Source of the DNA: Cyanobacteriota bacterium | GTDB lineage: Bacteria; Cyanobacteriota; Vampirovibrionia; LMEP-6097 | DNA: 60,637 bases | Direction of reading: 5' to 3' | NCBI GenBank assembly: GCA_027618255.1 | Contig: JAQCFG010000003.1 | Coordinates: forward strand, 1-60,637 | Part shown: positions 1 through 60,637 of the stretch, in pieces | Position numbering within the stretch: position 1 is the first letter of the stretch | Layout of the letters: the number at the start of each line of letters is the position of its first letter | Made by a program: the position numbers and the translations under genes | The notes under the pieces: generated by a model | Told to the model about the DNA's origin: nothing | The model's database searches: none | The model's input: only the letters and a program-made list of their open reading frames with translations

Positions 1-65
1 TAGGGGCTTTCGTTTGTCAATTCTTAACTTCTATTTGCTTTATATAGGAGGAGAAGAGAATTTTT

Positions 66-431
66 ATGGAAATAAATAGAGTTGGTACAGGTGGAATTGA
101 TAATGGCGATGCTGCCAATGGGACTGGTAAGGCCCAAAAGCCTTCTGTACTAGCATTTAACGTAGAGGCACAAGTTATTCCTTCTGATATTGCTGCTGGT
201 CAAGCTGGTCAAGCAAGAGTTTTTGCTGATACAGGTCTGGTTGAAATTAAACTAGTTGGCCTTGGTTCCGTCTCTGTAACGCAAGATGAGCTAGGAGCTT
301 TTACAAAAAGACTTGAAGCTGGAATGAGAGCCTTTGAAAATGAGTCTATTGACCATGGTATAACAATTGGCGGGGCTAATAAAGAGTCAAGATTTACGGC
401 AGCCTCTCTTTTATTAGGACTCGCACTCTAA
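66..431 (+). CDS. Small hypothetical protein (121 aa)
   Basis: I do not recognise this family. The protein is short, begins with a Gly/Asn-rich stretch (GTGGIDNGDAANGTG), and has no clear signal peptide or membrane segment. The start is supported by a good ribosome binding site, AGGAGG near positions 46-51, upstream of the ATG. Its stop overlaps the stop of convergent rarA by 4 bases. The middle (VEIKLVGLGSVSVTQDEL) looks like beta strands and the C-terminus is helical. A cytoplasmic or structural role cannot be assigned. Confidence 0.65.
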   Translation: MEINRVGTGGIDNGDAANGTGKAQKPSVLAFNVEAQVIPSDIAAGQAGQARVFADTGLVEIKLVGLGSVSVTQDELGAFTKRLEAGMRAFENESIDHGITIGGANKESRFTAASLLLGLAL

Positions 432-1759
432 TCCTCTTTATAATATTTTTTATTAACTAATTCATCTGGTAGATACTGCTGTTCAACATGCTTGCCTGGA
501 TAATCATGTGGGTATTTGTATTGAGTTACAGGATTGACTTTGACATTTGACTTTTTGCGAAAGCCCATCTCACTTTCATTAGCGGAACTAGTGCTTTGCA
601 CCGTTCCGACCTTTTTTTTGTCGACATCACTAGCAAAACTTTGTTTTGCAGGATGTCTATCATTATTAGATTTAGCTGGACAGTCTTTGACTGCTAGGTT
701 GCGTAAGTGCTTTGGTACTGGATATGGCGGGTGGTTGGAGCAATCATTGAGCGCTTTGTCCAAGGCTTTGTAAGCCCAGTTGGATTTGGGCGCCTGCGCG
801 ATATAAACAATTGCTTGTGAGAGCGGGATGCGCGCTTCTGGCATTCCTAGTTTCATTGCTACTTGATAAGCTGCGTTTGCTATCACGAGTGCTTGCGGGT
901 CGGCGATACCAACGTCTTCAGCTGCTGTGACAATTATTCTACGACAAACTGCTTCAAGATCAGCACCAGCGTGCAAGAGCCTAGCTAGCCAGTAAAGCGA
1001 GGCGTCAACATCGCTACCACGAAGTGATTTTTGTAAGGCTGAAATGCAGTCATAATAAGTATTGGGATCACCAGAAAAAAACTTGGTACTGATATTGTCT
1101 TTGCAAAGTTGCAAGTCTATAGTTTTGGAATTGTTGAGCAGGAGCTCAAGATTGGTAAGCATATGACGCGCATCACCAAAACTTGATTTGATTAAATAGT
1201 TCTTAGCGTCATCATCCATGCTCGCGTCACTGATTGCAAGTCCTCTGGCTATCAACTTCTCTAGATCGTAGTATTGATGCGGTCTTAGTTCAAAACAAAG
1301 TGATCTGCTTAAAAGAGCCTTGTTGATACTAACAGCAGGATTCTCTGTGGTTGCTCCAATCAAAATCAAAATCCCGCGTTCAATTGCATTAAGTAAAATA
1401 TCTTGTTGAGTTTTATTGAAGCTATGAATTTCATCGACAAAGAGCACTATTGAGTTTGGGATTTTTTCTGCTCTTGCAATAATTTCTCGAAGATCTTTGA
1501 CGCCGGAATTAAAGGCCTGTAGTTTGATAAATTCTCTTCGGGTATATTTGGCAGCAAGCTGGGCGATAGAGGTTTTGCCGGTGCCAGGTGGTCCCCAAAA
1601 AATAGCTGATTGTTTTACTCCCGATTCAAGCCAATTAATAAAGCCAGGATTGTTTTTGATTGAACCAACTAGTTCATCAAGAGAACCAGGTCTTAGTTTG
1701 TAAGCTAGTGGCTCAAAATCTTGAGCTTCAACGTAAAAGAGGCTTGCTTGGCTGGACAT
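428..1759 (-). CDS. rarA: RarA/MgsA replication-associated AAA+ ATPase with in-frame repeat insertion
   Basis: RarA is an AAA+ ATPase of the clamp-loader group that acts at stalled replication forks. Walker A (GPPGTGKT, residues 56-63), Walker B (VLFVDEIH, about 105-112) and sensor 1 (GATTENP, about 135-141) are all present, followed by the usual C-terminal tetramerisation region (HLRN... and HDYPG...). At 443 aa it is only slightly longer than the family norm. Residues 368-404, between HLRN and HDYPG, are not family sequence: they are the translation of a 111-bp dispersed repeat (548-658). The ATG at 1759 is preceded by TGCTATAAT only 6 bases upstream, overlapping the glpK stop. The gene therefore probably has its own leaderless promoter as well as read-through from glpD-glpK. 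Confidence 0.95.
   Translation of the reverse strand: MSSQASLFYVEAQDFEPLAYKLRPGSLDELVGSIKNNPGFINWLESGVKQSAIFWGPPGTGKTSIAQLAAKYTRREFIKLQAFNSGVKDLREIIARAEKIPNSIVLFVDEIHSFNKTQQDILLNAIERGILILIGATTENPAVSINKALLSRSLCFELRPHQYYDLEKLIARGLAISDASMDDDAKNYLIKSSFGDARHMLTNLELLLNNSKTIDLQLCKDNISTKFFSGDPNTYYDCISALQKSLRGSDVDASLYWLARLLHAGADLEAVCRRIIVTAAEDVGIADPQALVIANAAYQVAMKLGMPEARIPLSQAIVYIAQAPKSNWAYKALDKALNDCSNHPPYPVPKHLRNLAVKDCPAKSNNDRHPAKQSFASDVDKKKVGTVQSTSSANESEMGFRKKSNVKVNPVTQYKYPHDYPGKHVEQQYLPDELVNKKYYKED
548..658 (-). repeat. 111-bp protein-coding palindromic element, copy 1 (inside rarA)
   Basis: The segment encodes RHPAKQSFASDVD...VGTV...FRKKS as 37 in-frame codons of rarA. The same 111-bp length and the same reading frame recur at 8333-8443 and 52850-52960. 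The ends are imperfect inverted repeats (AGACATCCTGCAAAAC versus AGACTTTTTGCGAAAG-type). An internal CGGAACTAGT/GCACCGTTCCG region can also pair. It lies in the loop that normally joins two conserved blocks of the RarA C-terminal domain. Confidence 0.9.
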
Positions 1760-1765
1760 GGACTA

Positions 1766-1771
1766 ATTATA
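1766..1771 (-). promoter_or_regulatory. -10 element of rarA (leaderless)
   Basis: TATAAT on the minus strand, preceded by TGC (extended -10), with 6 bases to the rarA ATG. It overlaps the glpK stop codon. Confidence 0.55.
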
Positions 1772-3296
1772 GCAATTTGCTTAAATAGTTTTTCCAAACT
1801 TGATACTGAGCATCTAGGTTAGGTCCTGGCTCAAAAACCTTGTCTGCCTTAAGCTCTAGTTCAATCTCACCAGTCATCTTGGCAACTCCAAGAGCTGTCA
1901 TTTCGGTTTCTGTATATCTTTGAATGGGGATTTGCAAGAGATCAGCTTGAAACTGCATGAGAGTATCATTGAGACTAGCACCACCATCTACATTGAGCTG
2001 GGTGATTGACTTGCGCAGCTCTGGGTCAAGAGCTTCAAAAATATCCCTGACTCTATAAGCGATAGATTCAATGGCGGCTCTAGCGATATGGGCTTTGTTG
2101 CTGCCGCGAGTAATTCCAAAAATAGTGCCTCTGGCATCTCCCTTCCAGAAAGGTGCACCTAGACCAGCTAGTGCTGGAATTAAATAAACGCCACCATTGT
2201 CTGAGACTTCATTAGCTAGTGCTTCGATATCTGCTGATTTTTCGATGAATTGCAGTTCGTCTCGGAGCCACTGGACAATAGAGCCGCCAATAAAAATACT
2301 GCCTTCAAGCGCAAAGGCTTGAGCTGTTTCTGTTTTGTAAGCTGCACTTTTGAGTAAGCCGTCATTATTGGTTGCTAGTGAGAATGACATGGAGTCGCGT
2401 TCGTTACCAATGCGAGATTTGCTTTGAGCAGTGTCTCCCATTTTTGCTAGCCCCTTCCTGTAGGGAATCATCACAAAAGTCCCTGTACCATAAGTGCATT
2501 TGGCTTGGTTGTCATAGGCATAGAGCGCAGCTTGTTGGTCTCCTAGAACGGCTTTGATTGGCAGCTCTTGATCAAGCAAGTCTTGAAACAATGGGCTTGA
2601 ATTAAAATTGCCATTAGAGTCAATGACATCTGGAAGCATTAATTTATCTATCTTGAGCGTTTTGAGAATTTCTTCATCCCATTTGTTTTCGTTAATATCA
2701 TAGAGCATGGTGCGGGATGCATTGCTTGGTTCTGTGAGGTGGGCTCTGCCCAAAGTTAAATTCCATAGCAACCAAGTGTCTATAGTTCCAAACAAGAGGG
2801 GACAGCTTTGTCCAGCTTCTGCGTTAGTTTGACGATTATTTAAAATCCATTCTAATTTAGTCGCAGAAAAATAAGCATCTGGAATCAACCCTGTCTTGGC
2901 TTTGATATAATCGGTAAAATCAATATTGCCGATTTTGGTTTTGCTAAGTTCTTTGCATCTGTCACTAGTCCTGCGACATTGCCATACAATAGCCTTGTGG
3001 ACAGGTTTCCCTGAGCGTGGGTCCCAGACCACGGTCGTTTCTCTTTGATTAGTGATTGCTATAGATTTGATAGAATCTTTGTTGATTTTACAAGCGTCTA
3101 GGTTTTGTTTAATTAACTCACGGCAGCAAGCTAAAGTCTTGTCCCAAATTTCTGAAGCGTCATGTTCTACCCAACCAGGTTGAGGATAGTACTGTGTGAT
3201 TTCTTTTTGGACAATGTCAAGGATTTTACCTTGGGCGTCAATTAATAATGCCCGAGTGCTTGTCGTCCCCTCATCAATAGTTAACACATAATCCAT
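1767..3296 (-). CDS. glpK: Glycerol kinase
   Basis: FGGY-family kinase that phosphorylates glycerol to glycerol-3-phosphate in the cytoplasm. The phosphate-binding motif DEGTTSTR (residues 8-15), NQRET (83-87), the FGTIDTWLLWNL block and the C-terminal GLGAPFW segment are all present. At 509 aa it is near family length. Its ATG shares one base with the glpD stop (TAATG), so the two genes are translationally coupled. Residues about 285-309 form an extra segment compared with known GlpK (between YRKGLAK and NNDGLL). Its DNA (about 2370-2444) has inverted ends (GCTAGcaaaAATG versus CATTctcacTAGC), so it may be another in-frame palindromic insertion. Confidence 0.95.
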   Translation of the reverse strand: MDYVLTIDEGTTSTRALLIDAQGKILDIVQKEITQYYPQPGWVEHDASEIWDKTLACCRELIKQNLDACKINKDSIKSIAITNQRETTVVWDPRSGKPVHKAIVWQCRRTSDRCKELSKTKIGNIDFTDYIKAKTGLIPDAYFSATKLEWILNNRQTNAEAGQSCPLLFGTIDTWLLWNLTLGRAHLTEPSNASRTMLYDINENKWDEEILKTLKIDKLMLPDVIDSNGNFNSSPLFQDLLDQELPIKAVLGDQQAALYAYDNQAKCTYGTGTFVMIPYRKGLAKMGDTAQSKSRIGNERDSMSFSLATNNDGLLKSAAYKTETAQAFALEGSIFIGGSIVQWLRDELQFIEKSADIEALANEVSDNGGVYLIPALAGLGAPFWKGDARGTIFGITRGSNKAHIARAAIESIAYRVRDIFEALDPELRKSITQLNVDGGASLNDTLMQFQADLLQIPIQRYTETEMTALGVAKMTGEIELELKADKVFEPGPNLDAQYQVWKNYLSKLL

Positions 3297-4978
3297 TAAT
3301 AACCCTTGGTCAGAAGTTCTTTAGTCACATTGTCTCTTGTTCTTGCCATCAATTCAAATTCTTGACTAAGATAGTGGCTGATAGTTTGAATCACTGACTT
3401 CTCTATCTTATCGCTACTTAAGCCAATTGTTAAGCGTCTTTTGAGAATATCTTCAAGGGTATAGGCTGATTCGTTGCGAATTGCATAAACTATTTGCGCT
3501 TCAATATCTTCATAGTCTGGTGAGATTTTGTTTTTGAGTAGAGGATTTTTGAGGCAAAGATCAAGTAGCTCAGGCGTGTTAGTGCCGTAGAGCATTAACA
3601 AATGCAAGATAGTATGAGCTTCCATCTCATACCTTGAACTATAATCAGCTAAAATATTTTGTACATAGTCATAAAAACTTAAGTTCGGTGGATATTTGCA
3701 GCCAGTTGTTTTACTTTGGTCTGTGTGACACTTGTTTTTGGTTAGTTTGTCTACTACTTCTTTTGCAAGATTGCGGAAGGTTGTGATTTTGCCTCCTACT
3801 ACTGAGTAGTAATTTGAGATATGATCTTTTTTACCATGGTTGATTATTGAATGTTTGCGACTAACCTTGCCTTCTTTGCCTGTTTTGCTTAGGGGCAGCG
3901 GTCTCACTCCACAAAAGCTATTGGTGATTGATTTTGAGCTGAGATTTGCATTGGGAAATAAGTCATTAACTTCGTTGAGAAGATATTGGACTTCTTCTGC
4001 TGAGATTTTTAGATTGTCAAGATTGTCATGTGCTCCAAGAAAAATATCGGTGGTGCCAATTAAATAAAGATCTTCATTCATACCGATTTTATAGGGAAGA
4101 ATAAAGAAGGGTCTACCATCTGCTTTGGCTTCATTATAGATTCCAAATTTGGCAGGTGCTCCAGCAAAGGATTTGACTAGAATATGTGATCCCTTGGTGC
4201 CGCCAATGCGTTTAGCTGGACTGTGACTAAGTCTAAAACCTTCATTGGTTTTGAGCCATTCATGATCTTCGTCTAGCCATGGTCCGGTCATATTGATAAT
4301 GTTTTTGCCATAGACGGTGTATGGTTTTTTGCCATTGAGCATATCTTTGAATTTAATCGAGCTTGCTTGATAATTATCATTGACTTTGCTGCACTGAATA
4401 TCCGTTAGCTGACAGTGATTGAGGCAGATAGCTCCTAGCTCTTGAGCCGTTCTGATATTTTCAAGTACTAGTCTTTCCACAAATGGTACTTGCCCGTCAT
4501 GATAGAACACAGCACCCTTGAGGCCCTGTTGTTTGATATCAAGCTTGAGACTTGCCATTTGTTCTTTGCTGACAGTTTGGTAAGGTAGTAGACTTTTACC
4601 TGCAGAAAGTAAGTCATAAAACATCATGCCAAGTTTGAGTTTACTTAGGCTATATTTGCTTTTTTTGTAGGCTGGAACCAAAAGACCGATTGGGTTTACC
4701 AGATGAGGATAGTTTTGTAATAAAATTTCACGTTCCTGCAAGCTTTCATAAACCAAATTAAACTCAAGTTGTTCAAGATAGCGAAGACCACCATGAATTA
4801 AGCGAGTGGAATGAGCGCTACAACCAGAACCAAAATCATTCTTGTCGATTAACAGAGTTGTGAGCCCTCGCTCTGCTGCGTCACGGGCCGCACCAGCTCC
4901 ATTAATCCCCCCACCAATTATGATGAGATCAAAGAGTTGTGCTAAGTTGTATTGATCTAGCCGGTGTTCTATTCGCAT
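3296..4978 (-). CDS. glpD: Glycerol-3-phosphate dehydrogenase (FAD)
   Basis: Oxidises glycerol-3-phosphate to dihydroxyacetone phosphate and passes electrons to membrane quinone. The N-terminal FAD fold is clear (LIIIGGGINGAGAARDAAER, GGGxxG at residues 22-29), followed by STRLIHGGLRYLEQ, the substrate-domain motif FILPY, the conserved SNYYSVVGGKITTFR block and the C-terminal helical domain. Length 560 aa is normal. The start ATG has a weak AGG upstream (GCAGGTAAAAC). It is the first gene of glpD-glpK-rarA and makes glycerol a likely carbon or phospholipid intermediate source. It diverges from the module island to its right. Confidence 0.95.
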   Translation of the reverse strand: MRIEHRLDQYNLAQLFDLIIIGGGINGAGAARDAAERGLTTLLIDKNDFGSGCSAHSTRLIHGGLRYLEQLEFNLVYESLQEREILLQNYPHLVNPIGLLVPAYKKSKYSLSKLKLGMMFYDLLSAGKSLLPYQTVSKEQMASLKLDIKQQGLKGAVFYHDGQVPFVERLVLENIRTAQELGAICLNHCQLTDIQCSKVNDNYQASSIKFKDMLNGKKPYTVYGKNIINMTGPWLDEDHEWLKTNEGFRLSHSPAKRIGGTKGSHILVKSFAGAPAKFGIYNEAKADGRPFFILPYKIGMNEDLYLIGTTDIFLGAHDNLDNLKISAEEVQYLLNEVNDLFPNANLSSKSITNSFCGVRPLPLSKTGKEGKVSRKHSIINHGKKDHISNYYSVVGGKITTFRNLAKEVVDKLTKNKCHTDQSKTTGCKYPPNLSFYDYVQNILADYSSRYEMEAHTILHLLMLYGTNTPELLDLCLKNPLLKNKISPDYEDIEAQIVYAIRNESAYTLEDILKRRLTIGLSSDKIEKSVIQTISHYLSQEFELMARTRDNVTKELLTKGY

Positions 4979-5051
4979 GTTTTACCTGCATTACTGTTAT
5001 GCCCATTGGTTTTTCAGGTAATTAGAGGATATTTTTGCTAGTATTATTTGT

Positions 5052-5219
5052 ATGACAAGTGTTGGACAAGGTAATACGCCGCACGAATTTTAATCAAAAG
5101 TAGCTTCTCAATATTCTAAAGCAGCAGCAGGGATGTTTATGAGGGATAAAGTAAGAACTTTGCTAATCGATATTATGAACAGATCTGGTATTAGACAGGT
5201 TGATGAAGAAATTACTTAG
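5052..5219 (+). pseudogene. Decayed copy of the small 'MTS' protein gene (module 1)
   Basis: An ATG at 5052 opens MTSVGQGNTPHEF and then meets TAA at 5091-5093. The same frame continues through SKVASQYSKAAAG and ends in RDKVRTLLIDIMNRSGIRQ... before a TAG at 5217. Both ends match the module 2 gene at 6650-7104 (MTSIPEQSNTP... and RDKVRSFLINLMDRTAIRP...), but about 100 middle codons are missing. The gene is therefore a relic with an internal deletion plus an in-frame stop. Its end overlaps the stop of the facing ATPase gene by 8 bases, exactly as in module 2. Confidence 0.75.
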
Positions 5220-6561
5220 GATGCTTTTTTGAAACAATCTCTGTAAGTCTTCCTGCAAGATACAAAGGTATCTTATAAACATTAGTTCTGTGATCGATAT
5301 TAAGGTTTTGTCCACTGACAATAGTATTGATTTTATTGTGATATTGCTCTCTAAATAAATATATACTTTTGGCTTTGGTTACTTGTCCAGCTTTGACTTC
5401 TATTGGAGTAATTTCTCCGTCAAGATCAAGCACAAACTCAAGTTCTTTTTGGGCTTCTTGCCATGAGAAAATAGGCTTATTGTTACAGAGGCTTTGGACA
5501 AGTGCTTGCGCGACATAGTTCTCGGCGAAAAATCCTTTGTAAGTTCCATAATCATAGTCATAAATTGTTTTGGGGGCAAGATCAATCATTGCTCCTAATA
5601 GACCAATATCAAAAACAAATAATTTAAACGAGCTTGCTTTGAGATTTGATTTAAGGGGAAGAGCGATATGGTCAAGGATTGGGATTTTGATAATGAGGCC
5701 GGCTGCTTCAAGCCAGTCTATGCTAGAAATTAATCTTGAATATCTATTTTTTTCGGGAATGGCTGACTTGAATTTGAATTTATTGGCGTTAGCTGTTTGT
5801 GATTGAGAGAGCTGCTCACCGATATTATTCCAGAGTCTTTGTAAGTGGACAGCGTTTTCTTTACCTGCATGTTTTGCCATGTCACCCAAGTAATCAGTAA
5901 TGAGATCTTGTTGTTTGTATCTCACTTGCTCAAACGCTGTTGCTAATTGATCTTGGTGTTTTATAAACTCAAGCACGACTTCTGGCAAGCCACCAGTGAT
6001 AAAGTAAAGCTTGACTAAGTTCCAGAGTTTCTGGTGTAGTTCAGGATAGATTTGTTCTTGGCTTATTCCTTCTTCTAATGCTTCAAGCAGAATGTTTTTA
6101 TTTAAGGCTTGCAAGAACTCAGTGAAATTCATAGGGTACATTTCAATGTGATCTACCTTACCAACAGGGTATGAAAGCTCGTTAAGCTTGACTCCAAGCA
6201 AGGAACCAGCGGAGATCACCGCTTGATTGGGCTTTTGCTCACAAAAATACTTGAGGCTGGTAAGAGCGCGAGGGCATTCTTGTACTTCATCAAAAATAAT
6301 TAGATCTTGCTCAGAGATATTATGCTCAAGACTAATTGAAAGTCTTTGGATTATAGTTTGAGGATTTATATTGTCATCAAAAATTGTCCTAAGTTCTTTT
6401 TGTTCTTCAAAGTTGATGTAAGTATAGTGAGCAAAATTATTCTTGGCGAAATCTATCAGGCTATAGGTTTTACCAATTTGCCTGGCCCCTTGAAGAATTA
6501 AGGGCTTGCGTTTGGCTTTTTGCTTCCATTCCTGCAATTTGGCTAGGATGTCACGTTTCAT
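5212..6561 (-). CDS. DUF4143-type AAA+ ATPase, module 1
   Basis: Predicted ATPase of the COG1373/DUF4143 group, whose biological role is not established. From the ATG at 6561: Walker A GARQIGKT (about residues 25-32), Walker B LIIFDEVQ, the SAGSLLG sensor-like block and MYPMNFTEFL typical of the ATPase core. A C-terminal restriction-endonuclease-like domain carries ELEFVLDLDGEITPIEVKAG, with the spacing of a PD-(D/E)XK core (D...ExK). I prefer the ATG at 6561 to the upstream in-frame TTG (6579), because the TTG lies inside a 52-bp palindrome. Intact and probably functional. It faces the dead small gene at 5052-5219 and diverges from the module 2 small gene. Confidence 0.85.
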   Translation of the reverse strand: MKRDILAKLQEWKQKAKRKPLILQGARQIGKTYSLIDFAKNNFAHYTYINFEEQKELRTIFDDNINPQTIIQRLSISLEHNISEQDLIIFDEVQECPRALTSLKYFCEQKPNQAVISAGSLLGVKLNELSYPVGKVDHIEMYPMNFTEFLQALNKNILLEALEEGISQEQIYPELHQKLWNLVKLYFITGGLPEVVLEFIKHQDQLATAFEQVRYKQQDLITDYLGDMAKHAGKENAVHLQRLWNNIGEQLSQSQTANANKFKFKSAIPEKNRYSRLISSIDWLEAAGLIIKIPILDHIALPLKSNLKASSFKLFVFDIGLLGAMIDLAPKTIYDYDYGTYKGFFAENYVAQALVQSLCNNKPIFSWQEAQKELEFVLDLDGEITPIEVKAGQVTKAKSIYLFREQYHNKINTIVSGQNLNIDHRTNVYKIPLYLAGRLTEIVSKKHPK

Positions 6562-6568
6562 GCGTATA

Positions 6569-6620
6569 TTATGCCACAAATGGCATTATTTACGCATGAA
6601 TAATGACATTTGTGGCATAA
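6569..6620. promoter_or_regulatory. 52-bp near-perfect palindrome, probable operator of module 1 ATPase and module 2 small gene
   Basis: Two 22-base arms starting TTATGCCACAAATG and ending CATTTGTGGCATAA, with one mismatch and an 8-base centre. Each half contains its own smaller palindrome (ATGCCACAAATGGCAT and ATGACATTTGTGGCAT), with centres 32 bp apart (three helical turns). It lies between the divergent starts at 6561 and 6650, so one bound dimer pair could control both. Confidence 0.7.
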
Positions 6621-6649
6621 TTCTAAATTTGCTATTATTGTTCTTTATT

Positions 6650-7104
6650 ATGACAAGTATTCCTGAACAAAGTAATACCCCCCCCCCATTAATCAGTTAG
6701 AGTTAGCGCGGCAAGTTCGAAAACAGGCTATCGATTCAGCATTTGCAAAACAAATTGATTTGCCTCTGACCTTTGCTGCTGTTGCGCCAGGTATGGATAG
6801 AAGAACCTCTGACGCATGGACAGAAATTATGGTGCATAGTGCTTTAGATTGCTCTCAAGCAGCTTGTGCTGCAAACTGGACAAAGCTTAGTTTAGTAGAC
6901 TTCATGAAAAAGTTCTCGAGTTTTGTTAAGGGTATGACACCAACAGAAGAACTAAAAGAATTAAAATCTTACCTTGCTGACGTTTATCGAAACTCACGCT
7001 TAGCTGCTAAAACAACTCTTAATGTGCGTGATAAAGTAAGATCTTTTTTGATTAATCTTATGGATAGAACTGCTATTAGACCAATAGATGAAGACATCAA
7101 CTAA
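6650..7104 (+). CDS. Small 'MTS' protein of module 2, switched out of frame at a C10 tract
   Basis: The ATG at 6650 begins MTSIPEQSNTPPP and runs into TAG at 6698-6700. A second open frame runs through 7104 (...INQLELARQVRKQAID...DKVRSFLINLMDRTAIRP...). The frame change falls at ten consecutive Cs (6678-6687); eight or eleven Cs would join the two parts into one protein of about 150 aa. As written the gene is off. The N-terminus matches copies at 5052 and 8510, and the C-terminus matches the copy at 5052. Ser/Ala-rich helices dominate, with no signal peptide; function unknown. Its stop overlaps the facing ATPase by 8 bases. The alternative is a true frameshift or an assembly error at the homopolymer. 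Confidence 0.7.
6678..6687 (+). repeat. C10 homopolymer tract
   Basis: Ten consecutive Cs, ten codons into the small gene, in an otherwise AT-rich region. Slippage here would switch the gene on or off. Confidence 0.9.
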
Positions 7105-8263
7105 AAAGCTTATCCAGAAAATCTCTCCAAGGATAAACAGTAATCTCTCCAAGTTCTTTGGCGCGAGCTGCTCTTGAGACACAGATTAATTCTGAATCTT
7201 GATTAATTTCTTGAAAGGAAAATAAACCACGCAAATCTGCTTTGCTTGGGTTTTCACTTGATTTGATTTCAATGGCGAGGGTGTGACCGTCAGGCTTTTC
7301 TATAATTAGATCGACTTCTGTATCATTGGAACTGCGATAAAAACTAAGATCCCAGTTTTTTTTGTAATAACGATTGAGTTTGATTATTTCATTGATAATA
7401 AAATGTTCAAAAACAACACCATAAGTATATGTTGCTGGAATAATGTCATCGCTAAGGTTGTTGAGTAAGGCGTTACGCACGCCATTGTCAAACAAATAGA
7501 ATTTGGGATGTTTGACGAGGCGCTTGCGAGTAGACTTATTGTAGGGTTTTAAGAAGCTGCCAATAAGCGTGTCTTCTAGCACCTGAAAATATTCTTTAAT
7601 GCTTTGATTACTGGTAGCTGCTTCCCTGGCGATATTTGAGTAATTAAGTAAGTTACCACTTTCACTAGCTGCAAGTCTCAAGAAGCGTGTGAAAGCTCCC
7701 ATGTTGCGGACGATTGCTTCAGCTTTGATTTCTTCTGTTAGGTAAGTCTCAACATATGATTGAAGCATTTCTTGAGCTGCTTCATCATCGTTAAGGTAAA
7801 TAGCAGGAAGAGTTCCAAAGCGCAAGGCGCGCCCAAGGTCAAAATCCTCACCAAGTTCACTATAACTAAGTGGGTAGAGGCGACGAGTCCAGGCTCTACC
7901 ACCAAGCATGTTAGCTTGCCCACGTTTGAGTTTGCGAGCTGAAGAGCCGCTAAGTACAAAATAAATCTGCCTATCCAAGTTTTCAATTAAGTTATGAACT
8001 TCATTAAGCAAGGCTGGGATTCTTTGTACTTCATCAATAATTACATGGCTAATTTGAGGATCAAGTTGACGAACTTCCTCGGCTAGTAGTTCTGGGTGAG
8101 CAACTAACCTGGTATATTCTTTTTCAAGCAATAGGTTGTAGTATGCAGAACTTTCTTTGCAAAAACTATGTTTGATTAATGTACTTTTACCGACTTGTCT
8201 TGGCCCAAAGAGAAAAAAATGAGCTTGTTGAGGTAATTCAAGTAGGCGTTTTTTAGAAGCCAT
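7097..8263 (-). CDS. DUF4143-type AAA+ ATPase, module 2
   Basis: Same broad family as the ATPase at 5212-6561 but a different subgroup. Walker A is GPRQVGKST near the N-terminus, Walker B is VIIDEVQRIP, then SGSSARKLKRGQANMLGGRA. The C-terminus has TEVDLIIEKPDGHTLAIEIK, again a PD-(D/E)XK-like D...ExK arrangement. The chosen ATG (8263) gives MASKKRLLEL and lies next to a -10 TATAAT 6 bases upstream and within an inverted repeat; an upstream in-frame start at 8338 would read through that repeat. The gene ends 8 bases inside the module 2 small gene. Appears intact (389 aa). Confidence 0.85.
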   Translation of the reverse strand: MASKKRLLELPQQAHFFLFGPRQVGKSTLIKHSFCKESSAYYNLLLEKEYTRLVAHPELLAEEVRQLDPQISHVIIDEVQRIPALLNEVHNLIENLDRQIYFVLSGSSARKLKRGQANMLGGRAWTRRLYPLSYSELGEDFDLGRALRFGTLPAIYLNDDEAAQEMLQSYVETYLTEEIKAEAIVRNMGAFTRFLRLAASESGNLLNYSNIAREAATSNQSIKEYFQVLEDTLIGSFLKPYNKSTRKRLVKHPKFYLFDNGVRNALLNNLSDDIIPATYTYGVVFEHFIINEIIKLNRYYKKNWDLSFYRSSNDTEVDLIIEKPDGHTLAIEIKSSENPSKADLRGLFSFQEINQDSELICVSRAARAKELGEITVYPWRDFLDKLFS

Positions 8264-8324
8264 ACTATAATTATACCATGTATTTTTATGGTTTAACATA
8301 GAATTGCATGGTGTTATTATAGTA
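8263..8324. promoter_or_regulatory. Inverted repeat at the start codon of the module 2 ATPase, with -10 TATAAT
   Basis: Arms 8263-8280 (TACTATAATTATACCATG) and 8307-8324 (CATGGTGTTATTATAGTA) pair at 15 of 18 positions across a 26-base spacer. The minus-strand -10 TATAAT (8270-8275) is inside the proximal arm, so binding there would block the promoter. Confidence 0.6.
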
Positions 8325-8332
8325 GAATAAAT

Positions 8333-8443
8333 AGACATCCTGCAAAACTCTGTTTTGCTAGAGATGTCGACACAAAAAAGGTCGGAACCATGCGGAGCAT
8401 GTGTTCCGCCAGTGGAGATAATAGTGACTTACGCAGGAAGTCT
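8333..8443 (+). repeat. 111-bp protein-coding palindromic element, copy 2 (intergenic)
   Basis: Reads RHPAKLCFARDVDTKKVGTM...CSAS...LRRKS with no stop across exactly 37 codons, in the same frame as the copies inside rarA and rnhB, and is followed at once by ATT TAA. It lies between the module 2 ATPase promoter and the module 3 small gene and is not part of a recognisable gene here. Confidence 0.85.
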
Positions 8444-8509
8444 ATTTAAGTTATAAAAAATGACAGTATGAGCTGTTTACTTCACGTGTTTGCTATTATT
8501 CTAGATATT

Positions 8510-8944
8510 ATGACAAGTATTTCTAGACAAGACAATACTCCCCACCCTGATGGTAATTTCGGAATTAATACTGGTCAAAAAACTAGGAGAGAATTAACAG
8601 AGCTTCAAGTGCGTTTGCAGAGGAGTGGTGATGAACTGGAGGCGAAGAAAGTTGGAGAGATATTAGCAATAATTCCAGACGATGTAGTAATTTCTTCACC
8701 AAGCAAAAGTCCTAATGAGCTTTATCATTATTTTTTTCAAACTTATTCTCATACGATGAAAAATATTGCGACAGGAGTATTTTCTAGAATGCGCGCGTTA
8801 GAGAAACTTGGAGAGGGTGATGAGCAAATTAATAAAGATAGTTTGAAAGAAATTTATTCAGACTTGAAGAAATATTTTGATACTTTATGGGCTTATACTT
8901 CTAATTTTGCTGGGCATGTTTGTGATTCCATTCCGCTAGAGTAA
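8510..8944 (+). CDS. Small 'MTS' protein of module 3 (144 aa)
   Basis: Begins MTSISRQDNTPHPDG, matching the first 11-13 residues of the copies at 5052 and 6650, and shares the upstream TTTGCTATTATT string. The body is unrelated to the module 2 copy at sight: charged helices (KTRRELTELQVRLQR, NKDSLKEIYSDLKK) and an aromatic segment (LYHYFFQTYS). I chose ATG 8510 rather than the in-frame ATG at 8468 because the homology to its paralogues begins there. No signal peptide or known domain. It faces the decayed ATPase at 8967-9501, keeping the convergent order of the other modules. Function unknown. Confidence 0.75.
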   Translation: MTSISRQDNTPHPDGNFGINTGQKTRRELTELQVRLQRSGDELEAKKVGEILAIIPDDVVISSPSKSPNELYHYFFQTYSHTMKNIATGVFSRMRALEKLGEGDEQINKDSLKEIYSDLKKYFDTLWAYTSNFAGHVCDSIPLE

Positions 8945-8966
8945 GCTCATGAACAGTAATTTATGG

Positions 8967-9501
8967 CTAGTTAAATAGTTTACCCTGCCACATTTGTTCT
9001 ATAAAACTTTGATAGTTAATAATCTCAATCCCATCTTCTGTGATTCTATTGGTATCAATTTAGATCAAAGTTGTGCTTAAGTTCATGCATGCATAAACCA
9101 TAAAGCTCGTATCTTAGAGCTCTTCCTCCAAGTAAATTGGCTTGTCCTCTTTTTAATTTGCGTGCAGAGGAACCACAGAGAATAAAATTGAGATCTAAAT
9201 TTTCAATTAGCCAGTGAATCTCATCAAGGATTACAGGAGTTTTTTGTACTTCATCTAATATGATGGGTTGTGATTTATCAAGCAGTGATTTATCAAGTTG
9301 ATATTGTAGTTCTTCTCTTAGCAGGTGTGGATTTTCAAGGTATTTGATATAGGTATTTGTTTGCAGAAAATCTATATAAATTGAATTAAGATATTGTTTT
9401 TTTAGTAGAGAGCTTTTGCCAGTCTGTCTTGGCCCCCATAAGAAAAGACTTTTGGATGGATTTTGGGGTAAATTAAGGGCCCTGTTAAACTGGATATCCA
9501 T
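8967..9501 (-). pseudogene. DUF4143-type AAA+ ATPase with large internal deletion (module 3)
   Basis: The first 148 codons are a good ATPase N-terminus: Walker A GPRQTGKSS, Walker B IILDEVQKTP, then LCGSSARKLKRGQANLLGGRA. It stops right after HNFDLN at 9055. Downstream, in another frame, 8967-9053 reads IDTNRITEDGIEIINYQSF...GKLFN and stop. That matches the very C-terminus of this family (compare VSRAARAKELGEITVYPWRDF in module 2). So roughly 200 or more middle codons, including the nuclease-like domain, have been lost. The start ATG at 9501 lies inside a palindrome. Confidence 0.75.
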
Positions 9502-9539
9502 GAATATCTAGGGTGATACCACGGATATTCATGAATATC
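9493..9539. promoter_or_regulatory. Paired 16-bp palindromes at the start of the module 3 ATPase relic
   Basis: GATATTCATGAATATC (9524-9539) is a perfect palindrome. GATATCCATGAATATC (9493-9508) differs by one base and contains the start codon. Centres are 31 bp apart (three helical turns), like the paired sites at 6569-6620. Confidence 0.65.
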
Positions 9540-9551
9540 ACTAATTAGAGC

Positions 9552-11639
9552 TTAATTTCTAGTAAAAACTGGTATATTCTCTAGGCTCACGTCAAGAGTG
9601 ATCTTCTGACCACCTTGATATTGCTCAGCACTAAAATAATGAGTCCAAGTCACGCCCTTGCCTGGTAAATAAAACTCACGAGTCTTGGCGCCTGGTTCAT
9701 AAATTGGAGCCACAAAGAATTTATCACCAAAGATATATTCAAAGCTTTGATTATAGGTCTCTGCTTCATTTTGAAAATCATAGACAGTAGGTCTCATGAT
9801 TGGGATTCCTAGTGTGCTTGCTTTCACGCTTTCTTGTTCAAGATAGGGAATTAATTCGTTGCGCAATTGCATAAAGCGTTGGATGATTTTAAAATGCTCA
9901 GGGTGAGTAGCTTGATGTAAGTCGGGTTCAGTTGGAATATTTTTGTAGGAGTGAATACAAAAGCGCGGAGTGAAGATACCGTTTTGAATCCATCTTAGTA
10001 ACAGTTCACTATCTGGTGTTTCTCCCCAGAAACCACCAATATCACAGCCCGCGTGAATCAGCCCAGAGAGCCCCATTGAAGCTAAGATGGTGTTGTCGTA
10101 TTGTAGTGATTTCCAGCTAGAGTTATTATCGCCAGTCCAGGTCTGGGCGTATTTTTGAATGCCGGCGTAGCCGCTTCTAGACAAAATCCAAGGTCCCATC
10201 TCCCTATTCCCTATTCCCTTTGCCCATTCTTGGTAAGCTTCGTGCGCTAATCGAGACATGATGATTGACATCTCCATTTCATGACCCTGAGCTTGATGTG
10301 GCTCAAAAATCTCATATTCATTATTGTCATTCCAGATACCACAAATGCCGTTATCAAGAATTTGGCTTTTGAGTTTTTCTTTCCACCAAGTTTGAGTTTG
10401 AGTTTTGCGGAAATCCAAACTTGATCCGGGTCCACCCCAATAGTCAATTACTAGAGTTGAATTATCAGGTCTATTAATGAATAAATCAAGCTTGATTGCT
10501 TCCTGATAAAGTGGATGAGTCGTTAATAGTACTGGTTTAACATTGGCGCAAAGCTCGACACCAAGCTCTTTAGCTGCTTTGGCAAAGGCTTTAGGATCTG
10601 GGAATTTGTCCTTGTTCCAAATGAATTGTTGTCTTTGTCCATTGGAGTCTTGAATATAGCCGGAGCTAAGGTGAAAGGCTGAAGCTGGGATGTTTTTGTC
10701 TTTGAAGCGCTTGAAAGTATTTAGTAAATGCGTTGCAGCAGGGAGGTCCTGACGTCGGGTTTCACCCTCCTCAGGATGACGATTTTCTGTATACGACATC
10801 CCCGAAGCTAAATAACCAAAGGTGAAACTCGGTACAGGATTGGGTTTGCCGGTAAGTTCTAAATATCTAGAAACAATATCTTTTATTTGTGGACCATTGA
10901 TAAAGTAGTAGTTTAAATCGCCGCCTTCAGCTCCAAAGTAATAATATGGAGAGGGTTTGCGCTCACGACCAAAGTCAAAAAACTTAGGGTTGAAGTTGTC
11001 AAAAAATATTCCATGTGCTTTTTGGGTATCGGGATTTAATTCAATAAAAAACGGAATGTCTTTGTAAAGTGGATCTGTAAACTCTGAATCATAACCAAGC
11101 GCGTCTAGTGGTGCGTTGCGAAAACGTCTGCCCCAACGGTTGAGAGAGCCTGTCTTATCGCCAAGTCCATAAATATTGGGTGCGGTTTTGTATTGTTTGT
11201 AGCAGCGAATCTCTGTTTTATCATAATCAAGTTGACCTGACCAGAAGCCAAGCCCTGGTTCATCAGAGCTTAGTAAATCGCCAGCTTGATTAAAAATTTG
11301 CACTTGCAAAGGATCAGGATGGATTTTGACTACTAGTTTGCTTGTTTCAATAATTTGAATTCCGTCTTCGCTATCGCTACGACGCGACAAGTTGCTTCTG
11401 ATTTCTAGATCTTCAAAATTCTGAAACTCAAGATGAGTATTAGGATGATATAAATCAAAATCATCATTATTTGAATAATGAAACCTCACTATCTCTTCTG
11501 AGATAAAACAGATATGCAAAAATAATTCTTTGCCTGTGATGTGATTGAGTCTAAGTGTGTAGAGATTCTCTCCAGCTTCTTCTATACTTGAAAGAATCAA
11601 GCGATTTTTGAGTCCATATTGTGTATTTTCTGAGGGCAT
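9552..11639 (-). CDS. Glycoside hydrolase family 31 alpha-glucosidase-like enzyme
   Basis: GH31 enzymes cleave terminal alpha-linked sugars. The catalytic nucleophile motif is visible as GIWNDNNE (first D), and the acid/base region as TWTGDNNSSW, with GLSGLIHAGCDIGGFWG after it, in a 695-aa protein starting at ATG 11639. An upstream in-frame start at 11762 would overlap divergent kdsD and adds unrelated sequence, so I rejected it. No signal peptide, so probably cytoplasmic. Two short foreign-looking stretches interrupt it: RHPEEGETRRQDLP (DNA 10741-10783) between SYTE and the conserved LLNTFKR helix, and NLSRRSDSEDGI (11361-11396). Both match dispersed repeat families in this window. The specific substrate cannot be told. 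Confidence 0.88.
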   Translation of the reverse strand: MPSENTQYGLKNRLILSSIEEAGENLYTLRLNHITGKELFLHICFISEEIVRFHYSNNDDFDLYHPNTHLEFQNFEDLEIRSNLSRRSDSEDGIQIIETSKLVVKIHPDPLQVQIFNQAGDLLSSDEPGLGFWSGQLDYDKTEIRCYKQYKTAPNIYGLGDKTGSLNRWGRRFRNAPLDALGYDSEFTDPLYKDIPFFIELNPDTQKAHGIFFDNFNPKFFDFGRERKPSPYYYFGAEGGDLNYYFINGPQIKDIVSRYLELTGKPNPVPSFTFGYLASGMSYTENRHPEEGETRRQDLPAATHLLNTFKRFKDKNIPASAFHLSSGYIQDSNGQRQQFIWNKDKFPDPKAFAKAAKELGVELCANVKPVLLTTHPLYQEAIKLDLFINRPDNSTLVIDYWGGPGSSLDFRKTQTQTWWKEKLKSQILDNGICGIWNDNNEYEIFEPHQAQGHEMEMSIIMSRLAHEAYQEWAKGIGNREMGPWILSRSGYAGIQKYAQTWTGDNNSSWKSLQYDNTILASMGLSGLIHAGCDIGGFWGETPDSELLLRWIQNGIFTPRFCIHSYKNIPTEPDLHQATHPEHFKIIQRFMQLRNELIPYLEQESVKASTLGIPIMRPTVYDFQNEAETYNQSFEYIFGDKFFVAPIYEPGAKTREFYLPGKGVTWTHYFSAEQYQGGQKITLDVSLENIPVFTRN
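10741..10783 (-). repeat. In-frame repeat in the GH31 gene ('catcctgag' family)
   Basis: Reads CATCCTGAGGAGGGTG then CCCGACGTCAGGACC on the coding strand, with inverted CCTGA/TCAGG ends. It adds about 14 residues between family-conserved blocks. A related piece is at 60062-60089. Confidence 0.6.
11361..11396 (-). repeat. In-frame copy of the GACG-type repeat in the GH31 gene
   Basis: CTTCGCTATCGCTACGACGC followed by GACAAGTTGCT nearly matches 42041-42071 (TACGCTCCGCTACGACGC then GGCAAGTTGCT). Related units follow ftsZ and the gene at 57152. Confidence 0.65.
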
Positions 11640-11674
11640 TGAAGGCTTAGTGGTTATATTCCCATGTAATACGC

Positions 11675-11680
11675 TATAAT
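11675..11680 (+). promoter_or_regulatory. -10 element of kdsD (leaderless)
   Basis: TATAAT followed by 6 bases and the ATG at 11687. Confidence 0.5.
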
Positions 11681-11686
11681 TAGCAT

Positions 11687-12673
11687 ATGCACACAAGTAC
11701 AAATAATAAGATGAGCTCGATTGATATCGCCCGAGAAGTCTTTGAAATAGAGCTTGATTCAATTAATCAGGTTCTCGATTCTCTAGGTAGTGAGTTTGAG
11801 CAGGCTGTCGAAGAGGTGCTCAAAGTCAAAGGCAGAGTCGTTGTTACTGGAATGGGCAAGTCTGGTCATATCGGTGCCAAGATCGCTGCGACTTTGGCTA
11901 GTACCGGAACGCCATCGTTTTTTGTTCACCCTGCTGAAATGGGACACGGCGATCTTGGAATGCTTAAGACTGATGATTTGGTTTTGGCTCTTAGTTTTAG
12001 TGGTAACACAGAAGAGCTGCGTAAGGTTTTGCCAGCGATCAAAAAACGTAATTTGCCGTTGATTGCAATTACTGGTGGCAAAGATAGTTCACTAGCTAGT
12101 TTTGCAGATATCGTTTTGCATACACCAATCAGTAAAGAAGCTTGCCCGCTAGATTTAGCTCCTACTTCTTCAACTACGGTCGCGCTTGTTATGGGCGATG
12201 CACTGGCGGTAGCTTTGATGAAGCGTCGTGATTTTAAGAAAGAGGATTTTGCGCAGTCGCATCCACTTGGATCTCTAGGTAGAAGCTTTGTTCAGGTAGA
12301 ACAAATTATGCGCAAGGAAGCAATTCCCAGCGTAGAAGCTGATGCTGATATGAAAGCTATTTTACGTGAAATCAATAGCAAAAAATTTGGTTTTACAACT
12401 GTTGTTACACCAGCCAATAAAGTCATTGGAACTATTACTGATGGTGATTTGCGCAGGGCGCAAATTAATTATGGTGCTGATAGTTTTAACAAAAAAGCCA
12501 AAGACATTATGTGCTCTAGCCCTAAAATAATAAGTCCGGAGGCGCTGGCAATTACAGCTGCGGAGATTATGAAAGAATATAGAATTTCAAGTTTGGTGGT
12601 GGTCGACAACGATTCAAAAGCTCTAGGCGTCATTGATCTTAAGGATATGTTAGCTGAAGGCTTTGTTATATAG
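11687..12673 (+). CDS. kdsD: Arabinose-5-phosphate isomerase (KdsD/KpsF family)
   Basis: Converts ribulose-5-phosphate to arabinose-5-phosphate, the first step to KDO for lipopolysaccharide. The SIS sugar-isomerase domain covers about residues 40-180 (VVVTGMGKSGHIGAKIAATL, then SFSGNTEEL and the GSLGR motif). Two CBS domains follow (about 205-328). The length of 328 aa is normal. The start could be the ATG at 11687 or the one at 11711; I kept the first because TATAAT ends 6 bases before it. It diverges from the GH31 gene with only about 47 bases between starts. It implies an LPS-bearing outer membrane. Confidence 0.92.
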   Translation: MHTSTNNKMSSIDIAREVFEIELDSINQVLDSLGSEFEQAVEEVLKVKGRVVVTGMGKSGHIGAKIAATLASTGTPSFFVHPAEMGHGDLGMLKTDDLVLALSFSGNTEELRKVLPAIKKRNLPLIAITGGKDSSLASFADIVLHTPISKEACPLDLAPTSSTTVALVMGDALAVALMKRRDFKKEDFAQSHPLGSLGRSFVQVEQIMRKEAIPSVEADADMKAILREINSKKFGFTTVVTPANKVIGTITDGDLRRAQINYGADSFNKKAKDIMCSSPKIISPEALAITAAEIMKEYRISSLVVVDNDSKALGVIDLKDMLAEGFVI

Positions 12674-12713
12674 CCCAATTTGGATAAAATGTTAATTTCT
12701 CTCAAGAATTTGG

Positions 12714-12719
12714 TAAAAT
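12714..12719 (+). promoter_or_regulatory. -10 element of the 12727 gene (leaderless)
   Basis: TAAAAT, 7 bases before the GTG at 12727. Confidence 0.4.
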
Positions 12720-12726
12720 ATACATA

Positions 12727-13095
12727 GTGAAACTTTTCCAGCTTAACTTTTTTGGAATACTACTCATGATCATAGCGGCCGCTGTATTAATTGCTTTGCC
12801 AAGTTTTATGATTCAAAATTTTTGGAACTCTATTGTTTCAGCTAATATTGTCAAAGATATGAGCATAGAGATCTGGCAAGCTTCTTTGCTTTGGGGAGCT
12901 TTAGTTAGTTTATTGTATATGACAGGAATTTTTCAATTCAAGCTTGATTTCAAATCTCTTGAGTCAATTGATGTTGAGTCAATCAATGATCCTGAGTTAA
13001 GAGCAGAAATTGAAAATATGCAACTTAAAACACAGGAAGCTAAAAAATCAGAGCCAATTAAAGACCCTTCTAAAAAAGACGATTACAACATCTAA
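12727..13095 (+). CDS. Small two-TM membrane protein of unknown function
   Basis: GTG start. Two hydrophobic helices are clear (about residues 8-30 and 50-70). A charged C-terminal tail with many Glu/Lys follows (ELRAEIENMQLKTQEAKK), likely cytoplasmic and partly coiled. The arrangement resembles small envelope or LapA-like proteins, but I cannot assign a family. It follows kdsD with a 50-base gap and its own -10-like TAAAAT, so it may be transcribed separately. Confidence 0.6.
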   Translation: MKLFQLNFFGILLMIIAAAVLIALPSFMIQNFWNSIVSANIVKDMSIEIWQASLLWGALVSLLYMTGIFQFKLDFKSLESIDVESINDPELRAEIENMQLKTQEAKKSEPIKDPSKKDDYNI

Positions 13096-13139
13096 ACAGT
13101 GATTCGTTGATGCTTTTGATTCTGAGCGTAGGCGCAAAC

Positions 13140-13280
13140 TCGGGAGCTTGCTCACGGAGTTTGCTCACGGAGTTTATCCGTAGCGAAGAAAGCCGTCGAG
13201 CCGGTCACAATCTTAGGTTGTGAAGAATCTTGCTCAGGGAACTCGGTGGGCTTGACCCCGAGTGAGCAAGATTCTAGGCG
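13140..13280. repeat. Complex inverted and direct repeats at the 3' end of the sensor gene
   Basis: AGAATCTTGCTCA (13224-13236) and its exact complement (13263-13275) form a hairpin strengthened by ACTCGG/CCGAGT inside. Just before it are CACAA...TTGTG and two copies of TTGCTCACGGAGTTT. The hairpin encodes the last residues of the convergent protein ending at 13234 (RILLTRGQ...). It may also act as a terminator between convergent genes. Confidence 0.6.
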
Positions 13281-14925
13281 AGGTGTCATATTCAAGGCTT
13301 GCAGCCTCAAAACTAAATTCTAATCGGTTAATTATATTTTCTGCAAGGTCAGCAAGCTCTGTAATTCCATAATTAATATTGGCTTTAGTCAAAGTGCCTT
13401 GTCTTTTGTTTAGGTCAATTAATTTGGCGCTATCAGATCGGACTGGTTTACCTTCATAGTTGATTTTGCAAACAAGGTTGTGGTTTTCAACCATAAGTTG
13501 TAGATTGATCATAAACTTGGATTCAGAGTTTCTCGTGTTGTTTTCCAGTATGAGTTCTACAAGCTTTTGGATGATTCTGTAGCTATTGATTCTTTCATCT
13601 GAAGAGAGGCGTAATTTGCTAAATTCAGTCTCTATCATCAGATGTACTTTGTGATCAGTTTGGCCATAGAGCTTAGTTGCATAAATCTCTAGTAGGCAAA
13701 TTAGTCCCCTTTCATCCTCGAATTTAAATGGTACTAGATCAAAAAGTATGGTATCAATTTCTTCAACCAACTGGTTGAAATCATTTTGAAGCAAGTTTAA
13801 TTGAGCTGGGTCACTGGCTATCATTGTGTTTGAGCTAATGATATCGGCAATGTTTTTTTGCATACTGACAACAGAGGGGACTGCTCTTTCTTGAAAACTA
13901 AGGGCAATGTCTTCCAGTAATTGCTCCTGTTGGCGAAAGACAGTAGCTTGGATTGCGGCGATTTGATTATGATTAACGTTGTCACTAGTTTCGACCAACG
14001 GTGTTGCGGGTACTCTCTGTGGATCTTCACTGGTTTTGGCTCGCGGGCTTATTGGTAGTTTTTTGTTGAAAATATTTTGGAATTCAAAATTGAAAAGATT
14101 GAGATCAAAAAGACTTGAGACAATCAAGATGCTAGTCAGGGCTACCAGTAGAGGCACTATCTCTAGGTGAGTGTTGAATAGCGAGAGTCCAATTTGACCA
14201 AGTATTAATAAACTCGCTGAGATTGCAATGAAACTAATTACTCTAGCCCAGTAAATTAGAGCAGTAAGAAAAATACCAGCGGCAATAAGAAGTGTGAAAC
14301 TAAAAAAAGGATTGAGTGGTACGTAGTTGACCCAGCGGTCTGAAAGATAGTTGATGATTAGGCTTAAGCCGTTTTTGTTTAGTTCTATTTTGGGTGAAAG
14401 GATAATGATCTTTTGTTGGTTGACAACTTCTTTGTCAAAGTCAGTTCTGAGGATGTCACTGACTGGTCTTTTTTTGATATTGTATTGTTTTTGATCTAAC
14501 CAGAGGTTCGCCTCTTCTTCCCTTACCATATCTTCTTCAATATCTTTACTGCTGAGGCTGCGATACATGGTATCAGTGCCGCCAATTGCAAGCTCTAAAT
14601 CGGAGTCACTGAATTGATAAACATTGTTTTGAGAAACTACCAGGTCTACTGATTCAGCTCCTTTGCTTGATAGCTCGGTAATTAGGTTTAGGATGAGTTC
14701 TTTTTGTTGAGCAACGGTCTTGTCGGCGAGGTTTATTTTTTCGTCTTCGGTGAATTCAAAAACAGTGTACTTGCTTTTTTGAAAAGGGTTCAATATTCTC
14801 AGCAATGATTGAGTTGAAAGTAAAAACCCTTCGACCCCTTTCCAACTATTGGGACTGATCCAAGAGACTATAGTAAAACTCAAAATTCCAATTAAGCAGC
14901 CGACGATGATGCGCTTTTGATTCAT
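13234..14925 (-). CDS. CHASE2-like membrane sensor with degenerate histidine-kinase domain
   Basis: From the ATG at 14925 the protein has one N-terminal membrane helix (IVGCLIGILSFTIVSWI), an extracytoplasmic region, then three consecutive membrane helices near the middle (SFTLLIAAGIFLTALIYW onward), as in CHASE2 sensors. The cytoplasmic part has a dimerisation-like coiled region (RQQEQLLEDIALSFQER) and a block resembling the NarX-type ATPase domain (SSDERINSYRIIQKLVELIL). The G boxes that bind ATP are not recognisable and no phosphoacceptor His is obvious, so it may be a pseudokinase or a partner-binding sensor. It starts 7 bases after ruvB ends, and a TATAAT (14932-14937) lies 6 bases before it. 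The last residues are encoded by a repeat hairpin. Confidence 0.55.
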   Translation of the reverse strand: MNQKRIIVGCLIGILSFTIVSWISPNSWKGVEGFLLSTQSLLRILNPFQKSKYTVFEFTEDEKINLADKTVAQQKELILNLITELSSKGAESVDLVVSQNNVYQFSDSDLELAIGGTDTMYRSLSSKDIEEDMVREEEANLWLDQKQYNIKKRPVSDILRTDFDKEVVNQQKIIILSPKIELNKNGLSLIINYLSDRWVNYVPLNPFFSFTLLIAAGIFLTALIYWARVISFIAISASLLILGQIGLSLFNTHLEIVPLLVALTSILIVSSLFDLNLFNFEFQNIFNKKLPISPRAKTSEDPQRVPATPLVETSDNVNHNQIAAIQATVFRQQEQLLEDIALSFQERAVPSVVSMQKNIADIISSNTMIASDPAQLNLLQNDFNQLVEEIDTILFDLVPFKFEDERGLICLLEIYATKLYGQTDHKVHLMIETEFSKLRLSSDERINSYRIIQKLVELILENNTRNSESKFMINLQLMVENHNLVCKINYEGKPVRSDSAKLIDLNKRQGTLTKANINYGITELADLAENIINRLEFSFEAASLEYDTSPRILLTRGQAHRVP

Positions 14926-14931
14926 GTTTTT

Positions 14932-14937
14932 ATTATA
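14932..14937 (-). promoter_or_regulatory. -10 element of the CHASE2-like gene (leaderless)
   Basis: Minus-strand TATAAT with 6 bases to the ATG at 14925. It overlaps the ruvB stop, so ruvB and this gene need not share one transcript. Confidence 0.5.
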
Positions 14938-15997
14938 CGGTAGAATTGGCGTCATTGCGAGCGTTTTGGTGAGTGCAATACTTGATGCCTTGCTCTGTCA
15001 GCATTCTGCCGCGTTGAGTTCTGAGTAAGAACCCTGATTGAATCAAAAAAGGCTCATAGTAATCCTCGATAGTGGATTTGTCTTCACCAGTAATCGCCGC
15101 AATCGTTTCAAGTCCCACTGGTCCGCCGTTATAGTGTTTGAGCATGGAGCTAAGTATCTTGCGGTCCATATTGTCTAAGCCAGTTTGATCAATGCGATAG
15201 GAATTAAGAGCTTGGTTACAAGTTTCTTGATTAACTTCACTGATGTTACTGTGTTCAGCAAAGTCGCGCACTAGTCTTAGTAGGCGGTTGGCGATTCTCG
15301 GTGTTGCTCTACTTCTCGTTGCAATCACCAGAGCTGCTGGCTCATCGAGCTTGAGCCCAAGTGTTTTGGCGTTAGTTTGAATAATTTGAGCAAGCTCCTC
15401 TTTGGAGTAGTATTCCATTCTGTGTATATGAATAAATCTATCTCTCAGTGGCGCACTGATGAAACCTAGTTTGGTAGTGGCTCCTACCAAAATGAATTTG
15501 TTAATTTCAAGGCGCATCAAACGTGAGCTAGTGCCCTTGCCGCTACCGATATCAATTTGATAATCCTCAAGCGCTGGATATAAAAGCTCCTCAGTGATTT
15601 TATTAAGACGATGAATCTCATCAATAAAAATCACATCTCCATCATTGGCTGACATTAATATCCCTAGAATATCTTTGGGGCGCTCAAGTGCTGGTGCTGA
15701 AAAAATCTTGGCTTCGGTGCCAAGCTCACTAGCAAGTAAATAAGCTAGAGAGGTTTTGCCAAGCCCTGGCGGGCCGTAAAGTAACAAATGTCCAAGACTA
15801 GAGATGTCTTTGCGTTTCTTAGCTGCACTTATTGAGATTTTGAGGCTTTTGATTAGTTCTTTTTGACCAATATACTCATCAAAATTGTGTGGTCTAAGAT
15901 TGTTGCCACTCTTATTTTCAATACTCAGATCGACTTTAGTTGGCTCAGCGTTAAGCAGACTATTGTTGGATTCTTGATGTGATGAGTTGATAGCCAC
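14933..15997 (-). CDS. ruvB: Holliday junction branch-migration ATPase RuvB
   Basis: RuvB is the hexameric AAA+ motor that drives Holliday junction migration with RuvA. Motifs: LRPHNFDEYIGQ, Walker A GPPGLGKTS, Walker B IFIDEIHRLN, sensor GATTKLGF, LRDRF arginine-finger region and the winged-helix end (GGPVGLETIAA, then IEDYYEPFLIQSGFLLRTQRGR). The start codon is GTG (15997). The last residues (HQNARNDANSTV) are encoded by CGTCATTGCGAGCG-type repeat sequence (14950-14972), so the natural C-terminus has been replaced or extended. A near-palindrome (16010-16025) lies just upstream. Confidence 0.95.
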   Translation of the reverse strand: MAINSSHQESNNSLLNAEPTKVDLSIENKSGNNLRPHNFDEYIGQKELIKSLKISISAAKKRKDISSLGHLLLYGPPGLGKTSLAYLLASELGTEAKIFSAPALERPKDILGILMSANDGDVIFIDEIHRLNKITEELLYPALEDYQIDIGSGKGTSSRLMRLEINKFILVGATTKLGFISAPLRDRFIHIHRMEYYSKEELAQIIQTNAKTLGLKLDEPAALVIATRSRATPRIANRLLRLVRDFAEHSNISEVNQETCNQALNSYRIDQTGLDNMDRKILSSMLKHYNGGPVGLETIAAITGEDKSTIEDYYEPFLIQSGFLLRTQRGRMLTEQGIKYCTHQNARNDANSTV

Positions 15998-16009
15998 TTA
16001 CTTTTGTAA

Positions 16010-16025
16010 GCATAGCATGTTATGC
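16010..16025. promoter_or_regulatory. 16-bp near-palindrome upstream of ruvB
   Basis: GCATAGCATGTTATGC matches its complement at 14 of 16 bases, 13 bases before the ruvB GTG. Next to it, CTTAC-TTTT-GTAAG (15997-16010) can form a small hairpin. This could be an SOS-type operator, but it does not match a LexA box I know. Confidence 0.35.
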
Positions 16026-16081
16026 GGATTATGAGAAGAGAGTTTTCAAACCCTATTGCTCTATAAGGTATGGTTTAACAG

Positions 16082-17086
16082 CTATAGTTCTTTTTGTTGT
16101 ATTGACTTTAGAAATTTATCTGTTCTTGTTATTCCATTAAATTCCTTATAAAGGATATCTTTTAGTCTTGCTTTGATTTCTGCATTTTGAAAGAAAAATA
16201 TTCTCATCAACTGAGAGTCCTTTGCTAGCAGAGCTTCCATTCCTTGAGCCTCCATCGCTCTAATAATCAATAGTTCATTAGTTTCGTGGGCACAGCAATT
16301 ACCATAAAGATCAAAACATAAATCAGGGGATTTGGCTTCGAGCATCTCTGCTACAAAAATAAAACCATGTTCGTCAAGTAAGCTAGCCAGTTTTTCTGTT
16401 ATGGCGATTGCTTGGTAGCTGTAGAGTTGCTCAGGATCTTGATTGAGGTGCTTGAAGTATTTTTTTTCGTTTGGGCTTTCGGCTTTATAGTCTTGCCAGC
16501 GGCTTTCCATGACTAGTGTTTGTAATGGGAAAGGACCAGGCTCTAAATCCACTGGTCTCAATAATTTAACTTGCATCTTTTGGAATTGATCATCTTGGTA
16601 TCTCAGAGGCTGCATTTCAAGAGCGTCATAGACATAGTTCATGGTGATCATTGAAATATCTTTGAGTGATGTAGGTGGATTAAAGGCATCAAGTTCCATG
16701 AGCTGATAGTGTCCTGTGAATTCATCTAGGATTTTGCTTTGAGCTATATCTTCAAGTGCTTTCACGCTGATGTCACTAACTATAATTTCTATGCGATCTA
16801 GTAAACCAGATTCTTTGGCAGCGATTAATAGCTCTCTTGCAAAGAGTCCTTGACCGGAACCGATATCAAGAATTGTGATTTTATGATCAGGAGGATAGTT
16901 TGGGATATTAGCTTGAAGAATTTCAAAAAGACTAGATGCGTGAGCTTGGCTATTGGTTAATAGATTAGGAATGGGATAGGGATGATCAAGCTGATAAATC
17001 TTATTGCCGTTATCGGTGTAGTAATCGTGGCTACAAAGTAATGATTTATTGTAATCAGTCCAGTCTTGTATCAGTTCTAGTTTCAC
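16082..17086 (-). CDS. Class I SAM-dependent methyltransferase, substrate unknown
   Basis: Motif I is ILDIGSGQGLFARELL near residue 75, followed by an acidic strand end (IEIIVSDISVKALEDI) and a motif IV-like segment (SMITMNYVYDAL), so a Rossmann-fold methyltransferase is likely. The C-terminal half (SPDLCFDLYGNCCAHETNEL) is not a domain I recognise. 334 aa, no signal peptide, GTG start with TAAAAT 7 bases upstream. It sits 84 bases upstream of ruvB on the same strand, but the substrate cannot be inferred from that. Confidence 0.65.
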   Translation of the reverse strand: MKLELIQDWTDYNKSLLCSHDYYTDNGNKIYQLDHPYPIPNLLTNSQAHASSLFEILQANIPNYPPDHKITILDIGSGQGLFARELLIAAKESGLLDRIEIIVSDISVKALEDIAQSKILDEFTGHYQLMELDAFNPPTSLKDISMITMNYVYDALEMQPLRYQDDQFQKMQVKLLRPVDLEPGPFPLQTLVMESRWQDYKAESPNEKKYFKHLNQDPEQLYSYQAIAITEKLASLLDEHGFIFVAEMLEAKSPDLCFDLYGNCCAHETNELLIIRAMEAQGMEALLAKDSQLMRIFFFQNAEIKARLKDILYKEFNGITRTDKFLKSIQQKEL

Positions 17087-17093
17087 TGTTTAT

Positions 17094-17099
17094 ATTTTA
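17094..17099 (-). promoter_or_regulatory. -10 element of the methyltransferase gene
   Basis: Minus-strand TAAAAT, 7 bases before the GTG at 17086. Confidence 0.4.
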
Positions 17100-17100
17100 T

Positions 17101-17154
17101 CGTCATTGCAAGCGAAGCGAAGCAATTATAGGATGGCTCCGTGATATCATTACG
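17101..17154. repeat. CGTCATTGC-family repeat upstream of mqnE
   Basis: CGTCATTGCAAGCGAAGCGA then AGCAATTATAGGATGG resembles the elements at 44024, 48094 and 60294. Here it is in the divergent promoter region, reaches into the first codons of the mqnE reading frame, and its right end has diverged. Confidence 0.6.
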
Positions 17155-18382
17155 ATGGATGGCACTCAAAACCAATCAAGATATTCAGACGAGTTCGAGC
17201 TTTTTTATCAATGAGCTTGCCAACTCTAGTCATGCTTTTGCACCGATTGCAACCAAGATTGTGAATCAAGAGAGAGTGACTTATGACGAGGGTGTCCAAT
17301 TAATTAACTCTACTGAGCTTTTTCTTCTCGGACACATGGGCAACTTTGTTCGTGAGCGTAAGGCTTATGACACAGCAATTGCTCGTGGTTTTGATGAAGC
17401 GACTGCAGTTAAACGCATGACTCAAGTTTGGTGGAACACTAATTTGCATCTTAATCCAACCAATGTCTGTATTGGCGAGTGTGATTTTTGTTCTTTTGCT
17501 CGTAAACCTAATGAAGAAGGTGCTTATACCATGACTATCCGCGAGGCGTTGGATAGAGTTGCTATTGCAAGAGCTGAAGGTGCAACTGAAGTTCATATAG
17601 TTGGCGGTTTGAATCCTAAGACTTTGATTGAGTACTATAGTGATTTGATTCGGGCTATCAAAAAAGAAGTTCCAGGGATTCATGTCAAAGCATTTACTGC
17701 TGTTGAAATAGAGTTTTTTGCCAAGTTTACTAAGACCTCTTATAAAGAAGTTTTTGAAGCATTAATAGAAGCAGGCTTGGATAGTATGCCTGGTGGCGGG
17801 GCTGAGATATTTTCTCGTCAGGTGCGAGACGAGATGTGCCCGGATAAAATCCCCGCTGATGAGTGGATTAAGATTCACCAAGTCGCTCACCAATTGGGTT
17901 TGAGGACTAACGCAACAATGCTTGCAGGGATTGGTGAAGAGGCTGAAGAACGAGTTGAGCATTTGGATATTTTACGTAAGGCGCAAGACGCAAGCGGAGG
18001 CTGGCAAACTTTTATTCCACTTTCTTGTCATTATGAAGGTAATGATTTACTTGAGCGTGGTGTAAAACCTTTGACTGGTTACGATCAGCTCAAAAATATT
18101 GCAGTTTCAAGAATCATGCTCGACAACTTTGACAATATCAAGGCTTATTGGATTCAACTTGGCGAGAAGATGGCACAACTTGCATTGAGTTTTGGAGCTA
18201 ATGATCTTGATGGTACAGTCAAGGCAGAGAGAATTACTCGGGCTGCGGGTGCTAATAAAAGATCACTTGCTGAAGACAATCTTGTCAATCTTATTCAAGG
18301 AGCGGGTTTTGAAGCTATTGAAAGAGACACGACTTATAATCCAATTGAGTTGAGTGAGCACCGGGTGCTTGTTAATCATTAG
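17141..18382 (+). CDS. mqnE: Aminofutalosine synthase MqnE (radical SAM)
   Basis: MqnE joins carboxyvinyl-oxybenzoate to SAM-derived adenosine to make aminofutalosine in the alternative menaquinone pathway. The radical SAM cluster motif is CIGECDFC (CxxxCxxC), preceded by HLNPTN. Further family blocks are MPGGGAEIFS, MCPDKI, TNATMLAGI and WQTFIPLSCHYEGN. CofH and MqnC are related, but the GGGAEIF and TNATML blocks favour MqnE. The start could be the GTG at 17141 or the in-frame ATG at 17159. The probable mqnB at 56395 supports use of this pathway. It is followed 29 bases later by pdxJ. Confidence 0.85.
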   Translation: MISLRWMALKTNQDIQTSSSFFINELANSSHAFAPIATKIVNQERVTYDEGVQLINSTELFLLGHMGNFVRERKAYDTAIARGFDEATAVKRMTQVWWNTNLHLNPTNVCIGECDFCSFARKPNEEGAYTMTIREALDRVAIARAEGATEVHIVGGLNPKTLIEYYSDLIRAIKKEVPGIHVKAFTAVEIEFFAKFTKTSYKEVFEALIEAGLDSMPGGGAEIFSRQVRDEMCPDKIPADEWIKIHQVAHQLGLRTNATMLAGIGEEAEERVEHLDILRKAQDASGGWQTFIPLSCHYEGNDLLERGVKPLTGYDQLKNIAVSRIMLDNFDNIKAYWIQLGEKMAQLALSFGANDLDGTVKAERITRAAGANKRSLAEDNLVNLIQGAGFEAIERDTTYNPIELSEHRVLVNH

Positions 18383-18398
18383 ATATCTTCTCTATTGC

Positions 18399-18404
18399 TA
18401 TAAT
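18399..18404 (+). promoter_or_regulatory. Extended -10 element of pdxJ (leaderless)
   Basis: TGCTATAAT with 7 bases to the ATG at 18412. Confidence 0.55.
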
Positions 18405-18411
18405 CATCCCT

Positions 18412-19242
18412 ATGAAAGAACTTCACGTTAATATCGATCACATAGCTACGCTAAGACAGGCTCGTCAAACTGTTGAGCCTAGTCCGCTTGAGGCTGTCAA
18501 GCTTTTGGAGATGACTAAGGCTGCTGGTATTACTACTCACTTGCGTGAGGATAGACGTCATATTAATGATCAGGATATTAAAGAGATTGATCAATATTTG
18601 AGATCATCTCGTTTGTCTTTGACTTTTGAGATGGGTGCAACTGAAGAGATCCGCCAAATATGTTTGACTACTGAAGCGAAGTTGGCAACAATAGTCCCAG
18701 AGAAGCGTCAGGAGCTAACAACTGAAGGCGGGCTCAATCTTACTGCGCAAAAAGAATTTTTGTCGGAGTTTATAAAACCAATTATGGACAATGGAACCAA
18801 GATCTCTTTTTTTGTAGATCCTGTTGAAGAGCAGATTGCTGCTAGTAAAGAAATTGGAGCAGCTTTTGTTGAAATTCATACTGGTACCTATGCCAACTTA
18901 TTTATTCAATATCATGCAGATAGAGCAAATTATTTATTGGCTCGAGATTTAATGCCACTTGCTTTCAATGATTTAGTGAAGCCAGTTCAAGATGAGCTAT
19001 TGAGAATCGATGCCGCTATGAAATTTGCTCAAGAGCTTGGGTTGAAAACCAATCTTGGACATGGTTTGACTATTCCTAACTTGCCGCCATTGTTAGAGAA
19101 GCTAGAGTCGATTAGAGAATTGCACATCGGACATTCTTTGGTTGCCAATAGTGTTTATTTTGGTTTAATTGATATTACAGACAAGTTTAGTCGGGTTTTG
19201 AAAAGTTCTACTTGCCCATCTCTTTTAGCATTGCATCAGTAG
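18412..19242 (+). CDS. pdxJ: Pyridoxine 5'-phosphate synthase
   Basis: PdxJ condenses 1-deoxyxylulose-5-phosphate with amino-acetone phosphate to form pyridoxine 5'-phosphate (vitamin B6, DXP-dependent route). The N-terminus LHVNIDHIATLRQARQT and the HLREDRRHI motif are diagnostic. FEMGAT and the C-terminal NLGHGLT...ELHIGHS phosphate-binding blocks also fit. At 276 aa it is slightly longer than usual (about 240), with the extra residues at the C-terminus where the frame overlaps the convergent gene by 35 bases. Confidence 0.95.
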   Translation: MKELHVNIDHIATLRQARQTVEPSPLEAVKLLEMTKAAGITTHLREDRRHINDQDIKEIDQYLRSSRLSLTFEMGATEEIRQICLTTEAKLATIVPEKRQELTTEGGLNLTAQKEFLSEFIKPIMDNGTKISFFVDPVEEQIAASKEIGAAFVEIHTGTYANLFIQYHADRANYLLARDLMPLAFNDLVKPVQDELLRIDAAMKFAQELGLKTNLGHGLTIPNLPPLLEKLESIRELHIGHSLVANSVYFGLIDITDKFSRVLKSSTCPSLLALHQ

Positions 19243-20062
19243 CGAGATGCTCTGGATAGATACTTACTCCACCGACACCAAGTTCTTTGGCTACGAGTAG
19301 GGAGATTTTAACTTCTTCACTATTGGTTCTATCACCATCGGTGATTAAATGAATTTTGAGATCGTCTTTTTTGGTTAATTTGCGAAGTCCTATAATGCTG
19401 TCTTTGACAAAGTTGTAGACGGTATCGTGATTGCGGTTTTTGAGCCCATGCCAGTATGTCATTGGCATCAAAACATCCCAGTTGCTTGCCATATATTCCC
19501 ACGGGTATAGAGTTTTGATTTCTGGAGAGAAAACAATTGCTATCATTGGATAGTTAGAAGGGATTTGCGCTTTGATTTTTTCGGTATAGCTTCTGACTGC
19601 CCAAAGAGCAGTATTTTCTTCAATGTCGGCTGCCATGCCGTCAAGTTTCTCGCCGTCTTTACTGACATAAAGTGCTGGTTCGACAAATTTGCGAACGTCA
19701 GTTGGAATATCTCTAAGGTAGCAGTAAGTCCAGCCTATGACTTTGATATCACGTTGGTGAGCAGCTTTGAGGATTCCATCAACACCATCCTGTAATTTAA
19801 AAATATCAGTTGTTGATCTATTGACTTGAAGATAAATTGTATTCATATCAAACTTCTCAAGTCTGTCCATAAATGCGTTAACGTCTTGGGGATAATTCCA
19901 AACATTGACCCAGACACCTCTGCCTTCCATTACTGCTTCTTTAAGGTCATGATGTGGTGCTAGTTCTTTGAGCTGGTAACTTTTTAAAGAAATTGGTTTT
20001 TGAATTGCTAGTGCTGGACTTGCTAGTAGCAGCAATAAAGTTAAACTAAGGAGGATTCTCAT
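19208..20062 (-). CDS. Exported TIM-barrel protein, putative glycoside hydrolase-like
   Basis: A clear signal peptide (MRILLSLTLLLLLASPALA) is followed by a sequence typical of DUF4015/GH-like barrels: RGVWVNVWNY, MNTIYLQVNR, IKVIGWTYCY and an acidic DGMAADIEE motif that could hold catalytic acids. Near the C-terminus are MPMTYWHGL and GVGGVSIYPEH. Probably periplasmic or lipid-anchored, acting on polysaccharide. Substrate unknown. TATAAT lies 7 bases upstream of the ATG, but GGAGG is just inside the signal-peptide codons, so no leader ribosome site is seen. Its 3' end overlaps pdxJ by 35 bases. Confidence 0.6.
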   Translation of the reverse strand: MRILLSLTLLLLLASPALAIQKPISLKSYQLKELAPHHDLKEAVMEGRGVWVNVWNYPQDVNAFMDRLEKFDMNTIYLQVNRSTTDIFKLQDGVDGILKAAHQRDIKVIGWTYCYLRDIPTDVRKFVEPALYVSKDGEKLDGMAADIEENTALWAVRSYTEKIKAQIPSNYPMIAIVFSPEIKTLYPWEYMASNWDVLMPMTYWHGLKNRNHDTVYNFVKDSIIGLRKLTKKDDLKIHLITDGDRTNSEEVKISLLVAKELGVGGVSIYPEHLATDAMLKEMGK

Positions 20063-20069
20063 TGTAGAT

Positions 20070-20075
20070 ATTATA
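20070..20075 (-). promoter_or_regulatory. -10 element of the exported barrel gene
   Basis: Minus-strand TATAAT, 7 bases before the ATG at 20062. Confidence 0.5.
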
Positions 20076-20119
20076 CCCGTGATCGTTGCCGCTCAAGCTA
20101 GGGTCTTATCTTTATGAAG

Positions 20120-21490
20120 TTAAACCAAACTAGAAATAAATTTGGTAATCAAGCTTAGGTAAACCACAAATGTGATGATATCAATAGCTGTAGTAATCAA
20201 AGGACCACTTGCAACTGCTGGGTCAAGGTTAAGTTTCTTGAATAAAAATGGAGTGATAGTACCAAAGGCAACGGCGAGCATCATAGAAATAATTAATGAT
20301 AGTCCAATTAAAATAGAGAGAGTTTGATTATGAAAACTATAGAATGACATTAGCCCAGTAATCAGCGCGCAAGTAAGTCCAATACTAAAACTAATAATAA
20401 GCTCGTGAACCAGTATCTGAGAGCTTTTGCCCATTTGAATTTCACCAGTGGAAATCCCACGAACGATAATGGTAGAACTTTGGTTGCCTAAATTACCCGA
20501 TAATCCAGAGAGCAGTGGCATAAACGAAATAGCAATTGGGATTGCCATGATTGTTGCGTCATAACTCGCAATTAAAGAAGCTGCCAAGTATTGCCCAAGC
20601 AAGGTGATGATGATCCAAGGAGTTCTTGCTTTGTAGGCACTGGCATAATCTTTAACTAAGGATGTGACTACGTTTGAGCTATCTTCAGTTTCAACATTAA
20701 TACCACTTGATTGATATATATCCTCAGTTGTTTCGTCTTCAAGAACTTCAAAGGCATCATCAATGGTAATGATACCGACTAGTTGGTCATGATCATTGGT
20801 AACTGGTATCGCAAGGAATTTATACTTCACAAATAAATTAGTTGCAAGCTCTTGGTCATCACTAGTGTGAACAGCAATAACTTCTGTGTTCATATGCATT
20901 GCTACTGTGTCTGTGTCTGCAGCTAAGAATAATTCTCTTAGGCTCATGATGCCAACTAACTCGCCAAATTTTTTGGTGACAAAAACATACTTGATTTCAA
21001 TATCTTCTTCGCGCGCCTTAAGCCTTACGTAACGTAATGCAGCAGCTATTTTGAGGTCTTCACGTACGCTGATAAAACTGGGCTTCATGATACCACCACA
21101 GGTATCAGGCTCATGGCTCAATAGTTCTTTGAGTTCATAAGGTCTTTGAATGTTTTCCAAGATGCGCATCATGCGTTTGTCATCAAGTAGGCTGACGATA
21201 TCGGCAGCATCATCCAGCTCCAAATTGTTAGCGAATTTGGTTATTTGTTCATCAGACAAAGTTAACATCACTTCTTGGATCTCATGATTCTCTAATTCAA
21301 TAAGAACCTCTGCACCTTGTTTGTATGAAAGAATATCGAAAAGAAGTGCTTTTTTGTTTTGTTCGAGATTGTGATATTCTTCTGCAATATCTTGTGGAAA
21401 AAATTCATCTAAAACTGCGCGCAACTTTTGAAGATCGCAATTATCGATCTCACTGAGCATATTGTTTAAATTGAGAGGGTTTTGGGACAT
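20120..21490 (-). CDS. mgtE: Magnesium transporter MgtE
   Basis: MgtE is a Mg2+-gated channel. The N-terminal superhelical domain covers about residues 20-130, then two CBS domains (IMKPSFISVREDLKIAAALRY region and HMNTEVIAV region), a plug helix, and about five membrane helices (ITLLGQYLAASLIASY to the C-terminus) with the conserved PLLSGLSGNLGNQS segment. At 456 aa it has normal length. Start ATG 21490. The 272-base gap upstream holds a decayed repeat (21583-21655) and the cdsA promoter region. Confidence 0.93.
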   Translation of the reverse strand: MSQNPLNLNNMLSEIDNCDLQKLRAVLDEFFPQDIAEEYHNLEQNKKALLFDILSYKQGAEVLIELENHEIQEVMLTLSDEQITKFANNLELDDAADIVSLLDDKRMMRILENIQRPYELKELLSHEPDTCGGIMKPSFISVREDLKIAAALRYVRLKAREEDIEIKYVFVTKKFGELVGIMSLRELFLAADTDTVAMHMNTEVIAVHTSDDQELATNLFVKYKFLAIPVTNDHDQLVGIITIDDAFEVLEDETTEDIYQSSGINVETEDSSNVVTSLVKDYASAYKARTPWIIITLLGQYLAASLIASYDATIMAIPIAISFMPLLSGLSGNLGNQSSTIIVRGISTGEIQMGKSSQILVHELIISFSIGLTCALITGLMSFYSFHNQTLSILIGLSLIISMMLAVAFGTITPFLFKKLNLDPAVASGPLITTAIDIITFVVYLSLITKFISSLV

Positions 21491-21582
21491 TTAATAATCC
21501 TAAATACATTAAGCCACGAGCATCATACTAGCAAAACTATTAGCTTGAGATGGCTGATCTTATCCTGGGAAGGATGTACAGG

Positions 21583-21655
21583 TCTACTGTAAAACCCCCT
21601 TTATCTTTACTAACGGAACTAGTGAGCAGCGTTCCGACCTTTTTACAGAATCCTT
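21583..21655 (-). repeat. Degenerate copy of the 111-bp element family
   Basis: AAAGGTCGGAACGCTGC...ACTAGTTCCGTTAGTAAAGA on the minus strand matches the second half of the copies in rarA and rnhB. The FASDVD-coding part is missing and the frame is not kept. It is intergenic between mgtE and cdsA. Confidence 0.65.
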
Positions 21656-21729
21656 AAGCTTGTACTAGATAGTGATTTCGTGTGAAAATCTATAGAGTAA
21701 TATAAAATACCAAATAAAAGGAGCTACAA

Positions 21730-22617
21730 CTGGGTAATCTTACAAATAGAATTTTAATTGGTTTGGCTTTAATTGCTTTTGCTTTTTGTGCCGTTTATTT
21801 GGGTCCAGTTCTGTGGGCTATTGTAATTTTGCTTTTTAGCGTTCTGGCTTACCAAGAGTTTAAGGCTCTTTGTAATAACTTAGGAGTCTTCCCGCAAGAT
21901 TTATGGATTTATTTTTTTATTACGGTTTTCATTCTGGTACCACTTTTAATTGGTCATGCTCATGACACTGGTATTGTTTATAGTTTTTTATTGACAACTG
22001 TTATCGCTGCTTATGTAATTATTTTCCCGCGTATCTTGCTTAAAAAGGACTATACAAGGTTTGAAGATCTTACAGCATCTTTGTGGGCGGTGTTTCAATT
22101 TGGACTCTTGCCTTCTTTCTTTACTTGGATCCGCATGATGGATCACGGTTGTGAGTATACACTCTTGATGATTTTGGTAATTTCTGCAAATGATGTTGGC
22201 TCTTTATTGTTCGGGCGTTTGTTTGGTAAAACACCACTGGCTCCGCGCATTAGCCCAAATAAAACTGTTACTGGAAGTCTTGGTGGTTTATTTTCTGCGG
22301 TACTTGCTTTTTGTGGATTGACCAGTTTATGGGGTTTTGAGTTGAGTTCAGTATTTTCTGATTCTTGTATCGCTCCTTATTACCAGGCTTTGGATTCGTT
22401 TACTAACGCTAAGTTAGTTGTTTTAATTGCTCTTGGTTTGTTGTTTGCAATTGTGGCCCAGGTCGGCGACTTAATGGTAAGTGCTTTGAAGCGTGTAGCA
22501 GGTGTTAAGGATTCTGGGACATTATTACTGTCTCATGGCGGTATTTTAGATCGGATCGACAGCCATTTCTTTGCGGTTTGGTTTGCTTATTTTATTTTTG
22601 CTTATCTCCTGGCTTAA
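21730..22617 (+). CDS. cdsA: Phosphatidate cytidylyltransferase, possible CTG start
   Basis: Makes CDP-diacylglycerol for phospholipid synthesis in the inner membrane. There are about seven or eight hydrophobic helices, and the C-terminal signature is intact: AQVGDLMVSALKRVAGVKDSG then LLSHGGILDRIDSH. The usual first residues (NRILIGLALIA) lie upstream of the first standard start (TTG 21763). The only good ribosome site is AAAAGGAG at 21717-21723, 6 bases before a CTG at 21730 that is in frame. I therefore place the start at CTG, which gives 295 aa; the TTG is the alternative. Confidence 0.88.
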   Translation: MGNLTNRILIGLALIAFAFCAVYLGPVLWAIVILLFSVLAYQEFKALCNNLGVFPQDLWIYFFITVFILVPLLIGHAHDTGIVYSFLLTTVIAAYVIIFPRILLKKDYTRFEDLTASLWAVFQFGLLPSFFTWIRMMDHGCEYTLLMILVISANDVGSLLFGRLFGKTPLAPRISPNKTVTGSLGGLFSAVLAFCGLTSLWGFELSSVFSDSCIAPYYQALDSFTNAKLVVLIALGLLFAIVAQVGDLMVSALKRVAGVKDSGTLLLSHGGILDRIDSHFFAVWFAYFIFAYLLA

Positions 22618-22668
22618 TCTGTTAATATATATAGCGGGTTTCGTTTGGGATCCAAATAAACACAACGG

Positions 22669-23748
22669 ATGGAAAATACAACCATCGATGTACAAACTAT
22701 GCCTGCATTGCCTAAGCGGCCGAGTGCAGAGTTTGTTGTGCCTGAAAATAAAACAGATGACGCTGATCAGGATTTGCAAATTGCACTTAAACCAGAACCA
22801 GCAAGTTCAAAAGCATTCCATCAAATTGAACAACCGGTGATTATTAAACCCAAAGTGCCAGTAGATGATCGTTCTTTATTGCACAAGCTTTTGGTTGAAC
22901 CAAACCATCGCAATATTTTTATTAGCTCGATAAATGCAATGTTGCATTTTGTTGCAACCATCACATCATTTGATAAATCAACTGCTGGTTCGTTAATGAC
23001 CAGTGTAAACAAAGTATCTAATAATGCGGCATTTTTATTTACGCGTTGGATCGCTCCCATCGTTTCATATGGCTATGCTGCTGTTGAAGCAATTAGAAAC
23101 AAAAAACCAATTGAGGCTATTTTGAAATTGGTACCACCTTCGTTTTTACCTTTTGTTGGTGATGCCAATATTGATACTGTCTATGGTAGTAGTACGGGCT
23201 TTAACCAGCCCTATGACATGGTTCTAGATCGTATCGAAGAAAAGTCAGAAAGCTCTGCCAGCTATGCTAAATATGCTCAACAAGCCAATAGTACTAATAC
23301 TGGTAATATCAAGCTCACATGGGAAGTATTTCAGGAATTGGTGAAAGAGTTTGTGCAAGGCAAGATGGATCCAAAGAAAGGAATATTTTTTATTAATTGC
23401 CCAATGATACTTGCTGGCGCTTTGCCAATTATGCTTTTTGCACGTAAGTCACGCGATACTTTATTGGTTAGGGCTTTAGGTTTGATTCGCAACGCTGGTG
23501 GAATCCTTGGAGACATTGGTTGGATTTGGGGTGAACCACATAATCCATATAAATTGACCGGTGGTATTTTATGTATGATTGGTGCTTGTGCTGATGTCGT
23601 TAAACGTTGGGTGAGTGATGATACTTCAAGGGTTTTAATTCACTTGGGCTCGGCATTGAATGTATCGGCTTATGCTCTTTGGAATGCTTTCAATGGTAAG
23701 AAAAACATCAAAACACCTGTACAAACCTCGGTTTTACAGGCTGCTTAG
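22669..23748 (+). CDS. Hypothetical protein with hydrophobic segments (359 aa)
   Basis: Not recognised. About 70 polar, Pro-rich residues are followed by a region with several moderately hydrophobic stretches (INAMLHFVATITSF, WIAPIVSYGYAAVEAI, FFINCPMILAGALPIMLFA, LTGGILCMIGACADVV). This suggests a peripheral or multi-pass membrane protein. No ribosome site is obvious before the ATG. It begins 51 bases after cdsA and may be in its operon. Confidence 0.55.
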   Translation: MENTTIDVQTMPALPKRPSAEFVVPENKTDDADQDLQIALKPEPASSKAFHQIEQPVIIKPKVPVDDRSLLHKLLVEPNHRNIFISSINAMLHFVATITSFDKSTAGSLMTSVNKVSNNAAFLFTRWIAPIVSYGYAAVEAIRNKKPIEAILKLVPPSFLPFVGDANIDTVYGSSTGFNQPYDMVLDRIEEKSESSASYAKYAQQANSTNTGNIKLTWEVFQELVKEFVQGKMDPKKGIFFINCPMILAGALPIMLFARKSRDTLLVRALGLIRNAGGILGDIGWIWGEPHNPYKLTGGILCMIGACADVVKRWVSDDTSRVLIHLGSALNVSAYALWNAFNGKKNIKTPVQTSVLQAA

Positions 23749-23811
23749 GATTTTATGATTTGAGAGGCTGAAACTGGGAATAAGATAGGAGTGTCTATCG
23801 GGAGGGAGATT

Positions 23812-24072
23812 TTGCGGATTATTATTGTTTTATTGTTGATTTTATTGGCCCAGGGGCCGGCGCGAGCCTTTAACCCGGTTAAGTTAGTTTTCAAAGTTCC
23901 ATTTACTGTTGTCAAACTTGCAACGAAGGTCGTTTACAAAGTTGTTTCGGTGCCAGTTAAAGTAGCTATGTCAACAGCCAAGGCCGGAGTGAAAGCGACA
24001 GCTGCTGACAAGGTCGCTGTTTTTGCAATCAAACATGTTCCTTATAAAGATCTTGCCATTTTAGCTTTATAA
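23812..24072 (+). CDS. Small exported protein (86 aa), TTG start
   Basis: A hydrophobic signal peptide (RIIIVLLLILLAQGPARA) precedes a low-complexity mature part made of repeated V/K/A segments (KLVFKVPFTVVKLATKVVYK). This looks amphipathic and able to bind membranes. I chose TTG 23812 because GGGAGG (23800-23805) lies 6 bases upstream; a GTG at 23791 is in the same frame. Function unknown. The stop shares one base with the next ATG, so the pair is coupled. Confidence 0.5.
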   Translation: MRIIIVLLLILLAQGPARAFNPVKLVFKVPFTVVKLATKVVYKVVSVPVKVAMSTAKAGVKATAADKVAVFAIKHVPYKDLAILAL

Positions 24073-24971
24073 TGATTTCTATGCAGCTTCAGAATCTTAA
24101 TTTGAAAGATCTTATTAATGCAGCGATTCAACAGACGGTCCCGGAACAGTTAGACGCTGATGCTAATGTCTCTCTGGCTTTATTCAAACTTGGCGCTTTG
24201 CCAATGACTTATTACCACCTACATGGCGATGAGAATTATCATCCTGCTAGTCTGATTAAATTATTTCAAGCATATTTAGCTAAATATACAATCCAAAGCA
24301 ATGTTGTTGATTTTGCTAGAGAAAAAATTGCTGAGCCAGATTCTTTTGCTTCATTAAATCACATGGAAGATGTTTACCAGGCAATTGAAGCGAGCCTCAA
24401 AGACTCTGATAATGATGCTTTGAGCTATTTGGTGGATTATAATAGTGGTACTTGTTCGGGTCCTCGACTTGGCGAAGAAGATTTTGCTGCTTTTAAAGAA
24501 GCGCGCGGTGCGCTTAGTGAGTTTTTTCATGAGCGCGGCTATACCAAGAGCTTGAATATTCCAGGTAAGTGCTTTAGCTTTGCACCTTACGGTAGAGAGA
24601 CTCAGCTAAGTTTGGAACTAGGTGGTCTGGGACGCAATAGTATGAGTGTTCAGGATGCTGTGCAAATTATCTATGCGATCAAAGTTGATTTCCCTGAATT
24701 ATTAGAACTGATGAAACGAGAGCTTGATGATACAGAGGATGAACAAACTCAGTTTATTGCCAAAGGTTTGCGTGATTATAAAAATCAAATCAAGGCATAC
24801 TACTCTAAGGCAGGTTGGACTTCTAAAGTCAGGCATGATGTTGCTTATTTAAAAATGCAAACTGGAGAAGAGTTTATTTTGGCAATCATGACTAAGAATT
24901 TGAGTGAGTGTGTTGATTTGATACCAGCGATCGCTCAGTCTGTTTTTGCTGCGCTACTACGTGATGTTTAG
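24072..24971 (+). CDS. Class A beta-lactamase-like serine hydrolase
   Basis: Serine hydrolase of the penicillin-binding/beta-lactamase fold. The SxxK motif is in HPASLIKLFQ (S-L-I-K, about residue 56), SDNDA gives the SDN motif (about residue 115), and YSKAGWTS fits the K-[TS/A]-G position. No signal peptide is present, which is unusual for a secreted beta-lactamase, so a cytoplasmic esterase-type role or an unseen export route is possible. 299 aa. Translationally coupled to the small exported protein before it. Confidence 0.65.
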   Translation: MISMQLQNLNLKDLINAAIQQTVPEQLDADANVSLALFKLGALPMTYYHLHGDENYHPASLIKLFQAYLAKYTIQSNVVDFAREKIAEPDSFASLNHMEDVYQAIEASLKDSDNDALSYLVDYNSGTCSGPRLGEEDFAAFKEARGALSEFFHERGYTKSLNIPGKCFSFAPYGRETQLSLELGGLGRNSMSVQDAVQIIYAIKVDFPELLELMKRELDDTEDEQTQFIAKGLRDYKNQIKAYYSKAGWTSKVRHDVAYLKMQTGEEFILAIMTKNLSECVDLIPAIAQSVFAALLRDV

Positions 24972-25390
24972 TCTCTACCATCAAGACTAAACTTGCCAGC
25001 CCCGTGAGTTAGCAGAACAGAAAGCATTATAAAGTAGTAAAAAGGAATTTCAAAACCGTTAGCCTTAGCAGCAAAGCCATTATCAAAATGCACCATAAAA
25101 ATTGCAACCAGCATTGTTACCATGAGTGGCAGTGAAAAAATTCTAGTTTTGAGACCAAGTACTAATGAGATGACACCTAGTGCCTCAGCACCTGTCGCCA
25201 TGACGGCGTTGAGATAAGGGAAAGGCAAATGCAGACCTTGATCAAACCAAATTACGATGTTATCAAAGTGAGCAAGTTTTTTGAGAGCAGGTTCATAAAA
25301 ACCATAAGCTAAGGTGAGGCGCACTAATAGTAAAGAGAGATCAGCAAAAGAGCTAGTAATTCTATTATAGAAGGCTATTAAACTGTTCAT
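24968..25390 (-). CDS. DoxX family membrane protein
   Basis: Four hydrophobic helices in 140 aa with the DoxX pattern: LLVRLTLAYGFYEPALKKL, then MATGAEALGVISLVLGL, then LPLMVTMLVAIFMVHFDNGF. The exact role is not established; DoxX proteins are linked to quinone or redox chemistry in the membrane. It overlaps the stop of the convergent serine hydrolase by 4 bases. Confidence 0.75.
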   Translation of the reverse strand: MNSLIAFYNRITSSFADLSLLLVRLTLAYGFYEPALKKLAHFDNIVIWFDQGLHLPFPYLNAVMATGAEALGVISLVLGLKTRIFSLPLMVTMLVAIFMVHFDNGFAAKANGFEIPFYYFIMLSVLLTHGAGKFSLDGRD

Positions 25391-25470
25391 GGCTTAAGCA
25401 TAAACCTGCGGAGCTTGGCTGTCAAAAATTAATAAGTATTGACGTTGTATCTGTATCGGTTAACGAATAA

Positions 25471-25494
25471 ATGAAGATACCCGGGATCTGCATT
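25471..25494. repeat. Dispersed CCCGGG palindrome, copy 3
   Basis: ATGAAGATACCCGGGATCTG then CATT matches the arms at 56401-56423 in about 21 of 24 bases. It lies in the 114-base gap before the 25505 gene. Confidence 0.55.
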
Positions 25495-25504
25495 TGGAGA
25501 GAGG

Positions 25505-25759
25505 ATGAATTTAAATCAGTTATTTTTTGGCTTATTAATGAAGTTAAATCGTTTTTTGTTTAATTGGAGCAGGGCTGTTCTGCCTGAGCAGAACCTGAGT
25601 AATTTGAAAATCAAGGCTAATCAAACTAGTCAAAAACAATATCAATATATCTTGCAAGAATTTGTTTTGCTTAAGACAAAGTATCAGGTTTTTACCAAGG
25701 CTTTGGATAAAAAAATTGAGAAGCCTAAAGAGATTTTTGAAGTGAAGATTTTAGAGTAA
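25505..25759 (+). CDS. Small hypothetical protein (84 aa)
   Basis: A GGAGAGAGG just before the ATG gives a good ribosome binding site. The protein is basic with an amphipathic N-terminal helix (LFFGLLMKLNRFLFNWS) and a charged helical tail. No family recognised. It ends 42 bases from convergent nrdB. Confidence 0.5.
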   Translation: MNLNQLFFGLLMKLNRFLFNWSRAVLPEQNLSNLKIKANQTSQKQYQYILQEFVLLKTKYQVFTKALDKKIEKPKEIFEVKILE

Positions 25760-25801
25760 ACTGTGCTCCTCCTTGTAATTGAAACACAGGACCGCGGTAA
25801 A

Positions 25802-26845
25802 CTACCAGTCGTCGATAATTGCGCCTTTGGCATACTCAGTCGCTCTCGTCTCAAAGAAATTAGCATGCTCTTTGCCATTGACCATGAGGTTGAGCCAAGG
25901 TAGAGGGTTTTCTTTGACATCATAAATTGCTTCAAGATTTAAATCGCCGAGGCGTTTATTGGCAACATATCTAATATAGAGTTTGACGTCATTTGGACAG
26001 AGTCCTTCTACTGCTCCTAGTGCAAAACAAGTATCAATAAAGTTGTCTTCAAGTAAAACCATTTCATCGCAGGCTTTATAAAGCTCTTGTCTAAAGTCTT
26101 CAGTCCAAAGTTCTGGTTTCTCTTTGATAAATTCTCTAAAAAGACTACAGATACCTTCAGAATGAAGCGACTCATCACGAATTGACCAAGTGATAATTTG
26201 CCCTACATTTTTGAGCAGACCGCGACGCGGGAAGTTCATTAGAATAGCAAAACTTGCAAAGAGGCTAACTCCTTCCATAAAGCCACCAAAGATAGCGAGG
26301 TTGCGTGCGATGTCTTGATCGTTTTTGATTGAAAAGTTTTGTAGGTATTCGTACTTGTTTTTCATGGCCTCGTATTCACGGAAGGCTTTGTATTCAACTT
26401 CTGGCAAGCCAAGAGTGTCATTCAAGTGAGAATAAGCCCAAACGTGGATAGTTTCCATGGCCGCAAAACTAGTAAGCATCATGGTGATTTCTGGTTTTGG
26501 AAAAACGTGAACGAGTTGTTGGTTATAGTTGTTTTGTACTTCCAAGTCACCTTGAGTGAAGAAGCGCAAGACTTGGATAATCAAGTTGGATTCTTGAGCC
26601 GTTAGTTTAGTTTTGAAGTCAACGATATCATCAGCCATCGGCACCTCAGTTGGCAGCCAGTGCGCTTGTTGTTGTAGTTTGAAGTACTCAAAGCATTGTG
26701 GATATTCAAAGGGCTTATAGTAATCTCGCAAGGTTAATAGACCAGTGGTTTCACTGCTTTCATATACGCGGTTTTCTTCAACTTCAACAGTTTCTTTTGT
26801 TTCTGTTTCGAAATCATCTATTAGTACTTGTGTTTGTGGGCTCAT
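25802..26845 (-). CDS. nrdB: Ribonucleotide reductase class I beta subunit
   Basis: Holds the di-iron/tyrosyl radical that drives deoxyribonucleotide synthesis. Ligands are visible: D in TQGDLEV, ExxH in METIHVWAY, E in MEGVSLFAS and ExxH in RDESLHSEG. The Tyr in ETIHVWAY is at the spacing of the radical tyrosine, so it looks like a tyrosyl class Ia/Ib protein rather than class Ic. 347 aa. The alpha subunit gene is not in the window. Upstream lies a possible NrdR site. Confidence 0.93.
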   Translation of the reverse strand: MSPQTQVLIDDFETETKETVEVEENRVYESSETTGLLTLRDYYKPFEYPQCFEYFKLQQQAHWLPTEVPMADDIVDFKTKLTAQESNLIIQVLRFFTQGDLEVQNNYNQQLVHVFPKPEITMMLTSFAAMETIHVWAYSHLNDTLGLPEVEYKAFREYEAMKNKYEYLQNFSIKNDQDIARNLAIFGGFMEGVSLFASFAILMNFPRRGLLKNVGQIITWSIRDESLHSEGICSLFREFIKEKPELWTEDFRQELYKACDEMVLLEDNFIDTCFALGAVEGLCPNDVKLYIRYVANKRLGDLNLEAIYDVKENPLPWLNLMVNGKEHANFFETRATEYAKGAIIDDW

Positions 26846-26888
26846 ATTTATTCTTTAGTTTTTAAGACGCTTAAGGTTTTCTTTAGAT

Positions 26889-26902
26889 CCCGGATATAGT
26901 GT
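26889..26902 (-). promoter_or_regulatory. Possible NrdR box upstream of nrdB
   Basis: ACACTATATCCGGG on the minus strand fits the left two thirds of the NrdR consensus (ACACWATATNTWGT). A weaker ACACTGGATCTAGG is at 26929-26942, but the 40-bp offset is larger than the usual spacing. The rest of the gap 26846-27121 shows nothing I can name. Confidence 0.3.
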
Positions 26903-27121
26903 TTCGATACTTAAAATTCTTTAATTGAACACTGGATCTAGGGTTTCTCTAGCAGCTTCTTTTTCCTTGGCTAGAGGGTCTATTAAATATAGGGCCTTTT
27001 GATCTTGAATTCAAGGGGTAAGTCAGTGATAAAAATCTAATATTGGCGAAGAATCTGCTCTATGCCTGTTGGGCTCTGTGCTTTGTTCCCGAGACTGCAG
27101 TCATTAAAAGAGTTTAATGCT

Positions 27122-27553
27122 TTAGTGCTCTTGACTGTGGAGAGGATTGCTGCAGCTAGTTTTGCAGTCATAGTGATGGCAAAGTCTTAGATTAATAAAA
27201 TGGGAGATGGCAATTGAAAGCCCACCAAGGCCCATAGAGATTGGATGAGGCATGATGTTTTGAATATTTTGATTAGCCTCAAAGTAGTGTGAGAGAAAGA
27301 AAAGTGCGGCTCCCAGTAGTAATAAATAAAACGGTTCAAAGCTGCGATGTTTTTTCAGAAAGCCCCAGGCGATGCTCAGGAAGGCAAGTCCAACGGTGAC
27401 CATCAAGAAAATCGCTTCAAACTTTTCTTCAAACAAAAAGCCAAGTCCAACTAGTGGTGCGATGGTAATTAACAAAGGCGTTAGTGCGCAATGCACAGCA
27501 CAGAGTGTACTTGCGCTCATGCCGATTCTATCAATTAGTTTGTGTTTGGACAT
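27122..27553 (-). CDS. MerC domain membrane protein
   Basis: Four hydrophobic helices with the MerC Cys motif in the first (STLCAVHCALTPLL), which binds mercury or other soft metals. The C-terminus is His/Cys-rich (LCHHYDCKTSCSNPLH), also suggesting metal binding. 143 aa. No mer regulator or reductase is nearby, so metal specificity is open. It diverges from the Fic gene. Confidence 0.75.
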   Translation of the reverse strand: MSKHKLIDRIGMSASTLCAVHCALTPLLITIAPLVGLGFLFEEKFEAIFLMVTVGLAFLSIAWGFLKKHRSFEPFYLLLLGAALFFLSHYFEANQNIQNIMPHPISMGLGGLSIAISHFINLRLCHHYDCKTSCSNPLHSQEH

Positions 27554-27648
27554 TTTTTTAGATTTTAATCAATGCAAAGATTATGACATAACTTATATTT
27601 GCAAATTAAGTGGTTTTTTGACGAATTTGTGGATAAATATGTATAATT

Positions 27649-27674
27649 GTATATAATTATGTCTAATTATATAC
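27649..27674. promoter_or_regulatory. Perfect palindrome overlapping the fic start codon
   Basis: GTATATAATTA (27649-27659) and TAATTATATAC (27664-27674) are exact complements around TGTC. The ATG at 27659 is inside. It is a likely operator for autoregulation by the protein's own winged helix. Confidence 0.65.
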
Positions 27675-28693
27675 ATCTAGATCGAAAAATTTTATTTGAT
27701 GAGGAAACCGTTCTTCTTAGTCAAGAGCGTATTTGTCGTATTGAAGCCTTTAATTTTCACTGGCAAACTGATTTAGCGAAGAAACCAGTTGACTTACTTA
27801 AAGAGCTAAAGCAGCTATCAACCATTGCTAGTGTGGGTTCTTCCACCAGGATAGAAGGCTCTAGTTTGAGTGATGAAGAAGTACTTGGTTACTACGAAGC
27901 GCTTAGTTTGGTTTTTGAGAGCTATGATACATTTGCCTTAAGAGAATCATCTATAAAACAGTTGCATGGAATTTTGCTCAAGTACAGCTCACAAGATACT
28001 AGACCGAAGGGAGACTATAAGCATCTTACTAATAAGGTAGTAGTTAAATATCCAGACGGGACTTCAAAAGTGATTTTTAATACGACTGAACCACATCTTA
28101 CAGCAAAGGAGATGTCTGAGCTAGTTGCTTGGACTAATGAAAAGCTCTCAGACACTAATTTTCACCAATTGGTAATTGTTGCAATTTTTATTTATGAGTT
28201 TCTTTCTATTCATCCTTTTCAAGAGGGTAACGGTAGACTTTCATGTATTTTGACTAATTTACTTTTGATGCGAGCTGGTTACAATTTTGTGCAATATATT
28301 TCGCTTGAAAAGATCATCGAAGAGCGTAAGAAATACTATTACCAATACTTAATGCATGGACAGAAAAATAGATATAGTGAGGAGGAGGATATTGATCTTT
28401 GGATTATTTTCTTTTTGGATTGTATTGAACTAGCGATTGAAAGATTGAAAAATAATTCCAAGAAAGTGATTGGCGTTAAACAATGGGTGGCTATTGGATT
28501 AAACGATAGGCAGCAAAAGATTTTAGATTTTATAGCTTCTCAAAAAACTCTGCGTATGAAGGATTTAGTTGCTAAATTTACTGAGATTCCAAGGTCTACC
28601 ATGAGTCTCGATTTAGAGCTTCTTGTTGAGAAGGAGTTTATTAGCCGCAATGGGCGTGGGCGTGGGACTTGGTATCAAGTTAGATCTTACTAA
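27659..28693 (+). CDS. Fic family protein with C-terminal winged helix
   Basis: Fic enzymes transfer AMP or related groups to proteins. The Fic motif is HPFQEGNGRLSC: the His and GNGR are intact, but the final Arg of HPFx(D/E)GNGRxxR is Cys. The N-terminal inhibitory motif is present (STRIEG, fitting (S/T)xxxE(G/N)). The C-terminal 65 residues form a winged helix (RQQKILDFIASQKTLRMKDL to the end). I start at ATG 27659 (MSNYIHL); a TTG at 27647 is in frame. The palindrome at the start codon and the HTH suggest self-repression. The gene is alone, with no obvious antitoxin. It overlaps convergent CNNM/CorC by 14 bases. Confidence 0.85.
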   Translation: MSNYIHLDRKILFDEETVLLSQERICRIEAFNFHWQTDLAKKPVDLLKELKQLSTIASVGSSTRIEGSSLSDEEVLGYYEALSLVFESYDTFALRESSIKQLHGILLKYSSQDTRPKGDYKHLTNKVVVKYPDGTSKVIFNTTEPHLTAKEMSELVAWTNEKLSDTNFHQLVIVAIFIYEFLSIHPFQEGNGRLSCILTNLLLMRAGYNFVQYISLEKIIEERKKYYYQYLMHGQKNRYSEEEDIDLWIIFFLDCIELAIERLKNNSKKVIGVKQWVAIGLNDRQQKILDFIASQKTLRMKDLVAKFTEIPRSTMSLDLELLVEKEFISRNGRGRGTWYQVRSY

Positions 28694-29990
28694 CCCTAAC
28701 TTCCCTAACCCTATTTTTACCATGCTGCTCAACGCATAGAGTGTAGCCGTCTATTTGAATTGTATCGCCGATTTTTGGTTCAGTACCAATCTGCCCAAAA
28801 ATATAACCGCCAATGGTATCAAAGCGACTTGACTTGAAATGAGATCCTAGCGCCTCGTTGATGTCTTCAAGATTGGTTAAACCATCGATTAAATAATCAC
28901 CATTGGCAAGTTCTTGAATTTCATATGTTTCTTCTTCATCCTCGTCGTCGATCTCACCAAAAATTTCTTCTACGATATCTTCGATTGTGACTAAACCAGT
29001 TACGCCACCAAATTCATCAATTAACATGGCAACAGGTTTTTTGTTTTCCTGCATGACTTTAATTAGATCAATAAGATACATGCCGTCAGTAACTTTGAGT
29101 GCGTCGTTTGCAATAGATTTGATGTTGTTGTCGGTGTTACCAGTTTCGTAGGATTTGAGAATATCTTTGATGCTGATGTAGCCAACTATATTATCGATTT
29201 TTTCGTGATAGACCGGGAAGCGTGTGAAAGTGGTTTTGTTGGTTTCATGCGCAGCTTCAGCAATCGAGAGTTTGTCATTCAGGCAAACCAAGTCTGAGCG
29301 TGGCACCATGACGTCACGAGCAATAGTGTCATTGAAGTGAAAAACATTTTGCATTAGTTGTTCTTCTTCTGCTTCCAAGACCCCTTGTGCTTGAGAAGAA
29401 CTGAGTATCATTTTAAGTTCAGCTTCAGAGTGAGCTGTGTCATCGAAATTGAGCTCTACGCCTAGAAGTCTTAGAACGAGGTTGGCACAAGTGTTGAGCA
29501 CATGTACTGGAAATTTAAATAGCCAATAAAGTGCTCGCAGGAAATAGGCAAGGTTGAGACTGGTTTCTTCAGCGTTAATAATAGCGATGTTTTTAGGAAC
29601 TACCTCACCAAGAATTACATGGAAGAAAGTGATAATGGAGATTGCAATAATAATTGATACAACATGCTCGTCGAGCGGCAAAGCAAATTGGTGTATCAGT
29701 GGGGTGATCCATTTTTCTATTCTGGCTTCAGCAACGGCACCTAGAGAAAGACTGGCAATAGTAATACCAACTTGGCAAGCAGAGATATAGTCATTGATAT
29801 TGACTATCATTTTTTGCAGAATCTTAGCTGCTTGGATTTGACTTGGTGAATAGCTATTGTTTTCAGATTCGACAATTTGATCTATGTGAGTTTTACGAAC
29901 TCGGGCAATAGCAAATTCTGCTGCTACAAAGCTACCATTGAGAAGTATTAATCCAAAAATTAGTAGTATTGAGTATAGGTTTTCTAGCAT
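28680..29990 (-). CDS. CNNM/CorC-type hemolysin-family transporter protein
   Basis: An N-terminal DUF21/CNNM membrane domain (about residues 1-180, with VAAEFAIARVRKTHI and VVPKNIAI blocks) is followed by two CBS domains (RDVMVPRSDLV... and FGGVTGLVTIEDIVEEIFGEI) and a CorC/HlyC C-terminal domain (GDYLIDGLTNLEDINEALG). Members export or regulate Mg2+/Co2+; this is not a true haemolysin. I use ATG 29990 (MLENLYSIL). A minus-strand TATAAT lies about 15 bases upstream. Confidence 0.85.
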   Translation of the reverse strand: MLENLYSILLIFGLILLNGSFVAAEFAIARVRKTHIDQIVESENNSYSPSQIQAAKILQKMIVNINDYISACQVGITIASLSLGAVAEARIEKWITPLIHQFALPLDEHVVSIIIAISIITFFHVILGEVVPKNIAIINAEETSLNLAYFLRALYWLFKFPVHVLNTCANLVLRLLGVELNFDDTAHSEAELKMILSSSQAQGVLEAEEEQLMQNVFHFNDTIARDVMVPRSDLVCLNDKLSIAEAAHETNKTTFTRFPVYHEKIDNIVGYISIKDILKSYETGNTDNNIKSIANDALKVTDGMYLIDLIKVMQENKKPVAMLIDEFGGVTGLVTIEDIVEEIFGEIDDEDEEETYEIQELANGDYLIDGLTNLEDINEALGSHFKSSRFDTIGGYIFGQIGTEPKIGDTIQIDGYTLCVEQHGKNRVREVRVSKI

Positions 29991-30049
29991 TGTGCTGCTT
30001 ATATTATACCCAATGCCCAATGTCGCTCGCAGCCTCCCCTATTTAGACT

Positions 30050-30952
30050 ATGGAGATATCCCAGTTAAAGCCGATTAACTATTATATGAATTTCTCTTTA
30101 ATTAGGCTAGTCGTGATGATCTCTATTTTACTCTCTAGTTCAATGGCCAAGGCTGCTGAAACAGGAACTTCTGGCTTGAATCCAGAGACGCTTTCAGCTG
30201 GGATCGTTCATCAAGATGGCTATTATTTACCTAAAGGTATGCAAGTACCGATTAGTTTAAACACCCCGCTTGATACAAGACTTACCAAGGAAGGTGATCA
30301 AGTGACAGCACAAGTGACTGAGGATGTTTTGGTTGGTGATTATGTAATTATTCCAGCGAATAGTTTTGTGCATGGTTATATTTCTGAATTCAAGGGACCA
30401 GGCAACTGGGGCAAAGACCCTAAATTGGAAATCCAGTTTGATACTATCTCGCTTCCTTCAGGAACGAATAGGCGTTTTGTAAACATCAAAGCCAGTGTCA
30501 AGGAGGTTGCTTTGCAAAGAAATAGCACGCCTGTGACTGATAGCAAGATGACTTATAAAACCAAGAAAAAAATATTTGGTGCCACAGCAGGTATTGCAAG
30601 TGCTGCCACAGGTTATGGTGTTATTGAGTTTGTAAGACCGTTTGCCAGCTACGGGATAGGAGGAATGTTAGACAATGTCTTCATTTTAGGTAGCGGGCTG
30701 ACGGGGGCTTACCTAGCAACTAAGATGATAACCAAAGACGATATGAGAATTGAATCTGGTACAAGATTAGAAATGATTATGGACGCACCTGCACTTGAGA
30801 CTTTTGCTGAAGAGCACGCGCTTGCCCGCAACTTGACTAAAGATTTTCCTAATGAACAAGAATTGCAGGTGGATGTGAATAATGATCCTGGATTCGCTTA
30901 CGACAGGATTGGGAATTTGGAATCGATCCCACTTAATTATATAGAAAACTAG
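30050..30952 (+). CDS. Exported protein of unknown function (300 aa)
   Basis: A membrane or signal segment (LIRLVVMISILLSSSMAKAAE) is followed by a beta-rich domain with GMQVPISLNTPLDTRLTKEG and VIIPANSFVHGYISEF. This has the feel of periplasmic SH3/beta-barrel domains found in VirB10-like and related proteins. Two Gly-rich hydrophobic stretches (GATAGIASAATGYGVI and YGIGGMLDNVFILGSG) could insert in a membrane. No family assigned. A strong terminator follows. Confidence 0.5.
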   Translation: MEISQLKPINYYMNFSLIRLVVMISILLSSSMAKAAETGTSGLNPETLSAGIVHQDGYYLPKGMQVPISLNTPLDTRLTKEGDQVTAQVTEDVLVGDYVIIPANSFVHGYISEFKGPGNWGKDPKLEIQFDTISLPSGTNRRFVNIKASVKEVALQRNSTPVTDSKMTYKTKKKIFGATAGIASAATGYGVIEFVRPFASYGIGGMLDNVFILGSGLTGAYLATKMITKDDMRIESGTRLEMIMDAPALETFAEEHALARNLTKDFPNEQELQVDVNNDPGFAYDRIGNLESIPLNYIEN

Positions 30953-30964
30953 ATTTGGTCAAAA

Positions 30965-30992
30965 AAAAGCCCACTCCGAAGAGTGGGCTTTT
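30965..30992. terminator. Bidirectional rho-independent terminator
   Basis: AAAAGCCCACTC-CGAA-GAGTGGGCTTTT: a perfect 12-bp stem with a CGAA loop and A/T runs on both sides. It serves the genes ending at 30952 (+) and 31050 (-). Confidence 0.9.
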
Positions 30993-31049
30993 AGATAGTT
31001 TATGTCTATTAGACTTGTTTTGATGTACAGGTCTATTGATGACTGTAAC

Positions 31050-31613
31050 TTACGCTTCGCTTTGAGCTTCTTCTTGAGTTTCTTCAGCAGCTGGAGCAGC
31101 ACTTTGCGGTGCAGTTACGTCAATGATTTTAACTTCAAAAGTTAGATCTTGACCAGCTAATGGGTGGTTGTAATCCATTGTTACTTCTGTATCAGAAACT
31201 CCAACTACTTTCATTGGTGTTTGTTTGATCTCACCACTAGCAAGTTTGTTGTTTGCAAATATAACTACGCCTTCTTTAAGGTCAACACCTTTGAATCTTT
31301 CGTCTCTAGGAATTTTGACTATTTTAGCTGGATCAGTAACGCCATAAGCATCTTCAGCCTTAAGTGTGAACTTGGAAGATTTGCCTGTGCTAATCTTGGC
31401 GATATTTTCTTCGAACTTAGGAAGCACTTGACCAGATCCCATAAGGAAACTAAGCGGTGCTTTACCATCTGTTGAATCAAAAACTGTACCGTCTTTGAGT
31501 GTACCTTTGTACTCTACTTTAACTACAGAACCACTTGTGATTTTTGGTGCTGTTGAACATGCAGTTATTGAGACTGCTAGCAATACTGCTACTAATAATT
31601 TGATTTGTTTCAT
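31050..31613 (-). CDS. FKBP-type peptidyl-prolyl isomerase lipoprotein
   Basis: A lipoprotein signal (lipobox SITAC) leads an FKBP domain: VKVEYKGTLKDGTVFDST, LSFLMGSGQVLPKFEENI, then an inserted flap like SlyD (EDAYGV to VTMDYNHPLAGQDLTFEV). It should catalyse proline isomerisation on folding proteins at the periplasmic face. The C-terminal tail is Ala/Glu-rich. AAGGAG lies upstream of the ATG, a good ribosome site and therefore unlike the leaderless genes nearby. Confidence 0.88.
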   Translation of the reverse strand: MKQIKLLVAVLLAVSITACSTAPKITSGSVVKVEYKGTLKDGTVFDSTDGKAPLSFLMGSGQVLPKFEENIAKISTGKSSKFTLKAEDAYGVTDPAKIVKIPRDERFKGVDLKEGVVIFANNKLASGEIKQTPMKVVGVSDTEVTMDYNHPLAGQDLTFEVKIIDVTAPQSAAPAAEETQEEAQSEA

Positions 31614-31851
31614 ATTGAAAAATACTCCTTGTATTTACTGATTATCTTTAAAGACCATATTAGTCTACAACATTATCTACCCAATATAAAAGTTTTCTTT
31701 TTGATTTTATGATTAAGATTTGTTGAGATTCGACATAATATGACAAGGTTCTTATTTATATTAGCTTTTATACCTAATATTAGTGTGATTCAACTTGAAA
31801 AAGACCTTATCTGAGGCAATGGACAAGTTGCTTCCTTTCTACGACTCATAA

Positions 31852-32490
31852 TTAACCAACCATATCAACTGACTGATAATCCTCTCTTGCTAAATAATCA
31901 CGCATGATGCTTTTGACATAGTTTTGAGTTTCCTTGTATGGAGGGATATCTCCGTGCTTCTCGACAGCTTGGGGCCCGGCGTTGTAGGCGGCAAGAGATT
32001 TTTGTAAATTACCATCAAAGCGTTGTAGCATCTGAGCTAGGTACTCTACTCCGCCTTTGAGGTTTTGATAAGGGTTCATCGAGTTGTAGACGCCAACTGA
32101 TTTAGCAGTGCTTGGCATTAATTGCATCAAGCCTTCAGCACCAGCATGGCTCTTGGCGTTCGGGTTGAAACCAGACTCTTGTTTGATGACGCTTTTGATT
32201 AAGTTGCTCGGTAGCTCAACACCATAACGTAGACTAGTTTCATTGCTGACTTGATCTATATAGTCTTCAAACTTGTTAGGTAATTTAGAAAAATCATCTT
32301 GCTTAATAGTCGCTTTGACTGTTGCTCTGACTTCTTGAGTGTTGATACTACTTTGTAAGAGATTTGCAAAACCACTAGCGATAGTTTTGCCTGGGTCATT
32401 TGCTTTAAACTTGGCAGCAAATTTGTTGTCTATCTGATTTAGATAGTTATCAATTTGTGACAGTCTTTGTTGTATGAAATCTATCGACAT
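31852..32490 (-). CDS. Lytic transglycosylase (SLT domain) protein
   Basis: The C-terminal 110 residues are a soluble-lytic-transglycosylase domain: KQESGFNPNAKS (catalytic Glu), GAEGLMQLMPSTAKSVGV and SLAAYNAGPQAV. The N-terminal 95 residues are helical and polar, with no signal peptide. SLT proteins of this layout often go with flagellar or type III-like secretion, but no such genes are adjacent. 212 aa. It diverges from tatA. The 237-base gap to the FKBP gene holds nothing I recognise. Confidence 0.8.
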   Translation of the reverse strand: MSIDFIQQRLSQIDNYLNQIDNKFAAKFKANDPGKTIASGFANLLQSSINTQEVRATVKATIKQDDFSKLPNKFEDYIDQVSNETSLRYGVELPSNLIKSVIKQESGFNPNAKSHAGAEGLMQLMPSTAKSVGVYNSMNPYQNLKGGVEYLAQMLQRFDGNLQKSLAAYNAGPQAVEKHGDIPPYKETQNYVKSIMRDYLAREDYQSVDMVG

Positions 32491-32542
32491 TTTAGCTACC
32501 TATAGAAATTTAGCCACGTTCTAGCTTCAGTTACCTAGCCCG

Positions 32543-32576
32543 AAAAGCCCAAAAAGATTGGGCTCTATAGGCTTTT
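32543..32576. promoter_or_regulatory. Alternative hairpins upstream of tatA
   Basis: AGCCCAA (32546-32552) pairs with TTGGGCT (32558-32564), and an outer AAAAGCC/GGCTTTT pair (32543-32549, 32570-32576) competes with it. It could be a terminator or attenuator between the divergent genes. Confidence 0.35.
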
Positions 32577-32608
32577 GGGACTATTTTGCCCTCTTATCAT
32601 GCTGATGC

Positions 32609-32614
32609 TAAGAT
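32609..32614 (+). promoter_or_regulatory. -10 element of tatA (leaderless)
   Basis: TGCTAAGAT with 6 bases to the ATG at 32621. Confidence 0.45.
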
Positions 32615-32620
32615 GAAACT

Positions 32621-32806
32621 ATGCTCCCATTTGGTATCGGCATTCCAGAACTCATTGTTATTCTAGTATTAGCGCTAATTATTTTTGGCCCTAAAAAGCT
32701 ACCCGAGCTTGGTAAAAATCTAGGTAAAGGTCTTAAGAGTTTTAAATCAGGACTTTCAGAAGCTACTGAAGAGTTTAAAGCTGAAGTAGAAGAATCTAAG
32801 AACTAA
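32621..32806 (+). CDS. tatA: Twin-arginine translocase subunit TatA/E
   Basis: 61 aa. One N-terminal membrane helix ([21 protein letters not shown]) with the [10 protein letters not shown] hinge and an amphipathic helix, then an acidic tail, exactly the TatA/E pattern. TatA forms the pore that exports folded proteins with TatC. No tatC is in the window. It overlaps the stop of the convergent aminotransferase by 4 bases. Confidence 0.92.
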
Positions 32807-34047
32807 GATTTCACCTTAGTTGAGCTTAAAAACCCAGCCAATCTTTCCATTGCAATTTTGATTTTGTCCATTGGTTGAACCATTGCTATGCGCACATAAT
32901 CTTCGCCAAATTTACCGAAAGTAAGCCCAGGTACTAGAGCAACACCAGTCTCTGCAAGTAAGTCTGCGGCAAAGTCAAATGAATTTTTGTTTTGATCTAT
33001 ATATGATTTTGGAATTGGCATCCAAAAATACATCGCGCCACCAGGTTTGTTGACCTTGACTCCCATATCACAAAGCGCTTGATAAATAAAATCACGGCGG
33101 TTTTGATACTCAAGTCTCACTTCCTCGCGATACTCGTCACCCAGGTCGATTGCAGCCATTCCTGCTTCTTGAATTCCCATGCAAACACCATAATCGATAT
33201 TGGTTTTGAGTTTGTAGAGAGTGTTGATGATATCAGTGTTACCAACGGCATAGCCCAGGCGCATTCCAGCCATATTGTAGACCTTAGAGAAGGTATGAAA
33301 CTCAATTGCAATATCGGCTCCACCTCGCACTTCAAGAATAGAGTGAGGCTTATTTTTTGGTCTGTCGCCAGGCTTATCGCCCGGCTCGTCAAACCAAATA
33401 TCTGCGTAAGCTAAATCATTAATAAGTAGTATGTTGTAGTCTTTGCAAATAGCCACAGCTTTTTCAAGATAGGCTTTGTCGACAACAGATCCTGTCGGAT
33501 TATTTGGGTGACTCAAGATCATCATTCGCGCGCGTAATAAAATATCTTCGGGGATTGCATCAAGGTCAGCAACAAAATTGTTCTCTGCATTAAGCGGCAA
33601 CTCATGTACATGCCCGCCAGCAAGCACAGTTCCGCGCATATGCACTGGGTAATAAGGAGACGGAATTATAGTCAGCAAACCCTCTTGCATATAAGCAAAA
33701 GCGATATGTGCGATACCTTCTTTGGAACCATTGAGAGGCAGGATTCCAGTCTCTGGATCTATATCCACACCAAATCTATGCTTGAAATGAGCAGCACATT
33801 TTTTCTTAAAAGCTGGCAGCCCGGTAAAGATCGGATATTTTTGATTGCGAGGTTTTGCCATACCATCAGTCAGTGCTTGCAAAACTCTAGGATCAGTTTC
33901 CCTATCTGGTGAACCGAGCGATAGATCAATGATTTCTTTGCCCTCTTTAAGTAGTTTTTCTTTGGTCGCATCGAGTTGCCCAAAGGCGTATGAAGGCATT
34001 TCGACAAGTCTCAGGGAGGGCAGGATTTTGTTGTAAGGGGATTTCAT
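32803..34047 (-). CDS. Class I aminotransferase, LL-diaminopimelate aminotransferase-like
   Basis: Fold type I PLP enzyme. SHPNNPTG, the YADIWFDEP strand and [16 protein letters not shown] (lysine that binds PLP) are present, with RIAMVQP near the C-terminus. The N-terminus ([20 protein letters not shown]-like) and the overall length of 414 aa fit the DapL/AlaC-like group that includes LL-diaminopimelate aminotransferase, a lysine and peptidoglycan route known in Cyanobacteria and Chlamydiae. An extra Pro/Lys/Gly loop ([13 protein letters not shown]) follows the YADI block. Other substrates such as alanine or aspartate are possible. Confidence 0.75.
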
Positions 34048-34066
34048 TGCTGATTAGTATATCAAG

Positions 34067-34144
34067 TTATTCTTCTTGAGGGCTTAATAAATTCACAAGC
34101 TGATCCACATCCTCAAACCTAACAAAATACACTGGTCTTTCCAT
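34067..34144 (-). CDS. Possible 25-residue small ORF
   Basis: MERPVYFVRFEDVDQLVNL plus six residues, between nuoL and the aminotransferase on the minus strand. No ribosome site or -10 is clear. It could be a gene remnant or chance. Confidence 0.2.
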   Translation of the reverse strand: MERPVYFVRFEDVDQLVNLLSPQEE

Positions 34145-34167
34145 AAACGAGATAGTCTTGTCTGGAT

Positions 34168-36123
34168 TTATCTAAGAATAAACCAAGCAAGCATTAAACC
34201 AACTGCACTAACCATAATCAAGACGTAGTTTTGTAACTTACCTGATTGTTGAGTCTTGAGAACTTCCCCAATCACTTCAGTGCCGCGCCAAGCAAGTCCA
34301 TCAACAAAAATACCTTCAATAAAGAAGCGCTCGAAGGCTTTGAAAGTGATTCTAAAGAAGCCCATCAAGATCGCAACGATGAAATTATAAATCTCATCGA
34401 TATACCACTTGTTGAGTGAGCCTTGATAAATAATTGAGAATTGAGTTTTGAACCATTCGTTGATTGTTTTATCACCGATTTTAGTTTGTGCCATATAGGT
34501 AAGGTAAGCAGCGATAGTACCAAAAATAAACATCAAGAACGGCAGGTAACCCATTGGCTGACTTAGTTCGTGAAGGAAGAATTCCCAACCGCTTTGACCA
34601 TGTGCCATATGAGAATGGAAATGATGATCGAAGTAGTGTTGTAATTTATAACCCATCAAAGGTGAACCCAAAAGCCCAAGTCCAATTGAAGGGATAGCTA
34701 AAACCATTAGTGGTCCTGTTACACAAAGAGGTTGTTCGTGTGGATGCGCGTGACCACGGTACTTACCTTCAAATGTTTTGAAGTAAATTCTAAACATATA
34801 AAAAGCAGTCATGCCAGCAGTGATAGTGGCAATCCAGAAAAGAGCCGGGCTAACTTCAAATGCTTTAGCGATGATCATGTCTTTAGACCAGAAACCTGAC
34901 ATCATCGGGAAGCCAGCAATAGAGAGGGTTCCAACCAAAAATGTAATCGCAGTTATTGGCATATCTTTGCGCAAGCCACCCATCTCATTCATGTCTTGCT
35001 CATGGTGACAGCCCATAATCACTGAGCCAGAACCTAAGAACAACATCGCCTTGAACATTGCATGAGTGATCAAATGAAACATCGCAATGATCGGGGCACC
35101 AAGTCCAACTGCTAGAACCATGTAGCCAAGCTGCGAGCAAGTTGAATAAGCTAGAGCTTTTTTGATATCGTTTTGCGAGAAAGCAATTGTCGCTGCAAAG
35201 ATCGCGGTAATTCCACCAACCCAAGCAATGACTGGCAATGCTTCTGAGCCAGTGATCCCAAGTATCGGAAAGATACGAGCTAGTAAATAAACACCAGCAG
35301 CAACCATCGTTGCAGCATGGATTAGAGCAGAAATAGGAGTAGGACCTTCCATCGCATCAGGTAACCAAATATGAAGCGGGAACTGGGCTGACTTTGCAGC
35401 TGCGCCCATAAAAATAAGTAAGCCAATTGCAGTAACTGAAACTATGCCAGTAACAGCAAGCTCATTGTGAGCAATTGCCCATTGAGTTGCAGCAGCTAAT
35501 TTACCAAAACTAAGCGTCGCTTGTTCTTGATTACTAGTCCAGAAATCCTTGGTGAAGTTGTAGAGCATTAATAAGCCAAGTAAAAAGCCAGCATCACCGA
35601 CTCTGTTGACGACAAAAGCTTTCTTACAAGCGTGCGCTGCGGTAGGTTTGTGCCACCAGAAACCAATTAAGAGGAATGAGCAAACGCCAACAAGCTCCCA
35701 GAAAAAATACATCTGGAACAAGTTAGTTGCAATAACCAAGCCTAACATCGAGAAGGTAAATAAAGAGAGGTAAGAATAAAATCTAGTGTAACCCTCATCC
35801 TCAGCCATATAGCCGTGAGTATAGATTTGTACAAGCAAACTTACCAAGTTGACAGTTAGTAGCATGCCAATAGCTAGTGGGTCAATTAAGCAGCCAAGCT
35901 CTAGATGAAAATCGCCGGCACTGATCCAATTGAAGTTGATTTCATATGGATGGTGCCCGTGGAAATTAAGAAAAACTATGACGGAATGAACTAAACCCAA
36001 AGCAACAGCGCCAACCGAAAGTCCCATGGAAACTATGCGGCTTTTGTGGGTAACAAACATAATCGCCACAGCAGCGACAAGAGGATATATAGCTATTAAC
36101 CAAGCATTATCAATATTATTCAT
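34168..36123 (-). CDS. nuoL: NADH-quinone oxidoreductase subunit L
   Basis: Antiporter-like membrane arm subunit of complex I. About 14-16 membrane helices in 651 aa; GFWWHKPTAAHACKKAFVVN, HIWLPDAMEGPTPISALIHA and the KKALAYSTCSQLGYM block with its proton-channel lysines are all present, as is the long C-terminal lateral helix region (FKAFERFFIEG). Unusually, it stands alone: its neighbours are not nuo genes, so nuoM/nuoN/nuoK must be elsewhere or it belongs to another Mrp-type or bicarbonate (DabB-like) complex. Its length and lateral-helix region favour NuoL. Confidence 0.88.
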   Translation of the reverse strand: MNNIDNAWLIAIYPLVAAVAIMFVTHKSRIVSMGLSVGAVALGLVHSVIVFLNFHGHHPYEINFNWISAGDFHLELGCLIDPLAIGMLLTVNLVSLLVQIYTHGYMAEDEGYTRFYSYLSLFTFSMLGLVIATNLFQMYFFWELVGVCSFLLIGFWWHKPTAAHACKKAFVVNRVGDAGFLLGLLMLYNFTKDFWTSNQEQATLSFGKLAAATQWAIAHNELAVTGIVSVTAIGLLIFMGAAAKSAQFPLHIWLPDAMEGPTPISALIHAATMVAAGVYLLARIFPILGITGSEALPVIAWVGGITAIFAATIAFSQNDIKKALAYSTCSQLGYMVLAVGLGAPIIAMFHLITHAMFKAMLFLGSGSVIMGCHHEQDMNEMGGLRKDMPITAITFLVGTLSIAGFPMMSGFWSKDMIIAKAFEVSPALFWIATITAGMTAFYMFRIYFKTFEGKYRGHAHPHEQPLCVTGPLMVLAIPSIGLGLLGSPLMGYKLQHYFDHHFHSHMAHGQSGWEFFLHELSQPMGYLPFLMFIFGTIAAYLTYMAQTKIGDKTINEWFKTQFSIIYQGSLNKWYIDEIYNFIVAILMGFFRITFKAFERFFIEGIFVDGLAWRGTEVIGEVLKTQQSGKLQNYVLIMVSAVGLMLAWFILR

Positions 36124-36341
36124 ACAGGGTTTATTCTATAGTATTTCGGGGGATTTGTATGTAAATCGGAATTGCGATTGGATTACCAGTCTTAATTTAG
36201 TGTTGAGATCTTTTTTGCCATAAAGTATTAGTGAGTTCCACTGACATAGTGTTGCGTGGCTGATTTTGAGATCAAATGAGCAATAATATGCGTTGTTTAG
36301 CTCATGGTTTTAGCATAATGCCTAAAGTCTGACTATAGGGT

Positions 36342-36761
36342 TTAGGGTGTGATTTTGAGCAAAATCTCGTTCTCTTCAATAACCTTGATCTCTTCTTTAA
36401 TGGTTCGTTTCATACCAAGAAATGAATGAAATTCTTTGATTTTGTTATTGAGGTTTTGATTGTCTTGGATAAGTTCTTTGCGTTTGACTCTTAGCTCTAT
36501 ATTTTTTTTGATATTTTGACTTAAGTCAAAAAAATTAACGAAAAAACTCTTTGAAAATGGTAGCAATAGCAAAATAGCCAAAATAAACCAAAACAAGGTC
36601 TTGGATTGGTTATGGGAAAGGCTTGCTTGATTGGTTTTATTTGGCTGCGTTAGTTCAAGGCTTGGGATAGCCTGGGTTTGAAAATCGATATTATGTGGGT
36701 AATTAAATTGCACCATAGCAAAATAGACTACACAGGTAGCCATTAAGAAAAGAGACGACAA
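36342..36761 (-). CDS. Septum formation initiator (FtsB/DivIC)-like protein
   Basis: 139 aa with two hydrophobic helices (residues 1-18 and about 55-75). A coiled coil follows (NIELRVKRKELIQDNQNLNN), then a short C-terminal block (GMKRTIKEEIKVIEENEILL) in the position of the FtsB/DivIC tail. FtsB-type proteins bridge FtsL and FtsQ at the division site. The first helix is not typical, so the start may be later (M at 36743). The intergenic 36124-36341 shows no clear element. Confidence 0.5.
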   Translation of the reverse strand: MSSLFLMATCVVYFAMVQFNYPHNIDFQTQAIPSLELTQPNKTNQASLSHNQSKTLFWFILAILLLLPFSKSFFVNFFDLSQNIKKNIELRVKRKELIQDNQNLNNKIKEFHSFLGMKRTIKEEIKVIEENEILLKITP

Positions 36762-36771
36762 ATATCCTTAA

Positions 36772-37617
36772 TTGATCCGAGAGACTATACTTAATATTAC
36801 TTTGTTTAGGTACTTTGGGTTGATTTTATTTTTGAGTTTGGCGTCTGTCCAGGCTAAGCCATATTTACCTGCTGATACTGAAGTATTAACCAAGATTGAT
36901 TCTTCAAAGAAACTCAAAAAACTTAATGCAAGTTTGAAACAGGATCCAAGCAATATTGATTTGGCTCATTTGCTTGCAAAACAATATATTGCATTAGGCA
37001 AGGCCCAGGGTGATCCTCGTTATTACAGTTACGCTACTGCGACATTAGCTCCATGGGAGAAGCAGAAAAAAAGTCCAGTGAGTATTAAATTACTACTTGC
37101 TGATATTAAACAATATCAACATCGATTTAATGAAGCTTTGGAATTATTGGATGCGATTTTATTAGCTGAGTCAAATTATCAAGAAGCAATTTTGATGCGA
37201 GCAGCAATTTATACCGAGCTTGGCAAGTATTCGCGCTCTGATGACGATTGCCGTCAGCTCAAAGATCGTGGTCTTGAAACAACTTGTTTGGCTTTAAACA
37301 AGTCGCTCAACGGCTATCCAGTAGAGGCTTATGAAGATCTGCGAGCCTTAAGTTTTGGTGATGATCAAGCTAGTCTTTGGTCACTTACGATTGTAGCTGA
37401 AGTTGCGGCACGCTTGGCAAAGTATGAAGAGGCTGAGCAATATTATCAACGAGCACTTGCGATTAATGATCATGATATTTATTTGCTTGGGTCCTATGCT
37501 GATTTTCTTTTGGATCAAGCCGAGAATCAAGCAGTGATTGATTTGCTTGAAGAGATACGAGAAGTAGAGAGTTTGGCTTTGCGATATAGAATGGCTCAAG
37601 GGGTGAATCATGATTAG
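36772..37617 (+). CDS. Exported TPR-repeat protein
   Basis: A signal peptide (FRYFGLILFLSLASVQAKP) is followed by about five tetratricopeptide units (for example IDLAHLLAKQYIALGKAQGD, NYQEAILMRAAIYTELGKY and AKYEEAEQYYQRALAINDHD). TPRs mediate protein contacts, probably in the periplasm here. The start is uncertain: TTG 36772 or TTG 36802. It overlaps the HupE-like gene by 8 bases and is probably co-transcribed and coupled with it. Confidence 0.7.
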   Translation: MIRETILNITLFRYFGLILFLSLASVQAKPYLPADTEVLTKIDSSKKLKKLNASLKQDPSNIDLAHLLAKQYIALGKAQGDPRYYSYATATLAPWEKQKKSPVSIKLLLADIKQYQHRFNEALELLDAILLAESNYQEAILMRAAIYTELGKYSRSDDDCRQLKDRGLETTCLALNKSLNGYPVEAYEDLRALSFGDDQASLWSLTIVAEVAARLAKYEEAEQYYQRALAINDHDIYLLGSYADFLLDQAENQAVIDLLEEIREVESLALRYRMAQGVNHD

Positions 37618-38809
37618 GTTAATCTTCTTGCTAGTTTTGTTTGTGCTACCGGCGCAAGCACATAAGCCAAGCGAAAGTTTTTTGAAAATCCAAGCTGCTA
37701 GTCAAGCAATAACTATTGAATGGAACGTGGCAATTAGGGATTTAGATTATTTGATTGATTTGGATCTGGATAATGATTCTGAGATTAGTGGATTTGAATT
37801 TAAAAATCAAGAACAGAAGATTAGAGACTATCTGTTTTCACAAATTAAACTAGAGGCTTTTTTGAAGCCTGAATCAGTAGCTGCTCATCATCATGCGCAT
37901 AGTCATGTTCATTCGTCTTCAGCTCATCACCATGAGACTGGCTTGAGGAAATGGATCGGAGCATATTGTAAGAGATCAGAGCAAGTTGATTTATTAGTGG
38001 ATAAACTTAGTGAGCTTAACTATGCTGTTTTATTGTTTGACTATAAATGCAGGCTTGAGCTTGATAAACTCAGTGTCGATTATAATTTACTGTTTGATGC
38101 TGATCCAGAACATAGAGCATTGGTGAGTTTGGATTATAATGGTCAGGTTCAAAGCTATGCCTTGACTAAAGATCAGCGACATTTTAAAGCGAAGCTAGGC
38201 AATGTTGATTACAAGTATCAAATTTTCAATTTCTTAGATCAGGGTAAATGGCATATCTGGACTGGTTTTGATCATATATTGTTTTTACTTGCGCTTTTAT
38301 TGCCAGCTGTATTCGTTACAGGTAAAGGGAAGAAGACAGAAGTAACTTTGAAATCTGTTTTTTGGATTGTCGTAAAAATAGTTACCGCTTTTACTATTGC
38401 ACATTCCATTACTTTGTCTCTGGCAGCTTTAGAGATTGTTGAAGTTAATTCTCGTTTGGTTGAAATTTTGATTGCTTTGTCTGTTGCCTTCAGCGCTTTA
38501 TTGAATTTAGTCCCTCGATCCCTTTTCTCTCTTCCCGTTACCCTTCTCCCTTTTTGTTTTGGTTTAATTCATGGCTTTGGTTTTGCTGGGGCACTTCAAG
38601 ACCTTGGTTTGCCCTTGAAGGCTTTATTGGTTTCTTTGTTTAGTTTCAATCTTGGAGTGGAAATTGGACAACTTGCAATTGTTGCTTGCTTTGTACCCCT
38701 TGCCTATTGGCTTAGAGACACTTGGTTTTATCAGGTGATTGTTTTTAGATTTGGTTCGCTTGCTATCTTTGTGATGGCAATGTGGTGGTTTTTGGAGAGG
38801 CTTAGTTAG
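37610..38809 (+). CDS. HupE/UreJ-family membrane protein
   Basis: A signal peptide (MIRLIFLLVLFVLPAQA) is followed by an exported domain with a His-rich loop (AHHHAHSHVHSSSAHHHE) able to bind metal. Five or six membrane helices in the HupE/UreJ_2 pattern follow: WHIWTGFDHILFLLALLLPA, FTIAHSITLSLAAL, GLIHGFGFAGAL and FNLGVEIGQL. Members are linked to nickel or cobalt uptake. A small Ser/Leu/Pro stretch (VPRSLFSLPVTLLPF) in the membrane part has pyrimidine-rich DNA (38510-38555), possibly a local repeat. It overlaps DUF4331 by 8 bases. Confidence 0.8.
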   Translation: MIRLIFLLVLFVLPAQAHKPSESFLKIQAASQAITIEWNVAIRDLDYLIDLDLDNDSEISGFEFKNQEQKIRDYLFSQIKLEAFLKPESVAAHHHAHSHVHSSSAHHHETGLRKWIGAYCKRSEQVDLLVDKLSELNYAVLLFDYKCRLELDKLSVDYNLLFDADPEHRALVSLDYNGQVQSYALTKDQRHFKAKLGNVDYKYQIFNFLDQGKWHIWTGFDHILFLLALLLPAVFVTGKGKKTEVTLKSVFWIVVKIVTAFTIAHSITLSLAALEIVEVNSRLVEILIALSVAFSALLNLVPRSLFSLPVTLLPFCFGLIHGFGFAGALQDLGLPLKALLVSLFSFNLGVEIGQLAIVACFVPLAYWLRDTWFYQVIVFRFGSLAIFVMAMWWFLERLS

Positions 38810-40271
38810 GCGAACCAGGTAGTGGATCTAGCAAATAAGGAAAACTAGTATCAAACTGAGTTTCATCATTCAATGCACCATCAGTGTAAGCAAGATCCTT
38901 TGAGGGTGCGTCTGCTATATCAAGCAAGACACCCATTGCGGCTCTTAGGGTAATGTCAACGACATCATCGCCAGGTCTGCGACCATTGGGATAACCAGCA
39001 TTGTCACCTGCGATTACGCCGAGCTTGTTTTGTGAACCACTTGCTGTAATAGCAGTTGAAGTATTGAGTCTGAGCATCTCAGAAGCTGTAACTCCATCTA
39101 CTTCATTCAAGCCTGTTACACCAGTCAAGAAGATTGAAATTAAGTCAGTTCGAGGGAAGAGAGTTGGTGCAGTTACTCCAAACAAGGCTTCAAGAATTGC
39201 AGGTATTGTTGGGTTAGTTACATAGGTTGCAAATTGACCATCGTCCTTTGGTTGAGAACTGTTGAATAGATCTTTGTCAGGGAGACCGATTACAAGCTCA
39301 TTCACTAAAGGAGCTCCCAGGCGAGAGGCTTGAACGTAGTCTGTTGTAGAGCCAATTATATTTTTTAAGAAGCTTGGTTTGTTTTTGAGGATTTGTCTAG
39401 CAGGTAAGCTAGCTGTAGTCCAAGCGCCAATGATTGGTTGCTCATCGCTTTCTGTTAAGCAAGACGTTGGTATTTCAAGAGCAATTGAAGTGATGTTTTT
39501 ATCTGCGGTGTCACTTGCTTCTCCATCTTCGGCACCAAGTGGGTTGAGATTAACAAGGTCAAATACTTCTCCTAAGTTAACTTGGAATCCTTCCTTGCGT
39601 TGTCCAACAAAAACTCTGCCGGCTGTATCGCAGCCAGGGATTGTGATGTCGTGAATAAAACTTGCAGCATAAGTTGCATAGTCACTTACTGATTTGTTGC
39701 CGATATTGTCTTCTGGTATTGAAAATTCGGTGATCGAGTTTGTTCCAGTGATTGCTTTAGTTTTGCGTGGTTTGTTTGACGTAGTGCCATATTTGTAAGC
39801 TGCTCTGTCTTTGATTTGTCCAATTGTGTAAGTAGAAAGTCTAGAGCGATTGCTTTCGTCTGTTGATGAGAAAGAACCTATATTTGCAAGAGCGATTGAA
39901 ACTTCTTTGTCATCGATAGTTAGTACTTGACCCTTGCCTTGGTTGGTTAGTTCATTGGTAAACTCAAAACGAAAAGTGATGTCTTCCACTGCGTCACCAT
40001 CGTTGTCGATTTTGATGTCATAAAGAGCATTTTCGTCGAGTGTAAAATAATTTGGTCCACCGTAAGCATCTTGTAGTGGGTCGTAATTAGCAATGATCGT
40101 GATAAACCCATCACGACCGGTTTCATAACTTCTAAATAAGTAGAGATCTGTCCCGTCTATTTTGGGGCTATGAGTGATTTGTGGTGCCTCGCGGTGACTT
40201 GAAGCCATCACGGAGAGATTCGTCCCGATCATTATTAGGAGAGCTAGTACAACAGAAAATAGTTTATTCAT
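38802..40271 (-). CDS. DUF4331 family exported protein
   Basis: A signal peptide (FSVVLALLIMIGTNLSVMA) is followed by the family hallmark SSHREAP, then TDLYLFRSYE, YDPLQDAYGGPNYF and a C-terminal RPGDDVVDITLRAAMG. 489 aa. Role unknown; members are periplasmic or secreted and often co-occur with TPR and HupE-like genes, as here, although this gene is on the other strand. Confidence 0.82.
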   Translation of the reverse strand: MNKLFSVVLALLIMIGTNLSVMASSHREAPQITHSPKIDGTDLYLFRSYETGRDGFITIIANYDPLQDAYGGPNYFTLDENALYDIKIDNDGDAVEDITFRFEFTNELTNQGKGQVLTIDDKEVSIALANIGSFSSTDESNRSRLSTYTIGQIKDRAAYKYGTTSNKPRKTKAITGTNSITEFSIPEDNIGNKSVSDYATYAASFIHDITIPGCDTAGRVFVGQRKEGFQVNLGEVFDLVNLNPLGAEDGEASDTADKNITSIALEIPTSCLTESDEQPIIGAWTTASLPARQILKNKPSFLKNIIGSTTDYVQASRLGAPLVNELVIGLPDKDLFNSSQPKDDGQFATYVTNPTIPAILEALFGVTAPTLFPRTDLISIFLTGVTGLNEVDGVTASEMLRLNTSTAITASGSQNKLGVIAGDNAGYPNGRRPGDDVVDITLRAAMGVLLDIADAPSKDLAYTDGALNDETQFDTSFPYLLDPLPGSPN

Positions 40272-40384
40272 TATTTAAAATATTAACATAGGTTGGTATT
40301 TCCCTGCTGAATTTGGTTTGCTATACCATTTATCTTGAAAGTGCCGTCAGTAACTTTCAGGTAGCAATGCTATTATTTATTGCT

Positions 40385-41965
40385 ATGTTTGACTCTCTCT
40401 CAGGCAATTTGCAAGATACATTACAGAAACTTCGTGGTCAGGACAAAATCACTGAAGCCAATATTGATAGTAGTCTTGAAGAAATTAGGCGCCAGCTCTT
40501 AGAAGCTGATGTTTCACTCAAGGCTGTCAAATTATTTATTTCGAGAGTTCGCAGAGAAGCTCTCAATGAAAAAGTTTTGCGTGGAGTTAAGCCAGGTGAA
40601 CAATTTATAAAAATAGTTTATGAAGCACTGGTCGAAAGACTAGGAGGAGACGTTAGATCCGATAAGCAAGAAAAGGTTCCCTTGGTAGAAACAATAGGTT
40701 TATCAAGTGATTCAGCTGTTCAATCAATTATACTTTTGGGGCTTCAAGGCGCAGGTAAAACTACTGCTGCAGCCAAACTTGCTTTTAATCTCAAAAAAGA
40801 AGGTAAGAATCCTTTGTTGGTTCCTTGCGATTTACAAAGACCAGCTGCTGTAAGACAATTGCAGATTCTAGCTGGGCAAGCTGATGTTGACTTCCTTAAT
40901 ATCATTACAACTGATGAGCAAGGCTATATAGTCAAGAGCCCACTTGACTTATCCAAATTAGCCACAGCACAAGCCGCCGCCAACAATAATGATGTATTGA
41001 TTTTTGATACAGCTGGACGTTTGCAACTTGATACTGATTTGATGGCAGAACTTTTGCTTCTTGAAAAACAAGTGAAAGCTAGTTCCAAATTATTAGTAAT
41101 TGATTCTTTAATTGGACAAGAAGCAGCCAATGTCGCTGACAGTTTTCATACTCAAATTGGTGTTACTGGGATCCTTCTTACTAAGATGGATGCTGATACT
41201 CGTGGCGGTGCTGCGCTTTCTGTTGTTGAAGCAACCGGGCAGCCAATTAAGCTCGCTTCAACTGGCGAGAAACTAGAGGACCTAGAGGTCTTTTACCCTG
41301 ACAGAGTGGCTTCTAGGCTCTTGGGTATGGGTGATGTGCTCAGTTTAGTAGAACGTGCCGAAGAGCAAATAAACGAAGAAGAATCCAAAAAACTTGAAGC
41401 TGAGTTAATGAAGGGTAATTTTAATTATGAGACTTTTCTTGGTTTTCAAAACATGATGTCTAAGCTCGGAGATTTTGGACAGATCTTCCAAATGATGGGA
41501 ATGGGCGGTATGCTCTCTCAATTTGGGCTCAAGTCTGCTGATCAAGGAGCAGTTCTTAATCAAACTCAAACTAAGATGACTAAATTCAAAATTGCTATCA
41601 ATAGTATGACCAAACAAGAACGCAAACAAGTTGATTTACTTGCTACTGACACTACTGCAAAGTCACGCCGTGCCCGTATCACTCGAGGTTCTGGTCTTAA
41701 AGAATCTGACATAGATCAATTGATTAAAGAGTTTGGTCAAATGGCACAGACTTTCAAAAAAATTGGCCCAATGATGTCTATGATGCAACAAGGTGGCGGG
41801 CAAATGGATCCAAAACAAATGATGGGACAAATGGCAACTGCGTCTATGTCGAAGCAACAGCAAAAAGCTATGCGTGCCAAGGGAATGTTGCCTGGTAAAG
41901 CTAAGAATCCTGGTGTAAAAATGAAGAAAGGGACTAAGCCTGGAATCAAGGGTTTTAGTAGCTAG
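40385..41965 (+). CDS. ffh: Signal recognition particle GTPase Ffh
   Basis: Ffh binds SRP RNA and signal peptides of membrane proteins. The N domain starts at ATG 40385 (FDSLSGNLQDTLQKLRGQ). The G domain has GLQGAGKTT (about residue 120), DLQRPAAV, DTAGR, TKMDADTRGGAAL. The Met-rich M domain (MMGMGGMLSQFG, MMSMMQQGG) includes the RNA-binding ITRGSG. 526 aa. An earlier in-frame start at 40313 adds a non-family leader. TATTAT lies about 10 bases before the ATG. The 4.5S RNA gene was not found. Confidence 0.95.
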   Translation: MFDSLSGNLQDTLQKLRGQDKITEANIDSSLEEIRRQLLEADVSLKAVKLFISRVRREALNEKVLRGVKPGEQFIKIVYEALVERLGGDVRSDKQEKVPLVETIGLSSDSAVQSIILLGLQGAGKTTAAAKLAFNLKKEGKNPLLVPCDLQRPAAVRQLQILAGQADVDFLNIITTDEQGYIVKSPLDLSKLATAQAAANNNDVLIFDTAGRLQLDTDLMAELLLLEKQVKASSKLLVIDSLIGQEAANVADSFHTQIGVTGILLTKMDADTRGGAALSVVEATGQPIKLASTGEKLEDLEVFYPDRVASRLLGMGDVLSLVERAEEQINEEESKKLEAELMKGNFNYETFLGFQNMMSKLGDFGQIFQMMGMGGMLSQFGLKSADQGAVLNQTQTKMTKFKIAINSMTKQERKQVDLLATDTTAKSRRARITRGSGLKESDIDQLIKEFGQMAQTFKKIGPMMSMMQQGGGQMDPKQMMGQMATASMSKQQQKAMRAKGMLPGKAKNPGVKMKKGTKPGIKGFSS

Positions 41966-41999
41966 GGCAATTTCATTAGACTTCCTGCATTTGAGAGGA

Positions 42000-42110
42000 A
42001 CTAAATTCCCCCTCCGAAGTCTTTAAATAAGGTCCACTCGTCTACGCTCCGCTACGACGCGGCAAGTTGCTACGACGCAGCCCTTCGGGTTTGGGCTTAA
42101 AAATCTTTTA
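42000..42110. repeat. GACG-type repeat between ffh and ftsZ
   Basis: TACGCTCCGCTACGACGC and GGCAAGTTGCTACGACGCAG (about 42041-42080) nearly match 11361-11396 inside the GH31 gene and, on the other strand, the units after ftsZ and at 57500-57655. Upstream GACTTCCTGCATTTGAGAGG (41978-42000) resembles an end of the 111-bp family. Confidence 0.6.
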
Positions 42111-42166
42111 GAAAAATGTCAAGTTCTGCCTTGACGAACTTGTGTTTTACATATACGCTAGGTCAT

Positions 42167-43432
42167 ATGGAATATACAAATCAAGGTTTAGTAGGGGCGG
42201 ATATCAAAGTTATAGGCGCAGGTGGCGCAGGATCAAACGCAGTTAATGGGATGATCGAAAACGGTCTATCTAACATTCAGTTTTGGGTGGCAAATACCGA
42301 TAGGCAAGCTCTAGAAGTTTCTCAAACTGCAAACAAAATTCAACTTGGCGAGAAGTTAACTCGCGGACTTGGAGCTGGTGGAAACCCAGAAACAGGCAAA
42401 TTGGCTGCCGAAGAAAGCTATGAATTTATTTCTCAAGCCATTGATGGCGCCGATATGATCTTTATTACTGCTGGAATGGGCGGTGGAACTGGTACTGGGA
42501 GTGCTGCTGTTATCGCTGACGTTGCTAGAGATAAAGGGATTCTTACTGTTGGTGTTGTAACAAAGCCATTTAGTTTTGAAGGACGTCGCAGAGTCAAGCT
42601 TGCTGAAGAAGGTATCAAACAACTTAGAGATAAGGTTGATGCTTTAATCGTCATTCCTAACGATAGATTATTAGAAATCACTGAACGTCAAACTAGCATG
42701 ACAGACGCTTTTGCTCTTGCTGATAATGTTTTACTTCAAGCTGTACAAGGTATCAGTGACATAATTCAAGTTCCTGGTTTGATCAATGTTGATTTTGCTG
42801 ACGTTAAATCAGTGATGTTTAATGCTGGTAACGCAATCATGGGAATGGGTAGAGCGAGCGGTGAAGGTAGAGCGGTTGCTGCTGCTAAGCAAGCTGTAAA
42901 TTCTCCATTGCTTGAGAATTCGATTGCTGGTGCAACTGGAATCATTTTCAATGTTACTGGTGGTAAAGACCTTACTCTTCATGAAGTGAATGAAGCTGCT
43001 GAGTCAATCTACGAGGATGTTAAAGAGGACGCCAATATTATTGTTGGTGCTGTTATCGACGAAAAACTTCAAGGTGAAATTCAGATCACTGTTATTGCAA
43101 CTGGTTTTAAATCAGTCGAAAAAGGTGACAGCCTTGCTCAAACAACTAGTGAAAAAGAAAAAACACCTTTCTACCTCAACTTCGGTGGTAACTTCGGTGC
43201 AACTACTAAAGCTAAGCCGCAGATGCACACATATGCAAAAACAGCTACAAGTCCAAACAATATGTTTTTTTCTAATTCAAATAGATCTGAAGAAACTGCT
43301 TTGGAAGCGCAAGTTGATACTGAAATGAAGGTTCGCCCACAGGCTCAGCCTAGTTCTGCTCCTACTGCTCAAACTACTAGCAAGTTTTCGGGTAATGTTG
43401 ATATTCCAGACTTTTTACGCATGAAAAAATGA
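42167..43432 (+). CDS. ftsZ: Cell division GTPase FtsZ
   Basis: Tubulin-like GTPase that forms the division ring. [18 protein letters not shown] at the N-terminus, the tubulin signature GGGTGTGSA (about residue 105), NDRLLE and the T7-loop region are intact. A variable linker is followed by the conserved C-terminal peptide [11 protein letters not shown] that binds FtsA/ZipA-type partners. I start at ATG 42167 (MEYTNQGL); an upstream in-frame start at 42116 precedes the family start. Its stop codon lies in a small hairpin (TGATGC-gaa-GCATCA) that begins a dispersed repeat. Confidence 0.96.
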
Positions 43433-43471
43433 TGCGAAGCATCATCGCGTCGAAACGTAGTGAAGACGGAT
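43430..43471 (+). repeat. GACG-type repeat unit at the ftsZ stop codon
   Basis: Hairpin TGATGC-GAA-GCATCA (43430-43444), then CGCGTCGAAACGTAGTGAAG and ACGGAT. The same order, hairpin at a stop codon then CGCGTCGAAGCGTAGCGAAG, is at 57474-57535. Confidence 0.7.
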
Positions 43472-43528
43472 AAATCTAGGTTAATTCATTCAGAATTGTA
43501 CTTGAGAAAATTTTCTCAATAGTTTCAT

Positions 43529-44713
43529 ATGTTGTTGCAATCTTCTTATTACTGTTTTCTCGCTTTTATAGCTACAAGCTTTTTTAGCCCAACAGCGAGA
43601 ACGGTATTTTTGCTTGCTGGTTTAGCTTTGTTTGCTATTGCTTTATTACAAGATCCTAAGAGGATCAAGTTAATCCAGTCCAATTTTGGTAACGAGTTAC
43701 AAGTATTAAACAAACTGTTCATTATATATATTTGTATCAATTCTATTCTTGCTTATATTCATGACTTGAGTGTTTTTGTTTGGATTAAGACTTTACTTGG
43801 CACTTACGCACAATGGTTTTGGGCTCTTGCTTTGTTGGCTGGTCTCAAGTTTGATGTTCAAAACAAAATCAAATTAACCGTGATTGGAGTATCGTCATTT
43901 AGTAGTGTGGTGATTGTGTTGCAGTTGATTGGTTTAGTGCCAATGGTTGGAGATTATTTTGGGATTTTGTCTCAGGCTTTTACTAGTTCGGGGATGATTT
44001 TAGTTGGATTATTTATGACCTTATCGTCATTGCGAGGAGCGGGTACTGTAACGAAGCAATCTAATGCACCGGGCTGGATTGCTACACTGCTTACTGCAGC
44101 TGGCAATAACCTGTTGTTAAAAATATCTTTGTTTATGCAACTGATTGCACTATTTGCTTTAGGACAGCGTTCTGTCTGGACGGGCTTGATTTTGTCTTTG
44201 CTATTTTATTTGATTATGACTAAACAATATCTCAAAAAAAGTTTTTGGTTAGTGTTAATTCTCTTGGTGCTTACTGGCAGTTTGGTGATTTCAAGTTCTG
44301 AGCGTGTTGGTCGCAAGGTTGAACGTTTTGTGAATCCTTATTATTGGACTCAGGCTAATAGTATTAAAGTCAGACAGAAATTATGGGAGATTAATAAACA
44401 GGCATGGCAAGCAAAGCCCTTAACTGGCATCAATGAAATTATTGAATATGAAGAATTGAGACACGCCCACAATATTTATTTTCAGCAACTCTATACTGGT
44501 GGTTGGCTCAGGTTTATTGCTTGGTTGAGTTTTTATTTAGTCGCGGGTTTCTTTTTATTGCGGCAAGCCAGGCAGGCACCAGAGTTTTTTGCTATCTTTA
44601 TTGCGCTAAGTATCGAGGGGGTTTTGGAGAACTGGTGGGGTGATGGTGAGGTATTGAGCTTGTTTTTGTTGGCTTTGATACTAGCTCTGGGGCAGAGTAA
44701 ATATAAGGAATAG
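43529..44713 (+). CDS. O-antigen ligase-like membrane protein with in-frame repeat
   Basis: About ten membrane helices and a central periplasmic loop holding AHNIYFQQLYTGGW, in the position of the H-N-x-(Y/F) motif of Wzy/O-antigen ligase (WaaL-like) proteins. It would link or polymerise surface glycan. 394 aa. Residues about 166-194 (SSLRGAGTVTKQSNAPGWI and onward) are the translation of a dispersed palindromic repeat (44024-44112) between two membrane helices. The gene stands alone after ftsZ. Confidence 0.65.
   Translation: MLLQSSYYCFLAFIATSFFSPTARTVFLLAGLALFAIALLQDPKRIKLIQSNFGNELQVLNKLFIIYICINSILAYIHDLSVFVWIKTLLGTYAQWFWALALLAGLKFDVQNKIKLTVIGVSSFSSVVIVLQLIGLVPMVGDYFGILSQAFTSSGMILVGLFMTLSSLRGAGTVTKQSNAPGWIATLLTAAGNNLLLKISLFMQLIALFALGQRSVWTGLILSLLFYLIMTKQYLKKSFWLVLILLVLTGSLVISSSERVGRKVERFVNPYYWTQANSIKVRQKLWEINKQAWQAKPLTGINEIIEYEELRHAHNIYFQQLYTGGWLRFIAWLSFYLVAGFFLLRQARQAPEFFAIFIALSIEGVLENWWGDGEVLSLFLLALILALGQSKYKE
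44024..44112 (+). repeat. CGTCATTGCGAG-family palindromic element in the O-antigen ligase-like gene
   Basis: Starts TCGTCATTGCGAGGAGC... and ends ...TGGATTGCTACACTGC...GGCAATAAC, with complementary ends (TCATTGC / GCAATAA). It is read in the frame Ser-Ser-Leu-Arg, as in the other coding copies at 48094 and 60294. Confidence 0.8.
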
Positions 44714-44774
44714 CTTGAGAAAGACATAATTCAACAGGAACTCTGTTACGATAAGAACAGGAGCTATTATCATT

Positions 44775-45701
44775 ATGTCCATTGCCGCGCTTAACCGTTT
44801 ATCTTACTTATCAACCTTTTTGGGCCGTTTAGGTCAAAGTCGCAACTTTGAATTAGCGCAATCTGTTAAAGAATTGTCTGCTTCAAGTGGAGTTGCATTG
44901 GCTTGTGCTGTTGAACACGTACAGGCAGAAACTTCACCAACAAATAGCGAGGATGGAGTAGTGAGATCAGCATTTGCTGAGCTTGGCAGCAAGTTTGTCG
45001 GATATTTGCGAGACTTAAAAGAATCACAAGCTGGCAAGGGTTTGGATCATTTATTAAACAGTACTCTTTGCAGATTTCCTATTTTGAAACACACAGAAAG
45101 AGATAAATTAAATGCAGATGCAAAAGTAATTGCAACAAGACTCAAGGGCTATGACTATACTGGAGCGCACCCGAAGATCTTAGAACGAATTGAAGAAATT
45201 CATCGTTTACTTGAATGGTATCAAGAAGGGCATGGTAAAGAATTTCTTGAAAAAGAATTTGGTATCAAAACAGATCAATTAACGAATTATATCTTTGAGA
45301 TGCTTGGTAAGGCTCATGACAAGCTAAGCCCACCAAGAGATATCGTTATTAAATTAGCTTCTCGTGATGTGCAGGGCACTAGGCATGATTATGCTGGTGT
45401 TGATAAGGGTAAGCAAGATTTGAAAGCTCATGTAAGATTTTTGGATAAGTTGGAAGAAGCTTTAATAAGGACAGATTTACCTGCGGTGACTCACATGAAA
45501 CTGACTGCCATGAGAGAATATGCCTTAGATAAAACAGCTTCTGCTAGAGAGATTGGTCAAGCTTGTGGTCATAGTGGTACTTCACTTGTGGCTTGGATTA
45601 AGCGTTGGAATAACAGAACTAGCGGTGGTGATCCAGAGGAGTTTTTTAAGAATGATTGGAAGAGAGCATCTCCCAAACGAAGACAAGAAGCCGTATCTTA
45701 A
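44775..45701 (+). CDS. Hypothetical protein, helical (308 aa)
   Basis: Not recognised. It has a ribosome site (CAGGAG) about 14 bases before the ATG. The protein is almost all alpha-helical and charged, without signal peptide or membrane helices. Near the C-terminus, TASAREIGQACGHSGTSLVA followed by IKRWNN looks like a helix-turn-helix of transposase/MerR style, so DNA binding is possible. It ends 20 bases before ggt. Confidence 0.6.
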   Translation: MSIAALNRLSYLSTFLGRLGQSRNFELAQSVKELSASSGVALACAVEHVQAETSPTNSEDGVVRSAFAELGSKFVGYLRDLKESQAGKGLDHLLNSTLCRFPILKHTERDKLNADAKVIATRLKGYDYTGAHPKILERIEEIHRLLEWYQEGHGKEFLEKEFGIKTDQLTNYIFEMLGKAHDKLSPPRDIVIKLASRDVQGTRHDYAGVDKGKQDLKAHVRFLDKLEEALIRTDLPAVTHMKLTAMREYALDKTASAREIGQACGHSGTSLVAWIKRWNNRTSGGDPEEFFKNDWKRASPKRRQEAVS

Positions 45702-45721
45702 AACCAAGCTAGAATATAACA

Positions 45722-47260
45722 ATGTCAGTCTTGGAACTAAGATATTGCACAGCCCTATTGTTAGCCTTTTGCTTAAGTTCTTGCAGTCTATTTCACAAAC
45801 CAATTGCAGTTGTTACAGGTGATCCACTTGCCACAGAGGCTGCAATCAAGATTTTGAAACAAGGCGGCACGGCTGCTGATGCATTTATTACTGCGGTTTT
45901 GGTGCTCACTGATGTTGAGCCGCAGGCTTCTGGATTGGGTGGTGGATTTTTTGCAATTTATTACGACGCCAAAACCAAGAGAACTTATGCGCTTGATGCT
46001 AGAGAAGAGCAGCCAGCTAGTTTAAGTTCAGATATTTTTTGGGATTATTCTAGTGCTGAACCTAAGGATGGCTGGTATACAAGTGCAGCGAGTATCGGGG
46101 TTCCTGGAGTTGCTGATGGTATGGCCGTTTTGCATAAGAATTTTGGTAAGCTGGATAGAGATCAGATTATTGAGCCAGCAATAGATATTGCCGAGAATGG
46201 TTTTGCAGTGACGGAGTATTTTTATAAGCTCTTGCAAAAATATCCTGACTTACATCCTTGGACAGATTATCAAGTTGGTGATTTGTTTATTAACAAGGAC
46301 TATGCTAAGACGCTTAATTTACTTGCCACAAATGGCTTTGAAGCCTTTTATAATGGGGCTTTGGCTGAAGCTATAGTCAAGCTTGGAGAGGAAGACAAAA
46401 TCCCTAGTGCAATGGATCTTGATGACCTTAATAACTACAGAGCAGTTTTTCGCCAGCCGCAAACCTATAACTACGGTCAGTATCAAGTTGTGAGTATTGG
46501 TTCACCGAGTTCCGGTTCTTCTACTTTATATCGTATTTTTGATTTAGTTTTTGCTGGTATTGGTGAATATAAATCGATTGATGCATCTTACAAAATACGG
46601 AAGCAAAGTTTTGGAGACGAGGATTTTACTGAGAGTAAATGTCGAGTAAAAGATGATGCTTTTGAAAATTTGAGTCAGCTTGATGGTTTTACTAGCTTTC
46701 ATGAGGAAAAAGGCACCACTCATATTGCTATCACTGATCGTTATGGTAATGCAATTAGCGGTACTGTCACTATTCAGAGTGCCTTTGGTAGTGGGCGTTT
46801 GCTGCCAGGCTATGGTTTTCTTTTGAATAATGAGTTGAGTGATTTTGATCCTCAGCGTGGTCAATGTAATTCAATTCAAAGCGGGCGTAGATTACGGGCT
46901 GGTGCAATTGGACTAACGAGTGATGGGCAAGAAGCTAACAAGACTTATGGCGCCAAACGACCAAGGTCGTCTATGACGCCTCTAATTGTCTTTGATAAAA
47001 ATAAACCAAGTTTGGTTTTGGGCGCGTCTGGTGGTTGGACTATTATTAATTCGGTTTATCAGGTCTTCACTAATATAGTTGATGGAGGGATGAGTCTTGA
47101 AGCTGCGATTCAAAAACCAAGAGTCTTTATCAAAGGTGATGGCAAAGTCTATGATGAGTCTGAGATTGGTTTCCCTACTGCTGTCAATGGAATAGATCTT
47201 GCTCATGCTAAGGCTTATGCCGATAGACGTAAGAATGGGTCAAGCTTAGTGTTAAAATAG
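45722..47260 (+). CDS. ggt: Gamma-glutamyltranspeptidase lipoprotein
   Basis: Cleaves gamma-glutamyl bonds such as in glutathione. An N-terminal lipobox (LAFCLSSC) is followed by PLATEAAIKILKQGGTAADA and VEPQASGLGGGFFAIY. The autoprocessing site is EKGTTHIAITDRYGNAIS, where the first Thr of TTH should become the N-terminus of the small subunit; the GSGRLLPGYGFLLNNELSDF block follows. At 512 aa it is a little shorter than typical, with an unusual linker (KIRKQSFGDEDFTESK). Anchored outside the cytoplasm. Six bases separate it from the RND adaptor gene. Confidence 0.9.
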   Translation: MSVLELRYCTALLLAFCLSSCSLFHKPIAVVTGDPLATEAAIKILKQGGTAADAFITAVLVLTDVEPQASGLGGGFFAIYYDAKTKRTYALDAREEQPASLSSDIFWDYSSAEPKDGWYTSAASIGVPGVADGMAVLHKNFGKLDRDQIIEPAIDIAENGFAVTEYFYKLLQKYPDLHPWTDYQVGDLFINKDYAKTLNLLATNGFEAFYNGALAEAIVKLGEEDKIPSAMDLDDLNNYRAVFRQPQTYNYGQYQVVSIGSPSSGSSTLYRIFDLVFAGIGEYKSIDASYKIRKQSFGDEDFTESKCRVKDDAFENLSQLDGFTSFHEEKGTTHIAITDRYGNAISGTVTIQSAFGSGRLLPGYGFLLNNELSDFDPQRGQCNSIQSGRRLRAGAIGLTSDGQEANKTYGAKRPRSSMTPLIVFDKNKPSLVLGASGGWTIINSVYQVFTNIVDGGMSLEAAIQKPRVFIKGDGKVYDESEIGFPTAVNGIDLAHAKAYADRRKNGSSLVLK

Positions 47261-47265
47261 TATAG

Positions 47266-48318
47266 ATGCGTCTGCTATGTTTAATTTTATTGTTCTTTAC
47301 TGTTGCCTGTTCAAAACAAGTTACACAAACACCTGTAGCTAAACCCCTTTTTGTCAAAGTAGCAAAAGCAGAGCTTGGTGAAATTACTAGAGAGTTTGAG
47401 ACTTCTGGTGAACTAAAAGCCGATAAAGAGATTTTAGTGGCTGCTGAACGTCAAGGCATGGTCAAAGAGATTTATGTTTATGAAGGCAAGTTTGTTAATG
47501 CTGGAGATGCTTTGATTCAGATTGAAGGCAAGGATGTTGATGCTGATCTTAAAAAAGCTCAGAGTGATTTTGCTTCTTACCAAAATCTATACGAGCAAGG
47601 AGCGATTTCTAAACAAGAGCTGATTAATTATGAGGCGCAGCTTAAACGAGTTCAGTCACAAATTGACAACCTCAAAATCTCTGCAATTAGCTCTGGTGTG
47701 ATTGGTGTGATCTATGTTGATCCTGGTGACTATGTTAAACAAGGTGACAAAATACTTGACTTGGTCAAGGTTTATCCTCTGAGAGTGAGTTATTCTGTGC
47801 CGGAGAAATTGATTTCGAAAATAATGATTGGGCAAAAACTAGAGCTTGAGACAGATTCAGAATCCGGCAAGGTTTTTGATGCCAGTGTGGATTTTATTTC
47901 ACCAAGGGTGGATCCCGAAACAAGAACGGTTTTGCTTAGAGCTAAGATCACAAGTCCAAGCACTAAGCTCAAGGCTAATCAATTCGTGAAAGTCAAACAA
48001 GTGATCGAGAGTTCTAGTAATAGTTTACTGGTTAGAGAAGAGTCGCTCTATTTGGATCAAGGACAGGAGTATCTTTATTTGGCGGTAAACTCATCGTCAT
48101 TGCGAGACGAAGGCGAAGCAATCCAGTCTGGATCGCCGCGCGCCGAAGGCGCTCGCGATGACGTTTCATATACAGCAACCCGTATCGCTGTCAAAACCGG
48201 TCACCGACAAGAGGGTAAGGTAGAAATTCTAGAAGGTATTCAAGAGGGGGATGATGTGATTTATGCAGGTTTGCATAGTATTTATCCGGGGGCGAACTTG
48301 GTGATAGTTGAAGACTAG
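47266..48318 (+). CDS. RND efflux periplasmic adaptor lipoprotein, with in-frame repeat
   Basis: HlyD/AcrA-type membrane fusion protein. Lipobox FFTVAC, then the lipoyl-like half motifs (KEIYVYEGKFVNAGDALIQI; SGVIGVIYVDPGDYVKQGDK), a short coiled hairpin, and the beta-barrel (FDASVDFISPRVDPETRTVL). It links the RND pump to an outer membrane channel. Residues about 277-300 (SSLRDEGEAIQSGSPRAEG) are the translation of a dispersed repeat (48094-48163), in the membrane-proximal domain. The pump gene lies 0.5 kb downstream, after an opposite-strand gene. Confidence 0.88.
   Translation: MRLLCLILLFFTVACSKQVTQTPVAKPLFVKVAKAELGEITREFETSGELKADKEILVAAERQGMVKEIYVYEGKFVNAGDALIQIEGKDVDADLKKAQSDFASYQNLYEQGAISKQELINYEAQLKRVQSQIDNLKISAISSGVIGVIYVDPGDYVKQGDKILDLVKVYPLRVSYSVPEKLISKIMIGQKLELETDSESGKVFDASVDFISPRVDPETRTVLLRAKITSPSTKLKANQFVKVKQVIESSSNSLLVREESLYLDQGQEYLYLAVNSSSLRDEGEAIQSGSPRAEGARDDVSYTATRIAVKTGHRQEGKVEILEGIQEGDDVIYAGLHSIYPGANLVIVED
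48094..48163 (+). repeat. CGTCATTGCGAG-family palindromic element in the RND adaptor gene
   Basis: TCGTCATTGCGAGACGAAGG...CTCGCGATGACG: 70 bases with inverted ends (CGTCATTGCGAG / CTCGCGATGACG), kept in the Ser-Ser-Leu-Arg frame. Confidence 0.82.
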
Positions 48319-48782
48319 GACTGTTCTTGTGCTGCGCCAAGTTCCTGATGTTTTAGCCAAAGGGGTATTGCAGTTGCGAGATTGTAGTTTGGATTGTTTG
48401 CCGATTCGAATGCACAGTAGATTAATTCAGCATCATCATCATTTTTAGAGAGCTTAATTAGCTTAGCTTGCAGTGCTTGAGCTTTTTCAGATTTCAAATA
48501 ACCTCTATCATCGAGTAAGGTTTTAGGGAAGATACCCTCACTTAGTTGTTTATCTTCTGCCTCGGTGAGCTCACCAGGAAGTAGCTTAGTTGGTGTTGTG
48601 GCGCTAGTGTCTGCAGCAAGTCGTTTGGCAATTTCTTTTGCTTTGCTTTCAGCCTCAGTAATAGTTGTAGAGCTAGCTACAAGTTCGTGGCCAAGAGCAT
48701 GCGTGAAGGCCTTTGATACTCGCGCTGCCATCACTCCCCTTTGTACATGTGCACTATTATGTCTTGTTTCTGTTACTTCCAT
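48315..48782 (-). CDS. Hypothetical protein (155 aa) between the two RND genes
   Basis: Not recognised. Polar and helical (ITEAESKAKEIAKRLAAD; KSEKAQALQAKLIKLSKN) with no signal or membrane helix. It is on the strand opposite to the efflux genes on both sides and starts 48 bases from the RND pump start. Its own -10 TGCTAAGAT lies 7 bases upstream of the ATG. Placement suggests insertion or a regulator, but nothing in the sequence proves either. Confidence 0.5.
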   Translation of the reverse strand: MEVTETRHNSAHVQRGVMAARVSKAFTHALGHELVASSTTITEAESKAKEIAKRLAADTSATTPTKLLPGELTEAEDKQLSEGIFPKTLLDDRGYLKSEKAQALQAKLIKLSKNDDDAELIYCAFESANNPNYNLATAIPLWLKHQELGAAQEQS

Positions 48783-48789
48783 ATTTCTT

Positions 48790-48795
48790 ATCTTA
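48790..48795 (-). promoter_or_regulatory. -10 element of the 48315-48782 gene (leaderless)
   Basis: Minus-strand TGCTAAGAT, 7 bases before the ATG at 48782. TAAGAT also occurs on the plus strand about 13 bases before the RND pump ATG. Confidence 0.4.
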
Positions 48796-48830
48796 GCATA
48801 TTCTAAATTGCTAAGATTGTAACAACAGCA

Positions 48831-51800
48831 ATGAAAATCAGCTCTCTACCAGACCTCTCAATCCAAAAACCAGTACTGGCAACAGTAATGTCTCTGGTTA
48901 TTGTTTTTGCTGGGTTTTTAGCTTGGAGCAAATTACCAGTCCGTGAATACCCGGATATTGATCCGCCAGTAATTACTATTACTACTGTGTATCCAGGTGC
49001 TAGTTCTACTGTTATTGAGTCAGAGATTACTGATTTGATTGAGTCTGAGCTTTCTGGAATTACTGGAATCAAAACAATGACCTCTAGTTCTAGAGATCAA
49101 GTGAGTACTGTTGTGCTTGAGTTTGTGCTTGAGCGCAATATTGATATTGCAGCTCAAGATGTTAGAGATAAAGTAGCTAGGATTTCAAGAAAGCTTCCTG
49201 ATAATGCTGACGATCCGATTATTGCCAAGGCAGATGCTGACGCCCAGCCTATCATGTGGATCAAAGTGCAGTCTAAGAGTCTATCCGAGAAGCCCCATCT
49301 GCTGCGTTACACTCCTCAAGTGATGTCATCATTGACGGCTCAGTCAACTCAGCCATCACTTTCGTCGCAAGCCTTGCATCTGGGAACTTCTCGAACAGAC
49401 TCTCCCGAGAGAAACCTAATTGACCTAGCTGAGTATGTTGATCAGGAGATTAAGGATTATTTTCAAAATGTACCAGGTGTTTCCAAGGTGATTTTTGGTG
49501 GTGAGCGGCGCCGTTCGATTCAAGTTCTGCTTGATACCAAGAAGCTCGCTTATTATGGTCTTACGGTTATTGATATAGAAAAAGCTCTTGACGCTAATAA
49601 TATAGAATTGCCCGCTGGTACTATTTTGTCAAAGACTAGAGAGTTTAGTATCAATGTTAATGCCAAGCTAACGACTCCTGAGGAATATGCCAATATCAGT
49701 ATTAAGGATTCAAGCTTTGGTTTAGTTAAACTCAAAGACGTCGCTCAAGTGATACTTGGTGCCCAGAATGATAAGAGTTTTGTGAGATTCAATGGACAAC
49801 AGGGTTTTGGGCTTGGTATTGTAAGACAAGCTCAGTCTAATACAGTCAAAATTTCAGATGCTGTTCACAAATTAATTAAGGAATTAGAGCCGAAGATACC
49901 TGAGGATATTGAGCTTGAGGTTGGTTATGATGCTGCGCAGTTTATTCGCCTGAGTCTTCAAGAGCTTTACACGACTATTTTCCAAGCGACTTTATTGGTG
50001 CTCTTAGTTATTTTTGTATTTTTGCGTAATATCAGAACTACTCTGATTCCAAGTTTGGCGATTCCAATTAGCCTTGTGGGTGTGATGATTGGGATTCAAG
50101 CTTTTGGTTTTACGTTAAATCAAATGACTTTGCTTGGTTTAATTATTGCAATTGGAATTGTGGTTGATGACTCGATTATTGTTCTTGAGAATATTTATCG
50201 TTATATAGAAGAAGGTATGGACGCTAAGGCTGCAGCCAAGAAAGGAGCAGAAGAAATTACTTTTGCTGTTATAGCTACTACTTTGGTTTTGATTTCTATA
50301 TTTTTGCCGGTGGCTTTTCTGTCAGGAATTACTGGTAGATTACTTTCTGAGTTTGCTTTTTCACTGTGTTTTGCTACTAGTATTTCTAGTTTTGTGGCAC
50401 TCACTATCGTGCCAATGTTGTGCTCAAGAGTTTTTGTGAAGATACCTTCAAGATCTAGCCATCAAGGTTTTACTTTCTATAATCAAATTAAAATATGGCT
50501 CGAAAGACTTTTTGTGAGACTGGAACAAGCTTATGCTTCAATGCTTGATTTGGTTTTAAAACATAAAAACAAATTTGTTTCAATAGTATTATTGGTTTCA
50601 GTTTTTGCTTCAGTATTTCTTTTTAATAGCTTGCCCAAGGATTTTATACCTAATGAAGATAGAGGGACCTTTTTTGTGATCTTTAAAAGCCCACGTGGCA
50701 GTAATATAGATGTAATTGATAAGCAGATACGCAAAGTTGAGACTTTGCTTGCAAAGATACCCGAAATTGCTACAACTATTTCAGTTGCTGCCTTTGGGCG
50801 TGATGCGCCAGGTAAAGTGACAGAAGGGATTATAATCACCAGGCTTAAGCATTGGAAAGAAAGAGCTCGCAAGGTTGGAGCTATCGTTGGGCCACTTTAT
50901 CCGCAGCTTTTTGCAATGCCTGAGGTTTTTACTTTGCCAATTATGCCCAAATCAGGTCCAGATAGTGGTTTTGGTAGTCAGCCAATTCAGCTTGTCCTTA
51001 AATCAAACAATCTTGATTTCTTGGTTAAGGCGTCAGCTGCAATTACTCAGCAATCGGCGACCTTGCCAGCGATTATGTTTGCTCGTTCTAATTTGAGTCT
51101 TGATAAACCAGAGCTTACTGTTGATATCAACAGAGAAAAAGCTCAGAGCCTTGGTTTGTCGATGGAGGATATTTCTAAGTCAATAGAATTATTGTTTACC
51201 GGTATTGATGTTACCGAGTTTAATGATAAGGGAGAGAATTATAAAGTCATACTTACTGTCGCTAGAGACCAGAAAGATAGTATCAGCAAGATTGGCGAGT
51301 TTGCGCTTCGTAACCAAGATGGGCGGATGATTCAATTGAGTAATTTAATTACAGTAAGGGAGACTATTGGAGCTGAGGATCTGAATCATCATAATCGCAA
51401 GAAATCAGTAACCATAGAAGCCTCTCCTCAAGTGGGTGTTACGCCTTCTGATGGGCTTATGGAATTGGAGAGACTTGCTAAGACAGTAATTGCTGGAATG
51501 GAGAATGTGCCTGCAGATTTTGAGATGGATTATTTGGGTACTTCTAAAGAATTGCAAGACTCCAATGCTGCGCTTTATTTCGGTTTTGTTATAGCTTTGA
51601 TTTTTGCTTATCTATTTTTGGCTGGACAGTTTGAGAGCTTCTTGTCTCCAGTAATAATTATGCTTACAGTACCACTGGCGCTGGTAGGTGCGTTATTTGG
51701 TATTTTTGCTTTTCAATTTTTCCCGTGGATTACTCATGTCCTGACTGGTATTTTAGGTGAGAAATTCTTTTGGCTTCAATATGCAATTCCGCAGTTTAAA

Positions 51801-52154
51801 AACATTAGTCTCAATCTTTATTCTCAAGTTGGCATGATTATGCTTATTGGTATGGCAACCAAAAATGGAATTTTGCTTGTTGAGTTTATGAATCAGCTGC
51901 GCGAGCAAGGAATGTCGACAATGGATGCAATCAAACAGGCTGCTCGTTTGCGTTTGCGCCCAGTATTAATGACGGCAGTTTCTACGATTTTGGGTTTGCT
52001 GCCTATCGCGCTTGCTTTAGGTATTGGTACTGAATCTAGACAAAGTCTTGGGGTCGTGATTATTGCTGGGATGACAGTTGCGACTGTTTTGACCTTGGTT
52101 TTGGTGCCGGCAGTTTATGCTGTGTTTTACCAACGCCGGGTCGTAACAAAGTAA
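48831..52154 (+). CDS. RND multidrug efflux pump, AcrB/MexF type, with 43-codon insertion
   Basis: Proton-driven inner membrane exporter with 12 membrane helices and two large periplasmic loops. VREYPDIDPPVITITTVYPG at the N-terminus, helix 4 with GIVVDDSIIVLENI (proton-relay Asp pair), FLPVAFLSGITG, and helix 10 IGMATKNGILLVEF are diagnostic. Length 1107 aa is above the usual 1030-1050. The excess is mainly residues 152-194 (SEKPHLLRYTPQ to RTDSPER), which split a conserved porter-domain segment (KVQSKSL...NLIDLAEYVDQ). It pairs with the adaptor at 47266. The last residues are encoded by a perfect palindrome (52131-52184). Confidence 0.95.
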   Translation: MKISSLPDLSIQKPVLATVMSLVIVFAGFLAWSKLPVREYPDIDPPVITITTVYPGASSTVIESEITDLIESELSGITGIKTMTSSSRDQVSTVVLEFVLERNIDIAAQDVRDKVARISRKLPDNADDPIIAKADADAQPIMWIKVQSKSLSEKPHLLRYTPQVMSSLTAQSTQPSLSSQALHLGTSRTDSPERNLIDLAEYVDQEIKDYFQNVPGVSKVIFGGERRRSIQVLLDTKKLAYYGLTVIDIEKALDANNIELPAGTILSKTREFSINVNAKLTTPEEYANISIKDSSFGLVKLKDVAQVILGAQNDKSFVRFNGQQGFGLGIVRQAQSNTVKISDAVHKLIKELEPKIPEDIELEVGYDAAQFIRLSLQELYTTIFQATLLVLLVIFVFLRNIRTTLIPSLAIPISLVGVMIGIQAFGFTLNQMTLLGLIIAIGIVVDDSIIVLENIYRYIEEGMDAKAAAKKGAEEITFAVIATTLVLISIFLPVAFLSGITGRLLSEFAFSLCFATSISSFVALTIVPMLCSRVFVKIPSRSSHQGFTFYNQIKIWLERLFVRLEQAYASMLDLVLKHKNKFVSIVLLVSVFASVFLFNSLPKDFIPNEDRGTFFVIFKSPRGSNIDVIDKQIRKVETLLAKIPEIATTISVAAFGRDAPGKVTEGIIITRLKHWKERARKVGAIVGPLYPQLFAMPEVFTLPIMPKSGPDSGFGSQPIQLVLKSNNLDFLVKASAAITQQSATLPAIMFARSNLSLDKPELTVDINREKAQSLGLSMEDISKSIELLFTGIDVTEFNDKGENYKVILTVARDQKDSISKIGEFALRNQDGRMIQLSNLITVRETIGAEDLNHHNRKKSVTIEASPQVGVTPSDGLMELERLAKTVIAGMENVPADFEMDYLGTSKELQDSNAALYFGFVIALIFAYLFLAGQFESFLSPVIIMLTVPLALVGALFGIFAFQFFPWITHVLTGILGEKFFWLQYAIPQFKNISLNLYSQVGMIMLIGMATKNGILLVEFMNQLREQGMSTMDAIKQAARLRLRPVLMTAVSTILGLLPIALALGIGTESRQSLGVVIIAGMTVATVLTLVLVPAVYAVFYQRRVVTK
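49284..49412 (+). repeat. 129-bp in-frame insertion in the RND pump gene
   Basis: Exactly 43 codons. The ends are roughly inverted (TCCGAGAAGCCCCATCTGC versus GCATCTGGGAACTTCTCGA), and GGCTCAGTCAACTCAGCC marks a central dyad. The flanking protein sequence reads straight across in relatives. No second copy is in the window. Confidence 0.65.
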
Positions 52155-52184
52155 CGTTCGTTACTTTGTTACGACCCGGCGTTG
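52131..52184. repeat. 54-bp perfect palindrome at the convergent ends of the RND pump and rnhB
   Basis: Two exact 26-base arms (from CAACGCCGGGTCGTAAC...) around a TT centre. The left arm encodes the end of the RND pump (QRRVVTK, stop), and the right arm, on the other strand, encodes the end of RNase HII (NAGS, stop). It could act as a terminator, though no T-run follows. Confidence 0.85.
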
Positions 52185-53338
52185 ATATTGCCCAGGAAAG
52201 TCTTACGATGTTCTTTGGTCAAGCCATGTTCTTGAATGGCTCGCATGTGTTTGCTGGTGCCGTAGCCGACATTAGTTTCCCAGATATACTGTGGCTGTGA
52301 GATTGCAAGTTCTCTCATATAATCATCACGCTTGTCTTTAGCAAGGTTGCTAGCTGCTGCAATCAGAGAACTCGTTGAGTCACCTTTGACTATGTTTTTT
52401 TGTCTGATGATGATCTCGTTTTGCTCGCGTTTAAGTTGTATGTGAGTTTGCTTGTAATCAAGCCCAAGTTCTAGGAAACTAAAATCTATGATTTTGCGTT
52501 TTTTAAAGATTTCTCTACTTAGTTCTGCTAGGTTTTGTATGGTCTTTGTGCCGTCAATTAATAAGAGAATCTCATCTGGGTAACGGTGATAGAGATCAAG
52601 GTGCTGCTGAACGATATTGATGAGGTTTTCTGTCATAGAGCGCCAGATAGCTTTGACAATACCGTATTTGTCGATATATTCGGCACTTTGCATATTAGTT
52701 GAATGAAACAGGTGTTGATCGGCACTGAAATAAGGTAGGTCGAGTAAAGCCTTGCAGAGTGCTTTACGTTTGGATTTGAGGACTTTTTTACTATCATCGA
52801 GCAGTAATAATGAACTAATTTCTTGGACATCTTGCAAGTCTGCTTCAATAGACCTTTTGCGAAAGTTCCCTTTGTCTTTACTAGCGGAACTAGTGCGCCG
52901 TACCGTTCCGACCTCTTTTGTGTCGACATCACTAGCAAAACGAGGTTTTGCAGGATGTCTAATACTGGTCTCGTTGATAATTGTTTCAGCGTAATATCTA
53001 TCTCTATCATTCAGTGAGATGAAATCACCACTCATTAATTGACTAGATCGTTTGACTTCAGTTAGTAGATCTTGTTTTTCGGCATAAAAACTAGAACAAG
53101 AATAAGCGCCGGTGCAAACAGGTCCAGCTACGCAGCCTCTGCCAACCTCATCAAAACCAATTATTAGAGTGCCTTCAGCGAGATCTAGATGGAGCTTCTC
53201 ATCAAAGCTAATTAACTTAGAAAAATTTTCGAGGTGTTTGTCAGAATAGAGTTGTTGATAATTCTTGCGGACTTTGGGCTTGGCGGAAGCAAATAATTTA
53301 TTACGTCGTTTTTTCTTTTTGGTTTTTGCCAGACTCAT
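52169..53338 (-). CDS. rnhB: Ribonuclease HII with N-terminal extension and in-frame repeat
   Basis: Removes ribonucleotides from DNA and RNA primers. Catalytic motifs are intact: GFDEVGRGCVAGPV (D and E), LLLDDSKK, LLIDGTK (D), VKGDSTSSLIAAASNLAKDK and YGTSKHM. It has 389 aa, whereas RNase HII is usually about 200. The excess is a basic N-terminal tail (KTKKKKRRNKLFASAKPKVR), longer loops, and residues 127-163 that are the translation of the 111-bp repeat, just before the DDSKK motif. The start overlaps the upstream gene by 38 bases, so they are probably co-transcribed. Confidence 0.93.
   Translation of the reverse strand: MSLAKTKKKKRRNKLFASAKPKVRKNYQQLYSDKHLENFSKLISFDEKLHLDLAEGTLIIGFDEVGRGCVAGPVCTGAYSCSSFYAEKQDLLTEVKRSSQLMSGDFISLNDRDRYYAETIINETSIRHPAKPRFASDVDTKEVGTVRRTSSASKDKGNFRKRSIEADLQDVQEISSLLLLDDSKKVLKSKRKALCKALLDLPYFSADQHLFHSTNMQSAEYIDKYGIVKAIWRSMTENLINIVQQHLDLYHRYPDEILLLIDGTKTIQNLAELSREIFKKRKIIDFSFLELGLDYKQTHIQLKREQNEIIIRQKNIVKGDSTSSLIAAASNLAKDKRDDYMRELAISQPQYIWETNVGYGTSKHMRAIQEHGLTKEHRKTFLGNINAGS
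52850..52960 (-). repeat. 111-bp protein-coding palindromic element, copy 3 (inside rnhB)
   Basis: Encodes RHPAKPRFASDVDTKEVGTV...TSSAS...FRKRS, 37 codons in the same frame as the copies at 548-658 and 8333-8443. The ends AGACATCCTGCAAAAC and AGACCTTTTGCGAAAG are imperfect complements when read inward. Confidence 0.92.
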
Positions 53339-53687
53339 ATGATTTTGCTAATTCTAAACGGCTACCACTAAAGAAATCAAGAAATAATACTTTAAAATCT
53401 CTAGAGCAATTCTGCCCGCAAATAATTGTACAAGATCTAAGTAGTCTTACATATTTGCGAAATATCTCAAATTCTTCGCCCTCTAAGTCACTGTCTTTGC
53501 AGGCAATAACTTCGCCGCGAGCAGCACGCTGATACCGGTCGCTATTCTGAAGTCTAGTAATACATTCTTTGAGGTTGGAAGCTAGGGCTTTAGATTGGCA
53601 GCGAATTTCTTCGAGCACTGGTTCAAGTTTGGCAAAGAATGTCTGATCGAATTGATCGAGAGCTTGATTGAGTTCTTTGATATTGAT
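53301..53687 (-). CDS. Helical hypothetical protein upstream of rnhB
   Basis: Not recognised. The certain part (GTG at 53618) is 105 aa: a four-helix-like charged protein (ALASNLKECITRLQNSD; EGEEFEIFRKYVRLLRSC) with three Cys. The open frame extends upstream as INIKELNQALDQFDQTFFAK, which looks like real protein. The best ribosome site, AGGAG at 53694-53698, is 6 bases before a non-standard ATC at 53687. If that start is used, initiation is unusual. It overlaps rnhB by 38 bases. Confidence 0.45.
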   Translation of the reverse strand: MNIKELNQALDQFDQTFFAKLEPVLEEIRCQSKALASNLKECITRLQNSDRYQRAARGEVIACKDSDLEGEEFEIFRKYVRLLRSCTIICGQNCSRDFKVLFLDFFSGSRLELAKSYESGKNQKEKTT

Positions 53688-53706
53688 GGGCTGCTCCTAT
53701 TTATAC

Positions 53707-53731
53707 TTATAAGACAAACCATGTCTTATAA
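53707..53731. promoter_or_regulatory. Perfect hairpin upstream of the rnhB operon
   Basis: TTATAAGACA-AACCA-TGTCTTATAA: exact 10-base arms. It could be an operator or the terminator of a decayed upstream gene. The rest of 53732-53880 has a minus-strand open stretch (LPNLPTKQELEALVKQIT...) without a start codon, possibly a gene remnant. Confidence 0.45.
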
Positions 53732-53903
53732 ATAGCTTAGCGCAAACTTATCTGGTAGATTAGTATTTGTAATTTGTTTGACTAATGCTTCTAATTCTTG
53801 CTTAGTTGGTAAGTTTGGAAGTGCATAATGTGCGAGGCAAAGCTGGCGCCATTTCCTTTATCTTAACACGATGGGCTAGAATTTATCTGCTAATCTATAG
53901 AGA

Positions 53904-54740
53904 ATGCAAGTTTCTTACTTAGGTCCCGAAGGTTCATATACTCATATCGCTGCTCAAAAAGTCTTTAATGGAGCTGATTTAATACCCAGTTCTACTATTA
54001 CCAATATAGTTCATGATCTTGCTGTTGGTTTAGTTGATAGAGCGATTGTGCCTGTGGAGAATTCAATTGCTGGTGGCGTTGCCGAGACGATTGAGGCTTT
54101 GCAACAGTCAGAAGATATTTATGTGATTCAAGAATTTATTTTGCCGATAGATCATTGTTTACTTGCTTTGCCTAGCTTTGATAAGAGCAAGCTTGCCCAG
54201 ACTCAAAAAATCAGAGCCCATCATATGGCTTTAGGGCAGTGTATGGATTATATTCGTAATAATTTGCCGAATGTAGAAATCTTGCCAAGCTCTAGTAATA
54301 GCTCAGCAGCTAAGGCGCTCAAAGCTAATGAAGCGCAGAATCCCAATCAAGTTGTAATTGCAAGTGAACTCTGTGCTGAGATTTACGGTTTGGATTTAAT
54401 TGCAAAAGCAATTAATGATAGTGATATTAATGAAACTCGTTTTTGGATTTTGTCCAAAAATCTTGAGGATTTTAATCCAGCAGCCAAAAATAAAACTACA
54501 ATACTTTTTCAAACAAAAGATGCGCCAGGGAGTTTGCAGGTAATACTTAGATTATTTGCCGTTAACAATGTTAATTTGAGTCGTATTGAATCAAGACCGG
54601 CAAAGAAAAATATTGGCGAGTATTTATTCTTGGTTGATTTTGATTTGCACAAAGAAGACCCGCGCTATGACACGCTTGTGCGTCAAGTAAGGCAACATTT
54701 TAGTTATTTCAAGTGGTTAGGATCTTATTCATTAGTGTAA
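53904..54740 (+). CDS. pheA: Prephenate dehydratase
   Basis: Converts prephenate to phenylpyruvate for phenylalanine synthesis. The periplasmic-binding-like catalytic domain has YLGPEGSYTHIAAQ, VPVENSIAGGVAETIEAL and the catalytic TRF motif (NETRFWILSK). The C-terminal ACT domain (GSLQVILRLFAVNNVNLSRI with ESRP) binds phenylalanine for feedback control. No chorismate mutase domain is fused. 278 aa. The stop is followed one base later by ftsI. Confidence 0.95.
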   Translation: MQVSYLGPEGSYTHIAAQKVFNGADLIPSSTITNIVHDLAVGLVDRAIVPVENSIAGGVAETIEALQQSEDIYVIQEFILPIDHCLLALPSFDKSKLAQTQKIRAHHMALGQCMDYIRNNLPNVEILPSSSNSSAAKALKANEAQNPNQVVIASELCAEIYGLDLIAKAINDSDINETRFWILSKNLEDFNPAAKNKTTILFQTKDAPGSLQVILRLFAVNNVNLSRIESRPAKKNIGEYLFLVDFDLHKEDPRYDTLVRQVRQHFSYFKWLGSYSLV

Positions 54741-54741
54741 T

Positions 54742-56316
54742 ATGTCAAATTTTCGTTACCGCAGTATACAAATACTTATCGCTTTAGCATTCCTTGCTAT
54801 ATTGGGTCGTTTATTTCAATTTCAAATCATCGACGGACAAAAATATTCTGCCTACATCAAGCGTTATGGACAGGCTTACAAACTTAGTCCTGCAAGAGCA
54901 GAGATCGTTGATCGTAATGATAAAGTCCTTGCTTTGGATTTGATGAAGTATACACTTGAATACAATCCAGTTAGTACTAGTGAAGATAGGGGTATGCTTG
55001 CTTTTAGGCTGGAGCAAATTATTGATTTGAAAAACCCAGAAGATCTTAAGGCTCGTTATAGTAAGACTCTTGCGCATGGCTTGAGCCGCGAACAGGCCAA
55101 CAAAATCAGGAAGCTCGATTCTAAATTGCTCTATTTGCGCCAGGTTAGGCGTAGGTTCTACCCACAAGATGAACTGGCTTCTCATGTGCTTGGCTATGTT
55201 GATCTTTATGGACAAGCAAGACAGGGTCTTGAAGTTGATTACCAGAAGAGGCTAGAAGAAGATCCTGAACACAAGCTTAAGTTGAGTTTGGATTCTCGCT
55301 TGCAAGTTTTTGCAGAAAAAGAATTGAAGAAACGAATCGCTGAAACCAAGGCAACGAGAGGGACTGTTTTGTTGATGGAAGTTGCAACGGGACAAATGAT
55401 GGCAATGGCTACTAGTCCTGGTTTTAATCCCAATAACTATTTTGATTTTAGTTTGTCACGAATTAAGAACTGGCCATTGGTTGATGTTTATCAACCTGGT
55501 TCTATTTTTAAAATAGTGACAGTTGCTTCAGCTCTAGAGTCGGGGACTATAGACCTGAGCCATCGTTTTGTAGATGAAGGTTTTTTGGAGATTGATAAAT
55601 GGAAAATCAAAAACCATGAATACAAACTAGGTGAAACCAAAGTTGAAGAATTGAATCTACAAAATTTGTTTGAAAGATCGAGTAATACTTTTGCTGCTCA
55701 TTTGGCTCTGGCAATGGGACCTAAGGTTTTCCATGAATATATTCACAAGTTTGGTTTTGGACAAAAAACAGGGATTGAATTAAGCGGTGAGTCCAAGGGT
55801 ATTTTAATTAAGCACAAAAAATGGCGTAACTCTGATACTGCAACTACTGGCATGGGTCATGGTGCGATTTCAGTTACTCCGCTACAGTTGCTAGCAGCGG
55901 TGAATGTGATTGCTAATGATGGTCTTTGGGTTAGTCCGACTTTGTTTCTTGATACTAAGCCGCTGGCGACTGACAAGTCTGAGCCCATTATAAGCGCTGA
56001 AAATGCTTATGGTGTTAGAAGCCTTTTGGCAAGAGCAATTGATCACAATCTGAAATTTAAATCTAGCATTGCTGGTCGTGTTGATAATTTGACTATCGCT
56101 GGTAAAACTGGTACGGCAGAGAAAATTAAAGAAGGTGGTGGTTATTCTAAGAAAGAAACTGTCGCTTCTTTCTTAGGTTTCTTCCCCGCTTATAATCCTA
56201 AATATATTGCCTTAGTTGTAATTGATGATCCAAAGACAGATGGTCGTTGGGGTGATACTGTGGCTGGACCTTTGTTTAACAAAATCGCTGCTTATACTAG
56301 AGACTTGTATCTATAA
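54742..56316 (+). CDS. ftsI: Penicillin-binding protein FtsI/PBP2-type transpeptidase
   Basis: Class B PBP that cross-links septal peptidoglycan. One N-terminal membrane helix (IQILIALAFLAILGRLFQFQ), the dimerisation domain (ARAEIVDRNDKVLA), then the transpeptidase with SxxK (QPGSIFKIVT), SSN (FERSSNTFAAH) and KTG (AGKTGTAEK). 524 aa is short for the family; a PASTA domain is absent. It is probably co-transcribed with pheA. A palindromic repeat begins 2 bases after its stop. Confidence 0.93.
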   Translation: MSNFRYRSIQILIALAFLAILGRLFQFQIIDGQKYSAYIKRYGQAYKLSPARAEIVDRNDKVLALDLMKYTLEYNPVSTSEDRGMLAFRLEQIIDLKNPEDLKARYSKTLAHGLSREQANKIRKLDSKLLYLRQVRRRFYPQDELASHVLGYVDLYGQARQGLEVDYQKRLEEDPEHKLKLSLDSRLQVFAEKELKKRIAETKATRGTVLLMEVATGQMMAMATSPGFNPNNYFDFSLSRIKNWPLVDVYQPGSIFKIVTVASALESGTIDLSHRFVDEGFLEIDKWKIKNHEYKLGETKVEELNLQNLFERSSNTFAAHLALAMGPKVFHEYIHKFGFGQKTGIELSGESKGILIKHKKWRNSDTATTGMGHGAISVTPLQLLAAVNVIANDGLWVSPTLFLDTKPLATDKSEPIISAENAYGVRSLLARAIDHNLKFKSSIAGRVDNLTIAGKTGTAEKIKEGGGYSKKETVASFLGFFPAYNPKYIALVVIDDPKTDGRWGDTVAGPLFNKIAAYTRDLYL

Positions 56317-56317
56317 A

Positions 56318-56440
56318 ATGGAGACCCCGGGTATCTCCATTTTAATCTATGCTTGCCTTAAATCATTGATATAGCGCGTAAATAATCTCCAACATTAAAA
56401 ATGGAGATACCCGGGGTCTCCATCTTTAATGTTGGAGATA
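56318..56440. repeat. Nested CCCGGG palindromes between ftsI and mqnB
   Basis: Two 23-base units (56318-56340 and 56401-56423) are exact reverse complements of each other. Each can also fold on itself (ATGGAGA...TCTCCAT). The second is enclosed by TCTCCAACATTAAA and TTTAATGTTGGAGA, giving a palindrome of about 53 bp. The second unit encodes the C-terminus of the minus-strand mqnB (DGDPGYLHF, stop). A third related unit is at 25471-25494. Confidence 0.8.
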
Positions 56441-56973
56441 TAATCTTCATGTGCATTTTTATTGGTGTAGTTGGTAACACGCAAATGAGCTGACCAAGGG
56501 ATTTGATGATCACTTGCAACTTTGGCTATACCGTAGAGCTCCATGTTTTCTATAATTGCGTCTGTTTGATAATGTTTAATAATTTGTTTGGAGATAGTCT
56601 CGTCTTGAGTGATTTCAAGACTTGAGAGACATAAAAGATTCTTTGAATCTGGTTGACTGGCGTGAAGGATAGGATAAATATCTTTGATAGTGTAGCTAAG
56701 TCCTTGAACTGAACCGAGATTTAAAAGAGCTGCAGCACTAACTATGATTTGCTCGCCAATCTTGATATTTTGGCTATAGGCACCAGCAGTGCCTACAAAG
56801 ATGATTTCGGAGATATCGTTTCTTGATTGAAGTAGTTTAGAGAGATTGATAGCAGCTTCAAGATAGCCTATACCAACGACCTCTAAAATTGGCTCTTTGC
56901 CTCTCAAATTTGGCAAATTTAATGGATTTTTAGGTAATTCGCTTACACAGGCTGCACAAATAAGGCTTGTCAT
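56395..56973 (-). CDS. mqnB: Probable futalosine hydrolase / nucleoside phosphorylase-family enzyme
   Basis: PNP/MTAN fold. VVGIGYLEAAINL, FVGTAGAYSQNIKIGE, and ENMELYGIAKVASDHQIPW (the ME motif contacts ribose) are present, then the LRVTNYTN block in the position of the R-x-x-S-(D/N) motif. It is 192 aa, a little short. MqnB splits futalosine (or aminofutalosine) into dehypoxanthine futalosine and a purine; the presence of mqnE makes this the best guess, with a general nucleosidase as the alternative. The last nine residues are encoded by a repeat. Confidence 0.6.
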   Translation of the reverse strand: MTSLICAACVSELPKNPLNLPNLRGKEPILEVVGIGYLEAAINLSKLLQSRNDISEIIFVGTAGAYSQNIKIGEQIIVSAAALLNLGSVQGLSYTIKDIYPILHASQPDSKNLLCLSSLEITQDETISKQIIKHYQTDAIIENMELYGIAKVASDHQIPWSAHLRVTNYTNKNAHEDYISNIKDGDPGYLHF

Positions 56974-57151
56974 TAATTAATTTTAGCTTATTTGCTTATT
57001 ATACTAAAGCTTCTAGGTCAAATGACCGATATAAAAATTAGAGCTTGTTTACGGCGGGTTCTAGAGGGTTGGGATAAAGACAAAAAGCTGATATGGTGTG
57101 CAACAGAGCACTAGCTTGGCTCATAGGATAGGGATTTTACAGGAAGTTTAG

Positions 57152-57475
57152 ATGGAAGTTTCTCAAGTAAGCAAGATGCTCGCATACAGTTTTGTATCAG
57201 AGCTGATTAATAAAAAGAAAGTCAAGAGCAATGGTCGTCTTGTTGCTTCTGATGAAGTAAGTGAGGAATCGGTTGATATTTCCGAGATGAGTTTTGGTGA
57301 TCTTGAAACATATTATAAAAATGTTTTGACGATTATTGAAGACACTCCAGAAATACGCAGCTCCTTAGTTGATTCAATCAAGCGTGCTGTTGAAAATGGT
57401 GAAGATCTTAACCTGCGTTATCCAGCGAAACTAATTGCTCAAGAAGAATCTTTGCAAAAACAACTTTTTATGTGA
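57152..57475 (+). CDS. Small protein, FlgM-like at its C-terminus
   Basis: 107 aa, acidic. The C-terminal half (TPEIRSSLVDSIKRAVENGE then LNLRYPAKLIAQEE) matches the spacing of the FlgM anti-sigma-28 pattern (x-R-x-x-V-x-x-I-K-x-A-I-x-x-G-x-Y...IA). FlgM holds the flagellar sigma factor until the hook is finished. No flagellar genes are adjacent, so this is tentative. An AGGAAG lies near the ATG. Its stop codon begins a strong hairpin. The 177-base gap upstream shows nothing I can name. Confidence 0.4.
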   Translation: MEVSQVSKMLAYSFVSELINKKKVKSNGRLVASDEVSEESVDISEMSFGDLETYYKNVLTIIEDTPEIRSSLVDSIKRAVENGEDLNLRYPAKLIAQEESLQKQLFM

Positions 57476-57508
57476 GCATTGCTGAAGCTGCAAGCTTCAG
57501 CAATGCTC
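57474..57508. terminator. Perfect hairpin at the stop codon of the FlgM-like gene
   Basis: GAGCATTGCTGAAGCT-GCA-AGCTTCAGCAATGCTC: exact 16-base arms starting within TGA. No T-run follows, so it may be part of the repeat rather than a true terminator. Confidence 0.6.
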
Positions 57509-57655
57509 ATCGCGTCGAAGCGTAGCGAAGACGGATATCGAAGTTGGTAAGCTTCAGAAATACTCATTGCGTCGTAGCAAAGCGAAGACGGATATCGAAG
57601 CTGGTATGCTTCAGAAATACTCATTGCGTCGTAGCAAAGTGAAGACGGATGCTAG
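57492..57655 (+). repeat. 57-bp tandem repeat, three units, GACG-type
   Basis: AAGCTTCAGCAATGCTCATC... at 57492, 57549 and 57606, each carrying GCGTCG(A/T)AGC..AGCGAAGACGGAT. The period is 57 (19 codons), and the minus strand reads open across the copies (SISEAYQLRYPSSL). The first unit joins the hairpin at 57474. The last unit ends at the gatD -10. Confidence 0.85.
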
Positions 57656-57658
57656 AAT
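57653..57658 (+). promoter_or_regulatory. -10 element of gatD (leaderless)
   Basis: TAGAAT preceded by TGC, 6 bases before the GTG at 57665. Confidence 0.45.
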
Positions 57659-57664
57659 AGAAAT

Positions 57665-58393
57665 GTGCTCAAAATAGCCCACCTCTATCCCAAACAACTC
57701 AATCTCTATGGTGATGGGGGTAATATCATGGCTTTGTCTAAGAGACTTGAGTGGCGAGCTATTGATTTTCAAGTTGATCAATTTGATCTTGATGATGAGA
57801 AGAGAATAACCGATTACCATTTATTTTTTATTGGTGGCGGGCAAGATAGTGGTCAAGAGCTTGTCGCCCTTGATTTACTTAAGCGCAAGCAAGAACTAAG
57901 TGATTTTATTGAAGCTGGCGGGGCTGCTTTGGCTATTTGTGGTGGTTATCAATTACTTGGTAAGAGCTATGAAACTAGTGATGGTTCTATTATGCAAGGA
58001 CTGGGGATTTTGGATTGTGAGACGAGGGCGCCAAGTTCTACTGCCAAGTTTCAGGATCGATTGATTGGTAATGTTGTTGCTGAGCTGTTAATAGAGATTG
58101 TGCCTAGAACGATTGTTGGCTTTGAAAATCATTCTGGTAGAACATATTTAGGCGCAAGTGCAAAACCCTTAGCTAAAGTAATCAAGGGCTATGGTAATAA
58201 CGGGGAGGATGGCTTTGAAGGTATAATCTACAACAATCTTATTGGCAGTTATTTACATGGTAGTGTCTTACCCAAGAACCCTCATCTTGCTGACGAGTTA
58301 TTGAGAAGAGCAATTACTTTTGCCGGACTTGAGCTTGAACTCAAACCATTGGATGATCAAATAGAAACAAGCGCGCATGAGGCTTTACTATGA
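57665..58393 (+). CDS. gatD: GatD-like glutamine amidotransferase (lipid II isoglutaminyl synthase subunit)
   Basis: Class I glutamine amidotransferase of the CobQ/GatD group. YPKQLNLYGDGGNIMAL at the N-terminus, FFIGGGQDSGQEL, the nucleophile AICGGYQLLG (Cys) and SYLHGSVLPKNPHLADELL (His) fit GatD, which amidates lipid II glutamate together with MurT. MurT is normally the adjacent gene, but here glcE follows with a 4-base overlap, so the partner must be elsewhere. 242 aa. GTG start. Confidence 0.8.
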   Translation: MLKIAHLYPKQLNLYGDGGNIMALSKRLEWRAIDFQVDQFDLDDEKRITDYHLFFIGGGQDSGQELVALDLLKRKQELSDFIEAGGAALAICGGYQLLGKSYETSDGSIMQGLGILDCETRAPSSTAKFQDRLIGNVVAELLIEIVPRTIVGFENHSGRTYLGASAKPLAKVIKGYGNNGEDGFEGIIYNNLIGSYLHGSVLPKNPHLADELLRRAITFAGLELELKPLDDQIETSAHEALL

Positions 58394-59256
58394 CCTACTT
58401 GATTGAAGCTGATGACTTGGTTGCAACAGTGCCAGGGACTTTGACATTGAAAGAGTTTGATAGGGATTTAATTCAACAGTGTTTAATTTCTACTTTGCTT
58501 GCTCCTGAGGACTATACGATTGCGCAAATTTTGGCAGAAGACTGGGGACATGACGCTAGGCAGGTTCTGGGACTTGGCGTGAAACATGTCAGTGGCTTGT
58601 ATAGCAAAACCGGCGGCAAGGTAATCAAAAATGTATCTGGTTATGATTTGAGTAAAATATATTTGGGTAGTTGCGAATCCTTGGCAAAGATTGAAACAGC
58701 AAGTTTGCGTTTGGAGAAACTACCATCATTGATTTGTGAATTGAGCTTGAAGCTTGAACGAGAACTTGATCTTGACTTGATTGTTTTTTTGCACAAAATA
58801 GCGACCATGGATTTTGATGAGAGTTTTGAGCTGGCAATTAATTTGGCAGGGCAACTCAATGTGAGTTTTACTGCCACGAGTGAAGAACTCATTGCCTTGA
58901 AGCAAGCTCGCTTGGCTAGAAGATTAGAAGAATTTGTGGCTAGTGAGCTTGATTTGGATTTTGTGATTAAGCCTTATGTCAAAGAGTATCCTAGCTCTGG
59001 TTTAAGGATTGAAGTTCATGGAGTTGTGACGAGCTTATTCAATACCGCAAAGTCATTAGGGCAGCCTTGTCAGATCTACCCTAAGAGAGGCTATCTTCTG
59101 TTAGAGTCTTCTGTCCAGAATTTAAAAAAGCTAGATGATTGTTACTACTATATTTATCCTAAGACAGATGAAAACAAAAAACTAGAAACCCAGTTGAACG
59201 ATACTGATAACCCAGAGTTGGATTTATTCATACAACTCCAGAAGGACTTTGCTTAA
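58390..59256 (+). CDS. glcE: Glycolate oxidase FAD-binding subunit-like (GlcE)
   Basis: VAO/PCMH-type FAD domain as in GlcE: QVLGLGVKHVSGLYSKTGGK, then VIKNVSGYDLSKIYLGS, followed by a C-terminal substrate-side domain. 288 aa, shorter than usual (about 350), missing part of the middle and C-terminal region. With GlcF it would oxidise glycolate to glyoxylate. GlcD, the main catalytic subunit, is not in the window. Its stop shares one base with the glcF ATG (TAATG), so translation is coupled. Confidence 0.8.
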   Translation: MTYLIEADDLVATVPGTLTLKEFDRDLIQQCLISTLLAPEDYTIAQILAEDWGHDARQVLGLGVKHVSGLYSKTGGKVIKNVSGYDLSKIYLGSCESLAKIETASLRLEKLPSLICELSLKLERELDLDLIVFLHKIATMDFDESFELAINLAGQLNVSFTATSEELIALKQARLARRLEEFVASELDLDFVIKPYVKEYPSSGLRIEVHGVVTSLFNTAKSLGQPCQIYPKRGYLLLESSVQNLKKLDDCYYYIYPKTDENKKLETQLNDTDNPELDLFIQLQKDFA

Positions 59257-60485
59257 TGGACGCAGCAACTATTAATGAAACGATTAAAGCATGTATTCAT
59301 TGCGGTATCTGCCTGCCAGCTTGCCCGACTTATCAAGTTACAGCGAATGAAGGACATTCGCCGCGTGGAAGATTGTATTTGATCAATAATCTATTGACTA
59401 ATGAGATTAAAGAAAGAGATGAGTTCGTTGAGTATTTAGATGGCTGCCTTGAATGCTCCGCCTGTGAAACCGTCTGCCCGTCAGGTGTTGACTATGTCAA
59501 TATTCTTGAATATGCCCGCCATGAATTGGGCTTGAGCAATTACACTAAGGGCTTTATGGCTGCCGTTAGACGCCTGGCGTTCCAGTATTTATTGCCGAAT
59601 AGAGTTTTATTGAATCTGACAAGAGTGATAGGACGTTTTTTGCCTTTGCGTTTGTTTAATAAGCTAGCCCCTAGTTTTGATTTTGAGTATAGGGAAATTA
59701 AAACTAATTATATTTATAAGTCTAATGCCGTAGACGCCAAGACCGTCTCCATGCCACTTGGTTGTGTGATGGACACAGCTTACAACAATGTACATTGGGA
59801 TAGTATCCATGTGCTTAACGCTTTTGGTTATGATGTCTACATCCCTGAAACACAGTGCTGCGGTGCTCTTGCTTACCATAGTGGCGAAAACAAACTTGGT
59901 GAAAAACAGCTTGAGGAAACCACATCGATACTAGCTAAGCATCAGTATCCAGTAGTAATGAACTCAGCAGGTTGTGGGGCTTTTATTAAAAATCATTCGG
60001 GCTTGCCCGTGATGGATTTGATTGAGGCGTTGAAAAATGCGCTGGTCAATCCGCTGCAAAGAGATCCTGTCGCTTCGCTCAGGATGACGAAAGCGGTCTA
60101 CCACCCAGCCTGCCATCTCAATCACCAACAAGGAGTTTCACAAGACTATGTTGATTTGCTCAAACAAATTCCTGGACTTGAATTGATTCCGCTACACGAA
60201 GCTGATCTCTGTTGCGGTTCGGCTGGGTTTTATAATTTGATTCAAAGCAAAATGGCTAATGAGATTGGTCAGCGCAAGGCAGAGAATATAAGATCGTCAT
60301 TGGGAGCGGAACAAAGTGGAGCGAAGCAATCTAGTCAAGAAGACTGGATTGCCACGCCTTCGGCTCGCAATGACGCGATAGTATTAACCGCAAACCCAGG
60401 TTGTATGTCACAAATACAAGCTCATTTGAGTGATGAGTATCAGGTGATGCATCCGGTGAGTTTGATTAAGCAATACTTGAATTAG
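59256..60485 (+). CDS. glcF: Glycolate oxidase iron-sulfur subunit (GlcF) with two in-frame repeats
   Basis: Two 4Fe-4S motifs (CIHCGICLPACPTY and CLECSACETVCPSG) near the N-terminus, then two CCG domains (CCGALAYHSGE and CCGSAGFYNL). It passes electrons from glycolate to quinone. 409 aa. Two stretches are repeat-derived: RDPVASLRMTK (60062-60089), before the second CCG domain, and SSLGAEQSGAKQSSQEDWIA (60294-60375), inside the second CCG domain before NPGC. Both keep the frame. Confidence 0.88.
   Translation: MDAATINETIKACIHCGICLPACPTYQVTANEGHSPRGRLYLINNLLTNEIKERDEFVEYLDGCLECSACETVCPSGVDYVNILEYARHELGLSNYTKGFMAAVRRLAFQYLLPNRVLLNLTRVIGRFLPLRLFNKLAPSFDFEYREIKTNYIYKSNAVDAKTVSMPLGCVMDTAYNNVHWDSIHVLNAFGYDVYIPETQCCGALAYHSGENKLGEKQLEETTSILAKHQYPVVMNSAGCGAFIKNHSGLPVMDLIEALKNALVNPLQRDPVASLRMTKAVYHPACHLNHQQGVSQDYVDLLKQIPGLELIPLHEADLCCGSAGFYNLIQSKMANEIGQRKAENIRSSLGAEQSGAKQSSQEDWIATPSARNDAIVLTANPGCMSQIQAHLSDEYQVMHPVSLIKQYLN
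60062..60089 (+). repeat. In-frame GATCCTG...CAGGATGACG repeat in glcF
   Basis: AGATCCTGTCGCTTCGCTCAG then GATGACG has inverted GATCCTG/CAGGATG ends and resembles the element at 10741-10783. Confidence 0.6.
60294..60375 (+). repeat. CGTCATTG-family palindromic element in glcF
   Basis: Starts TCGTCATTGGGAGCGG and ends CTCGCAATGACG: complementary ends, read as Ser-Ser-Leu as in the copies at 44024 and 48094. Confidence 0.8.
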
Positions 60486-60637
60486 TCGTTTGACAAAAAC
60501 TCTCAGCAACCTTCGCTATATTCCCAGCACCCACAATAAACAAATAATCACAATCTTGTAACTCTGCTTCAATTCCTGGTTTCAAAGCAGCAACTATATC
60601 AGCAAGATTGCCCTGAGAAGTCTCGCCAGTGTCAATT
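60466..60637 (-). CDS. murC: UDP-N-acetylmuramate-alanine ligase MurC, C-terminal end (partial)
   Basis: The last 56 codons on the minus strand read ...SQGNLADIVAALKPG...DCDYLFIVGAGNIAKVAESF..., the C-terminal Rossmann-like domain end typical of MurC (the GAGxI block). MurC adds L-alanine to UDP-MurNAc in peptidoglycan synthesis. The gene continues past the window edge. It overlaps glcF by 20 bases, convergently. Confidence 0.65.
   Translation of the reverse strand, partial: IDTGETSQGNLADIVAALKPGIEAELQDCDYLFIVGAGNIAKVAESFCQTTNSSIA

Follow-up and report, generated by a model that had tools for sequence, protein, structure and literature searches.

The stretch of DNA analysed here, referred to as the window, comprises 60,637 nucleotides on contig C3 of a draft genome of 1.99 Mb (G000). 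It contains three copies of an element of exactly 111 bp, one within rarA, one within rnhB and one between genes, in all of which the frame reading RHPAK is open (Table 1). These copies, their host genes and a decayed relative near 21583-21655 had been proposed in an earlier note made from the sequence alone, and all were recovered; Pfam matches (MgsA_C and RNase_HII) agree with the gene assignments. The note also took the intergenic copy to have kept its frame. That frame is indeed open, but this is uninformative, as family-A copies (see below) are open in it in 54 of 57 cases irrespective of their location. The predicted start ATG of the ORF at 7097-8338 (minus strand) falls within this copy; since the protein probably starts further downstream than predicted, the copy is still considered intergenic. 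The claim that the inserts occupy surface loops was tested in part: the RarA insert lies between two stretches with counterparts in E. coli RarA (3pvs), where a short link joins them, and the RnhB insert sits between two conserved motifs. AlphaFold models of RnhB and RarA made without an alignment reached a pLDDT of 32-36 and were not used for loop assessment. A scan of the window with Rfam 15 gave no match at the gathering score to any structured-RNA family.

Table 1 Features of the window. Frame +0 is the sense frame that reads RHPAK; G001, G002 and G004 are genomes of relatives.
Feature	Position	Strand	Remarks
rarA/mgsA, host gene	428-1759	-	443 aa including the insert (residues 368-404); Pfam MgsA_C, AAA; E. 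coli RarA 3pvs
Family-A element in rarA	548-658	-	111 bp, frame +0, reads RHPAKQSFASDVDKKKVGTVQSTSSANESEMGFRKKS; site empty in G001, G002
Family-A element between genes	8333-8443	+	111 bp; includes the start codon predicted for ORF 7097-8338 (-)
Decayed element remnant, intergenic	21596-21644	-	about 90% identity over 52 aligned positions
rnhB (ribonuclease HII), host gene	52169-53338	-	389 aa including the insert (residues 127-163); Pfam RNase_HII
Left 3-bp target duplication of the rnhB copy	52847-52849		AAT
Family-A element in rnhB	52850-52960	-	111 bp, frame +0, reads RHPAKPRFASDVDTKEVGTVRRTSSASKDKGNFRKRS; site empty in G001, G002, G004
Right 3-bp target duplication of the rnhB copy	52961-52963		AAT

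The element had been described as palindromic, which holds in the sense that it consists of three local hairpins and terminal inverted repeats, but no single long palindrome is present. Hairpin 1 (GACATC, GCAAAACnnnGTTTTGC, GATGTC) is followed by an A-rich linker (AAAAAAGGT), by hairpin 2 with variable arms (GGAAC..GTTCC) and by hairpin 3 (GACTT..AAGTC), and the terminal inverted repeats (AGAC..TGC and GCA..GTCT) close the element. Folding yielded z values of -4.1 to -6.8. Hairpin 1 and the terminal repeats covary across the families, with both the score and the number of changes on both sides exceeding those of every shuffle and every slid register; for the terminal repeats, with ends of 11 bp, 76.7% of cells were paired and the covariation score was above all shuffles. 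Covariation scoring covered hairpin 1 and the terminal repeats; the register of hairpin 2 shifts between families. In frame +0, the element encodes a stop-free, hydrophilic peptide of 37 aa with the pattern RHPAK..FAsDVd.KkVgT......Dk.dF..KS.

Element matches numbered 44 in G000, 41 in its congener G001 and 22 in G004, a member of another genus of the same family, and nearly all are 111 bp long. The 5' end of the element occurs at 61 sites in G000, as compared to none for a reversed-pattern control, so that the copy number is far above chance. Reading these 5'-end sites revealed four related families (A-D) with one common layout. Among the copies of families A, C and D and those of G004, up to about 40% of positions vary, and yet all are 111 bp long with an open frame +0, while family B has lost one base and is 110 bp long. 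Two loci of G000 (L174 and L180) are chimeras, in which a 5' half of family A or B is joined to a 3' half of family C, and the families thus recombine. G001 also contains variants of 180 bp (L048 7033 and L084 7507), in which a passenger of 69 bp (23 codons) with its own palindrome, GGGTCTCTTGAGACCC, lies in hairpin 2. Solo mini-hairpins made up of element ends only were found as well, one of 22 bp (AGACTTGTTTCGAAACAGGTCT) flanked by ATT duplications and one of 36 bp (L171 1373; C20:17896, L033).

Outside its own lineage, the core pattern of the element was present in only one record set among 84,980 species genomes scanned, that of Candidatus Melainabacteria SI037S4_bin4 (GenBank JABHOV01), which is the congener G001. 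When 289 genomes of the class were searched, the element was seen in at least five, all of one Melainabacteria family, among the matches listed (up to 13 places per genome). The host lineage is thus marine Melainabacteria and not rickettsial. This bears on the possibility that a true Rickettsia or Wolbachia palindromic element (RPE or WPE) reached Melainabacteria by gene transfer, which we consider very improbable. The NCBIfam library includes RPE domains, and the 37-aa peptides had no NCBIfam match at E values up to 1; the core scan led to Melainabacteria only and the class-wide search, among the matches listed, to a single family, and the congener belongs to Candidatus Melainabacteria rather than to Rickettsia or the Rickettsiaceae. 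What speaks for such a transfer is that, as the literature describes them, the Rickettsia elements are of the same size class (100-150 bp), fall into several families and reside in frame in housekeeping genes.

The likeness to the Rickettsia elements, pointed out in the earlier note, does hold at the level of behavior, namely in size, in the presence of several families and in residence in frame within genes, with no sequence kinship detected. Protein-coding palindromes have been known in Rickettsia since 2000, as RPE-1 to RPE-10 (Ogata et al. 2000, 2002, as related in PMC10969869 and PMC3767692), and a 2024 review, in its account of them, treats Rickettsia as an unusual case and their occurrence elsewhere as only supposed (PMC10969869). 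According to the same two later papers, these elements form hairpins, occur as several families per genome and lie in frame in unrelated metabolic genes with one conserved peptide per family. Compared through such later papers, the Melainabacteria element differs in belonging to another phylum, with no detected sequence kinship, and in showing an exact 3-bp ANT duplication, terminal repeats and recent activity, as well as in having a candidate for its autonomous transposon. The WPE (Ogata et al. 2005, as cited in PMC3767692) are likewise protein-coding palindromic repeats found outside Rickettsia proper, but are alphaproteobacterial; this comparison is one of descriptions only.

Using the joined flanks of host proteins as queries against relatives, we found that for about 25 hosts the orthologous site lacks the element. 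In many of these (PurL, MsrAB, NadC, GalE, TruB, GlyS and others), the difference from the empty DNA site amounts to the 111-bp element and exactly 3 bp, a duplication of the target trinucleotide ANT; the 114 bp together add 38 codons. In purL, for example, GAGTTTAAT, the element and AATAAAGAA stand against an empty site reading CAGTT, a gap of three bases and TAATCAA. In the RumA-like gene, both element ends are gone in the copy of G000 (L022, contig C18), and G001 (L203) has 11 other codons at this position, which looks like trimming after insertion.

An alternative, that RarA, RnhB and the other proteins inherited the segment from their ancestors, for instance as a small shared domain, would fit the fact that at least two insertions, in ResB and in a TPR-like protein, are common to two species. 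We give it practically no credence, as the segment is absent from the corresponding site of relatives, in many genes exactly to the base with the 3 bp added, and as the same DNA is also found between genes and with a length of 110 bp. For rnhB and rarA themselves, ancestral residues are refuted by the empty orthologous sites. The chance that repeats were misjoined into genes during assembly is likewise negligible. While the assemblies are drafts of many contigs and G001 is a metagenome bin, the orthologous differences of 114 bp are in frame, duplications are present, one gene holds two tandem copies, and the insertions shared between orthologs diverge as the host gene does.

In G004, all 22 full-length copies are 111 bp long, 14 of them share one identical sequence, and perfect 3-bp duplications (AAT, ATT or ACT) flank each of these 22 near-identical copies, which shows that transposition in this genome was recent. 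Perfect ANT duplications were found for 38 of 56 full-length copies in G000 and 12 of 32 in G001, and these lower rates are consistent with older insertions.

The earlier note did not name a mover, for which an IS5-family transposon is now a candidate. G004 contains a 76-aa C-terminal remnant of a DDE transposase and, some 78 bp further on, TTTCGCAAATGATCT followed by AAT, which is close to the element end TTTCGCAAAAGGTCT followed by ANT. The nearest relative of this remnant in the class is an insertion sequence (IS) of 1002 bp in G013, a genome from another family, with two ORFs across a run of eight A. Its domains, HTH_Tnp_4 and DDE_Tnp_4 (PF13613 and PF13359), are those of an IS5-type DDE transposase, and its best NCBIfam family is IS5 (NF033581), below the cut-off with the two ORFs scanned apart. 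The left end of this IS, AGACCTTTTGCGAAAGTC, is identical to the 3' end of family D at 18 of 18 positions, and its right end agrees with the family-D ends at 14 of 16. Within the 2469-bp locus, this 18-mer is matched best at the two ends of the IS itself (18/18 and 14/18), as compared to at most 15 matching positions in 300 shuffled loci; family-A ends agree less well (15/18). The IS is flanked by AAT and ATT, an imperfect duplication, and G057 carries a degenerate third copy of the transposon with the same right end. Given the end matches in G013 beyond those of shuffled loci, and the same ends at the remnants in G004 and G057, we consider the 111-bp element to carry the ends of an IS5-family transposon.

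No intact partner turned up in the genomes that bear the element. The draft genomes G000, G001 and G004 yielded no complete transposase of the matching kind, only the remnant in G004, none was found in the viral contigs searched, and the DDE_Tnp_1 loci of the three genomes showed no matching ends except at the IS5-type remnant. The partner transposon may have been lost or be absent from the draft assemblies. Since many miniature inverted-repeat transposable elements (MITEs) outlive their partner, the lack of an active partner in the same genome makes the mover less certain but leaves the class of the element unaffected.

Each genome also holds 5-6 Y1_Tnp genes of about 300 aa, and these, together with the hairpin structure and the solo mini-hairpins, would fit a REP-like element moved by such Y1 (RAYT) transposases. 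Nonetheless, the Y1 genes read have no element-like ends beside them, the element's ends are matched by those of an IS5 transposon, and, since Y1 transposition is to our knowledge not known to duplicate its target, the perfect 3-bp duplications point to a DDE enzyme. We thus regard a REP-like origin as scarcely probable.

Among known transposons, the IS5 group of ISL2-like elements (ISCaa2 and ISCaa3 of Amoebophilus) is about 1 kb long, with two overlapping ORFs joined by a frameshift and an IS5-type transposase, and relatives were noted in cyanobacteria (PMC3196728). The 111-bp element has no transposase gene and has only the ends in common with such an IS. ANT is the target of the ISL2 group. 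QMITE1 and QMITE2 of Coxiella burnetii are bacterial MITEs that form hairpin RNA and sometimes lie in frame in genes (PMC5896051), but QMITE2 makes duplications of 7-9 bp, as given in PMC10969869, and the accounts consulted describe neither a codon-exact length nor a single preferred frame. PARCELs are also palindromic DNA that encodes peptide, but their 25-residue units are repeated in tandem, often in proteins of the membrane or surface, and are not solitary inserts in housekeeping genes (PMC2996958).

About 30 copies lie within conserved and often essential genes, including those for RnhB, RarA, PurL, GlyS, MurI, TsaE, GalE, NadC and ResB. A copy entered this count if a homolog has the site empty or if the insertion is shared. 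Of these copies, 28 are read in sense frame +0 (RHPAK) and two in antisense frame -0, at the TruB C-terminus and, as a 180-bp variant, in a nitroreductase. One ABC-permease gene holds tandem elements of families A and C, both in frame. The earlier note had named copies of random length and frame as an outcome that would speak against it; the genome-wide list has nearly all in-gene copies in one frame. In family A, four of the six frames are often stop-free; of these four, only +0 is hydrophilic, with a mean GRAVY of -0.76 as compared to +0.33, 0.00 and +0.83. Within the genes of the window, 44% of ANT trinucleotides fall in codon phase 0, and the +0 share expected from ANT phase and stop content is about 0.33 of viable insertions, against the 28 of 30 observed (binomial tail 5e-12). 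A frame-blind approach, in which each full-length copy was excised in silico, placed 25 sites in ORFs, all of 111-bp copies and 21 in sense phase 0, while the 23 copies of other lengths, among them the 110-bp family B, all fell outside ORFs (Fisher p 0.003).

Copies in frame -1 near gene starts, 3-9 codons past a possible start, were left out of the in-gene count, as they may be insertions just upstream of genes. Such upstream copies (L035, L011, L086/L007, L172, L198, L121, L019 and L061) have an open, hydrophobic frame -1 that runs into the gene from a potential start codon located 3-9 codons ahead of the element. They may reflect chance or be a source of N-terminal segments.

The host proteins are presumably made with the segment. 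Between G000 and G001, the shared insertion in ResB (family C) differs by five synonymous and two nonsynonymous changes (pS 0.20, pN 0.023), and that in the TPR-like protein has a pS of 0.36 and a pN of 0.135. The resulting dN/dS values, of about 0.1 and 0.3, suggest that the peptide of these shared insertions is translated and somewhat constrained. Substitutions by codon position show no difference between copies inside genes and those outside, so that constraint on the peptide is weak in general, and pN/pS between families is mostly somewhat below 1 with no clear signal. One could take the purifying selection on the two shared insertions to mean that the element, once mobilized as a MITE, serves its hosts as a domesticated linker instead of being merely tolerated. 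This concerns only a few old insertions, with no general codon-position signal, and most hosts carry the insertion in one species only, and we find such usefulness improbable.

Considering all of these data, we assign a probability of about 0.85 to the element being a MITE that belongs to an IS5-family (DDE_Tnp_4) transposon and that can live in coding sequence by virtue of its length, its target and its open frame. It is a MITE by structure and RPE-like by behavior: it is short, lacks a transposase gene, occurs in multiple copies, has terminal inverted repeats and a fixed-length duplication, and shares its ends with an autonomous element, with no active autonomous element seen in G000, G001 or G004. 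On this model, an IS5-family transposase, probably a relative of the G013 element acting in trans, would recognize the terminal inverted repeats and insert the element at ANT, duplicating the trinucleotide and adding 114 bp, or 38 codons. Where ANT is a whole codon and the direction is sense, the insertion would give a stop-free hydrophilic peptide of 37 aa that many proteins may tolerate; other frames would give stops or a hydrophobic peptide and would mostly be purged. We infer that such purging is the cause of the frame bias.

A more far-reaching reading, which we hold only tentatively and consider somewhat doubtful, is that the element is adapted to genes, such that the 3n length (111 + 3), the codon-shaped ANT and the permanently open hydrophilic frame are themselves kept by selection. 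In-gene copies would then be a protected reservoir, as copies within essential genes cannot be deleted or frameshifted. The constancy of 111 bp and of the open +0 frame in families A, C, D and G004 despite divergence of up to about 40%, together with the absence of family B from genes, would support this reading without proving it. If it is true, the Rickettsia elements would be an independent case of the same strategy.

As a MITE that lives in genes, the element represents a second, apparently independent case of protein-coding palindromes, in another phylum, and one for which target duplications and empty sites are seen along with recently made copies and a candidate transposase. The later papers on the Rickettsia elements, in what they relate of them, report no counterpart to this candidate moving mechanism. 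The shared IS5 ends suggest how protein-coding palindromes can spread, and the mechanism of their movement becomes testable in ordinary laboratory strains. In addition, conserved enzymes here carry dozens of naturally occurring 38-codon insertions, which are a resource for studies of protein tolerance.

The window also contains repeats of other kinds. Inverted repeats of the form CGTCATTGCGAG...GAAGCAATCC lie at 48095-48129 and 60341-60375, and also at L167, and the genome has some six Y1 transposases; the repeats resemble the CGTC-tagged REP class (PMC3733652), and one family-B element is interrupted by a sequence of this type. A 57-bp tandem repeat (AAGCTTCAGCAATGCTCATCGCGTCG...), its length a multiple of 3, is present in three copies at 57492-57662, with a related 31-bp copy at 43442-43472.

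Follow-up and report, generated by a model that had tools for sequence, protein, structure and literature searches.

Small genes with a putative C-tract switch convergent with PDC-S01 ATPase genes in a genus of Melainabacteria

The window, a stretch of 60,637 nucleotides from a Candidatus Melainabacteria genome (here G000), contains three modules flanked by glpD and an alpha-glucosidase gene. Each module consists of a small gene on the plus strand (S) and a convergent gene for a DUF4143 ATPase (A). The positions and the convergent layout of the modules had been proposed from the sequence beforehand (the original prediction), and both were confirmed (Table 1). The promoter and the start MTS..NTP are common to all three S genes of the array. 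As read from the open reading frames, the neighbours of the array are glpK, glpD, a GH31-type glucosidase gene and KpsF-, RarA- and RuvB-like genes; no defence island, to which proximity had been suggested as a check, is obvious among them. No Rfam families were found at the locus.

Table 1. Features of the three modules (positions in the window)
Feature	Position	Strand	Remarks
S1, -10 region and small-gene remnant	-10 5037-5048; remnant to 5219	+	ATG 5052; alpha lineage
A1, intact PDC-S01 ATPase (AAA_14 + DUF4143)	5212-6561	-	88.5% identity with the ATPase at the S locus of G001
IR1, palindrome at A1 start	6568-6621 (arms 6568-6590, 6599-6621)		arms co-vary with G001
S2, -10 region and small gene	-10 6631-6639; gene 6650-7104	+	ATG 6650; beta lineage
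C10 tract, putative phase-variation switch	6678-6687	+	inside S2
A2, intact PDC-S01 ATPase (AAA_14 + DUF4143)	7097-8263	-	invariant EVD...EIK nuclease motif
IR2, palindrome	8264-8323 (arms 8264-8280, 8307-8323)		directly abuts A2 start codon
Dispersed repeat of ~117 bp	8332-8447		between A2 and S3; at least 44 copies in genome
S3, -10 region and intact ORF	8492-8944 (ORF 8510-8944)	+	ATG 8510; C tract interrupted
A3, PDC-S01 remnant with internal deletion	8967-9501	-	subtype shared with the ATPase at the S locus of G002
IR3, palindrome over A3 start	9493-9539 (arms 9493-9508, 9524-9539)

All three ATPases match the PADLOC model of PDC-S01 (E values 1e-134 for A1, 4e-69 for A2 and 5e-16 for A3). 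The match extends over most of the protein in A1 (residues 6-447 of 455) and A2 (35-384 of 413; PDLC04789) and over the AAA part only in A3. The AAA+ Walker motifs and a PD-(D/E)XK nuclease motif are present; in the A2 clade Walker A GKS, DE and E-V-D...E-x-K are invariant, and in the nuclease motif of A1 E replaces D (ELEF...EVK). Judged by these sequence features, A1, A2 and A3 belong to PDC-S01, an abundant family of phage-defence candidates. The predicted structure resembles RuvB, McrB and clamp loader as well as the Can2/Card1 nucleases, and a PDC-S01 ATPase is made up of a motor of the AAA+ type, a helical region in the middle and a nuclease domain of the PD-(D/E)XK type. A3 is a true remnant in two pieces, the AAA part (9501-9055) and the last 26 residues (9047-8967); the loss of its middle had been recognized correctly. 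The closest relative of A2 comes from another genus (66%), and no confirmed match to the A2 clade was found in IMG/VR.

S2 is 47% identical to its counterpart in G002 and 37% to that in G001, two further species of the genus, as compared with 96% for GlpD between G000 and G001. Together with the 66% identity between the S1 tail and the G001 protein, these values indicate two S lineages older than the species split. S1 (5052-5219) encodes MTSVGQGNTPHEF and has a stop at codon 14. The tail that follows is in frame and shows homology to the final part of the S protein of G001, and a deletion has removed about 100 codons. S1 is a true remnant, as had been stated. S2 has an intact body of 138 codons which is out of frame with its ATG. 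In S3 the 5' module (promoter plus MTS..NTP) is joined to an orphan body that has no relation to the body of S2. What the two genes have in common is limited to the promoter and about 13 codons at the start, and S3 as a diverged S2 was rejected when a profile comparison aligned the first 13 residues only. A pattern scan found MTS..NTP at the start of the five S copies of the genus and nowhere else, apart from a sixth match inside an unrelated gene, so it is not a genome-wide signal. S has no match in Pfam, PADLOC or NCBIfam, and no homologue was detected outside the genus: a search of 382 class genomes, a GTDB species scan, plasmids and viral contigs found no S in phages, plasmids or other classes, the class genomes giving three weak matches (E 0.005-0.01). 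The structure prediction was poor (pLDDT 51) and the matches to PDB profiles were weak, mostly to designed helical proteins. The S protein has about 150 residues, evolves fast and is probably helical.

The C tract lies at the same codon in all three species, with C10 in G000 (S2), C9 in G001 and C8 in G002, as read from one consensus sequence each of three metagenome-assembled or draft genomes. C8 is in frame and C9 and C10 are out of frame; in all three species C8 or C11 would open the downstream body. The original prediction regarded the small gene of module 2 as decayed by a frameshift at C10. More broadly, the whole array could be a graveyard in which S2 and the G001 S gene are frameshifted pseudogenes and the tract is a functionless mutational hot spot. 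S1 and A3 are indeed clear remnants, the tracts of S1 and S3 are interrupted and, of the three S genes of full length, two are out of frame. Yet the bodies of S2 and of the G001 gene, if the tract is left aside, are stop-free over 138-149 codons and keep the W, P and GMDR-type invariants; their differences are greatest at codon position 3 and their third positions are AT-rich, as in coding DNA. The G002 gene is fully in frame, and a genome of 39.6% GC would not be likely to retain a long C tract without cause. We consider general decay improbable. Tracts of C8 or longer number only 4, 2 and 5 in the three genomes, no other tract of C9 or longer stands at the start of a long ORF in the genus, CCC accounts for only 10% of proline codons and CCC-CCC occurs in none of 18 Pro-Pro pairs, all in favour of a switch. 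Since the length of the homopolymer varies between species while the body stays intact, the frameshift in S2 fits switching better than decay, and the tract of S is probably a phase-variable switch.

Even less probable in our view is that C8 is the true length everywhere and that the out-of-frame lengths arose by mistakes in sequencing or assembly. Homopolymers are prone to such mistakes, and the genomes of the relatives are MAGs; however, G001 and G002 were assembled separately in different projects and each has its own tract length, and even then S would be a genuine gene whose tract is hypermutable. Programmed ribosomal frameshifting at the tract was also considered and rejected, because G000 and G001 would need shifts in opposite directions.

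The S gene has three features of a phase-variable contingency locus, namely a simple repeat that lies in the ORF near its 5' end and varies in length, an intact downstream frame and a consistent ON length. In the poly-G/C contingency loci of Campylobacter, Neisseria and Helicobacter the tract is located in or near the 5' end of the ORF, its length varies between strains and the gene is ON in one of the three frames. Examples are given in PMC6321876 and PMC2823697. Such loci number dozens per genome in host-adapted bacteria, whereas S is a single locus of environmental Melainabacteria in which the variation is seen between species; no report of phase variation in this lineage was found in the literature searched. 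By analogy, the poly-C at about the 11th codon would make S a contingency gene: slipped-strand copying would alter the tract length and turn translation of S on (C8 or C11) or off in living cells.

A defence component is switched in this way in the Pgl system of Streptomyces coelicolor, where a G8 tract lies in pglX (PMC4365076). Like the C tract of S, it is a homopolymer of about 8 within a reading frame, and Pgl also combines an ATPase with a toxicity-suppressing partner in the same system, a likeness to the pair of S and ATPase (PMC4365076). The S locus differs in having two genes only, with no methyltransferase, kinase, PglY or PglZ; S is not a PglX homologue, and neither S nor the ATPases matched PglX or PglZ of Pgl/BREX in PADLOC.

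Each ATPase gene of the array has its own palindrome at the start codon. The motif of IR3, ATATTCATGAATAT, recurs at L110, the relative of A3 in genome G006. Within the family, palindromes with a score of at least 10 are found at 39% of DUF4143 starts versus 3.4% of other genes, and on plasmids of other phyla at 27% of PDC-S01 starts versus 3%. The position of the palindrome is conserved across phyla, and the palindrome co-varies with the ATPase subtype. The promoter of the ATPase would be buried in its own palindrome, and in the simplest view the palindrome would be an operator through which the ATPase may regulate itself.

The pairing of S and ATPase recurs in 3/3 species of the genus with five copies of the 5' module. 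S is always found at the same locus, with glpD on one side and a convergent DUF4143 gene on the other, and a chance layout is excluded because the pairing recurs in two further species. Recurrence, proposed beforehand as a check, was found in both other sampled species, all within a single genus. The ATPases at the S locus fall into at least two deep subtypes, A1-type and A2/A3-type, with A1-type ATPases in G000 and G001 and A3-type in G000 and G002; one subtype has thus been replaced by another. This agrees with the proposal that the small gene and its promoter are placed on different ATPases. PDC-S01 genes come and go at the site, and S copies have hence been re-paired with different ATPases.

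The overlapping stop codons are less informative. An overlap of exactly 8 bases was seen in modules 1 and 2 (5212-5219 and 7097-7104), as predicted, and in G002; it is not a rule, because it is 4 bp in G001 and the stops of S3 and A3 are separated by a gap of 22 bp. Furthermore, elsewhere PDC-S01 genes adjoin unrelated convergent genes at the 3' end, and overlaps of 4-12 bp with the stops of such genes (L120, L126, a sulfotransferase-like gene and an SDR gene) are seen for DUF4143 genes without S. Overlapping stops alone are therefore no proof of partnership, and part of the conserved layout reflects how PDC-S01 ATPases settle in genomes. Nor does the ATPase family need S, since 15 other DUF4143 genes of the same genome lack it. 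The idea that a small convergent partner accompanies all DUF4143 genes proved false: most of them have an ordinary gene as neighbour or none at all.

Possibly, then, S belongs to the glpD locus as a phase-variable gene in its own right, and PDC-S01 genes move as single-gene cassettes and come to rest at the 3' ends of resident genes, in which case the pairing would be positional and not functional. This would agree with the 9-35 DUF4143 genes per genome in the family, with the sulfotransferase-like gene, which adjoins a DUF4143 gene in G001 and G002 and none in G000, and with the A3-type C-terminus (GKLFN), which is identical in G000 and G002 whatever the end of S. It leaves unexplained why S has multiplied alongside the ATPases (three S 5' modules, three ATPases) and why S was never found without an ATPase in the 382 class genomes, the GTDB species scan, the plasmids and the viral contigs. 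We regard a purely positional pairing as tenable though rather doubtful.

The toxin-antitoxin-like system suggested originally found no support. A small gene beside a larger partner is reminiscent of type II systems; the S and ATPase genes, however, are convergent with separate promoters, do not form one operon, encode proteins of about 150 and 410-450 residues and show no toxin or antitoxin homology.

The interpretation that we favour, at a probability of about 0.45, is an array of genus-specific two-gene units in which a phase-variable S is the switchable partner of an autoregulated PDC-S01 ATPase-nuclease. To the ATPase-nuclease S could be an effector, an activator or a target-side factor, and in most cells S would be kept off to avoid its cost, as with PglX in the Pgl phage-defence system. 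The recurrent pairing, the varied ATPases and the membership in a defence-candidate family are thus retained from the original prediction, and the decay of module 2 and a defence island are not; switching in living cells, autoregulation, the partnership and a role in defence are inferred. A further-reaching and rather unlikely extension is that PDC-S01 in general is a self-regulating mobile ATPase-nuclease that recognizes the palindrome at its own start codon, and that in this genus it has acquired a small phase-variable partner through which each cell can switch immunity, or its cost, on and off.

By frequency PDC-S01 is reported to rank fourth among the defence annotations of prokaryotes, and most PDCs are still unvalidated (PMC12988326). 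No defence activity or mechanism of PDC-S01 was found in the literature searched. A1-A3 resemble S01 as described in the fusion of AAA+ to a PD-(D/E)XK nuclease (PMC12988326). They differ from it in that PDC-S01 is known as a single-gene candidate, whereas here it is accompanied by a small convergent gene, probably phase-variable, and by a start palindrome specific to the gene; neither was found described with PDC-S01 in the literature searched. The start palindrome is a candidate binding site and as such a direct handle on PDC-S01, and the putative natural ON/OFF switch in the adjacent gene would be a second one. If S modulates the ATPase, this would be a case of a contingency locus linked to defence in bacteria other than the usual host-adapted ones.

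The three modules lie between glpD and a GH31-type alpha-glucosidase gene on contig C3 of the 2-Mb source genome (G000), whose nearest sampled relatives, G001 and G002, are Candidatus Melainabacteria MAGs of the same genus. As originally predicted, in each a plus-strand small gene (S1 to S3) and a minus-strand gene for a DUF4143 ATPase (A1 to A3) run towards each other. The small genes share the N-terminus MTS[IV]..Q.NTP, and some 12 bases 5' of each ATG lies an AT-rich -10 element. The predicted losses were also found: S1 is a remnant that stops at codon 14 and lacks about 100 codons, its tail showing homology to other S proteins; of A3 only the AAA part and the last 26 residues remain. S2 contains a C10 tract and its frame is broken; the S3 frame is open, and A1 and A2 are intact, both with AAA_14 and DUF4143 domains. 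The stop overlap measures 8 bp in the first two modules and in G002 but 4 bp in G001, and module 3 has none; the 8 bases noted for modules 1 and 2 are thus not a fixed number. The window also contains a dispersed, palindrome-rich, MITE-like repeat of about 117 bp (at least 44 copies in G000, 41 in G001).

Features of the locus and repeat copies in the window
Feature	Position	Strand	Remark
~117-bp repeat	549-660		
glpD	3296-4978	minus	named from ORF sequence
A1	5212-6561	minus	
IR1 (palindrome)	6568-6621		at A1 start
S2	6650-7104	plus	C10 tract 6678-6687
A2	7097-8263	minus	
IR2 (palindrome)	8264-8323		at A2 start
~117-bp repeat	8332-8447		
A3, last 26 residues	8967-9047	minus	middle deleted
A3, AAA part	9055-9501	minus	middle deleted
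IR3 (palindrome)	9493-9539		at A3 start
GH31-type alpha-glucosidase	9552-11762	minus	named from ORF sequence
~117-bp repeat	52843-52961		

Module 2 had been regarded as decaying, but the comparison of species speaks against this. At the same codon after NTP the tract is C8 in G002 (in frame), C9 in G001 and C10 in G000 (both out of frame; one consensus sequence each), and C8 or C11 is ON by frame in all three species. Past the tract the S bodies are open for 138-149 codons and share 35 invariant residues; their differences peak at third codon positions (0.53-0.58 vs 0.31-0.44 at second positions), which are AT-rich as expected for coding DNA in an AT-rich genome. C tracts of at least 8 are rare, with 4 in G000, 2 in G001 and 5 in G002. 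The S tract is the longest C tract in G000 and in G001, and none of the other tracts of at least C9 in the genus stands where a long ORF begins. Of the proline codons 10% are CCC, and none of 18 Pro-Pro pairs sampled was CCC-CCC. G000 and G001 would have to shift in opposite directions, which makes ribosomal frameshifting at the tract unlikely. Elsewhere a tract of such length suffices for switching: Pgl phage defence is turned on and off at 1e-2 to 1e-4 by the variable G8 tract of pglX (PMC4365076). S is more likely to be an orphan gene that is phase-variable and lies next to exchangeable ATPases of PDC-S01 (a single-gene PADLOC phage defence candidate with AAA_14 and DUF4143) than part of a row of decaying toxin-antitoxin copies. 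In the relative G006 (contig C6, near 13500; L091), a C9 tract lies between a 56-codon upstream frame and an open frame of 400 codons; this may be a further phase-variable gene of the family.

Among 60 relatives searched, S homologues were limited to G001 and G002, and a scan of GTDB species contigs returned the same two species alone. An S profile run against 382 genomes of the class gave just three unconvincing weak matches beyond the genus (E 0.005-0.01), and the viral contigs and plasmids searched held no homologue. The predicted pairing recurs in both species, where S begins about 75 bp from glpD and faces a convergent DUF4143 gene. S1 and the G001 S form one lineage (alpha; tails 66% identical), S2 and the G002 S another (beta; 47%). 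Set against GlpD identities of 96% (G000/G001) and 76% (G000/G002), this divergence suggests that both lineages are older than the species split.

The ATPases are indeed not close paralogues, and a tree built from 47 DUF4143 proteins places those of the S loci in separate groups. The G001 S-locus ATPase (88.5%) is grouped with A1 and a protein from another genus (66%) with A2, and one G006 protein is closest to both the G002 S-locus ATPase (82%) and the A3 remnant (77%). S1 and A1 were inherited as a pair. In the beta lineage S adjoins an A3-type ATPase in G002 but A2 in G000, in which S3 has A3, so that partners were exchanged. The earlier interpretation is partly supported.

Within the searches made, S was never found without a PDC-S01 neighbour, and three S 5' modules face three ATPases. 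S may nevertheless be a landing site for PDC-S01 genes, which settle at gene ends anyway: at five loci (L105, L109, L120, L122, L126) their stops overlap with those of unrelated genes that converge on them. A sulfotransferase-like gene has one at its 3' end in G001 and G002 (L109, L122) but none at the orthologous site in G000 (C2, L161), and the last codons of this host gene differ. Yet landing alone would not multiply S, and we therefore place a functional partnership of S and ATPase slightly ahead.

PADLOC assigned A1, A2 and A3 to PDC-S01, which reportedly ranks fourth in frequency among prokaryotic defence annotations and in which an ATPase is fused to a PD-(D/E)XK domain; most PDCs still await experimental validation (PMC12988326). 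The A2 clade has invariant Walker A, DE and E-V-D...E-x-K residues. In a predicted A2 model of moderate confidence (pLDDT 64) the motor resembles RuvB, McrB and clamp loaders and the whole Can2/Card1, all with low TM-scores; a sequence search for a solved structure matching the ATPases found none. Genomes of the family of G000 carry 9-35 DUF4143 genes (a lower bound from a single query); elsewhere in the phylum most genomes lack a match at E 1e-15. Three contigs (G003:C62, G003:C71, G007:C14) hold several DUF4143 genes each, part of them as fragments, and may represent local clusters or hot spots of turnover. A2 relatives in PDC-S01 are also widespread on plasmids (322 PLSDB records), and at sampled plasmid loci (L164-L179; Runella, Emticicia, Sphingobium, Dinoroseobacter and others) recombinases, integrases or partition genes often adjoin them.

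An imperfect palindrome precedes each of the three ATPases, its near arm reaching or almost reaching the start codon. The best inverted repeat scored at least 10 at 39% of 62 DUF4143 starts (A1 entered twice, via the window and via L102), at 3.4% of 149 other genes and in 1.6% of the dinucleotide shuffles (Mann-Whitney p 1.4e-11). The highest-scoring of the other genes shares its arms with the DUF4143 palindrome of that locus. For 15 plasmid PDC-S01 genes from Bacteroidota, Pseudomonadota, Chlamydiota and Deinococcota, several Runella not being independent, the figures were 27% vs 3% (p 0.002 vs neighbours), and the near arm often ends at the start codon (example arms CCTTGCAA). Examples from the family and from plasmids are L119, L032, L114, L103, L173 and L179. 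The palindromes are gene-specific in sequence; their position at the start codon is conserved across phyla. Arm sequence tracks ATPase subtype: AATAATACCATG-like arms are common to A2 and L103, ATATTCATGAATAT arms to A3 and L110, and between G000 and G001 both arms of the A1 palindrome carry one and the same C/T change. Several near arms contain a -10-like GGTATAAT. Most simply, the palindrome would be the ATPase's own operator; alternatively it may bind another factor or form an RNA hairpin.

S could be the switchable partner of an autoregulated ATPase-nuclease, whether as its activator, as the effector or as a restraint. It would be off in most cells and on in a minority, so that an activity against incoming DNA that is costly or risky would be used by part of the population.

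Follow-up and report, generated by a model that had tools for sequence, protein, structure and literature searches.

The window, that is, the whole stretch of 60,637 nucleotides that was analysed, carries a penicillin-binding protein (PBP, transpeptidase) gene at 54742–56316 (+) and, convergent with it, an mqnB-like gene at 56395–56973 (−). A pair of palindromic units lies at their junction. Below, G000 is the genome of the window and G001 that of a sister species, while C and L numbers denote contigs and loci, respectively. The left unit (56315–56343, minus strand), located by the repeat search and a 20-mer match, abuts the stop codon of the PBP gene, at which the element begins, and the right unit occupies 56398–56426 (+); both belong to subfamily A1 of the repeat family described below as family A. 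The 20-mer ATGGAGATACCCGGGGTCTC matches exactly at 56321–56340 (−) and 56401–56420 (+), with 60 bases between the matches, as a previous sequence-only reading of this DNA had stated, whereas shuffled sequences yield a mean of 0.00 matches. The full arms are 29 nt each, 97% reverse-complementary and separated by a 54-nt spacer (56344–56397), whose left end, TTTTAATCT, resembles the spacer start of several further A1 pairs (TTTTTAATCTT), the remainder being site-specific. The larger palindrome proposed around the right unit is real, but its length is 55 bp rather than 53: it spans 56385–56439, with a 9-nt centre and 23-nt arms (56385–56407 and 56417–56439, 96% complementary), and its outer mirror enters the mqnB codons for ISNIK. 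The same reading placed a third, diverged unit near 25471, and a single A1-like unit with three mismatches to the 20-mer is indeed found at 25471–25490 (+); it is absent from the orthologous site in G001.

The window pair, the only one for which folding was calculated, is an inverted doublet able to fold into one hairpin, as in REPIN/RAYT systems: it beats 200 of 200 shuffles both as DNA of the plus strand (z = −7.45) and as RNA of the minus strand (z = −8.38). The Rfam scan of positions 56000–56800 gave no match at the gathering thresholds.

The mqnB-like frame ends with ...NIKDGDPGYLHF* inside the right unit. Residues 184–192, DGDPGYLHF, are encoded by positions 56398–56424 of the unit, read on the minus strand, and the stop codon is at 56395–56397, in agreement with the earlier description of this C-terminus. 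The protein belongs to the phosphorylase superfamily and is of the futalosine hydrolase / MTA nucleosidase type. Among the NCBIfam models, futalosine hydrolase fits it best, but the score is 49 bits against a cut-off of 124.7, hence MqnB is a tentative name; its structural neighbours are MTA/SAH nucleosidases and the futalosine hydrolase of H. pylori. An alignment scan of named genomes yields nine MqnB-like loci, three in Candidatus Melainabacteria, two in Candidatus Caenarcanales, one in a Cyanobacteria bacterium, one in an uncultured bacterium and two in distant bacteria (Oligoflexales, Deltaproteobacteria). The C-terminus seen in G000 does not occur in six more distant relatives (G002–G007), where 21–22 residues, e.g. 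WLSNNEKVSIQTCHIANNFIK, come after a conserved His-x-Asp (Asn-Arg-Glu in G004). Since the tail after the conserved Asp/Glu has 15 residues in G000 and 11 in G001, it has been replaced and shortened; of the two options offered by the sequence-only reading, replacement or extension, the former is retained and the latter is not. In another relative (L085/L130), a different long palindrome is situated directly behind the mqnB stop codon.

The structure predicted from eight sequences has a mean pLDDT of 85.6, the last helix covers residues 174–183, and the pLDDT drops below 50 at residues 185–192. The dN/dS ratio between G000 and G001 is 0.26 over codons 1–176, and the gene has therefore been under purifying selection, although this value does not date the insertion. 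Separately, the synonymous divergence from G001 is 0.24 for the mqnB-like gene and 0.68 for the adjoining PBP gene, perhaps due to recombination. The ISNIK codons may be native, as YISN resembles the W-x-S-N of the family; or they may have been copied into the gene from the element, as their spacer-side twin ATCTCCAACATTAAA resembles ATCTCCAAAATTAAA by the end of the G001 RAYT element.

The units of the window belong to a dispersed family with the conserved core GATACCCGGG, and the genome contains many further copies. Together with the different C-termini of the distant relatives, this goes against both observations that the sequence-only reading had named as its refutation. Exact copies of the core number 34 in G000 (none for the reversed-pattern control) and 27 in G001 (control 0), far above chance, as in REPIN/RAYT systems; one of the 27 is probably the same copy seen on two contig ends, leaving 26. 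A 17-mer core with up to three mismatches has 19 matches in G000 and one in the control. The commonest arrangement in G000 is the inverted pair: 18 of the 34 copies form nine simple pairs CCCGGGTATC...GATACCCGGG, 20–92 nt from start to start. The others are at the transposase gene of C11 (four copies), in a mixed array on C59 (five), in a same-direction (tandem) group on C76 (three), or single (four). The arms define two subfamilies. In G000, A1, with ATGGAGA-type arms, has 16 copies including the three of the window, and A2, with CACCCCGGGTATCACA-type arms, has 18, one of which was assigned by visual inspection, as it lies too near a contig end to be included in the alignment; in G001, the 26 copies are divided into 21 A1 and five A2.

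None of 60 family-A units carries GTAG, nine carry CGTC and 16 carry GACG, and neither GTAG nor CGTC occurs at 56300–56450. With no conserved end tag, family A lacks the unpaired tag of the GTAG-/CGTC-tagged REP superfamily. The A2 units are largely without self-complementarity beyond CCCGGG. We rejected a conserved hairpin in which the two arms of a unit, inner and outer, pair with each other: such pairing did not exceed that of shuffles (218 of 2000). We also rejected the idea that the family extends through the class: among the 38 relatives besides G001 (G002–G039), matches to the GATACCCGGG 10-mer number 0–6 per genome, and in the 37 other than G002 the numbers are often similar to the controls (six in G039, control 5; four in G034, control 0). 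The two 10-mer matches in G002, which is of the same genus, both lack arms.

The origin of the pairs has two possible descriptions, a unit-spacer-unit element or two separate solo REP insertions around host DNA. In the latter case the spacer in the window would be the old mqnB tail, one frame of which reads NVGDYLRAISMI*. The spacers of the A pairs vary between sites, a fact that fits two insertions and counts against a single element; the frame past the right unit reads as a plausible helix followed by a stop; and the inner arms of A1 partners match no better than those taken across sites (324 and 252 of 720 permutations in the two genomes). On the other hand, inverted pairs prevail, the outer arms of A1 partners are more alike than those taken from different sites (12 and 26 of 720 permutations, six pairs per genome), and the window spacer begins like several other A1 spacers, while at its other end it is similar to the inner end of the G001 RAYT element. 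Hence two separate insertions seem unlikely, and we retain the single element.

Six genes in G000 match Pfam Y1_Tnp, one of them an 81-aa fragment. For the five proteins scanned (the fragment was left out), the best NCBIfam family is REP_Tyr_transpos (NF047646); since the scores, 52–68 bits, are under the curated cut-off of 80, although that of Pfam Y1_Tnp is passed, we regard these proteins as RAYT-like and do not file them as RAYTs, retaining the name as a shorthand. The Y1 transposase gene of C11 is flanked by A2 doublets with 19-nt perfect inverted ends. The orthologous locus in G001 (C46) encodes a protein 63% identical to it and has A1 ends (37 nt at 95%). Thus, a RAYT gene is flanked by the same repeats that are dispersed in the genome, as in REPIN/RAYT systems, by A2 on C11 and by A1 on C46, and the window pair, being A1, is of the type found at the ends of the G001 gene. 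The terminal inverted repeats are unrelated to the GTAG REPs and are dispersed as dimers, which is the organization of TIRtrons/TIRYTs. The A2 share is 18 of 34 copies in G000, where the RAYT ends are A2, and five of 26 in G001, where they are A1 (Fisher p = 0.015, a generous value because the copies are not independent events). The higher frequency of A2 in the genome whose RAYT has A2 ends is what a spread of such ends by their own RAYT would produce.

A second family, B (GGGTCGTATCCTGACATTGGACA..., up to three mismatches), has 17 copies in G000, 33 in G001 and one in G002, with no matches in the controls. The RAYT gene of C102 has a family-B copy at either end, and the right-hand copy overlaps the gene end. 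The protein encoded by this gene (L063, G000) has a C-terminal helix-turn-helix resembling that of DnaA, a weak match below the cut-offs.

In G001, the closest sister species (87% identity), the mqnB/PBP junction also contains a palindromic pair, but of an unrelated sequence, GGGTCGTATCCTG..., that is, of family B, itself situated at the ends of a RAYT gene, that of C102. The MqnB-like protein of G001 ends with GSYPVI, encoded by the family-B unit. In both genomes the PBP stop codon is followed immediately by the element; towards mqnB, the match between the genomes ends after the same Asp codon plus one base.

The convergent genes, the strong hairpin, the T-rich flank and one terminator-like site at 56401–56423 (+), against 0.3 expected, would also suit a transcription terminator selected at this place rather than a mobile element. 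However, the same core is found at 34 places, including transposase gene ends, it occurs between non-convergent genes as well, some orthologous sites lack it, and the same junction in G001 is occupied by unrelated sequence. Hence we consider termination very improbable as the origin of the feature, and continue with the mobile element.

For each of the 16 family-A sites of G000 the corresponding place in G001 was determined; the family-B sites were compared in part. Seven of the 16 have the same subfamily in G001 (C2:22.9k, C4, C33, C42, C48, C59, C60) and three have the other one (the C11 RAYT locus, C41 and C62; at C62 the G000 copy lies at the end of a contig, and in G001 an A1 pair encloses A2). 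Two sites (C2:25.7k and mqnB) hold family B instead, and at C76 the other subfamily is situated elsewhere in the same gap. The remaining three sites have no family-A element in G001: C1 (C1:5812) and window position 25476 are without an element, and C30 has a GTCATTGCGAG-type repeat instead. Conversely, on C103 of G001 an A1 unit is situated where G000 carries another palindrome (L097/L174), CGATACCCCGCCCGGGGTGGGGTATCG, near 20.1 kb of C17. At 30012–30037 of the window there is an apparent decayed half of a family-B REP, and G001 has an intact family-B pair there.

Given two of the 16 A sites holding B and 18 B sites in G001, a rough Poisson estimate of this coincidence is 0.010, 0.038 or 0.084 for 1900, 950 or 600 assumed junctions, respectively (0.009, 0.034 and 0.076 with 17 sites). 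As the test is post hoc, an excess of A/B coincidence at the same junctions is suggestive only. By crude ORF calls, an ORF stop lies inside the element at six of 22 sites in G000 (leaving out the C11 RAYT locus, L061, L137, L141 and L143) and at nine of 28 sites in G001 (leaving out L087, L095, L148 and L164).

Other repeats were noticed as well. Sites of the GTCATTGCGAG type (at most one mismatch) are seen in the window at 14951, 17102, 44026, 48096, 48152, 60296 and 60364; two inverted pairs are among them, 48096/48152 with a distance of 56 nt and 60296/60364 with one of 68 nt, and the sites may represent one more dispersed palindromic element. A repeat of about 90 bp, likewise dispersed (approximately positions 37–125 of the query) and found beside a family-A copy of G001, has many matches in G000 (C10, C2, C34, C6 and others).

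Taken together, the feature is very probably REPIN-like, a pair of inverted REP/TIR units around a short spacer that derives from a RAYT (Y1/HUH transposase) element and is non-autonomous, although no target-site duplication has been shown. E. coli TnpA-REP recognises folded single-stranded REPs (PMC8266576), and by analogy the transposase would recognise the folded single-stranded ends and move the pair. A copy would then have settled at the junction of the convergent genes, in the position seen in the sequence, where it follows the PBP stop codon and occupies the last codons of mqnB. The mqnB frame, as read from the DNA, runs into the right unit, takes its last residues from it and stops just behind. 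As the enzyme core is predicted to be intact and the new tail disordered, the insertion was probably tolerated. The hairpin may in addition serve as a terminator. The other family at the G001 junction would reflect either replacement of an older element or an independent insertion. It is thus mobilisation and the effect on MqnB that we infer. A further suggestion, which we find doubtful, is that certain gene ends are standing docking sites of RAYT elements, where unrelated REPIN families displace one another, also by nesting (G001 C35), and each time rewrite the host C-terminus.

Among the literature matches listed, a small part of all matches, none deals with REP elements of Melainabacteria. 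In Rickettsia, palindromic repeats are known to become incorporated into proteins, and the Rickettsia palindromic elements are likened to the present one by description. Of these, RPE-4 and RPE-6 of R. conorii are counted among the CGTC elements in the account of Di Nocera (2013, PMC3733652), which describes them as found without association with a transposase gene. REPINs, as described by Bertels and Rainey (2011, PMC3116915), are dispersed inverted hairpin-forming REP doublets tied to a RAYT with the same ends. The present elements share the doublets with a spacer, the hairpin, the dispersal and the RAYT with matching ends, but have tens of copies and occur in another bacterial group, and A2 forms inverted ends rather than self-contained hairpins.

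The RAYT relatives flanked by non-GTAG inverted repeats that are dispersed as dimers (TIRtrons/TIRYTs, PMC3733652) are similar in these properties and in REP-supplied stop codons. The same paper describes REPs close behind convergent genes, within ORFs and at ORF ends, where they give stop codons, and different REPs at about the same recB site in two Xanthomonas species. Each piece thus has a precedent; unlike in the cases described there, one gene end carries RAYT-flanking repeats of two families, a different one in each of two sister species. Finally, the orthologous RAYT locus, A2-ended in G000 and A1-ended in G001, is like the orthoswitch, in which orthologous RAYT loci of related strains have different REP classes ('Evolution of REP diversity', 2013, PMC3686654), described there from fluorescent pseudomonads and stenotrophomonads rather than from this group.

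REPs in genes, REP stop codons and RAYT/REP orthoswitches are already published, and the present system is a further case. At least two element families make up this RAYT-type system, which is present in genomes related to Melainabacteria and provides a clean two-species comparison: the ends of a RAYT locus differ by subfamily, the copy numbers go along with this difference, and one gene end is rewritten by two elements. Sequencing further members of the genus would make it possible to test replacement against re-insertion at such sites.
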